Source: Branchiostoma floridae
Lineage: Eukaryota; Chordata; Leptocardii; Amphioxiformes; Branchiostomatidae
Direction: 5' to 3'
DNA length: 64,000 nt
Assembly: GCF_000003815.2 (NCBI RefSeq)
Contig: NC_049979.1
Coordinates: 13,145,560-13,209,559, forward strand
In this document: piece after piece, positions 1 through 64,000 of the stretch
Numbering within the stretch: the first letter of the stretch is position 1
How the letters are laid out: the number at the start of each line of letters is the position of its first letter
Translations under genes and position numbers: made by a program
Notes under the pieces: model-generated
The model's input: only the letters and a program-made list of their open reading frames with translations
Told to the model about the DNA's origin: nothing
The model's database searches: none

Positions 1-718
1 TGACGGATCATCATGTTTTTTGGTATGTAGGTAGCGTAAGTGAAGGCCTACATAATGATATACCAATTATGCAAATCAACAGCTAATTTGCATAATTAAT
101 GAGGATATTTTATAAATTCACTACATTCCATATTAGGACTTTAAAAGTTGTCACATATGTAGATGAGAAAGAGAGAAATGTCAATACATATTCATCATGC
201 AAATGATGATCTCATTTGCATAATTAATGAGAAAATATGAACGTGTTGAAGGATCGTCATGATTTTTGGCATGTAGATAGCCTAAGTGAAGACTTATATA
301 ATGTGATACTTATTATGCAAATTAACAGCTTATTTGCATAATTGACGAGGAAAAGTTCATAAATCCACTGCATTCCATTATAGTACTTTCATCAAAGTTG
401 TCACATATGTAACTGAGAAAGAGGGAAGAGAGTAAGAGGTGTATTTAAAGACTTTGAAAGAGAATAAGTCAAGAATGGATCAAAGGAAATCATCATGATT
501 TTTGGTATGCTGATAGCTTAAGTAAGGCTTGATACAACTTGATATCAATTAATTGTAACTTGGGATCCAATTTGCATAATCAATGTCAAAATTTTATAAA
601 CCAACTCCAAGCATATAATTATAAAGGAAATGAAATGAGTAATGCATTTATCCACAGACATCATTCTACATAACAAACCTGGTTTATTTGGCAAAGGTAT
701 GTGTTCGTGGAACTCGTA
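1..718 (+). repeat. 3' part of TTA/CTAG-family interspersed element (240-bp AT-rich units)
   Basis: Three diverged units of about 240 bp, each with GTTGACGGATCRTCATGATT and paired octamers (ATGCAAAT ... ATTTGCAT), ending in the family 3' terminus (GGCAAAGGTATGTGTTCGTGGAACTC). The 5' part lies outside the window. Confidence 0.75.
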
Positions 719-1620
719 GTTATCTATGTAAATGACTCTTTCGTTTGCATAAATAAGATATCATTATGTAATCATCATGTAAGGTACCTGTATCCCAAAA
801 ATTATAAATATCTACCAATCCCCGCACGAGTTATTCTCCTAAGTTACGAACAAAAAGGCCCACTGCAGTTCAAAACAAGCCACCAGGGGGCCCAAACTTG
901 CACGACTTCCTCTCTGCCCAAAGACGTATCCACTACTAAACAATCGAGAACCTGGCACTTGAGGAAAATTTTACCAACTTAAGACCTCCACTGCAGTACC
1001 ATAACTCGCCGCTAGGAGGCCTATTATCGAACTCGACCTTTATTACCCCAACCCCCACATTACTACCAAAACTCATGCAAAACGATCCACAACGTCTCGA
1101 GTTAACGTCTCAACGCAAACACACACGCAAACACACTTACCCCGCTGCAGTGCCGAAGGAAAGCGTCAGGAGGCCCTTTATCGAACTCGACCTTAATTTT
1201 CCCAACTCCACATAACTACCGAAAATCATGCAAAACAATCCAAAACGTCTCGAGTTATCTTGTACGCAAACACACACACAAACATAATCGCCTCGCTGCA
1301 GTGCCGTCGGAAAGTGCCAGGTGAACTATTTTCGAAAAGGACCTTCGTTTCTGTAACTGCTTCTCAAATACCAAATATCATGAATGTCCATCTACAACTA
1401 CTCTAGTTATATGCTGTTGACCTACATATAGAGACACGATACACAAAACACAACCTTGCCATTTTGGCGAAGGTAAATATCTCGTCGCACACACTGAGTG
1501 AAGTGAGGAAAGTCGTGCAGCTGAGTGCCTTTCTTAAAGGCACAAAAACGGTGACACGCGACCCTTAAGAAATCATGGTTCATCATTTGGTGAAGGTATG
1601 AGGTCGTGGATCCCCAGCTG
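719..1620 (+). repeat. Mosaic of related repeat modules with CTGCAGTACC / GGCCC boxes
   Basis: Three degenerate modules of roughly 200 bp, each with CTGCAGTNCC, a GAGGCC/GGGGCCC box and a TATCGAACTCGACCTT box, separated by CA-rich tracts; related to the longer elements described elsewhere. No gene seen. Confidence 0.5.
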
Positions 1621-1807
1621 TGCACGTATGCCCAAAAGCTACATTGGATTCTACACTATGCTACGCAGCAGTTACGAATTTGTCACTACCACGTGCACTA
1701 CGAATTTGTCACTAACACTAACAAGTTTTACCCCAGTTCCAATAACACAGTACTACAGTCAGTCAGTAGAAAAAACTTACATGTGGACGCATAATCAGTC
1801 ACAATTA

Positions 1808-1813
1808 TTTATT
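1808..1813 (-). terminator. Candidate poly(A) signal of gene A
   Basis: AATAAA on the minus strand, about 210 bp past the stop codon; the nearest canonical hexamer I see downstream. Inference only. Confidence 0.45.
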
Positions 1814-2023
1814 AATTCTTGTGAGCCCAAACTTCTCATAGCAGTAACATAAAGACACAACGTAGGAAAGTCATCCATTTACAAAACAAAGACTGAACAA
1901 AGTTACGCTGGTGACATCATTGGCTCAAGTAAAATTACTCTAGAAATCAAATATTCTAACACCAAACCCAAAAAAAACTTGATAAATGCGCAAGGAAGTT
2001 TCGTCACACGAGAAGCATGCCCT

Positions 2024-2154
2024 TTAGGTTTGTTTGTTGATCTGGCAGATGTAGAGCCTGCTGTCTGTGCACGAGGCATCATCCCAGCGCTGCTGTGCTG
2101 CGGACCAGAGATGTACACAGTCCTGAGATGCCGTGCCTCCATCGTTGGGCTCCC
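2024..2154 (-). CDS. Gene A C-type lectin domain, exon 3 and stop
   Basis: 131-bp terminal exon, acceptor TTCCAG|. Carries the Ca2+/sugar motif GEPNDGG, then DCVHLW, WDDASC (WND in classic lectins) and YICQ, then stops at NKQT*. EPN predicts mannose-type specificity; WDD for WND makes Ca2+ binding probable rather than certain. Confidence 0.88.
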
Positions 2155-5100
2155 CTGGAATACAAAGACACGTCTGTTTAATTCAAGTGCATGTCGGAAA
2201 CTGTGTCGATAAAGTGTACGGCACCTATGTAAGACAGATCTAAAAATGGATTTAACAAAATATTGATTCAGAGAAGAATGCTTCTATACTGACCATATGT
2301 CCAGTAGGTGAAGCTGTCTAGTCTGGAACCATCAGCCCAGAGGAATTCCCCCTCCGTCAAGGTGTCATCTAGTCCAATCCACATATCCTTTCCACCATAG
2401 GTCTCAATGATGAAGTCCTTAATAGAACAGGATTACTCCACGTGAGGAATGGATCTCCATACTATACATTACTCCATATATGGGTATTGCAACTAGTGTT
2501 ATACTAGCACACACGAGCTTTCGCTAATAAAAACATAATGCTTAAACAGTCTAAACTTGATGTAGCTGGGTTACCTGAGTGTCCTTGTCCTTGACCATAG
2601 CGAGCAGTCCGCCATGCTGTCTGCAGGACTCACCAGCAGCCCTGTAGGTGGCCGTGGTGTTAGACACCAGGTAGCACGTGTCTCGGAACATGGTTGAACC
2701 AACCGGGCACTCTGTGATGGCTGACAAAAACTTTCGAAAATTACGAAAATGTTTCTAGGTTAACTCTAGTTAATATTATATATATAAAGAAGCAGAAGAG
2801 TCTCTTACCAACGCACTTGTCGTCTTGTTGGGTATAACCTGTCGGACATTGACACATCCAACCCTTTGATGTCGGCACACAGGCGTTTAGACCACAGTTG
2901 CAGTCTGAATATTCTAGAGAAACAATACGCAATGGATGTTGTTATTGGCTTAGATAACTTTGTTGACAACAAAGAGATTGTAAATGTTTTAATTGTTATT
3001 TCAATGTCATATTGCAGCACCATTTGCTTCATTGGACAGCCTTACATAAAGCCTTTTGCGGCAGGATTTCACAAACCTACCTTTACACTGGCTCGGGTCA
3101 CTTGTTCCCTCTGCCGATGTGGTGGTGCCTTCTGGACAGGACGTGCAGGAAGTCTGGGAGCTGTTGGTCTGGTACGTCCCCACCGGGCACGGCTCACAGG
3201 CTTTGGACATGGGGTTATGGAAGGACCCGGGAGGACAGGCAACTAGGGGAGAGACGGGGCAACTGATGAAGACGTTTGTAGTGCACTAAATAAACGCACG
3301 AGTAAACGGTTGCAACTGACAAGTAGATAGAGCACTTGTGGGACCCTTTTACAGTATTGTGCATCATTACAGTGGTAAAGAAAAAATAATGCAATTTGAA
3401 AAAGAAATGTTCAAATGGACTCACCACAGCCAGGGCCAGACTGTTGTTGAAAGAACCCGGTTGGGCATCCTACAAAGGGGTCCGAGATGGCAATGCCTTC
3501 GGTCACAACCGTGAGATTTTCGCCGTTGATTGGAATGACAAAGGTACCGATAACTGTCTTGATATCAAGGGCAGCTTTCCTGTATAGAGCAAAACATGTA
3601 CAGACACCCTAGCCTCTTTAACTTTCTACAGGTGATTGAACAGCGCATGAACAATGTAACATCTTTTTTTATATTCTTCATTTCTGCCGCGTTTTCACCC
3701 ATCCGAGTAAGACCTTTGAGTTGAGCTCACATAGATATACAAAATGTTTCCAGTCACGTATACTTGCTGCGTGGGTTCTACATCAAGTGCATTCCCGTGT
3801 CTTACCTTTCAATTGTACAAGACCAGGTGGCACACAATATCATTTCAATAAAAGTTATTAAAACAAATGTAGATCAAAGTCAATACCGAAACGCGTTTGG
3901 CCATTTACTTATGGTAAATTGTTTTCTTCTCTTTTTACTAATATACAGTGGAATCTAGTACTTTGCAACATCCATATCTGCAGGGAGGGCGTTTGTTTGT
4001 AGGGACAGCTGGCTGTTGTCTTCAATATAGAGTTGTATGGTGATGTCAATCACAGTGAGGGGGGAGATGTCTCTTCTCCTTCTGGTCCTCACTCCCTCTT
4101 CAACAGAGATCTCACTAATCTGCATGCACAGTCAAATACGTTTATTGTCATTTGGAAATTCCTTCATGNNNNNNNNNNNNNNNNNNNNNNNNNNNNNNNN
4201 NNNNNNNNNNNNNNNNNNNNNNNNNNNNNNNNNNNNNNNNNNNNNNNNNNNNNNNNNNNNNNNNNNNNGGCCTTAGCTTATCGGTTGGACCTTCCTTCAT
4301 GAATGATTTTACAACGCTGTATGTTGACCATATCACAATCTCTGGTAAATGTTGTTTGCGAAAACACTATTAAATGTGGACAGGTCCTTACCCTGCACGG
4401 CGGCAGACACAGCCCCTGTCTCCACAGTTCGCTCCTGATGTATTGCCTGATCTGGTGCAGGTTGGGTGAGGTTGTGCTGGTGATGGTCAGTCCTCCTATC
4501 TGTATCATACCGAATGGATTCCACGGGTCTGTTGGGGAACAAACGGAAATTATGCGCAGAAAGGAAAAGGATTTCAAAAACTCTCGTTTGTAAACACGTT
4601 TAACATTATATTAGTATGGCGTTTCGCATAATATTTTGGTTGTAGAAGCATATGCTTATAGCTGGCTGGTAATGAAATAGATTATATGCTACATTCCCCC
4701 AGTCTCTTGAGACCCATTAATCTACACTTCAGGCTGAAAGTGATCGGATAACTTGGTATAGAACAGGAAGTAATACGACACAACGTCGTATTTTAGAACT
4801 TATCTGACACCTTGACATGTTGAGACTGAGACGATCTTGAGAAGATTATCTACTCGCGTCATCCACAGCCAGCTGGTGTGGTCTCCACACTGGTACGTCA
4901 CCACACGGCCAAGTCCGTATGTCTTAAGAAGATAATAGTTAATGTCAAGAGCTGGAAATACACAAGTCGTCCTCTGTTAAACAATGTTTTTATGACTGAA
5001 ACGTCAACTCCAATATCATCCACAGGTAAAGAGAATTCTTACTTGTTTGTGATTCACAGTATGCAGACGGGACAACAAAATAGCGATGTATTGTCTGTTA

Positions 5101-8100
5101 CACGGGCTTTCCGTTATTGACGTAGAAGGAACGCAAACGGTGCATCTGTCTATAGCCTGTTATCTACTACAGATCATTGTCTTTACCATGAGGTCATACC
5201 TTTGGTGGATTGCAGTGCATGGTGCAGAATTCCTTATCTTCTCCGCCCGTCGCCGCCGAGTAACAAACCTTGTAGCCGTCATCGGGGTTTGCCAGAGCAT
5301 ATCGACTGCACAGGTCATCAGCTAAAAATCAGACAAATAGAAGAGGTAAATCAACGACTCAGACAAGCACCGTTAAAAATAGCTTACTGTATGTTGCCTG
5401 AAAATGTTGGTATCATAAGACTGACTGTCGATCATTTCGTTGACGTCACTGTACTTACGTTCACAGTAGGGCACATGTCCGAGCCAGGTCCCGTCTGCAC
5501 CGCAGACGACATCACCTCGGGAGACCAGCTGGAACCCGGGGTCACAGGAGAAGGTCGCGACATCGCTGTAGCACGACTCCGTGGTAGTGGACTGGCCGTT
5601 ACGGATTATACCAACCTCACTACAGCAAACCCCTGGTTTACAAAATAAGTTATACCATGATTAGTGCAAACACACTTGAAGTTAACATATCAAGACTTAA
5701 AACCAGATGACGATACTATAACACTTTTATCGGAGTGCAAAATGTTCTAGTTATTAGCCAGCCTAATATCATACAAAATGTTGCACTATTATCCTCTACG
5801 CACTCTCACAGACTGGCACTGTTGACCACGTGCCATCCTCTTGACATGTTGCAGCAGCTCTTCCTGCCAATTGATGGCCCACGTTGCAAGAGAAGCTTAC
5901 GATGTTTCCAAAGCAAAACCCTCCGTCTCCGGTCTGGGCAACACTTCCATTGGCAATGGTGAGCGTCTCATCACAGCAGATTTCTGGAAAAGGGGTGTAC
6001 GGTTGGTATTTAGCCAATGGTAAGATAACGTTAATTTCTTATAACTGCACTAAACAAATAGTATGTATATCTAAATGAGAAAAAATATAGAAGCGTTTAG
6101 TTTTAACTTGCAAATTTAAAACGTTATACAGCTAAATGGTACCTAGTACGCCAAAATGTGTTGATGGCCCTTTCAGTTCTATTTCCACCCAAGATAAGAG
6201 ACTCTTCAATGTGTTGATATTCAATTAGAAACTGAGATATGTGATAATGTATCTTGAGTGAGAACTTCTTATCCGTACCCTTGCAGGCCGGAGGGGTTTC
6301 ATCCCAAACTCCATCCTCCGTGCACGTCAGCTTACTGTTCCCAACTATGGAGTACCCAACGTCGCAGCTGACGGTGATGGTGTCGCTGAAGCACGTGCCT
6401 CCAGCAATGTCACCGTTTCCAACAGTAGGCAGGGTGCAACATCTCTCTTTGGGGAAAAGACACGATAATATCAGATAACGTCAGGAGCAAGTACCATTTA
6501 CAACACTGCATGCAAATTTATATCTTAACACTAGGATACAAACAGAAAGCAAGGCCATAGTTTCTCTGTTCAAGAAAAACACATGGTGTTGAAACAATTC
6601 AGTCTTCTGATTGCCAGAAACTTACTTTGACAAAATGGCTGCAGGCCGCTCCACGTCTGGTTAGCCTGGCAGGTGCGGTGCTGGTCACCGACCAGCTGAT
6701 AACCAGCTGAGCAGATGAAGGTGGTGTTATCCCCGTACAGGTGGCCACCAGCTACGGTGCCGTCTGGAATCACATCCAGAACTGGGCACGACTTCTCTGG
6801 AAAAGGTAACAACGGATCAAAGTGGTAACTAGATATGTCAACGTTTCCCTTACAATGAATCTAATCAAGTACAGTGTCTTAAATATATCATCTTACATCC
6901 TAAGATTTGGATGAAAACCGGGTACTTTTACTTATTACGTGTACTTGTCTTTAATTTGTTGGTGCACTTTGTACTTACTCTGACATGCTGGTGTAGTGCT
7001 ACTCCATGTCATGTCCGCTTGACAAACAGCAGTCTGGGACCCCACCAACTCATATCCCTCATCACAGGTAAAACTTACGGCGTCTTCATACAGGACGCCA
7101 CCTGTCACGTGACCGTTAGTAGTTGATGGAAGAGGTGAGCAACTGACACCTGTAAGTGCACGCCAAAAAGACGTAATTCGATTAGCTTAATCCGCGATCG
7201 GCACAAAAGAAGACACTTTAGTGTCAACATAACCTTTGGATAACTGGACATGGAATGCCTTCACAATACAGTGGCACTAGTTTTATCAGATCCACGACGT
7301 CCATGTAATGTAGTCATTGTAGTCCATGAACACCGGTGTGACAGCGATCTCGCCCCCCGTGATCTCGCCCCCCGGGGGCGAATTTCGCCCCCCCCCCAAA
7401 AAAACGGGTTTACATAACATTTTAGAAGTTGATTGGTATAAATCACAAAATGCAGTTTCAGAATGTTATAAGTACACGAGTCTGATACATAACTCCATCC
7501 ATAGTATTAATATTAACGTAATTACATGTTGATAAGACAGTTGAAGTTGTTTCGGACAAGGAGGGTTGGGTCCCCTGTATTCCCATTATTGCATATACTT
7601 GACTCTCGACATAAGATGTATTTCATTGTATTCACCTGTCTTTAAGCAACCTATATATCTCCAATATGAAGCCTCTGCCATGAATTGACCACAAAAGAAG
7701 TATGAAATGTCTTTATTAGTTATGTACATGAGGTATTCATTAGAATGTCGCACATTTTGTTATATGCACCTAGCCTATGGGTATCTTCACCTCCAATATG
7801 ACTGTTTTTCTATTATTTAGGAACTGGTGTTTTACCCGTGTTTCTTAGGACTGGAACTTTACCAGTGTTTTTGTAGCATTTAGCAACAGGTATATGGACC
7901 TGCGCGTAGATAGTGTTTAATGAGAAACTGTTATTCACTTGTTTTTGTGTTGGTGCTTTGGAAATATTTCCTGTACAAGATAGAAAATACTGTGACAAAT
8001 TGAAAACATTTAGCTGACGTATTCAGTGCCGTAGATGGTGTTGATGCATACGTTCGCGATAGCGTTGTCTTTTTATGCCACCTCAACTGCACAAAAAGTG

Positions 8101-11100
8101 TCTTTTTCATTTCAATGTCTTGTTTGCACCGAACCGTATAGTATCGACTTTCGAGGTACAACATCTTCAGGTTATAAGGTGCCATATAGGTACCAGGTAA
8201 CACACCATATACGTTACTCCCCAGGTGCAGTATAGTGCCAGGTAGCGCACCTAATATGTAGTAACCAGTTGCTCTTGAGAACCCCCCGAGAAGCAATGTT
8301 CTTAGGGGGGACGAGAACACTGCGGGGTATGGGGGGGGGGGGCGAAAACGCTAAAGGGGGGCGAAAACGCTAGTGATCTCGCCCCTCGGAGGGCGAGATC
8401 ACGGGGGGGGGGGGGGGCGAAATCCCTTTCCCACCGGCACTTACGTTCACAGCGGGGCTGTGTCCCACTCCATGTCTGGTCGGCCCTGCACAGCCTGGTC
8501 TGGTTCCCATGGAGTTGGAATCCAGGCAGACAGGAGAACGTGATGATGTCTCCATACAGATGTCCTCCTGTTGACACACCGTGGTCTAACACTGGCAGGA
8601 CCGGACATACCTTTCCTGGGTGGGAGTCATGCCCATTGCAGTTGTTAGATTAGATGTTCAAGCCGTAAACACCATGCGCTCGTAGCCGGTCATTACCTTT
8701 TATTTTGTTCTCATTTTTAATACGTAATGTTATAAACAAAAACACTAGTTTTATTCTGTAATCTATAAGTTACGACAATTAAGGCAATTTATGTGATTTC
8801 GGCCTTGAAACAAAATCTGTCTTACTTGTACAGGAGGGCTGTGTGCCGTTCCACTGTTGGTTGTGCTGACATGTAAGTGTAGAGCTTCCCGTGAGCTGGT
8901 ACCCAGCCGAGCAGGAGAAGGTGACGATGTCGCCGTACGAGCTGCCGCCCACTTTGTTCCCGTTCAGGGGCGCGTCCAGATCGGGACATGTCACCGCTAC
9001 AGAGGTAACGAGAAGTAAGACAGTATCGTCATGATACTGTCTTACTTCTCGTTCTCATTCATCTGCTATGCTTTTATTCAAAGCATAGCAGATGAATCTA
9101 CACACATTCTCTTGTGACATAGACACTACCTTGCTACAGAAATATTTAGGCCTTATAAGCAGTCGTTCTCACCTGTACAGGTGGGTTCGGTACCGCTCCA
9201 GGTCTGGTCGGCCTGACACGTCCTACTGCCGCTCACGCTCAGCTCGTACCCAGGGTCGCACGAGAAGGTAGTGACGTCACCATAGTGATTCCCGCCTGTC
9301 ATAATACCGTGATCAGGAAAATTCAGCTGCGGACATTCCTTTCCTGTGCGGAAATTAGAAGATTAATGTCAGGTCACCTTGTTGAACACTTCAAAGCATT
9401 CGCATGAAAAAATTAGTGTTTTTAACAACTTAACAGCAAAAATATTGCAGGATATATAAGAACTGTGACGTACTCTGACAGGAAGGCTGACTCCCGCTCC
9501 ACTGCTGGTCGGCCTGACAGATCCTCTCCGAGCTGCCCGCCAGCTGGAAGCCGTCGTCACAGCTGAAGGTGACCTTGTCCCCGTACAGAGACCCTCCTGT
9601 CATCTGTCCGTCAGACAGGGGCGGAAGGGATGGACACTGGACCTCTGCACGGACAGAGTCAGATTCTTGCAATCAAACTGCAAAACTTACCAATGGATTA
9701 AGCGTTATTATAGTCTTTTATCGGACAGCACTATTAATCGACAACCATCAGCTGGACTATTACAGCCCAGCGAATGCTATTTGATGAGTATACAGGGGTA
9801 ACAGTCAAATAAAATCTGCAACATCTTTCTCACATAATGTGACTTTCTTGTCCGCGTATGTTCTCAAGGTCCATTTTCTCCCAGTTACCATAGCTGTACA
9901 GGTAGGCCATGGCCTTGGTGCTGAAAGCACCATCGGATGTTGGTTAAAAATGGATATATTCTTCTAAAAGAGATGCCAATATACATGTCTCGTGTCGACG
10001 TCCACGAAACGGTGTACAACAGTTCTTACTCTGACAGGACGGTTGTGTCCCGCTCCACTGTTGGTTAGCCTGGCACAGCCGACTGGCGGACCCCACCAGC
10101 TCGTACCCAGGGTCACACGTGAAGTTTGCTGTGTCTGCGAACAGGACTCCTCCCGACACGCCGCCGTTATCCGGAGCTGACAGCTGCGGACAGCTTTTTC
10201 CTATTGGGAAATTATCAGTTTCTTATCAATGACAATCCAGCCAATATATTTACAAGTTACAGGTGAGCTTTGGGTTATTATAGTTTACGCATTGTACTAA
10301 TCTCACGCAAGATGACCTTGTCACCTTTACCATAAAAGCTCACAAGAACGGGACAAAACTAGTAGAACTGTGACCAGATCCATGTAATTTGAAGATGAAC
10401 ACAATGTTATGGTAATGGCGTCAACAGATTTATACAACGACATAAGATTTCACGCAGGTTGTAGGATTGATAATTTCCTCATCTCTTACTCTGACATGTC
10501 GGCTGTGTGCCCGACCACTGCTTGTTGTCCTGACAGGTGCGTGTGACGTCACCAACCAGACTGAACCCTTCATCACACGTCATCACGGCCGTGTCTCCAT
10601 ACTCGGTACCTCCCGTAACGTGACCGTTCAGCGGCGGGGAGAGATCAGGGCAGACTATTTCTGAAAATCAGAAACTTGGCGTTTATAGGTGAGCTAAACT
10701 GAAAAAAAAACCCATTTCCATTGTAAGTAAAGTTGTTACTGGTATACATTATAAGATATCATTCTAACATCGCCGTGACGTATAGACCTACAGTAAACTC
10801 CTTTAAGTTCTTGTGTATCTTTCCACTGGAAAAAGTTAGATTACGTACTTGTGCAAGATGGCGCTGCTGCAGACCACGTCTGGTCGGCCTGACACGTGAC
10901 GCTGTCAGAGCTGCCGTACAGCTCGTACCCAGTGTCGCACACGAAGCTCAGAGTGTCTCCGAAGAAAGTAGCGCCGGTGCTGGAGCCGTGTGCCGGTGCG
11001 GACAACGTGGGACATTGTACCTCTGGGCGTTTCGACGTGAAAGTCAGTAATGACACACACACACACACACACCACACACACGTACACCACGCACATACAC

Positions 11101-14100
11101 ATACAAACACGAATGACATTGCCTAGAATATAAACCAAATGATGATGATAATACAGTGTGTTGCTTACTTGTACATGTAGGCTGGGTGCCGCTCCAGGCC
11201 CTGTTAGCCTGGCACGTGCGTCTGGAACTGCCCCGCAGGCTGTAGCCGGAATGGCAGCCAAACGTCACTCTGTTACCGTAGTAGTAGCTGCCAGATATGG
11301 TGCCGTGAGATGGAGCACTGAGGGTGGGGCATCTTATTCCTGTTAGGGTTGTAGTTAATGACATGATTTCAGTTTCCACCGATCGGACAAGGTGAGTATA
11401 AGTATTAAATCAATACGTCTACAGCCGGTGGTGCCGATGGATGTGATGAACAATCGCCTTCTCATGTTCTTCATGTATTCACACACACAAAGCCAACGTT
11501 TACAAGAGACTTCGTATCTCCACGAGTTTATTTAGAGCTTTATGAAATAGATAGCATCCATTTACACAAAACACACGAGTAAGAGTATAATCAGTTAGCG
11601 AGGAGCATGACCACCATAAGGGCTAAAAGGTATCTTAATAAAAATCAAATCAAACTTTTAACGATGGGCAATCGTGCAACGAAGATTAACATGCGGTTAT
11701 TTTGTAACGAGCTAAGGGGACTTGACGATATTTATCGGAGGGGAGGGGCTGGTGCATAGGGGGGAGGGCCATTGAAAATTTTTTTGGAGCGGGGGGAGGG
11801 CCATCGAAATTTTTTTTGAGCCGGGGGGAGGGCCATTGAAAAAAAATTGCCTTAGGGGCCTTAAAAATACAAGCAAAATGTGCCCCTGAAATGCAGGAAA
11901 TGAAGTTTCAGATGGTCAAAATTTTAATTTTTCTCTGGACGTCCCCTGAGCGACGGCTTGCGCCTCCGGCGCTCACGACCGTCCGGCGCTCGTCGCCATC
12001 AAAAATCTTTTCCTCTGACAGAAATGTCATTACATTTAGCATAGTCTACCAGCAAAGTCTATCCCTCAAAGTGCAGAAAATCCTGTTTCGGAGGGTCCAA
12101 ATTTAAACATTTTTCTCCAGACCTACCTTGCGACGGCTGGTGCCTTGGGCGATCGAAATCGTGAAAATACGTTTGTTGCGTCGTCGCCCTCAATTAAATA
12201 TTAGCTAAAAACACTGTGAAATTCTACTACAAAGGCTATTAAACTTAGCTTAGTCTGCCAGCAAATTTTGTCCATCAAAAGTTAGGAAAGATCGTTTCAG
12301 ATAGTCAAGATTTCAAAATTTTCCGGGGGGACCCCCTAGGATTACGTCAACATAGCTCCCCATATTAAAGAAATTTGCTGCAGCCGCCTGTCGTGTGATT
12401 CCATGTTCGCACAAAGTTTACGAAGACTATAGAAACTAAAATTGGTATCAATATGAATCCTGCGTGCATCGGTTCTTTGTAAACGGAATGGTTCACGGAC
12501 GGCAACGGGATAAAACATTACGATGTTTACTTTCGTGACAGCGGGCTCTCTGCTGCATATGACGTAACGGGGGCTGTCGTAAGATGACCCCCCTTTTCAC
12601 GCGCTCGAACTCACGGCGCTCCATCACTAGTTGCCAGAGAGTGGTCAAGTTTTGATCAATGAATTTTTAACACATTCATCTGAAGAACATACCCGGATAA
12701 GGAATGCATTCATATGGTTCATGAACCCTTCACCCTCCTAGTTAGAAGTGGCAAACACTGAGGACGTTTTCGTGAATATAACTTCCGATTTTGTGATTAA
12801 TATATTTGTGTGTGCTTGTCTCCAGCGAGGAGGGCTAAATCTTTCACCATCCAGGTCGTGTTTTCATGGGAAATGGGTGAAATGCACTGAATGCGGCGGC
12901 CCGACCAACAAAATCATTACGAAAAACGACAACGCCAAAATCACAATAAAACTCTGCGTACGTATTGGGAAACATATTCGACATCACTCTGTGAAGTTTC
13001 ATTTTTATAGACGGTACGAATCATTTGTTAGAGTAACAAATCTTTTGGGCGTTCGCTCGTCTGCCACCTGCGGGGCCACACTCCCTAGGGAAAACAACGG
13101 CGGTGATGCTTATGTTGTTTTTTCTATGGCCGGTCTTCTTCTCAACAAACATCTGAAGACCAATATTTGTAGTGTTTTGTGAAGCTTTATTTCTTATGTG
13201 TATGACAGTTGTGTGGCTGTTTTGTACTGGTTGTATATTTATGGACACGAGCCACCAATACCTAGTAACAGGTGACCGCAGTGATTCGGCGCTACCAACA
13301 TTATTGTGAAAATTCTGTCTTCAAAAAAAAAATGGGAGTGAATACGTGTAAATATTTTTTTGATAGCAAAAAAATCTGTTTGTTTGGACTTGGTTTATTT
13401 ACCTTTCTAATCATCATAGTCAGTGGCAACAAACACGGCGTACTTATGCATAATATGATCGGCAAAAAATCTGGGCATCTTAGGACAGGGGTTATCTTAG
13501 TTAATCATACATATGATGGCATGAAAATTTTTCGGCAATTTTGTAGGTTGGCCGAAATAACTCCCGTTTTGGAATGATTACAACAGTATTGAAGCGGTTT
13601 TCTTAACGATATCGCTAAAATGTACCCAAGTCTCTTCCCAGTAGAACATTCATTTATTTTCTTTTGTGTAAATATCGTACATGTGTAACTTGTGGAAAAG
13701 ATCGCCGTGGAACCGCCTCTCCCCGCCCGCTTTTCTCTGCTGATGTGGACGCATAAAGTCCACCTTTACTTACCAATTTTTTCCACACAGAATGCGGGAA
13801 ATTGCGTTTTAGGAAGGTCAAAAATTTCCCGGGGAGCATGCCCCGGACCCCCTAGACGGGTTGGGCCTTCGGCCCTCCGATCCCTGGACGGCCTTTAATA
13901 GCCGTCGGTCTGGCGGAAACGCTCAGTTTCAAGTAATCAGTATCAGACAAGGTAAGTCTTATTAACATTGCAGTGCGAGTGTAACAACATCAAATATACA
14001 TATTTGTATACATGTCATTAAAATGAAAAGTCCGGGCTGTTGAAAAACTTTGGGAGAGATATGCCCCAGCAGGACTCCAACGTGCGTAATTTGTTGACGT

Positions 14101-17100
14101 GCGGGTCTTGACACCCCGATCGTCGTCCCGTTCAAACAATACTACCGCTATTATTATTGCTAACGTTATATATTATTTAATGACAGACAGTGTGTGTAAT
14201 GGAAAAATTTGGGGGGGAGGGCCATTGAAAAGTTTTTGGGGCGGGGGAAGGGCCATAGAAAAATTTTTGAGGGCGGGGGGAGGGCCAAAGAAAAATTTTT
14301 ACCAGACCCATTTTGCACCAGCCCTCCCCCCCGGTAAATATCGTTAAGTCCCTAAGCACTTAGCCTGTGTTTCACATACACAAGCTCTCGCTAGCTGAGC
14401 TAAATGACCCCCTCCTAGGGCGGCGGCAATCGTAGGGCCGGCCGCTAGGGGCGCGATTTTAGTCAGGCTACCTAAGCACTGATCTTTGTGGTCAATATGC
14501 AGTCGTAGTCATCAACATTTAAACGAATATCAATATCAATCATTTTTATCGACATAAGATTTGTATTTGGGTGAAAGTGTCAATAACAACCCTACTTGAG
14601 CACGTTGGCTGAGCCCCGCTCCACTGCTGGTTGGCCTGGCAGGTCCGCCTGGCGTCACCTTGCAGCTCGTACCCAGTGTCACAGGTGAAGGTCGTGACGT
14701 CACCATAGGCGTGTCCACCGGTGACTTGTCCGTGGGATGGAGATGAGAGTCGCTGACAGAGCTTTCCTGAAATAATCAAATCAGAAATATAGCAAAATAT
14801 CAGGCTTTTCTTCAAATGGTACACAATGAAAATTGAAAGTATTTCATCCATGCAATACACTCATACAGCAATGTTTTCACCCCGCCCATTACCCCCCCCC
14901 CCCCCCCCCCCAAGAAACTGAAGGGAGCATGTTCGCTGAGAACCTGTCCAGCCTTGGTTGGCCTGACATGTCCTACTTTATAAACGAAACACATGTAATT
15001 CATGACAGGTGGAACATAAACGGATACCAAACATGCACATTTTGATTTGATTTGCATAGTTGATACTAAAATGGCAAACCGCATGACGTTAAAAATGCTG
15101 GGAACCTGTGACATGTGTTAGTTGAAGTTAAAAATTACCATGCACAAACTATGGAAATTTATGATACATTTGCATGAAATGTAGTTCACGGAGGTATGAG
15201 TTCGTCGAATTCTAGTTAAGTCTGTTTCCTCCCACAAACATACTGGAGTCACCTTACGCTTTGCCGTGACCTCGAAATCCCACATCAACAACACATTGTT
15301 CAAAATTTCCAAAAGCTCAGCCACTTTTAAAGGCTTCAAATCCAAACTCTGTCTGTTCTGGAAACCTTGTACAAATCATTCATTCATCCCTGGTTCGAAT
15401 AGGGTGATGACGTTTGGCACAGCTGCACATGTGAAGAATTATGACTTCACAAGAAAGAATACGACTTCACTGTAGCAGGCGCTACCAAAGGATCGTCGTA
15501 CTCTTTAACTCGCAAAAAAATCGGTTGGGAGATATTGTCAGACAGGAGGCACATTAATAGACTTTAACTGTTTTTCAATGTCATTCATGGTGTTACTCAT
15601 TATATGTAATCATGTAAAACATTTCATAACGTGTACGTACGACCTTCGTAACAAAAGGAATCTAGGATCACTGAATGCTTAAACAGACGGTTTTGCTTGT
15701 CTTTTGTTCCCTACTAATTAAGTCAATGGAACAATTTAAACGAGGCAATTCGTAGTTATAGCCATACCAGGTTTAGTCATCTCAGTCATGGTCCCAAATA
15801 TACCTGTGCACTTTTGGCACGTTTTCGCATCGGCACCTACGTCTCTCTCCTTTCTTACTTAACTGTCCATTACACAGTAATTAACGTCTTATTCTCCTCG
15901 GACAACTTTCAAGGACCGCAGGGCACATTTTCGAAATTCATTCTCTTTCTGAAGGTGCTATAAAACATGCACTACTTTACGGATCTTCTCTTGGTGCCTC
16001 TTCTACAAATTTTAAGATTAGAATTTCATTGTCCAAACTGCACGTTTTCACCCTCATTAATTACAGAACTTGGATTGCACTTTCTGTGTCCTACAATAGC
16101 ACATTGGGAGGGGAGTCGGGATGTGCGCTGTTAGAAGAAAATGACCCGTCTAATTTATTCCATGTTAGACTTGCATACATTTGTTGGTTCACATAACGTT
16201 ACCTTTGTTAGTTTAAGTCTGTTTTTGTTCGATTGCAACGTTAACACAACTTGTCTTAACTTAAGCGCGCCGCCATCAATACATTCAGGCCTTCTCGAGT
16301 TATGGTGTTTACGCACACACACACAAACACACACAAACACTGCTGCCAGAGATAATAAAAAAGTGTGTTGCTTACTTGTACATCTAGGCTGGGTGCCGCT
16401 CCAGGCCCTGTTAGCCTGGCACGTGCGTCTGGAACTGCCCCGCAGGCTGTAGCCGGAATGGCAGCCAAACGTCACTCTGTTACCGTAGTAGTAGCTGCCA
16501 GATATGGTGCCGTGAGATGGAGCACTGAGGGTGGGGCATCTTATTCCTGTTAGGGTTGTAGTTATATTCGCCAGCGAATATTATGAGATTGCTTACTTGG
16601 GTCTGTATGTAGGTCAACAACATATAAGTCGAGAAATTGTGGATGGAACTTTTTGATTTTTTGTAGGTGTGTAGCGGTTGTCGAAAGGCATGCCTAGTTT
16701 GAAAATGGTTTACCTGGCGTTTTCCTACGGTACAGCAGCGAGCTTTGTATTTTTTCGAGGTTTGTTTCGAGAAGCATAACTCAAAATGCAGCTGGGCGAT
16801 TTCTACGATATTTGGCAGGTGTGTAGCGGTTGTGTAAAGGATTGTCATGTGCGAGAATGGTTTAGCTAGCTTTTACCTATGGTGCTGTATCGGGATTTGT
16901 ATGTAATTGCGTTTGTCTGTTAACACGATAACTCGAGATGTTCTACATGGATGCTAATGATATTTTGTTGATAGGTAGGGGACACAGAAAGGAAGGTCAA
17001 GTTCGATAATGGGCCTCCTGGCGACTTGTTTTGGTACTGCAAGTGAGCGTCAAAGCTTGCGCCTAAATTTTCCAGAAGTGCCATGTTCATGATTTTTAAG

Positions 17101-20100
17101 TGGTGGATAGCTGTTGGGACTAGGAGTGAATGGTGTAATTTTGGGCCCCCTAGCAGCTTGTTTGGAACTGCAGTGGGTCTTATAGTTCGTAACTTTTAAG
17201 AAGGATAACTGCAGAGGGGATTGATGGATATTCTTTGCTCTTGGTAGGTAGGTACTTAGGGTGATTATCAACATAATGAGATGCTAATTATGTAAACCGC
17301 GATCTACTTAATATAATTACTTTAACTTATACTGGAGAAGAATATCCCTTACAAAAGTGTCACCCTAGCCTGATCTCCTTCCCCTAAAAGGGCCAGTCAC
17401 AGCAAATTAACCCCCTGCCCTCAGCCTCCTGGCCTCAGCAGGGAGATGACCCCTCAACTCAAAGACAAATCAAAGGTGGAGCAGAACTAATCGCCATGGC
17501 AGACCGTGGCAGGGATGTCAGTTCCCAGTAATTGGAGATGCCTTGAATTTACAAGTTTGGATCTTTGGTAACCTAAATGCTGTTCATAGAATTTAGTTTT
17601 GAATAGCTAATGGTGAGCATGACATAACTTTGAGACAATCAAATGTAAGGAACTTATTCCTATGTACTAAATAGAGGATTGCTTCTGTTACCAATCTAAT
17701 CAGAGATGTGATTAACAGATTAGCCTGATGATGCACATGTCATTGACCTGTTAATTGTTTGCAGTGGAGAGAAGCATGAACAAGTGTCTTTAGGCTCCGA
17801 GGTTTATATTCAAACCAAGTAAGCTCATTAGAAGTCTTTCTGCTTGGAGCAAAATATATTTCTGGTGACATTATAATATGAGCCAGTGGTCAAGTGGCAT
17901 TTTCAGTCAAGGCTGGGAAGATTAGCAGTGTTAATAGGCAATCAAACAGGCCTTCTTTCTTATCATTATTATCCATGCTATGATATTGGTAGCACATTTG
18001 TTGTTAGTAGCTTAAAGAGCATGACACTAGTACTTTTTTTAGAGTCCAAATACCCAGGTCTAACAGTCAGTCAATTAGTCGACACCGGACATCAACTCGG
18101 GAAGCTTGCTGGACCCTTATAACAGTGATCCATTCATTATACTCCAAAAAGGCTCTGAGTATCTAGAGATTATTTTATGTTTGCGCATAGAGAAATGTCT
18201 CGGTACCAGAGTGATGCATGCTAGTTCTAACAGCTTGGCCAAGTTTTATAGCAGATGAGAGGAGTTACACAGAGAAATATCTGACCATCTATTACTTCAA
18301 GCCATACCAGAACTTCAAATGAAGAAGGTGAATCCTCGGGGGGTGGGGGGGGGTGGGTGTCATATACCGCCATGGCTACTGTCCAACTTCTATGAAGAGC
18401 TTGCTCCTGTAATGTGCAATATCTACAATGCATGCTTACAACATTCCCTTACAATGGACAGAAGAACTGGTAGTGCCAGTACCGAAGGTGACCAGGCCCA
18501 AAGGTCTTGAAGATTTCAGGTGCATTTCCCTAACGAGCTATCTGGGTAAGGTGTACGAGGTGTTTCTCCGGGACTTATTGCTACAGGACACAAATCACCT
18601 GATTCATTACTCTCAGCATGGTTTCAGAAAGTCTCTGCACTCATCCAGACAACGCAATCCTGGTTTGATGCGGTTAACAGTTCTCCTAATGCAAGTGAGC
18701 ATCACTTAGAACTAAATAGGTTGGTATCGTAGGGTAGAGTGACAGCAATTAGTTACTGTGCCTAGCAACCGCCGGGTCCTCTCAGTTCTGTGATATCCTT
18801 TGTCAGCTGGCCGAAGAAGGCTTGCACTGGGAGATCGAATAAACACGATATTTCGCTGTTACTCTGTTTTATAATGTTTTTACAGCGCTTTTCTATAGTG
18901 TCATTTTTAATGACACAGTCTTGTGAAAACGTTTTTTTGCTATTGGTCTGTTTTATTAAGTTTTTACTGCGCTTTTCTATAACTTTGTCATTCTAAAGAC
19001 ACAGTCTTCTGAACACGTATTTTTGCTATTACTGTGTTTTATAAAGTTTTTACAGCGCTTTTCTATGTGTCATTCTAAAGACACATTTACTTAACAGACA
19101 TACATGTATGGATATCTATAGGTATGAATAAGTCAACATATTGAGTATAGCATGTCCTTTACACTATTGGTTCTACAGTATAAGCATTTGTGGATATATT
19201 TTCCTATAACATAAACACACAGTACTGGTGCTGGTGTTCCTGCAATGAAACCCTCCCAGAGGGTCAGCCAGCCAGCAGACAGGCCGACCTGGGGTCACTG
19301 GTAGGGTTGGAGCAATTACTATGCCTGTCAATCAGCTATTTTGTCTTTGCGGGGCTATGGATGGGGGGATCTGAGTAGCCTGGCGTGATAGCCAGCCAGG
19401 TAGACTGTGTAAAATACCTCTGACTTAACTCGCGATTGCAAAACTTTACTTACTATTTTCATGAGATGGACACAAACATTCACCAAGGTAGGGCCGTAAC
19501 AATCCTTACGTATGACCCTTAGATAACCCTTAGATGACCTATTATCTAATACATAGGCCAGTCACTCAAAGTTTGTTCATTATTTCTTTTTTTACGAAAA
19601 AACTGCAATGTACATTTTGTAGAGTGATATCTTATCTAAAACTAAAGACCTAGCCTAACCTAGCCTAACTAAAGACCTTACATCCAGCTTTGCTATATTA
19701 ACATCTCGTATTAAGCTGTATTTGGTGCTTAGCTGGCCCATTATAGCCATAATTACATACATTAATCATTGAGAAACAACGACCTTCGATAAAAAATGTT
19801 TATTTGGCGAATATGTGTGTTCGAGGAACTCTAGTTAATGACATGATTTCAGTTTCCACCGATCGGACAAGGTGAGTATAAGTATTAAATCAATACGTCT
19901 ACAGCCGGGTGATGCCGATAAATGTGATAAAAAAATCGCCTTGTCAAGTTCCTCTGGGCGAATTCAAAACAGCTTTTATTACCTTTGCCAGAATGGCTAA
20001 GGTTATGTTTTGGGCTTGTGAGTCTGTGTGTCTGTGTGTCTGTCTGTTAACAGCATAACTCGAGAAGCCTTGGATGTATCCCGATGATATTTGGTAGGTG

Positions 20101-22766
20101 GGTAGGGGTCGGGAAAACGAAGGTCAAGTTCGATAATGGGCCCCCTAGCGGCTTGCTAAGGTACTGCAGCAGAACCTCAATTTTTGATATCTCGTGTTCT
20201 GGACATGCTGTGATCATGATTTTTGAGTGGTAGATAGCCCTCGAAGCAGAGAGTAAGTGCTGTGAGTTTGGGCCCCCTAGCGGCTTTTTTGGAACTGCAG
20301 GCGCCGGTTTCCTTTCAAACTTTGGATGAGAATAACTCTACAACGTGTTGACGGATCTTCATGATTTTTGGTATGTAGATAGAATGAGTGATGACTTACA
20401 TAATGGTATACTAATTATGCAAATCAGCAGCTAATTTGCATAATTAATGAGGAAAAATTATAAATCCACTACATTCCATGATAGGACTTTCAAAGTTGTC
20501 ACATATGTAGCTGGGAAGGAGAGAAATGTCGACAGATATCAATTATGCAAATGATGGCCTCATTTGCATAATTAATGAGAAAATATGTTGACGGATCATC
20601 ATGTTTTTTTGTATGTAGGTAGCGTAAGTGAAGACCTACATAATGAGATAACAATTATGCAAATCAACAGCTAATTTGCATAATTAATGAGGCTATCTTA
20701 TAAATTCACTACATCCCATGATAGGGCTTTAAAACTTGTCACATATGTAGCTGAGAAAGAGAGAAATGTCAATACATATTCATCATGCAAATGATGATCT
20801 CATTTGCATAATTAATGAGAAAATATTAACGTGTTGACGGATCGTCATGATTTTCGGCATGTAGATAGCCTAAATGAAGACTTATATAATGTGATACTTA
20901 TTATGCAAGTTAACAGCTAATTTGCATAATTGATTAAGAAAAGTTCATAAATCCACTGCATTCCATTATAGTACTTTCATCAAAGTTGTCACATATGTAG
21001 CTGAAGAAAGAAGGAAGAGAGTAAGAGGTGTATTTAAAGACTTTGAAAGAGAATAAGTCAAGAATGGATCAAAGGATCATCATGATTTTTGGTATGCTGA
21101 TAGCTTAAGTAATGCTTGATACAATTTGTTATCAATTGATTGTAAATTGGGATCTAATTTGCATAATAAATGCCGAAATTTTATAAACCAACTCCAAGCA
21201 TTTAATTATAAAGAAAATGAAATGAGTAATGCATTTGTCTAAAGACATCATTCTACATAACAAACCTGGTTTATTTGGCAAAGGTATGTGTTCGTTGAAC
21301 TCTAGTTAAAGATAAAATGAAATTTTGTGACGAGCGACCAAGAGGCCTATTTCACATATGATACCAAAGACAACAAATACAACAAATGTTTGAAGACATC
21401 ATACATTCACGAGATATTTAGGGCTTTGTAAATTTCCTGTTTCATCTTGTCTAATTGATTAGGGAAGTAAGGTTGTAATTACCGTAATCTATTTCAGTTG
21501 ATACATGTTGTATTCTTGATCTAAATTCTATGCATTGTATGTTTGAAAGTCCTATCCTTTGAAATTTTACCAATTTATCAATAGTTATACAAATTAGGCC
21601 ACAGTAACTACATTTTATGGATGGCATAAGCGTGCATTAATTTTCGCCTGATTTCAGAAAAAAAAGCAAGAATTTTTTTCTTCTGCAGGGATGGTCAACA
21701 TGACGATAAAGTAGCAAAATGAGCAAATATGTTGTGTTGTAGCCTGATAATTGTTCCTGTAGAAGTGGAACCTGCGAGGTACACAGGACTGCAGTTGAAG
21801 AAATGATACTTCTTATACCGGATAGTTGTAAACGTGGAATATGGGAGCCATGAGTGTGGTTAACAACTTTGTTGGTGATGCCAGTCTACCACACTAGTGT
21901 CACATTTGCCACACCAGTACATGTCTTGCATACAGGAATGAATGCCTTGTTGGCTCTGATACCATGTTTTGTCCCTTTTATTCTTGTTACAACATTCATC
22001 ACAACTTTATGATTGTTTCTATTTTTGAAAATGTAGCCATCTTGTTTTTTTTCCACCCATCTTGTGTTTTTTTCGCCATATCGCACTATTTTTGCAGTCT
22101 GCAGAGGATGTCATCCATAAAATTTACTTGCTGTGGCCTAACCTACATTTACATGGTGTATGCATGGTAGTCTTCACCTTAACTAAGTTACGCTTGTCAC
22201 AAGTATGAATTTGTCATAATTCGCCAATAACCAGTTTGAATATTTACACTTAAAAATGCAAATAATTTGCATAGTAAGTATCTGTTGATGTCCCCTCTAT
22301 CAAAAAGGTTGCATTTGCTATATGTATTGAACCATCTTATGGAAAACATTGGAACTATAGAATTTCCTCATTAATTCTATAACTTAGATGTGAATTTGCA
22401 TAATTGCGTAACTGAATAGTTGCTGTCTCTGTTAACCCTGTCTGACTGCCAAACATTTCCGAAAACCATTTATTTGTTAACTTCTCTTCTTTGGAAGCTT
22501 TTAACAATAACTCCCATTCAGTTCCAGGAAAAGCTGCTAGGAGGCCCAAGTCTACATAATTTTTTCATGAGCACAAGAGCTATCTACATGTTTGTACCAC
22601 TCTAATTTGATGACCGTATCGTCTTCAGAGCTTAAGGTGCAAAATCCGAAAGTTCCGCTGAAGTACTATAATAAGCCGCTAGGGAGCCTGTCATCTTATC
22701 ATTTCGTGGTCTCATCAAGGCCTACACGCATACTAAATATCGATTCATTCAGGCCTTCTCGAGTTC

Positions 22767-22825
<59 letters not shown>

Positions 22826-25800
22826 TCCATACAGACAAACAAAAGCGCTGCTGCCTAAGAAATTACCTCCATTTTTCATAGAGGTAGTAAAAAGTGTGTT
22901 GCTTACTTGTACATCTAGGCTGGGTGCCGCTCCAGGCCCTGTTAGCCTGGCACGTTCGTCTGGAACTGCCCCGCAGGCTGTAGCCGGAATGGCAGCCAAA
23001 CGTCACTCTGTTACCGTAGTAGTAGCTGCCAGATATGGTGCCGTGAGATGGAGCACTGAGGGTGGGGCATCTTATTCCTGTTAGGGTTGTAGTTAATGAC
23101 ATGATTTCAGTTTCCACCGATCGGACAAGGTGAGTATAAGTAATCAATATGTCTACAGCCGGGTGATAAATGTGATAAAAAATCGCCTTGTCAAGTTCCT
23201 CTGGGCGAATTCAAAACAGCTTTTATTAAAGAAAACATAAACTTCTTGGCAAAAGTGACAATGCAATTATGTACACTGTTGTGATACTTCCCAGCGCAAC
23301 TTTCATTGTGCTTTGTCAAAATCATGTAGTCTCTACCAGACTCTGGCCTGGCCGAATAGTAAATTATGATAGGGGCCTTTGGCCAAGTGTCTATTGACAT
23401 TTCTCTCTTTCTCAGTTACATATGTGACAAGTTTAAAAGTCCTATCATGCACTGCAGTGGGTTTATAAACTTTCCTCATTAAAGATGCAAATTATAACTG
23501 ATGATTTGCATTATGTATGGCATCCCTTAGGCTATCTACGTACAAAAAATCATGACGATCCGTCAATACATTAACATTTGAGGTCGTCATTTGCATAATT
23601 AACATGTATTGACATTTCTGTTTTTCTCAGTTACATATGTGACAAGTTTGAAAGTCCTATCATGGAATGCAGTGGATTTGTAAACTTTCCTCATTATTTA
23701 TGTAAATTTGCTGTTAATTTGCATAATAAGTATCCCAATATCTACTTCGGCTATCTACATACCAAAAATCAGGATAATCCGTCAACATGTTCATGTTTTC
23801 TCATTAATTCTGTAAATGAGGTCGTCGTTTGCATAATTAATGTGTATTGCACATTTCTCTTTCTAGCTACATATGTGACAAGTTTGAAAGTCCTATCATA
23901 GAATTCAGTGGATTTACATGTATGAACTTTCCTTATTAATTATGCAAATTAGTTGCTGATTTGCATAATAAATATTATATTATGAAAGTCATCACTTAGG
24001 CTATCTACCTCTCAAAAATCACGACCACAGCATGTTCAGAACACAATATGTCACAAATTGAAGTTTTGCTGCAGTACCTTAGGAAGCCGCTAGGGGGCCC
24101 ATTATCGAACTCGACCTTCGTTTTCCTGACCCCTACCCACCTATCAAATTATCATCACAAATCATTCCATCCATCGACCAACGTTTAAAAGATATGTACC
24201 TTCAATCTTTCGTGACAGCATTACGCAACAACAACAAATTACGAACATACAGATTACTTAAGACTACTTACAACGACGAGAAATACTTAAAGATTGCAAA
24301 CATTCGGCACAGAACAGCCATCACAAAGCTCCGTATTAGTTCACACAAACTCCACATTGAAAAAGGCCGACATAACCACATTCCTCTGGAACAAAGAATT
24401 TGCCAATACTGTAACTTGAATAAGATAGAGGATGAATGTCACTTTATTGTTGAATGTACCTTATACAACAACGAAAGAAACGCCCTTTTTGAAAATATAC
24501 AACTTATGTTTCCTAATTTCCGATACTTGAATACCACGGAAAAATTCATATTTCTCATGCAATTAGACAAGCCATACATTATTGATTCCATCTGTCCTTA
24601 TATTTATAACTGTTTTAAGAAGCGAGAAGAAGTTGAACTTGTTCATACTAGAATGTATTAGCATATGTAGAGATGATAAGATACCTTTTTCTTCTGTCAA
24701 AATTGTACCTTATCACTAGCGCCACGACCTGTACTTAGCTTGTTTGAGCACAAATGTACAATAAAGGTCATTCATTCATTCAAAATATTATCAGGATCCA
24801 TTCAAGGTTTCTCCAGTTATGTATTCCACAAATGGCCGCACACACTCGGCCCGCTACCGTCCTGGCAAAAGATGCCACGCCATTCATTTTCAAACTCGAC
24901 CTTCCTTTCCGCAACCGCTACTCACACACCAAGTATCATGAAAATCCATACACAGCTTCTCGGGTTATATGCTGGCTGTTGGCATGGATTTATGAACTTT
25001 CCTCATTAATTATGCAAATTAGATGTTGATTTGCATAATTAATATAAATTATGTAAGTCATCACTCATTCTATCTACATACCAAAAATCCTGATGATCCG
25101 TCAACACGTTCTCGAGTTATTCTTGTCCAAAGTTTGAAAGGAAATCAGTGCCTGCAGTTAAAAAAAGCCGCTAGGGGGTCCAAATTCACAGCACTTACAC
25201 TCTGCCCCAAGGGCTATCTACCACTCAAAAATCATGACCACATCATGTCCAGAACACGAAGTGTCAAAATTAAATTTTTGCTGCAGTACCTTAGGCAGCC
25301 GCTAGGGGGCCCATTATCAAACTTGACCTTCGTTTTCCTGACCCGTACCCACCTACCAAATATTATCAGGATCCATTCAAGGCTTCTAGAGTTATGCTGT
25401 TCACAAGAAAGCGGACGCACACGTTCGGCCCGCTACCGTCCTGACGAAAAAAGGCTACGCCAAGCATTTTCGAACACGACTTTCCTTTCCGCAACCGCAA
25501 GTCAAATACCAAATATCATTAAAATCCATACACTGCTTCTCGAGTTATATGCTGTTGACCTACATATACGGACACAACATGAGGCCCTAACCGAAAATAT
25601 AACCTTCTTGGCGAAGGTAAAAATGAAATTTCGTTACAAGCGACAACGAGGCCCTGCAAAAACTTTCTGTTTCATCTTGTTTCATTGATTATTGAAGTAA
25701 GGTTGTAATCATCGTAATCTATTTCCTCAGCATCTCCATGAAAATGGACATATTGTTTTGGGTGTTTCTGTGTGTGTTTAAGTCTTTGTGTGTGTTTGTT

Positions 25801-28800
25801 ACCTTCGCCAAGAAGGTCATGTTTTCGGTAGCGTTTGTGTGTTTGTGTGTAGAAAACCAGCATAACTCTAGAACGCCTGAATAAATTGTATTGATATTTG
25901 GTATGTGGATATCTTGATTAGACTGAAACGAATAGATTTTGAGCCCCCCTGCGGAATGTGACGGTACTATACCAGAACTTCCGGATTTGATATATCGAGT
26001 TCTGGACAAGCTGTGGTCATGATGTTTGGGTGGTAGATAGCTCTTGGGGCAGAGAGTAAGTGGTGTAGGTTTGGGCACCCTAGTTTTCCCCCTAGTTACC
26101 TGCATGTATGCAGGTATGGTTTTGATGCTGGTGGGAACTTTTCGGTAGCCGGGGATGTAGGGCGCTGTATCTCGTGAACGGATGGTGCGAGCACGACGAT
26201 TTTTGGTACGTGGGTTGGGGGTGGTAGCCTGACACTCAGGTTTGATTTTGGGCCTCCTGGTGTTTGAACTTGACATTGCAGGTGGCATTTTTGGTGTTTT
26301 TGGGGCACTTTTGGCGCTGTGTGTCCGGAACGATACGCGCGATTGCAACGATTTTTGGTGCATGGGTGGGGGGTTGTTGCCTGTTGCCTAGGATTGACTT
26401 TGGGCCTTGTCGCGTTTGAACTTGACCCGGCAGGTCGAATTTTGTGTCCGGGAGGGGTGTTTCCGGAGTTATTTCTTCTGAACGGCTGGTGCTGGCGCGA
26501 TGATATTTGGCACATGTGTCGGCGGTGGCTGAATAATGCTCAATTTTGATTTTGGCGCCCTTGGTGCTTGAACTTGACCTTTTAGGTTACCTTTTGTGCG
26601 GGCACGGGGCGTGCGCTGTATCTCCGGAACGCAAGGTGCCATTGTGTTGCCATTTGGTACGTGAGTTGTTTGTGGTGTCCTGGTGGTCAGGTTTGATTTT
26701 GGGCCTCCTAGTGCTTGAACTTGATACTGTATAGGTTGACCCTGTTTTAGTGTGGTTGGGGCATCCTCCCAATATCTGCTTGGTTTTAAAAACAGATTAT
26801 GGTTGGGTGTAGAACCATCATCTGGCCTGGGCTACCTTCAATGTATCAGGTTACTTAGTGGCACTGACAGTTTGCCAGATGACAGGAGTGTGCCAGATTA
26901 TATATCTGTTGGTCAGGTATAATTGGAGTTTGCTTATTACTCTTTGTGGTGTTTCTAGAGCTGTATAGTACTGAGTTTTAAGTTCCAGTACAAGTTCCTT
27001 TACCCTGTTGGCAATCATGGTTGAACTTGAACTTAAACAGAAGAAGATGCAATTTTCTAATGTGGAGGAGAACTGTATAGAGTGTGGGCATAAGAGAAAG
27101 GTATGTGTATGATTTGTCCTGTGTTTCTTTTTGTTTCTTTGGTAATGCCATTTCCATACTGTATACAGGTAATTTGTTGTTTTGGGCTAGTCATATTCGC
27201 TTGGTTTTTGGGCCTGCTTAATCTATGGTACAGGCAGGGTTAAGTGGTGGAGGCTTAGCTTTGTTCTGTTTTAAATTCAGTATCGTTTGTTGCATTTTGT
27301 CGCGGCAAATATATGATGAAATTCCCCTTCTAAGCAACTGCTCATTGGTTTGCGGAGATGTTTGCTGGGTGTTTGCTTTGACTACAACAGCTTCTGAACT
27401 TTTCAAAGCTTCCATTGCCAGCAGCTTGCCATCTATAAATGGGATTGACAAGGACATTTTTCATAGTAAATTATGCTGTTAAATTTGGCTTAGATACTAC
27501 AGGAGATTTAGGTTTGGGTTGGATGGATTGAATGAAAATATCATACCACCCTGGGGACTAACTGTTGCTGCTGCATGGGGGCTACCACTATTCTTGTTGT
27601 CTAATGTCTATGGAACTACAGATAAAAGTATCATTGGTCAAATTATGCGAGTAACATTCCGATGTCAAGTGAATAACACCCCAGAAATAAATCTTTAATG
27701 AACATCATTGGAAGAACACAAACCAAGGAGACTTAGCAGCTGCATTAGGTCAGTACATTGAAATAGGAAGATATTAGTATATCATGTGACAGAGTAACTA
27801 CATGTGCATGGGCCATCTGAGACAAAAAAAGGTAGCGTCTCAACAACTTCAAAGTACTGTGGTTGGTTACATACTTAAGAAATCCAAAATAAGTAATGTT
27901 CATCCCTGTCCAAACTTACAAATTCAGAAAATGGAATTTCAGAGTCAGACTTTTGCATGGTGCACAACCAACACAGTAAAAAGCTCATTTTTCCAACCAC
28001 GTACCACAGACAAAAAGGCAAAAATACACAATAGGTCTACAGAAACCCAATACATTTCATGCAGGCCTGAGGTCTACGAACTCTTGTTTTACATTTGTGG
28101 TCAATAAAACTTGAGAACCTCTGGATGGATTGTGGTGATATTTGGTAAGTGGATAGGAACTGGGAAAACAAAGTTCAAGGTCGATATTTGGCCCCCTGGT
28201 ATGTGACATTGGTACTGCAGCAGAGATTCAGGTTTTTGTATCTTTTGACCTGGACATGCTATGGTCGTGATACTTTGGTGGCAGATAGCTTGTGATGTAA
28301 GGAAGAAATTGTATACGTTTTAGCCCCCTAGCAGCTTGCTCTGAACCTTGATCTGCATAATCTGTATTAAATTTTACCGTCTTTGTTACCGGTGCCTGAC
28401 TGGCCAAAATGGCGAAAATCCCTTTGTTTACTTGTCCTCTTCGGGATAAACAAAAACGCCCCTTAAGTTACAGAAAAAGCTGCTAGGAGACACAAATCCA
28501 TATAGAGGCTTTAGAGGCGTTATTCGTCCATTAGCAGAGATACAAACATATTGTAAAATGTTACTCTTCCTGGACATAAAAATACACAAATGACATAACG
28601 TTACACATACAGATACGTGCAAATACAGTGCAAATCAATCAGTGCATACAATTATTTACAATGAAAGTCGTTCCATGTGGATATGGCTCTGTATGTAAAA
28701 GTTCTCTTCAAAGCGTTAGTCCTTGGTTTTGGTAGTCTGTATGTGTGATTGCTGGCATGACGTGTCTTGTAACTGTGTTGCTGTGTGACAGGAGTCAGGT

Positions 28801-31259
28801 GGTGGTAGAGAACTGCTGGTTGCTGTGATGTGACGATCCTCTGGAACTGAGACATAGTGCGGGCTAGGAACCTTTGTTTAACAGTTTGCCATGACAGAGA
28901 CGTGTGTAGCTGTTGTACCGGGGTTTTGAAATCACAGTGTAGAACTAGTCGTGCTGCTTTGTTTTACATGACTTGACGTAGCTCAATATTTTTCTGTGAG
29001 GTGGCGGACCAGACTGGTGAACAGTAATCAAGGTGCGATAGCGTTAAGAGCTTCTGTCAGGAGCTTACCGTGATAGTGAAGGGTCAAGGTATTTAGCACA
29101 TTTTTTGATCATTCCCATGGAGCAGGCCATTTTCTTTGCAGTCACTTTGGTATGTTTATCCCACGTAAGGCACTCATCCATATGACCGTACCTTCTTCAG
29201 ATTTTAAGATGCAAAACCCGGAAGTTCGGCTGCAGTACTGTCACAAGCCCAAGGGAGTCCGTCATGTCATTATTTCGAGGTTTCATCAAGACCTATATGC
29301 ATACTAAATATCAATCAATTCAGGCCTTCTCGAGTTATCGTTAAACGCTGCTGCCTAAGATATAACCTTAGTTTTTAATAGAGGTAATACAGTGTGTTGC
29401 TTACTTATACATGTAGGCTGGGTGCCGCTCCAGGCCCTGTTAGCCTGGCACGTGCGTCTGGAACTGCCCCGCAGGCTGTAGCCGGAATGGCAGCCAAACG
29501 TCACTCTGTTACCGTAGTAGTAGCTGCCAGATATGGTGCCGTGAGATGGAGCACTGAGGGTGGGGCATCTTATTCCTGGTAGGGTTGTAGTTAATGACAT
29601 GATTTCAGTTTCCACCGATCGGACAATATATACGCGCAATGTGAGTTTTGATAATCAATACGTCTACAGCCGGATGGTGCCGAAGAACCTAACACATCTA
29701 ACCCATCGGCTTCTCACGTTCCTCTTGGAGAAGTCAAAACTACCTTTTATTTACCTTTAATTAATGACACAAGTATCATCTATGATATTTTCGCATCAAT
29801 ATCCCAAGCATCAATATTATAATAATCTATCTAGACCTTCTTAATTTGTGCTGACCACAAAAGTCAGGAAACACAAATAGACTTGATCCGCTCCACTGTC
29901 CGAAAGAATGGAAGTTGTGATACTCGACCATCAAGGGTAACGTCACATTTCCAAACCGGGACCCGGTCGGGCCGCTGTCCTGGTTGAAAAGTATTATATA
30001 AACTAGAGTTCCACGAACACATACCTTTGCCAAATAAACCAGGTTTGTTATGTAGAATGATGTCTGTAGACAAATGCGTTACTCATTCATTTTCTTTATA
30101 ATTATATGCTTGGAGTTAGTTTATAAAATTTCGGCATTGATTATGCAAATTAGATCCCAAGTTACAATTAATTGATATCAAATTGTATCAAGCATTACTT
30201 AAGCTATCAGCATACAAAAAATAATGATGATCCATTGATCCATTCTTGACTTATTCTCTTTCAAAGTCTTTAAATACACCTCTTACTCTCTTCCCTCTTT
30301 CTCAATTACATATGTGACAACTTTTATGAAAGTACTGTAATGGATTTATGAACTTTTCCTAATCAATTATGCAAATTAGCTGTTAATTTGCATAATAAGT
30401 ATCACATTATATAAGTCTTCACTTAGGCTATCTACATGCCAAAAATCATGACGATCCGTCAACACGTTCATATTTTCTCATTAATTATGCAAATGAGATA
30501 ATCATTTGCATAATAAATATGTATTGACATTTCTCTCTTTCTCAGCTACATATGTGACAAGTTTTAAAGTCCTAATATGGAATGTAGTGAATTTATAAAA
30601 TATCCTCATTAGTTATGCAAATGAGCTGTTGATTTGCATAATCTGTATCTCATTATGTAGGTCTTCACTTACGCTACCTACATACCAAAAAACATGATGA
30701 TCTGTCAACATGTTCATATTTTCTCATTAATTATGCAAATGAGGTCATCATTTGCATAATTGATATCTATCGACATTTCTCTCCTTCCCAGCTACATATG
30801 TGGCAAGTTTGAAAGTCCTATCATGGAATGCAGTGGAGTTATAAATTTTCCTCATTAATTATGCAAATTAGATGCTGATTTGCATAATTAGTATACCATT
30901 ATGTAAGTCATCACTCATTCTATCTACATACCAAAAATCATGAAGATCCGTCAACACATTGTAGAGTTATTCTCGTCCAAAGTTTGAAAGGAAACCGGCG
31001 CCTGCCTGCCGCTAGGGGGCCCAAACTCCCAGCACTTACTCTCTGCCTCGAGAGCTATGTACCACTCAAAAATCATGACCACAGCATGTCCAGAACACGA
31101 GATATTAAAAATTGAGTTTCCGCTGCAGTACCTTAGCAAGCCGCTAGGGGGCCCATTATCGAACTTGACCTTCGTTTTCCCGACCCCTACCCACCTACCA
31201 AATATCATCAGGATCCATCCAAGGCTTCTCGAGTTATGCTGTTCACACACACACACACA

Positions 31260-31307
<48 letters not shown>

Positions 31308-34300
31308 CGCCCAAAACATAACCTTAGCCATTCTGGCAAAGGTAAACTCTGGCAAAGGTAAATACATATAGAATACAACACGGTGTATTCCGTATCAGCT
31401 GAGGTATCAGCCCGACCGCGGGTCGGATCGCACGACGGCCGAAGGCCGGAGGGTGATCCGACCCGCGGGAGGGCTGAGAAAACTGATGTTTATCGCATGC
31501 CAACCTGAGAAAACTGATGTTTATCGCAGAAAAAGAGCAAAAACAAGTCCTTGGTGCACATTGCGACAACTTTATTCGTCCATTCGAACAAAAGAACCGG
31601 GTAAAGGAACAGGCTTCGAACTGGTTAACGGAACAAACTTCGATCTCACTGAGTTCACCTGAGTTCAGTTAAATGAAAATTCATAATAACAGCTTGATTT
31701 GTTGCAACATTTGAAACATTTGAAACGCACGACAGTCATGAGTTTCTACTGAATTTGAATCTGCTGGCTAGCCAATGCGCTGGAGCTCGAGGAAGAGCCG
31801 CCGAAGTTCCAGGTTCCCCCTTAAATCGTTGCTCCGGCAAAAGTTATGTGGACAATGGGTTGCGTGGAATTTAGTAGTTTCAGTTCGATTTATTCGAATG
31901 GAGCCCGTGTGATAACCCCGGGCCGTACGGAAAGTTATCATCCGGTCCGGAACACCCGTATCGAACGTTTTCGCGTCACAGGTATGATATAAACCAAAGT
32001 ACACAAGACGCACGACTTCTAATGCCTTTTTGTTATCTGACGGAATAACATTCAAGTGCGGTGAAATGACCTTACTTTGTGGCGAAATTATTAGTATCTC
32101 GTTGCAAAACGACTTGCCTTGTGGCGAACTGACATTGTGGTGAAGCGACCTGTTACCTTGACGGTTAATACTCACTTGTTTGACAGCACGACCCAGTAAA
32201 GCCGGCGGCACAGGTACAGCCCGAGGACGCTCGCCGCCCACCATTTTGACACGGGTTCGGTCCGGTACAAGCACACCTGGAGGAGGCTGATCCCGAACAG
32301 TCAGCACCTCCACAGGACGCAGGGGGAGATTTCGTTCTGAACTCGGTAAGAAGGAGGAATATAAGACAGCTAACAATGGCGGCAAAAATGTTACTTAGCC
32401 TATTGATATCATGTATTAACTAGAGTTCCACGAACACATACCTTTGCCAAATAAACCAGGTTTGTTATGCAGAATGATGTCTGTAGACAAATGCGTTACT
32501 CATTTCATTTTCTTTATAATTATATGCTTGGAGTTGGTTTATAAAATTTCGGCATTGATTATGCAAATTAGATCCCAAGTTACAATTAATTGATACCAAA
32601 TTGTAGCAAGCATTACTTAAGCTATTAGCATACCAAAAATCATGATGATCCTTTGATCCATTCTTGACTTATTCTTTTTCAAAGTCTTTAAATACACCTC
32701 TTACTCTCTTCCCTCTTTCTCAGTTACATATGTGACAACTTTGATGAAAGTACTATAATGGAATACAGTGGATTTATGAACATTTCCTAATCAATTATGC
32801 AAATTAGCTGTTAATTTGCATAATAAGTATCACATTATATTACATGCCAAAAATCATGACGATCCGTCAACACGTTCATATTTTCTCATTAATTATGCAA
32901 ATGAGATCATCATTTGCATGGTAAATATGTATTGACATTTCTCTCTTTCTCAGCTACATATGTGACAAGTCCTATCATGGAATGTAGTGAATTTATAAAT
33001 ATCCTCATTAATTATGTAAATTAGCTGTTGATTAGCATAATTGGTATCTCATTATGTAGGTCTTCACTTACGCTACCTACATACCAAAAAGCATGATGAT
33101 CCGCCAACATGTTCATATTTTCTCATTAATTATGCAAATGAGGCCATCATTTGCATAATTGATATCTATCGACATTTCTCTCCTTATCAGCTACATATGG
33201 GACAGGTTTTAAAGTCCTGTCATGGAATGCAGTGGTTTTATAAATTTTCCTCATTAATTATGCAAATTAGATGTTGATTTGCATAATTTGTATACCATTA
33301 TGTAAGTCATCACTCATTCTATCTACATACCAAAAATCATGACGATCCGTCAACACGTTGTAGAGTTATTCTCGTCCAAAGTTTGAAAGGAAACCGGCGC
33401 CTGCAGTTCCAAAAAAGCCGCTAGGAGGCCCAAACTCACAGCACTTACTCTCTGCCTCGAGGGCTATCTACCACTCAAAAATCATGATCACAGCATGTCC
33501 AGAACAGGAGATATCAAAAATTGAGGTTCTGCTGCAGTACCTTAGCAAGCCGCTAGGGGGCCCATTATCGAACTTGACCTTCGTTTTCCCGACCCCTACC
33601 CACCTACCAAATATAATCGGGATACATCAAAGGCTTCTCGAGTTATGCTGTTCACACACACACACACACAGACACACACACACACACACACAGACTCACA
33701 AGCATGCAGGTCCCGCTGCAGTACCTTAGCAAGCCGCTAGGAGGCCCATTATCGAACTCGACCTTCGTCTTCCACACCCCTACCCACCCACCAAATATCA
33801 GCTGCATCCATCGAAGTCCTCTCGAGTTATGCTGCTCACAAACGGGGAGAACCACACCACCAAACCGAAAACATAACCTTAGCCATTCTGGCAAAGGTAA
33901 TAAGGAGAAGCCCCGAACCCGTAGTCAATGCCTTGACAAATTGGTGACCAGTTCGTAACTTTCCATAGCAAGTTTCAAATTTCCATAGAATGGGCACATA
34001 CCATAATTGTCCTTGTCACACCGCGAAGGCAACTTTTCAAAGCCACGTCTTGTCGCGCTGATCTTTTCAGTTGATCGGTGCATCAATAGTGACATGCGTT
34101 TTCTTATTATTACCTTTGCCAGAATGGCTAAGGTTATGTTTTGGGCTTGTGAGTCTGTCTGTGTGTCTGTGTGTTAACAGCATAACTCGAGAAGCCTTGG
34201 ATGTATCCCGATGATATTTGGTAGGTGGGTAGGGGTCGGGAAAACGAAGGTCAAGTTCGATAATTGGCCCCCTAGCGGCTTGCTAAGGTACTGCAGAAGA

Positions 34301-35772
34301 ACCTCAATTTTTGATATCTCGTGTTCTGGACATGTTGTGGTTGTGATTTTTGAGTGGTAGATAGGCAGAGAGTAAGTGCTGCAAGTTTGGCCCCCCTAGC
34401 GGCTTGTTTGGAACTGCAGTCACCGATTTCCTTTCAAACTTTGGACGAGAATAACTAGAGAACGTGTTGATGGATCGTCATGATTTTTGGTATGTAGATA
34501 GCCCAAGTAACAATGTACATAATGGAATACTAATTATGCAAATCAGCAACTAATTTGCATAATTAATGAGGAAAGTTTATAAATCCACTGCATTTCACAA
34601 TAGGACTTTCAAACTTGTCACATGTATAGATGAGAAAGAGAGAAGTAGCAATGCATGTTATGCAAATGACGGCCTCATTTGGATAATTAATGAGAAAATA
34701 TAAACGTGTTGACAGATCGTCATGATTTTTGGTATGTAGATAGCCAAAGAGAAGACTTACATGATGGAATTCTAATTATGCAAATCAACAGCTAATTTGC
34801 ATAATTAATGAGGAAAGTTTGTAAATCCACTGCATTCCTTTATAGGACTTTCAAACTTTCAAAATTTGTAGCCGAGAAAGAAAGAAATATTAATACATTA
34901 CTAATTATGCAGATGATGATCTCATTTGCATAATTAATGGGAAATATGAACGTGTTGACGGATCGTCATGATTTTTGGTATGTAGATAGCCTAAGTAAAA
35001 ACTTACATAATGAGATAATGATTAACAGCTAATTTGCATAATTAATTAGGGAAGTTGATAAATCCACTGCATTCAGTGATAGGACTTTCAAACTTGTCAC
35101 ATATGTAACTGAGAAAGATGGCAGAGAGTAAGAGGTGTATGTTTGTGTCCGCTAACGTCTTTCCTTGAACTGCAGGAGCCGGTTTAGTTTCCTACTTTGA
35201 AAGAGAATAAGTCAGGAAGGAAAGGATCATCAGGATTTTTGGTATGCTGATAACTTAAGTGAAGCTTGATACAATTTAATATCATTATGTAAATAGGGAT
35301 CTAATTTGTATAAGCAATGGCAAAATGTTATGAACCAACTCCAGGCATATGAAATAAAATGTAATGAGTAACACATTTATGTCTACAGACATCATTCTAC
35401 ATAACAAACCTGGTTTATTTGGCAAAGGTATGTGTTCGTGGAACTCTAGTATGACAATAGTTTCAATACAACAATAGTTCAATAGTTTTATTTCAGAAAA
35501 TCAGCCTTTGCAGCATGTACAAAACAAGCTGAATAACACTGACAGTAGCTTATTACTACTTGTGCATAGTTTCATCACGAAATGTAACGAACATTGCACC
35601 TGGTACACGGAGCAGTGCCCCCTCCGCACGAGGCGCTACACGTGCCTAGCGACCAGCCGCTCCAGCTACAGTTCACCACGGGACACCTGCGGCGGCGGCG
35701 GCGTCTCCAGCCCTCCACGTCCGTCAGTGACAGCAACAGGACCACGGTCAGGAGGAATAGGTGGAGGCGCAT
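2024..35772 (-). CDS. Gene A: secreted TSP1-EGF-17xCCP-SVEP1-like-GCC2/3-EGF-CTLD protein (29 coding exons, spliced)
   Basis: Whole-gene span; the coding exons are listed separately. Joined exons give 4,596 nt (1,531 residues) with consistent phases at every junction. Approximate residue order: signal peptide 1-21, Arg7 run, TSP1 about 30-85, EGF-like 86-111, CCP1-17 at 112-1084, SVEP1/polydom-like cysteine region 1085-1312, GCC2/GCC3 repeat 1313-1366, EGF-like 1367-1398, C-type lectin domain 1399-1531. CCP modules are extracellular protein/glycan-binding modules of complement regulators and selectins; TSP1 and the polybasic run suggest glycosaminoglycan binding; the CTLD has EPN followed by WDD, so Ca2+-dependent mannose-type sugar binding is plausible. 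The product is predicted secreted, with no membrane segment. CCP order is colinear with the DNA. The full architecture is not one I know as a named family. Paralogue of gene B, which starts at 38790. The weakest junction is the 4811 donor (GTGTCA). A 5' UTR exon must lie upstream. Confidence 0.85.
2294..2417 (-). CDS. Gene A C-type lectin domain, exon 2 of 3
   Basis: 124-bp exon, phase 0 in and 1 out, acceptor ATTAAG|, donor |GTCAGTAT. Contains the CTLD signature core (WIGLDDTLTEGEFLWADGS), equivalent to the WIGL and FxWxDG motifs of the family. Confidence 0.87.
2575..2720 (-). CDS. Gene A C-type lectin domain, exon 1 of 3
   Basis: 146-bp exon, phase 1 in and 0 out, acceptor TGTCAG|, donor |GTAACCC. 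Begins with the N-terminal Cys pair of a long-form CTLD (CPVGSTMFRDTCYLV) and includes the helix motif CRQHGGLLAMV. Confidence 0.85.
2809..2904 (-). CDS. Gene A C-terminal EGF-like exon
   Basis: 96-bp phase 1-1 exon, acceptor TTCAG|, donor |GTAAGAG. Reads DCNCGLNACVPTSKGWMCQC and closes in GYTQQDDKC: six Cys with EGF-like order. Links the GCC2/GCC3 repeat to the lectin domain. Confidence 0.78.
3081..3242 (-). CDS. Gene A GCC2/GCC3 (ephrin-receptor-like) repeat exon
   Basis: 162-bp phase 1-1 exon, acceptor CCTAG|, donor |GTAGGTTT. Pattern: CPPGSF, then CEPCPVGTYQ, then CTSCPEGTTT and a closing SQC, the Tyr/Cys/Gly spacing of GCC2_GCC3 repeats in SCUBE, SVEP1 and ephrin receptors. Confidence 0.85.
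3425..3579 (-). CDS. Gene A SVEP1-like region, exon 5
   Basis: 155-bp exon, phase 2 in and 1 out, acceptor TACAG|, donor |GTGAGTCC. Reads AALDIKTVIGTFVIPINGEN and ends CPTGFFQQQSGPGC, leading directly into the GCC2/GCC3 repeat, as in SVEP1 and SCUBE proteins. Confidence 0.75.
3962..4119 (-). CDS. Gene A SVEP1-like region, exon 4
   Basis: 158-bp exon, phase 0 in and 2 out, acceptor ATGCAG|, donor |GTACTAG. Starts ISEISVEEGVRTRRRRD, followed by a beta-like stretch (VIDITIQLYIEDNSQLS). It contains no Cys. RTRRRRD is a possible furin-type cleavage site. Confidence 0.7.
4169..4268. other. Assembly gap (100 N)
   Basis: One hundred N in an intron of gene A; no coding exon appears lost, since phases join across it. 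Confidence 0.99.
4392..4528 (-). CDS. Gene A SVEP1-like region, exon 3
   Basis: 137-bp exon, phase 1 in and 0 out, acceptor CAACAG|, donor |GTAAGGAC. Encodes PWNPFGMIQIGGLTIT and, at its end, a helical, charged RSELWRQGLCLPPCR. The following intron contains the first N gap. Confidence 0.72.
4811..4922 (-). CDS. Gene A SVEP1-like region, exon 2
   Basis: 112-bp exon, phase 0 in and 1 out. Reads TYGLGRVVTYQCGDHTSWLW and ends in a Cys-Gln before the junction. The acceptor (CTTAAG|) is clear; the donor |GTGTCAG is non-ideal and was chosen because it gives the phase the next exon needs. The boundary may be off by some bases. Confidence 0.6.
5200..5321 (-). CDS. Gene A SVEP1-like region, exon 1
   Basis: 122-bp exon, phase 1 in and 0 out. 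Encodes a Cys-rich segment starting DDLCSRYALANPDDGYKVCY and ending EFCTMHCNPPK. Acceptor TTTTAG|, donor |GTATGACC. The position directly after CCP modules and before GCC2/GCC3 matches the arrangement in SVEP1/polydom; the domain itself has no name I can assign. Confidence 0.75.
5459..5632 (-). CDS. Gene A CCP17 exon
   Basis: 174-bp CCP exon, phase 1-1, acceptor ACCAG|, donor |GTAAGTAC. Begins VCCSEVGIIRNGQSTTTESC and ends WLGHVPYC. It is the last CCP before the SVEP1-like region. Confidence 0.86.
5804..5983 (-). CDS. Gene A CCP16 exon
   Basis: 180-bp CCP exon, phase 1-1, acceptor TCCAG|, donor |GTGCGTAG. Begins ICCDETLTIANGSVAQTG and ends WSTVPVC. Shares the CC start with CCP15 and CCP17, so these three form a subgroup. 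Confidence 0.85.
6279..6446 (-). CDS. Gene A CCP15 exon
   Basis: 168-bp CCP exon, phase 1-1. Begins RCCTLPTVGNGDIAGGTC and ends WDETPPAC, with the extra Cys pair typical of this gene's last CCPs (CC at the start, C in GGTC). Donor |GTACGG; acceptor CAAAG|, with an alternative CAAAGAG two bases further in. Confidence 0.83.
6626..6796 (-). CDS. Gene A CCP14 exon
   Basis: 171-bp CCP exon, phase 1-1, acceptor TCCAG| and donor |GTAAGTTT. Begins KSCPVLDVIPDGTVAGG and ends WSGLQPFC. Confidence 0.88.
6979..7149 (-). CDS. Gene A CCP13 exon
   Basis: 171-bp CCP exon, phase 1-1, acceptor TACAG| and donor |GTAAGTAC. Begins VSCSPLPSTTNGHVTGG and ends WSSTTPAC. Confidence 0.88.
7340..8430. repeat. Insertion bounded by G/C-rich inverted ends
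   Basis: Both ends carry GTGATCTCGCCC and long G or C runs with GGCGAAA in opposite orientation, enclosing about 0.9 kb of AT-rich sequence without a gene. It lies in the intron between CCP12 and CCP13. Class unknown. Confidence 0.45.
8445..8615 (-). CDS. Gene A CCP12 exon
   Basis: 171-bp CCP exon, phase 1-1, acceptor CCCAG| and donor |GTAAGTGC. Begins KVCPVLPVLDHGVSTGG and ends WSGTQPRC. A G/C-rich inverted tract begins 20-30 bp past its donor. Confidence 0.87.
8826..8996 (-). CDS. Gene A CCP11 exon
   Basis: 171-bp CCP exon, phase 1-1, acceptor TGTAG| and donor |GTAAGAC. Begins VTCPDLDAPLNGNKVGG and ends WNGTQPSC. Confidence 0.88.
9007..9053. repeat. Perfect hairpin, 21-bp arms
   Basis: Arms 9007-9027 and 9033-9053 are exact reverse complements around a 5-base loop, 10 bp from the CCP11 acceptor. 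Confidence 0.9.
9057..9097. repeat. Perfect hairpin, 18-bp arms
   Basis: Arms 9057-9074 and 9080-9097, loop of 5 bases, 3 bp after the previous hairpin but of unrelated sequence. Confidence 0.9.
9173..9343 (-). CDS. Gene A CCP10 exon
   Basis: 171-bp CCP exon, phase 1-1, acceptor CACAG| and donor |GTGAGAAC. Begins KECPQLNFPDHGIMTGG and ends WSGTEPTC. The intron separating it from CCP11 holds two perfect hairpins (9007-9097). Confidence 0.88.
9474..9644 (-). CDS. Gene A CCP9 exon
   Basis: 171-bp CCP exon, phase 1-1, acceptor TGCAG| and donor |GTACGTCA. Begins VQCPSLPPLSDGQMTGG, contains FSCDDGFQLAGSS and ends WSGSQPSC. Confidence 0.88.
10030..10200 (-). CDS. Gene A CCP8 exon
   Basis: 171-bp CCP exon, phase 1-1, acceptor AATAG| and donor |GTAAGAA. 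Begins KSCPQLSAPDNGGVSGG and ends WSGTQPSC. Confidence 0.88.
10490..10660 (-). CDS. Gene A CCP7 exon
   Basis: 171-bp CCP exon, phase 1-1, acceptor TTTCAG| and donor |GTAAGAG. Begins IVCPDLSPPLNGHVTGG and ends WSGTQPTC. Confidence 0.88.
10849..11022 (-). CDS. Gene A CCP6 exon
   Basis: 174-bp CCP exon, phase 1-1, acceptor CCCAG| and donor |GTACGT. Begins VQCPTLSAPAHG, contains FVCDTGYELYGSSD and ends WSAAAPSC. A (GT)n tract on the coding strand lies just before the acceptor. Confidence 0.87.
11169..11339 (-). CDS. Gene A CCP5 exon (copy A of the quadruplicated exon)
   Basis: 171-bp CCP exon, phase 1-1, acceptor AACAG| and donor |GTAAGC. Begins IRCPTLSAPSHGT and ends WSGTQPTC. Differs from copies B and D by one base each over 171 bp. 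Confidence 0.88.
11716..14352. mobile_element. PIF/Harbinger-like non-autonomous element, copy 1
   Basis: Inverted ends GGGACTTGACGATATTTA / GGGACTTAACGATATTTA, each followed by a G-rich block and GGCTGGTGCA, flanked by TAA on both sides (11713-11715, 14353-14355). Subterminal GGGGGGAGGGCCATTGAAAA repeats. A 3-bp TAA duplication is typical of PIF/Harbinger. No transposase was recognised; the longest ORF (12748-13182, 144 codons) has no motif. It lies in the CCP4-CCP5 intron of gene A. Confidence 0.65.
14596..14766 (-). CDS. Gene A CCP4 exon
   Basis: 171-bp CCP exon, phase 1-1, acceptor TTTCAG| and donor |GTAGGG. Begins KLCQRLSSPSHGQVTGGHAY and ends WSGAQPTC. Clearly diverged from the near-identical copies on either side, so it is not part of the recent amplification. 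Confidence 0.87.
14930..14982 (-). pseudogene. Remnant of a CCP exon
   Basis: The minus strand reads RTCQANQGWTGSQRTC, the last third of a CCP module, beside a poly-C tract and without the first two thirds or a proper donor. A dead exon copy in the intron between CCP3 and CCP4. Confidence 0.6.
14983..16312. other. Intron of gene A, mostly unique AT-rich sequence
   Basis: A repeat-family 3' end finishes near 15214 (TTCTAG|TTA); after that I see no gene, repeat or motif that I can support. Confidence 0.4.
16376..16546 (-). CDS. Gene A CCP3 exon (copy B of the quadruplicated exon)
   Basis: 171-bp CCP exon, phase 1-1. Differs from copy A by one base (Arg for Thr before the last Cys, giving WSGTQPRC). 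The duplicated flank on its acceptor side is interrupted 18 bp away by a 3.3-kb insertion (16565-19834) and resumes at 19835. Confidence 0.88.
17276..18219. other. Unassigned sequence inside the 3.3-kb insertion
   Basis: No ORF with recognisable content and no terminal repeats found. Moderately AT-rich. Confidence 0.35.
18220..18720 (+). mobile_element. LINE reverse-transcriptase fragment
   Basis: Reads VVPVPKVTRPKGLEDFRCIS LTSYLGKVYE in sense: the start of the palm region of non-LTR reverse transcriptases. Truncated on both sides, with frame breaks. Confidence 0.7.
18830..19090 (+). repeat. Tandem repeat, about 3 units of 88 bp
   Basis: Units share GTTTTTACAGCGCTTTTCTA, a GTGTCATT...AATGACAC-like core and ATTTTTGCTATTACTGTG-type sequence, with several substitutions between units. 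Confidence 0.75.
19982..21305 (+). mobile_element. Complete TTA/CTAG-family element, 1.32 kb
   Basis: 5' end CCTTTGCC...GGCTAAGG (hairpin), two GGCCCCCTAGCGGC-CTGCAG modules, three 240-bp AT-rich units, 3' end GGCAAAGGTATGTG...CTCTAG. TTA on both sides; the empty site occurs in the duplicate segment at 23225-23227. Confidence 0.8.
21309..22590. other. Gene A intron, no recognised feature
   Basis: AT-rich sequence without CCP-like exon, ORF of recognisable content or clear repeat. Confidence 0.4.
22765..22820. repeat. (CA)n microsatellite
   Basis: About 27 CA dinucleotides, 90 bp from the donor of CCP2. Other CA/GT tracts lie near 11050, 16313, 31244, 33652, 53980 and 56560, mostly inside the interspersed elements. 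Confidence 0.95.
22907..23077 (-). CDS. Gene A CCP2 exon (copy C of the quadruplicated exon)
   Basis: 171-bp CCP exon, phase 1-1, acceptor AACAG| and donor |GTAAGC. Same protein as copy B; relative to the other copies it carries one silent Arg-codon change (CGA for CGC). The flanking intron sequence is duplicated too. A (CA)n tract lies about 90 bp beyond the donor. Confidence 0.88.
23400..24060 (-). repeat. Partial TTA/CTAG-family element, AT-rich units in reverse orientation
   Basis: Three 240-bp-type units with octamer pairs and the box complementary to GTTGACGGATCGTCATGATT, without recognisable family 3' end. Confidence 0.65.
24170..24778 (+). mobile_element. 5'-truncated LINE: C-terminal ORF and 3' tail
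   Basis: An intact 155-codon ORF (24194-24661) with a CCHC-type knuckle (ICQYCNLNKIEDECHFIVEC) as found at the C-terminal end of several LINE clades, then a 3' UTR and an ATTC-repeat tail. The same 3' end occurs in reverse at 61493-61740. Confidence 0.75.
24779..26095. repeat. Patchwork of TTA/CTAG-family modules
   Basis: Contains CTGCAG/GGGGGCCC modules, one octamer unit (about 24970-25110) and a 5' hairpin end at 25801 (TTA|CCTTCGCCAAGAAGG). Long ORFs across it (for example 25023-25688) are repeat readthrough. Confidence 0.6.
26098..26790 (+). repeat. Element with 5' hairpin and four 145-bp units
   Basis: Starts TTA|CCTGCATGTATGCAGG, then four diverged units, each with a GAACGG...ATTTTTGGTACGTG...TTTTGGGCCTCCTGGTG...TGAACTTGAC order. 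Shares its plan with the TTA/CTAG family, but the units are strongly diverged. Confidence 0.6.
26800..28110. other. Unassigned region with candidate short coding segments
   Basis: A 28-codon open stretch on the plus strand (27017-27100: start MVELELKQKKMQF, with CIECGHKRK) ends exactly at a good donor (AAG|GTATGT). On the minus strand 27218-27457 is an 79-codon ORF (KLLAMEALKSSEAVVVKA...). Neither is recognised. Confidence 0.25.
28640..29190 (-). mobile_element. LINE C-terminal fragment (minus)
   Basis: Minus-strand reading contains CSPVWSATSQKNIELRQVM, NKAARLVLHCDF and HSYKTRHASNHTYRLPKPRT, the conserved end of many LINE ORF2 proteins. One in-frame stop is visible; 5' truncated. Confidence 0.75.
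29405..29575 (-). CDS. Gene A CCP1 exon (copy D of the quadruplicated exon)
   Basis: Single 171-bp CCP exon, phase 1-1, flanked by acceptor CCAG| and donor |GTAAGC. Begins IRCPTLSAPSHGT and ends WSGTQPTC, with four Cys and the Trp of the fold. Nearly identical at DNA level to the exons at 22907, 16376 and 11169. The codon after the last Cys is Ile instead of Thr. Confidence 0.88.
30003..31342 (-). mobile_element. Complete TTA/CTAG-family element, 1.34 kb, reverse
   Basis: Family 3' end at 30003 (CTAGAGTTCC), AT-rich units, GGGGGCCC-CTGCAG modules, a (CA)n tract and the 5' end GGCAAAGG at 31342; 16 bp of the end is repeated up to 31358. Confidence 0.75.
31405..31530. repeat. GC-rich palindrome followed by a 24-bp direct repeat
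   Basis: GACCGCGGGTCGGATC and GATCCGACCCGCGGG form arms around a centre with its own GGCCGAAGGCC; then CTGAGAAAACTGATGTTTAT occurs twice, 31 bp apart. Confidence 0.7.
31531..32175. other. Gene A intron, no recognised feature
   Basis: Ordinary intron sequence adjacent to exon 2. A 205-codon minus ORF running through it and the exon is out of frame with the exon's domain content. Confidence 0.4.
32176..32336 (-). CDS. Gene A exon 2: rest of TSP1 plus EGF-like module
   Basis: Reads on from exon 1 as RTKSPPASCGGADCSG, completing the TSP1 cysteines, then an EGF-like half (PNPCQNGG...CTCAAGFTGSCC). Acceptor GTTCAG| and donor |GTGAGTATT flank it; phases 2 and 1. It is homologous to gene B exon 2 at 43911, which ends in GFVGSCCE in the same place. 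A longer ORF in another frame over this stretch has no domain content. Confidence 0.85.
32420..33897 (-). mobile_element. Complete TTA/CTAG-family element, 1.48 kb, reverse
   Basis: TAA on both sides (32417-32419, 33898-33900). Same order as at 30003, with one extra GGCCC-CTGCAG module after a (CA)n tract (33652-33693). Confidence 0.78.
34113..35449 (+). mobile_element. Complete TTA/CTAG-family element, 1.34 kb
   Basis: 5' CCTTTGCC...GGCTAAGG preceded by TTA; 3' GGCAAAGG...GAACTCTAG followed by TAT, so here the flanks do not match exactly. It lies 150 bp from exon 1 of gene A. Confidence 0.75.
35600..35772 (-). CDS. Gene A exon 1: signal peptide, Arg7, start of TSP1
   Basis: The ATG follows a splice acceptor directly (TCTATTCAAG|ATG), so the 5' UTR is split as in gene B. 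It encodes a hydrophobic leader (MRLHLFLLTVVLLLSLTD...), the run GWRRRRRRRC, and a TSP1 start with the diagnostic Trp and Cys spacing (CSWSGWSLGTCSASCGGG). The donor is GTGCAATG, leaving phase 2, which joins in frame to exon 2. Confidence 0.85.
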
Positions 35773-35995
35773 CTTGAATAGAAAGACGCAATATATCAAA
35801 TATGAAAATCTAACGAAATTTCAACAGTAGAAGATTGTAAACTGCTATCGACTGTTGGAAGAAGAAAGATCAAAGAAGAGACAGCACTCATAAAAGCTGA
35901 AAGGGACCGCAGTTCAATGGCTGTGTGAGGGGAGGTGAAGGAAGGGAAGAAAGGAAAGAAAGAAAAAGTAGAAGAGGGATGTATATATTACTGTA

Positions 35996-36401
35996 TGCCA
36001 AAAAGCAGTTACTCAAGCAACTGGATATGATTTTGGAAACGGTCAGACGTTTCAACTGGAATCCACCAGTTTTCGTCAGTGACACTGAAGTGATCTAGAA
36101 GAAACAGGTCATTTATACTCAAACTATGAATGAAAACAATTTCAGATGTCCAATAGGAAACGTTGTAAGACAATTCAGACTGAAGACAATTTGGATTCCA
36201 AAGAAAACAAAAGTAAGGCAAAATCAAGCTGAAGACAATTTGGATTTCAAAGGGAAGCAAAGCTAAGACACAGTTAATGAAAATGAGTAAATTAGCTCCT
36301 GTTGTTTTAGATGCTATGCCCCAAGTGCCGGAAAGTTCCATACGCAGCCCCCCAGTTGATCCAAAATCATATCCAGTTGCTTGAGTAACTGCTTTTTGGC
36401 A
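35996..36401. mobile_element. Short inverted-repeat element (MITE), TA-flanked
   Basis: Perfect 43-base inverted repeats at 35994-36036 and 36361-36403, counting the flanking TA. The interior has a repeated GAAGACAATTTGGATT motif. TA duplication suggests Tc1/mariner-type mobilisation. No ORF. Confidence 0.8.
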
Positions 36402-37023
36402 TATCTTATTACCTGGATGTCTAACCTACATCGACGTATATATTACTGTTATATTTACCACAGTGAGAGATTGGGCTCTACTGGTGGATTTATACAGGAG
36501 ATTGACCGACACTGAGGAAGCCAGGTCCAAAAGTCAGCAAAGACTAAGCAGGTCACCATCCTAGACTTGACCGTACCATGGGAGGAAAGGGTGCAGGAAC
36601 AGGAGGTAAGGAGATGGGAAGAACAATGTGGCACTGTGCTCAAGTTAGTAACTTATTTGATAGTGCCGCAAACACTTGACATGACCGACAGAAACAAACG
36701 TTATTTAGCACTAAAAAATCACGACCATAGCATGTCCGGGACTCGAGATATCAAACCCGCAAGTTCCGCTGCAGTACCGTAACAACACGCCAGGGGCCCA
36801 CAAATCTAAGCGTTTCAAGGTCTTATCAAGACCTATTCACGTACCGAATATCAAGACAGTTTTCAGGTTTTCAAAGTTCAGGTGTTTTAGGGTTATGCTT
36901 ATCAACTACATATATACATGTTGGTATCCTTCTGTCTGAATGTATGTTGGCATACATACATACACACATACAGACAGACATAAACACACACACACACACG
37001 CGCGCTACCGAAAACATAGGTAA

Positions 37024-37415
37024 CTAGAGTTCCACGACCCCATACCTTCGCCAAATTATTCTATCTTTTACAACTGCTTTATTAATTGTCTGTCATTAAT
37101 TATGCAAATAATGTTCTCATTTGCATAAATCATATAACTTGATCATCTCCTCCACCAAACAATAGATGGACACAATCTAAGTTAATAAAGAAGGCTTTTA
37201 TCGCCTTTTCTGATAATTTTTTTAAAATTAGGACCTCATTTGCATAATTAATGGTTAACGATGTTCACCTGTACATAACTTCCAAATGCTAAAAGTAAGA
37301 TGTTTACGTCATTTACCACAATGACATTATAGGATTTTCTCATTAATTATGCAAATAACCCCCCCCCCACACACACACACACAAACGCTACCCAAAATAT
37401 AACCTTCGGCGAAGG
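37024..37415 (-). mobile_element. Small TTA/CTAG-family element, 392 bp, reverse
   Basis: TAA on both sides (37021-37023, 37416-37418). The termini use the CCTTCGCC / GGCGAAGG variant. The interior is shortened. Confidence 0.75.
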
Positions 37416-38408
37416 TAACAAATGTAATGTTCACTGATAGGTTCACTTAATGAGAATGTCGGGCAAGAGTAGGAAAAATAACTTCATGTCACATTGATTT
37501 GTCACCTGGTATCGACCGGTTACGTGTCTTTCATTGACGATTTATTGACTACGTAATGCACTAATGACAACGTACTGTTAACATTAACACTAATGTATCA
37601 CAAGTACATAACTATATAGAGAAGACTTGGACATAGTTGTACTTTGTCACCACAACATCATACAGCAGAGCTGCGTCCTTGCGTTTCTAGGCTGACGATT
37701 ACATCAGACGCCCAGCAGGTACGCCTTTTGTACACAAAATCATTGACATTGGCGTTTGCTTGTACATACGGATAACGAATTTTCTTGCATAAGCAGTCCA
37801 CAGTACAGTATTTCCTGACTAGCGTAGTTTTCGATGTCTGCTGATACAGGATATACACTTACAAGCATGACAAAAGTTCCTTGAGTGATTTTCCAGCCTC
37901 GATGCGTGGGAAAAGAACGAAACAAGTCATATCATATGTTATTGGTCTTTTCTCTGCATCTGCACAATCAGATCGTGCTACCATTTCGGTACATTTTATC
38001 ATTATTGGCACATAACCATATGATGCTTCTTTTGTCCATATTAAGAAGAAAATATGATTTTAAAGAAACAGTGACTGTCACAGAAACTTTGAAAGGTACT
38101 ATGGCGGTCCCAGCTCTTACCTTTCTTACGCGCCTTGTGATGCCGTTGAAATTTCCACTACCATGGAGACACCATGGCGATGGCAAACGTGGGAGCCACA
38201 CCGATTATGCAGCCTTGTACTGTATTTAGTATTCGCCCGTAATGAGACGTCTGATACACCTTAGATACGCATTAATGCTTTTAAGTTGTTCACCACTCAA
38301 CTCTGCCTTCGGGAAGGCAAAGTAAATACACTGTGTAACTTACACTGTGTATGTTGATACTTTCCTGCTGACTACCAAACTTCTTATCAGTATGACCCTT
38401 GGACAACT

Positions 38409-38417
38409 TATATAAAG
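38409..38417 (+). promoter_or_regulatory. TATA box of gene B
   Basis: TATATAAAG, placed so that transcription would start near 38440. It lies 120 bp before a strong donor (GGG|GTAAGTTCG), which pairs with the acceptor in front of the ATG. Confidence 0.6.
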
Positions 38418-38439
38418 TCACCTGATTTCTTTGGGCCAA

Positions 38440-38537
38440 TGTCGGAAGTTAGACATGTAAACCAGTGTCACCGCCGCCGCGGCTCTCTGCAGTGAACACA
38501 TGCTCCCGTATGTGATTAAACGCAGCAAAAGCAAGGG
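38440..38537 (+). other. Predicted 5' UTR exon of gene B
   Basis: Runs from the expected start about 30 bp after the TATA box to the donor |GTAAGTTCG at 38538. The intron ends TTTTTTTCAG|ATG at 38790. The start of the exon is approximate. It carries upstream ATGs, one immediately stopped (ATGTAA) and one of 13 codons that ends just across the splice junction. Confidence 0.5.
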
Positions 38538-38789
38538 GTAAGTTCGTATCTATTTTTTAAAATCTGTCTTTTTTTATATAATCTCTGCAGCAAAAGGACA
38601 GGCTTTGACGATTAAGATGCCCACTAATGTCCAAATACCATGGCATGGAACATCAAATACATCCTATATATCCTTTTCAAATACTACTATACCCAACAAC
38701 TATAGTACAAGACCATGTAGGCTAGGGTTGCATATATTTCAACCCAGAGTTAATCTGAAATCTGATACTAACTTTTGTCTTTTTTTCAG

Positions 38790-54850
<16,061 letters not shown>

Positions 54851-54869
54851 GTAAGTACATTTGTATCAC

Positions 54870-56557
54870 TAGAGTTCCACGAACACATACCTTCGCCAAA
54901 TAAACAAAGATTATTATGAAGAATGCCTGTTGTTCAGACCTTATAAATCGTTGACATTATGATGGTCCAGTCCTATCGTAGATATAACTAGATTACAAAG
55001 TTCCTTAATTCAATATGCAAAAAAATGCATGTCCAAAGTATGAAAGTCTTATCTAAGCAACGAAGACCATATTTGTTTCCTCCTAAATTATGTTAATGTG
55101 AAATTAATCTGTATGATTATGTCTGATAATGTTCACCTTCACTAAGCTTCATAATGCTACAAGTATGAAATTCCTATTAATTACCACTCCGGAAGTATAG
55201 TAAAATCTGGAAGTTCCACCGCAGTACCTTAGAAAGCCGCTAGGGGCCATAATTGAACTTGACCTTCATTTCCCTGACCCCTACCAACCAAACATACCCA
55301 CCTACAAAATATCACCAGAAGCCATCCAAGTCTTTTCAAGTTATGTTGTTTACAGACAGTCACTCACTCAATCATGTGCATGATAGATTAGAGAACTCTA
55401 TGATCCAGTAAGATCTACAATAGGACAAGACATTACATTATGGATTTATAATGTCAAAACGGGCACTCTTCAAAATAACCCTTGTTTATGTGGCAAAGAT
55501 ATGTGTTCTTGGAACTCTATCTTTTGATAATTTACTGCGCGCATCTTTCCTCACATCGTGCTTTGTTGGAAAAACACGATCCCTAATACAGATGTTTGAA
55601 AAATAAACCACACACGCTTGTTTATTTATCTGACCTACTTTCCAACTTGCAACCAAAACAAAGTTAGATACGGTCTCTGAACAGCGGTCAGTTCATAGCT
55701 TGACTATAAGATTACACATTCTACCCAATATCTATGTAATGACGCCTTACTTTGCATAAATAAATTTGACATTATGTTAATCATCACCTACAGTACCTGC
55801 TTGCCGAAAACAATGAATATTCATCAATCCCCACTGGAGTTATCCTTCTTAAAAGTTAGAAACAAAAAGGTTTACTGCAGTTCAAAACAAGTCGCCAAGG
55901 GGCCCAAACCTACACCACTTGCTCCCTGCACCAAGGTCTATCCACCACTAAAAAATCATCAACCTGGCACCAGCGGACGACTTAACGTCCAACTTTGAAC
56001 CTCCGCTGCAGTACCGTAACTTGTCGCCAGGAGGCCCATTATCGAACTTGACCTTCATTTTCCAAACCCCTAAATAACTACCAAATATAATGCAAAACGA
56101 TCCACAGCGTCAAAAGTTATCTTGTTCGCAAACACACACACACACACACACTCGCCCCGCTGCACTCATGTAAATGAATCCCCAATTTGCATACAATACA
56201 TTTCAGGATTTTAATCATCACCTACGGTATGTACATATCAAAAATAATGTAAATCCACCAACCCCTCCTTGACTTATTCTCTTCCAAAGATAACGACAAA
56301 ATCACCCACTGCAGTTCAAAACAAGTCGCCAGGGGGCCAAAACTTACACGACTTACTCCCTGCCCAAAGACGTATAAACTACCCAAAAATCCCAGACCTG
56401 CCACTTGAGGATAACTTTAACGCCAACTTCGACACTCCGCTGCAGTACCGCAACTTGTCGCCAGGATGTCCATTATCGAACTTGAACCTAAACCCCTAAA
56501 TAACTACCAAATATAATGCAAAACAATCCACAGTGTCAAAAGTTATCTTGTCCGCAA

Positions 56558-56593
<36 letters not shown>

Positions 56594-57037
56594 CCCGCTG
56601 CACTCACGACAGAAAGTGCCAAGAGTACCATTTTCTTACAAAACCTTGGTATACGCAACCGCAACTGCAATACCAAATATCGCGACATTCCATCCACAGC
56701 TGCCCAAGTTATATGAGATTGACCTACATACTGGGACACAAAAAACTTTTCCAACCAAAACATACCCTTCTTGGCGAAGGCAATTATCACCTGAGTACCG
56801 TTATGCATACTGACTACCTTCGCCAAGAAGGTTATATTTTTGGTTAAGGCCTCATGTTGTGTCCCTATATGTAGGTCAACAGCATATAACTCGAGAAGCT
56901 GTGAATGGTTTTAAATGATATTTGGTATTTGAGTAGCGGTTGCGGAAAGGTCGTGTTCGAAAATGGTTGGCGCAGGATGGTAGCGGGCCAAATGTGTGCG
57001 TCCGCTTTTTTGTGTACAGCATAACTCGAGAAGCCTT
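54870..57037. repeat. TTA/CTAG-family elements and fragments
   Basis: Family 3' ends at 54870 (reverse) and about 55500 (forward), then CTGCAGTACCGTAACTTGTCGCCAGG-type modules split by (CA)n at 56126 and 56560, and a 5' end at about 56815. No gene seen. Confidence 0.6.
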
Positions 57038-57045
57038 GAATGGAT

Positions 57046-59567
57046 GGTTTATGGACGTTTCGCCCGATGGATCTTTCGCCCGTAGTCGTTTCGCCCGGTA
57101 TTGAGACGGTTCGCCCGGTAAAAGGACGGTTCGCCCGATATGAGGTACCGTGGGCCTTGGACGATTCGCCCGGTGGCTATTCATTCATGGTTTTGCTGTG
57201 TTTTGAACATTTCAATAAAGAATTTAACAAATTGTATCCCCGTGTTTATTCTACCCGAGAAACGATACATTTATCGAGGAGTTACTTAGTACTAGTAACT
57301 TACGCCCGTACGGGTAAATACATGACGTTACCCATAACGACAATACCATAACGACTCCCAGCAAAACTTCGATATCGAACGAATTCAGTTGCAATCATAG
57401 CACACACACAATCTTATATCCGCGTAATGGTATCATTGCATGCACTGACATAAGTTACGTGAGATAAGAATTCTAACAAAGAAGTTTTTAAACCAGTAAG
57501 CTCAGAGTCGCGCAGGCGCCCACAACAAACACTAATATATAGGCAACAAAATCGTCCGCGTCTGTTTGTCAAATAATGGCGTTGGCTTCACAATTTTGAG
57601 TCAACTAAGAATTACAGTGATATGGTATGCATTGAGAAAGCACGTTCTTATCTAGAAATTGAGTCCATGAATCATACACAGAAAGAAAACCCTGTCAGTG
57701 TGTCGCTCTCTCGCCGTAAACAACAAACAAGTTCAAAATGGCGTCACTGGCTTGGTTGATAAATCCCGTCACACAATGTGGTTTAATACCGTGTATACTG
57801 CTATTTGACTGTACTCTCCAAGCAAAGGAGAAATAGCAAAGATTAATAATGGCAAAGGTACCAAGAAAAACATGTAGGACATATGCACAGATATGATTAC
57901 AGTGGGGCCGCGTAGCACAGTGGTATTGTATTCGGCCCGTGATCGAGAGGTCGCCGGTTCGAATCCGCCTACCGTGTTGCCGGTCTTGTGCCCTTGGGAA
58001 AGGCACTTTACACGACTTTCCTCACTTTACTCAAGTGAAAAATGAGTCGTCCCTCGGATAGGACGTTAAATGGAGGTCCCGTGTATGGGGAGAGCCATAC
58101 CCCATGCACGTTAAAGAACCCCCACACGTGCGATGGTGCGGTGTGCGTTGGTGCAAATCCTTCTGTCGGGAGTTGGTGATTCACTTCAAATCACCCGGAT
58201 GGAGGCCTGGCGAACCTCTGTCTCGTATCAGCCACATGGTGAATTACATCATTCACCCGGACGGGAGACCTGGCGCATCCCCGTCTTGTAATTAGCCTAC
58301 GAAAGGGTATGTCACCCCGTAAGGGGCGGTATAACCCCGTCGTGTGTAGACATGTGCGAACATGTCTACATTTGATCACGTCGACCGATGATGATGATGA
58401 TATGATTCACAATTTTGGCGTTGAAAAGCGCCGACGAATTTAGCGAGAATTTGGCTTTTTTTTTTACATACGATATAGTCGACAGGCTTGTAGCATACTA
58501 GTAGTGCCCGGCCGTTAGCAGGACTTACATTGTACCCTTTTGCAAAGTATTACCCAATTAATGTATGCTGCTTGTTTCTGTGTGTCCTAGCTAGGGACTT
58601 CTGAAAAGCAGGCAGCAGCCTGAGTGATGTTTCCCTGGTAAAATGAAATAGAATGAAAAAAAAAATGAAAATGTAATCAAACTGATAAAAGCTCCTTGAT
58701 GTAATGTATTGAAACAAGAAACAAAATGGCGGCGATGTTTACACAAGCTATCCCATGAGGCCATGCGTTTTGTGATATGTTTGAACAAAGAGGGTTGTGT
58801 GTGTGTGTGCGTGTACTAAAATTGCTAGTTTATAAAAAAAACTTATTGTTTTTGTCATGGAGATTTCATGAAGTACTTGGGGAGGTTGGTTCGAATCTAC
58901 ATGTTTTGTGTGTTGCTGATATTTTCAATATTTTATATGTCTAAACTACCAGAGTTGCAAACTGCAGGATGTTTTGCTGAGAAACTATGTCCAAGAACTT
59001 GTCTGTAAATAATAGAATGAGTCCCAACGGCCTTTTCTGAACCCATAAGAAGCCTTACGTACTGATGCGAACACGTATAAGGAAATCAATAAATCTTACG
59101 AAATATGAATATAATTTCTTTTCGTAACGTTTAGTAAATGATTACGTATGAAATTCTATTCGCTCAGCAAACCCGGCGGCACGTTAGTTTCTTTTCGTCC
59201 GGGTACGCTCCCCTATCGCCCGGCCGGACCCGATTTCGGATCAGCTTACGTATGAAAATGGTCGACAAACGTATGAAAATGGTCGGCAAACGTAACAAAC
59301 CGCCCGGGTACGCTCACCTATCGCCCGGCCGGACCCGATCTCTGATGAACAAACTGAGACTATTAAATCGGCATACGTATCTACAATACTAGTACGTTTG
59401 TATCTACATTGGGTGAATCCTGGCCTTCGGCACTGGTGTGTGTTTTAATATCGGGCGAATCGTCTCCGGGCGAAAGATCCAATTCGGGCGAAAAGTTCCC
59501 GGGCGAAACATCCATCGGGCGAAACGTCTCCGGGCGAAACATCCATCGGGCGAAACGTCCTGTTACC
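57046..59567. mobile_element. hAT-like non-autonomous element, 2.52 kb
   Basis: Ends GGT-N4-GGACGTTTCGCCCGATGGAT in inverse orientation, flanked by an 8-bp duplication GAATGGAT (57038-57045, 59568-59575). Several subterminal TTCGCCCG copies at each end. No transposase. A SINE lies inside. Near its right end a 35-bp CGGGTACGCTC...CCGGACCCGAT block occurs twice. Confidence 0.8.
57902..58399 (+). mobile_element. tRNA-headed SINE with Deu-like domain
   Basis: 5' tRNA-like head with A box (TAGCACAGTGG) and B box (GGTTCGAATCC), then a middle region with CCTCGGATAGGACGTTAAAT and GAGGTCCCGT resembling the Deu domain of vertebrate SINEs, then an ATG-repeat tail. Flanked by ATATGATTACA / ATATGATTCACA. 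Confidence 0.8.
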
Positions 59568-60703
59568 GAATGGATCCTGATAATATTTGGTAGGTGGGTA
59601 TGGGTCAGGAAAACAAAGGTCAAGTTCGATAATGGGCCCCCTAACGGCTCCTTAAGGTACTGCAGCAAAACTTCCAATTTTGACATCTCGTGTTCTGGAC
59701 ATAATGTGGTCATGATTTTTGAGTGGTAGATAGCCCTTGGGGCAGAGAGTAAGTGCTGTAAGTTTGGACCCCCTAGCGGCGTTTTTGAACTGCAGGCATC
59801 GATTTCCTTTCAAACTTTGGACGAAAATAACTCGAGAACGTATTGACGAATCATCATGATTTTTGGTATGTAGATAGAATGAGTGATGGCTTACATAATT
59901 TATACTAATTATGCAAATCAACATCTAATTTGCATAATTAATGAGGAAAGTTCATCAATCCATGCCAACAGCACATAACCCGAGAAGCTGTGTTTCATGA
60001 TATTTTGTATTTGAGTAGCGGTTGCGGAAAGAAAGGTCGAGTTGAATGAATGGCGTGGCATTTTTCGCCAGGACGGTAGCGGGCCGAGTGTGTGCGGCCA
60101 TTTGTTTGTGGAATACATAACTCGAGAAACCTTGAATGGATCCTGATAATATTTGGTAGGTGGGTAGGGGTCAAGAAAACGAAGGTTAAGTTTGATAATG
60201 GGCCCCCTAGCGGCTTACTAAAGTACTGCAGCAAAACTGACATCTCATGTTCTGAACATGCTGTGGTCGTGATTGGTAGCTAGTCTAAGTGATCTACATC
60301 TACATATCTATACCCCCAAATGGCCCCGCATGGGGCATCGTAGGGGGGGAGTTGAGGCTCCCGGGTTAGGGCGGGCAGGCTGCCTGCCTGGCACGGAAGC
60401 ACTCAACGTTGGGAGCACTTACAACCGTGCCAGGCTGGGCGTTCCACTCAGAGATGGTTCGTGGAAAAAATGAATGTTTGAATGTGTCGGTACGGGCGAA
60501 GATGGACTGGTATTTGTGGTTGTGACTTCCCCGGTTGCGCCCTTGGGCTGGTTTGAGTATGTTGGTTGTGTCTATATCAATATCATTATTAACTACTTTG
60601 TAGAAGAAGGTGAGGCGGGCGTTCCTCCTCCTTTCGGAGAGAGGGCGCCACTGCAGGTCTGTGAGCATTTGTGTCACGCTGCTAGTCTGCCGGTAGTCAT
60701 TAA

Positions 60704-60890
60704 GCCCCGTTTACAAATCAAGAATTTAGCTCGGCCGAGTTGTCAGCGAGCTCTATTACGAGGAGGTATGATCCTGATGCCTACGAAGACACTCTAATAT
60801 TTGTTCGAAGGCATCAGGTTCATGCCTCCTCGTAATTTAGAGCTCGCAGACAACTCGGCTGAGCTAAATTCTTGATTTGTAAACGGGGCT
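60704..60890. mobile_element. 187-bp fold-back element with TTAA duplication
   Basis: Long inverted repeat (about 80 bp per arm, starting GCCCCGTTTACAAATCAAG) between TTAA copies at 60700-60703 and 60891-60894. TTAA is the piggyBac-type target. Confidence 0.85.
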
Positions 60891-61480
60891 TTAAGGGTCA
60901 CTCGGGCGGCCCTGCGCTGGACGGCCTCCACCGCCTGTATCCCTTTGTTGGTGTGCGGGTCCCAGACGATGGCACTATATTCCAAGTGGGGCCGTACCAG
61001 CGCTTTGTAACAAGTGGCCTTGACCCTAGATGGTCAGTGGGTCAAGTTGCGCCGAATGACTCCTAGGACCTTACCAGCTTTGCTAGTGGCGTGGTTGATA
61101 TGGATGTCCCATCGCAGGTCGTCGGACAGTTGTACTCCAAGATAGGGGTGGGACTTAACACCGGTGAGGGCTTCTCCACAGTGGGAGTACTGAGTTAAGA
61201 TGGGGTGCTTCTTACTGGTGATATGGAGGATGTGGCATTTAGAGGGGTTGAACGACATAAGCCAACGATTTTGCCATTCTGTTAACGCATCGAGGTCAGA
61301 CTGCAGACCTTGAGCGTCAGAAGGCTTGCTGATAGTTCGATAAATCAAGCAATCGTCAGCAAATAATATAGAGCAGGAAGAGCAGAGGGCCTAGCACAGT
61401 ACCCTGTGGAACTCCAGAGGTGACCCTGACAGCTTTAGATGTTCCACCGTCAAAGACAACCCTCCGGGTTCTCTCCGTTA

Positions 61481-62544
61481 TACCCCCTCACATTATATAA
61501 TGAATGAATGAATGACCTTTATTGTACATTTGTGCTCAAACAAGCTAAGTACAGGTCGTAGCGCTAGTGATAAGGTACAATTTTGACATAAGAAAAAAGG
61601 TAGCTCATCACCTCCGCATATGCTAATACATTCTAGTATGTACAAGTTCAACTTCTTCTCGCTTCTTAAAACAGTTATAAACATAAGAACAGAAGGAATC
61701 AATAATGTATGGTTTATCTGATTGCATGAGAAATATGAATTTTTCTGTGGTATTCACGATCTTCGGACGTACTTCGCGATCGCAGGAAGGTCGGTTGATT
61801 TTAAGATCTTAAGATAGTCTTGCGTATTTTTCGCCCAAAAACTGTCCCCCTCACAAATAAGCGAGGCTCGTGCGATCGACGGTGAATAAATCTATGATAA
61901 TGAACCTCCCATGACCTCTTGCACGCGGACAAGGTAACACAAAACGTTCCTCAAAAAAGGCAAGAGATCAGTAAATGTTGCATATTTTGTTGTCGGAATC
62001 TTTTTAACCAATGAATGGAATGCGTGGGCATAATAGAAATGACACAAGATAGGAAAGTGTGTCACAAAGCCAGCCTGCATACTACCACAGGGGCCACAAT
62101 GTTAGAATTACCCTCACATTCCCAGAAATTCAATATATGTAAATAAACGGAAGTCGGGCGAACGCCGCCCGAACGTCACCCGGCTGACGGGCGTTCGCCA
62201 TCCGATTTGCGCTCGATGATTAATAACTAGGTCTGTGCTCGCCTATTGGTCGCAAGACTATCGACCGATACCCTTGCGAGGTACCCAAGATTTGCACGCA
62301 TTTGATCTGCGACTCGGTAACGAGCTCGATCTGCGATCTCAGCGATCTCCTGCGACTTGTCGCTTATGTTAAGAACATGTTTCGCTGCATGCACCGCGAC
62401 CGTCGTAAGACTCCTGAAAATTGCCGGCGATCCCTAAAAATCGCAAGATGATCGTGAGAACACCGGACGTCTTACTCACGAAAATGTCATTTAGAGCTCG
62501 TAAACTAGTCTTCCGATCGAATTGCGCTTAATGTGAGGGGGGTA
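61481..62544. mobile_element. 1.06-kb TA-flanked inverted-repeat element containing LINE pieces
   Basis: Ends TACCCCCTCACATTA / TAATGTGAGGGGGGTA. Removing it leaves one TATA and rejoins the LINE frame. Inside, minus strand, is the 3' end of the LINE type at 24170 (61493-61740), and an ORF (61892-62080) of a LINE-like C terminus. Confidence 0.75.
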
Positions 62545-63080
62545 TAAGGAAGGCCTTAAGCCAAGACTGAAGAAGGCCAGAAATACCATAGTGCTCGAGC
62601 TTGCTCAGCAGACGTTCGTGAGGCACGGTATCGAATGCTTTGCTAAAGTCAAGCACCGCGGCATCGACCTGTTTGTTCTGGTCCATGTTCTTGGTCAGGT
62701 CTTGGAGGTTAGCACCAACTGGCTCTCGCAGGACAGACCATTCCTGAAGCCATGTTGCGCTGGGGACAGAATGCCATAAGCGTCTACTCGGATGTTTCAT
62801 CATGTGGCTGTGCACGATGTGCTCGAGCACTTAACCACAGACCGATGTCAGGGACACCGGTCTATAGTTTGATGGCAAGGTTCTGTCCCCCTTTTTGATT
62901 GGAGCGATGTTAGCTGTTTTCAATCTTCAGGAACATCTCCCGTGGATATTGACTGGGAGAATATGACCCGTAATATTGGCGCAATTTGTTCGGCTACAGT
63001 CTTCAGGAGGCGAGGTGGTATTCCGTCTGGTCCTGTGGCCTTGCTGGGGTTAAGACAGGAGAGCTGTTTGGCTACCCCCA

Positions 63081-63470
63081 GATGACTTACATAATTTAAT
63101 ACTAATTATGCAATCAACAGCTAATTTGCATGATTAATGAGGAAAGTTCATAAATCCACTGAATTTCATGATAGGACTTTCAAACTTGTTTTCATTGTTT
63201 TTGTCTGAAAGGTATTTTAGAGAATAATCTACATGGAGAGATGCATTCAATTGTAATCAGTGGCCAATTAACAGAAATATACAGTGTTTTCGGTAAACCA
63301 TCTTCCAATTTTTATAGTGGTGCTCCTAGATTTTTGCTGGTGCTCCTAAGTTTTCGGGGTTAGGAGCACAGTGCACCTAGATGTTTTGTGTTTACCATGT
63401 GATAAGATAAAAATGTGAAGTAGCACAATATATATTATATCATGTTATAACTGATAAACTATTTCTAGCT
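63081..63470. repeat. Fragment of an octamer-bearing AT-rich unit
   Basis: Family unit with AATTATGC...TTTGCATGATTAATGAGG up to about 63190, then sequence without recognised features. Confidence 0.5.
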
Positions 63471-63514
63471 CACATATACCATGGGGTCTGGTCTTGTTTT
63501 ACCCCAAGTTTTTT

Positions 63515-63595
63515 TTGGCGACGCCCCAGGGGCGAGCCTAATGTTTATAGTTTGTTGGCGACGCCCCAGGGGCGAGCCTAATGTTTATAGTTTGC
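63515..63595 (+). repeat. Two tandem 40-bp copies
   Basis: GGCGACGCCCCAGGGGCGAG plus CCTAATGTTTATAGTTTG occurs twice in a row without change. The unit holds a GCCCCAGGGGC palindrome. Confidence 0.9.
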
Positions 63596-64000
63596 GACCG
63601 TTTGACAAGAATTCCCAGAATCTCGCAGGCATGTCAGGAATTTTTACAGGCATGCGTAGTAGAGCCATCTGAGTATTCCCTGGGGAATTTGTTTCGAATA
63701 CGTTTTTTAATGACAATGACAATGAAGTTTATTGCATATTCATGCCCCATTGGGGCTAAATGCAGTCAGTTTGGTACATAGTAAGTAATCGGAAAGCTAT
63801 ACATATATATTACAGTTTACATGCTTCTTCTCTCTTCTTAAAACATGCGTGGACGAGCTTACAGAGTTTTTCCAGTATATCGTAGTTAGATGATGACATA
63901 AGGTATTTGAACAGATTTTCCTTCGTCAAGTGCGCATATTTTTTATCTATATGTGTAGCATTAGCGAATGCATTTCGCAGATCTTTGTACAGCGAACACT
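63596..64000. other. No recognised feature
   Basis: No exon, RNA gene or repeat boundary that I can support. Confidence 0.35.

Follow-up and report, generated by a model that had tools for sequence, protein, structure and literature searches.

The window analysed here, 64,000 nucleotides of the Branchiostoma floridae genome (C1:13145560-13209559), raises the question of whether a long series of CCP modules and a C-type lectin domain belong to one gene and, if they do, what kind of protein that gene encodes; searches for related genes covered 513 Mb in 431 contigs. Gene A is modelled on the minus strand, from 35772 to 2024, as 29 exons with AG/GT at every border, phases that chain throughout and no internal stops. 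A preliminary description had set the features within this span without naming the strand, and they do lie there; its single frame across all 29 exons also stands, although its length of 1,531 codons has to be corrected, the spliced frame of 4,656 nt comprising 1,551 codons and the stop. Exon 1 has a weak donor (GTGCAA), and exons 23-29 are joined across an assembly gap because 100 N lie in intron 22. The features of gene A, in window coordinates and in the order of transcription, are as follows.

35600..35772, minus strand: exon 1, hydrophobic start (putative signal peptide), poly-Arg stretch and first half of TSP1; exon model, kept in four paralogues
32176..32336, minus strand: exon 2, second half of TSP1 and EGF; exon model, TSP1 by profile
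29405..29575, minus strand: exon 3, CCP1, one of four near-identical copies; exon model, the copies differing at 1-3 of 171 nt
22907..23077, minus strand: exon 4, CCP2, near-identical copy; exon model, copy comparison
16376..16546, minus strand: exon 5, CCP3, near-identical copy; exon model, copy comparison
14924..15034, minus strand: remnant of a CCP within intron 5, interrupted by a stop and most similar to CCP3 of gene C; tblastn, CCP comparison
14596..14766, minus strand: exon 6, CCP4; exon model
11169..11339, minus strand: exon 7, CCP5, near-identical copy; exon model, copy comparison
6626..11022, minus strand: exons 8-16, CCP6 to CCP14; exon model and Pfam, one-to-one with gene C
5459..6446, minus strand: exons 17-19, CCP15-17, six-cysteine type; same place in all four paralogues
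3425..5321, minus strand: exons 20-24, segment X of about 245 aa, with a basic cluster in exon 23; exon model, no Pfam match
4169..4268, no strand: 100-N assembly gap in intron 22; sequence
3081..3242, minus strand: exon 25, GCC2/3 (Ephrin_rec_like); exon model, Pfam
2809..2913, minus strand: exon 26, EGF; exon model, Pfam
2024..2720, minus strand: exons 27-29, C-type lectin with EPN motif, stop codon at 2024-2026; exon model, Pfam

The encoded protein has, in order, a hydrophobic start, TSP1, EGF, 17 CCPs, segment X, GCC2/3, EGF and a C-type lectin domain. The module order proposed earlier was recovered by Pfam on the spliced model (17 Sushi stretches, 5.9e-184; Ephrin_rec_like, that is GCC2/3, 6.7e-10; cEGF, 2.2e-12; Lectin_C, 2e-19, a domain present in 4/4 paralogues) and, for TSP1, by a profile of the four paralogues; what had been overlooked in an otherwise correct architecture is the conserved module of about 245 aa between the CCPs and GCC2/3. 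TSP1 is absent from single-sequence Pfam scans of gene A and of all four paralogues (0/4), and the profile finds it through thrombospondin-1 (1.3e-8) and properdin (4e-5). Lectin is the last domain, the model stopping 5 aa past the Lectin_C match. The hydrophobic start (hydropathy 3.28 across 9 residues of exon 1) and the lack of a membrane end point to secretion, and the poly-Arg stretch adjoining TSP1 suggests binding to sulfated glycans.

Gene A had been described as if it stood alone. Instead, tblastn of its exons across 154 kb finds four genes in the arrangement D- C+ | A- B+, with further loci elsewhere in the genome; the counterpart of A is C and that of B is D, in inverted order, so that the four form a palindrome of two head-to-head pairs centred at about C1:13144.3-13147.6 kb. 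The other three members lie as follows.

C1:13127145-13113360, minus strand: gene D; tblastn, model
C1:13129898-13144327, plus strand: gene C; tblastn, model
C1:13184349-13229535, plus strand: gene B; tblastn, model
38790..54850 of the window, plus strand: gene B exons 1-11 (start/TSP1, TSP1/EGF and 9 CCPs, one of them gap-cut at 53880); the rest lies outside the window

All three have open models: gene C with 31 exons and 1,670 aa; gene D with 28 exons and 1,565 aa, leaving out three extra EGF exons and a CCP cut by a 294-N gap, where another CCP was probably lost; and gene B with 30 exons and 1,697 aa without, or 33 exons and 1,803 aa with, three extra EGF exons, one of its CCPs being gap-cut and one donor choice possibly shifting the length by two residues. 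The neck of B and D differs from that of A and C because B and D carry these three further EGF exons between the EGF and the lectin (one in D is gap-cut); in gene B they are class 1-1 exons and the frame stays open. N gaps occur in A, B and D and none in C. Among the splice sites, one donor of gene C is GC, and exon 2 has a poor donor in both B and D. Exons 27/28, with which the lectin domain begins, are fused in B and D and separate in A, C and locus E, described below. Tail identity to A is 86% for C, 41% for D and 42% for B. The dN/dS ratio is 0.21 between A and C (26 exon pairs, 1,357 codons) and 0.27 between B and D (28 exon pairs, 1,533 codons, the three extra EGFs left out): the paralogues are under purifying selection, and four open paralogues with such ratios place the gene structure beyond chance.

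Amphioxus is very polymorphic, and this, together with the N gaps in A, B and D, lends some credit to the idea that the palindrome is an assembly artefact in which two haplotypes were set in inverted tandem. We regard this as improbable, since A-C dS per exon is as high as 1.0-1.28, four-fold divergence is uneven among exons, and A and C are unlike in CCP content. Taking the palindrome as real, dS per exon between A and C runs unevenly from 0.025 to 1.28, and when four-fold sites were permuted, a spread as wide as the real one arose in 1 of 5,000 runs for A-C and in 0 of 5,000 for B-D. Such uneven divergence in both pairs fits patchy gene conversion, with uneven mutation or constraint as possible alternatives. 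Comparison of 20 short A/C introns gave 78-92% agreement at matched positions, three of them doing no better than shuffles.

Several other elements were recorded in and between these genes. A 78-bp block (window 38352-38429), about 360 bp upstream of the gene B start codon and 84.8% identical, is the sole blastn match between the A-B and D-C intergenic regions; it is possibly a promoter or 5' exon of B/D. Dispersed repeats of 0.7-1.3 kb (window 1-722, 20017-21308, 30001-31291, 32414-33700 and 34103-35450), with an internal period of about 240 bp and about 85-94% identity, enlarge the introns of gene A. Inside gene B lie a tandem array (window 49844-50812) with a unit of about 20 bp in higher-order repeats of about 200 bp and, in an 18-kb intron, a reverse transcriptase fragment (window 61037-61390, minus strand; PF00078, 5e-6, below the cut-off). 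A weak match to a single C2H2 zinc finger (8.7e-5) lies in a 249-aa frame (window 51031-51777, minus strand); when eight other frames of the window were searched with Pfam, this finger and the reverse transcriptase fragment were the sole results, and Rfam at gathering thresholds gave 0 matches.

Segment X is, as judged from sequence, a conserved module of unknown kind. It has no Pfam match in gene A; the tails of the other three paralogues returned, besides GCC2/3, EGF and lectin, low-scoring names such as poxvirus A33R (0.074), in a Pfam listing that gives family names without positions. Low-scoring repeats of long proteins aside, matches in a PDB search begin in the last 16 or so residues of the segment, and among the best 60 of 233 matches in a second PDB search the best stretches fall in the EGF-lectin part. 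The basic cluster in exon 23 reads RTRRRR in A and C, which fits the furin pattern R-X-R-R, and RLRKR in B and D, which is a dibasic site only. If segment X were cut there, the lectin half would be either released or held by disulfides.

Segment X also traces the family through the genome. All 34 candidates of a search with it were scored and 32 matched at E up to 1, defining 12 loci (A-L); a match at C9:23126219 (E 0.92, one stop) was left out. At nine of the 12 (A-I), segment X, GCC2/3, EGF and lectin follow in order, without extra EGFs in A, C and E and with two or three more before the lectin in B, D, F, G, H and I, the order at F-I being that of matches on one strand and not of spliced models. 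Locus E (C17:690-712 kb, minus strand) has the second half of TSP1 with EGF, 19 CCPs, segment X, GCC2/3, EGF and lectin, and is free of gaps between segment X and the lectin; some of its CCPs are gap-cut, one more weak match with a stop was left uncounted, and 18 of the 19 stand in gene C order (best match a gene C CCP or its A counterpart). Between its EGF and lectin there is no extra EGF, and exon 1 was looked for there and not found. Locus F (C17:12467-12484 kb) has 19 CCPs, segment X, GCC2/3, EGF, three more EGFs and lectin, its N terminus having likewise been sought and not found. Loci G and H (C1:21138 and 21251 kb) have segment X, GCC2/3, EGF, at least two more EGFs and lectin, and locus I (C17:779-793 kb) the same modules with three more EGFs. 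Locus J (C7) has segment X followed by GCC2/3 and EGF as far as it was read, and locus K (C12:1182 kb) part of segment X, a gap and a weak lectin-like match. At locus L (C12:1646 kb; C12:1645600-1653599), segment X is present twice in part, ahead of an F5/8-type galactose-binding domain (4.1e-6) that may be a further lectin-like cap for this module. A GCC2/3-EGF search, in which 150 of 210 candidates were scored, added at least one probable locus, M (C1:21193 kb). An intronless 2,423-aa frame at C15:11345250-11352519, considered as a processed copy, has by eye CCPs only and was rejected. On this pattern of sequence matches, gene A is a member of a multigene family in the B. floridae genome, and the family provides a conserved segment to which Pfam has no match.

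Claims of new architectures in lancelets have before now been put down to gene-prediction errors. In one B. floridae model, ESTs are reported to separate the Lectin_C and fn2 domains, exposing a false fusion, and such errors can reportedly converge between lancelet species (PMC4967905; PMC6071037). Because Lectin_C-bearing lancelet models have thus proved false before, the joint between the CCPs and the lectin was tested against the alternative of a CCP gene followed by a separate same-strand GCC2/3-EGF-lectin gene, the two being copied together, with which colinear duplication by itself is compatible. Between the final CCP and the lectin, the introns of gene A measure 137, 226, 282, 272, 382, 182, 167, 88, 157 and 139 bp, and the ten of gene C 114-307 bp; in introns this short (88-382 bp in A, 114-307 bp in C) there is hardly space for one gene to end and for the promoter and signal exon of another. 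The tail introns were also scanned for an ATG whose hydrophobic stretch could feed the next exon; signal-peptide candidates occur in none of those of A (0/10), C (0/10) and B (0/9) and in three of nine in D, one of which is an EGF exon; the other two (2/9) speak for a separate gene. The scan is a weak test because other introns also give candidates (A 6/18, C 2/20, B 3/20, D 2/18), and since these come to 13 of 76 the short intron lengths outweigh its count. Two genes would moreover have to be reconciled with phases that fit throughout the models of A-D and with an order that recurs, on C1 and C17, at nine of the 12 loci bearing segment X, extra EGF exons being inserted at six. A false fusion is therefore very improbable. 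The single gene proposed at the outset is borne out by its chained phases, its short tail introns and the complete order of gene C in 14.4 kb without a gap, and we hold with high confidence that gene A is one gene; the genome data, in which one paralogue is free of gaps and short in its introns and the order is repeated at many loci, argue strongly for a real architecture.

These close paralogues also allow the gain and loss of CCP and EGF exons to be followed. Each of the final three CCPs has an additional pair of cysteines, and the trio sits at the same position in all four genes; across the A/C and B/D groups, the first and third CCPs of the trio are nearest each other, and for the middle one this is less clear. 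Elsewhere in the rod, gene A has no counterparts of CCP1, 3, 5, 6 and 7 of gene C, and has four copies of the C CCP2 exon that are 1-3 of 171 sites apart from each other and lie in matching blocks of 209-430 bp. Because CCP and EGF exons have been gained and lost between genes, the rod and neck change by whole exons while the ends stay constant.

The lectin domain finds its best alignments among CRDs of the mannose-receptor type, one Endo180 domain scoring 1.7e-11. The mannose-type ligand set for Ca2+ and sugar is EPN, E, N and D. The EPN motif is present in A, C and D and reads EPS in B, and in all four genes Gln and Asp take the place of the Endo180 Glu and Asn; sugar binding may for these reasons be weak or lost, and Ca2+-dependent sugar binding is likely, not assured. 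In the mechanism that we propose, the N-terminal poly-Arg, TSP1 and EGF would dock on glycosaminoglycan or matrix, the CCP series would serve as a spacer rod whose length varies by exon gain and loss, and the constant C-terminal core (six-cysteine CCP trio, segment X, GCC2/3 and EGF) would carry the C-type lectin, which may bind glycans, perhaps with Ca2+, as part of a tethered or soluble recognition or adhesion molecule. That the product of gene A is an extracellular glycan-binding protein is a fairly confident prediction; the fuller reading, of one gene encoding one secreted mosaic protein that belongs to a family and acts as a matrix-docked glycan-binding lectin on a CCP rod, is probable to a more modest degree. 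Immune recognition as its main use is a possibility that we put somewhat short of even, and about as likely as a structural use. The latter, a matrix or cell-adhesion protein whose lectin binds endogenous glycans while the rod sets the distance, is a tentative reading that draws on the presence of TSP1, EGF, GCC2/3 and poly-Arg, matrix-type modules by their usual function, and on dN/dS well below 1; the number of gene copies, the turnover of exons and the varying rod length might instead be reminiscent of recognition families. More speculative, and on balance unlikely as a whole, is an undescribed family of chordate tethered lectins with a constant docking end and a lectin core on the new domain X (possibly convertase-cut), an exon-remodelled CCP rod and EGF neck, and gene conversion across the palindrome, forming an innate recognition repertoire.

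Among known proteins, SVEP1 (polydom) is secreted, has an N-terminal VWA as well as HYR and pentraxin modules, and like gene A combines CCPs with a GCC2/3 and EGF segment. Gene A differs in its TSP1 N terminus and lectin C terminus, and VWA, HYR and pentraxin were not found in a Pfam scan of its whole protein at E up to 1. The 'SVEP1-like core' of the preliminary description is not supported as kinship, since GCC2/3 and EGF are common to many proteins and those three modules are missing from the scan; the best PDB match of the GCC2/3-EGF part is thyroglobulin. Selectins also unite a C-type lectin, EGF and CCPs, with the lectin N-terminal, the EGF and CCPs next and a transmembrane C terminus, whereas gene A has the reverse order, a C-terminal lectin and no membrane end. 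The mannose receptor family (MRC1, Endo180, PLA2R, LY75) has the closest solved lectin domains, yet gene A has a single CRD with two usual site residues changed, and no other domain in common with it was found. The TSP1 of properdin is similar to the gene A family profile, and complement C6/C7 share TSP1, EGF and CCP modules with gene A (PMC11312191); gene A differs from both in its rod and lectin, and the Pfam scan of its protein found no MACPF. The same source describes an oyster protein, Clec-CCP, that joins a C-type lectin and CCP and is said to activate a MASP-like/C3 lectin pathway; the amphioxus genes differ from it in having 17-19 CCPs, TSP1, GCC2/3 and segment X (PMC11312191). The judgement that the combination belongs to no nameable family agrees with the literature at the level of titles and the starts of abstracts, where no paper has the gene A order, and databases may well carry an annotation of the gene, such as SVEP1-like. 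What is new is the order, together with segment X and the genome-wide family; the individual modules and the theme of CCPs with a lectin are known.
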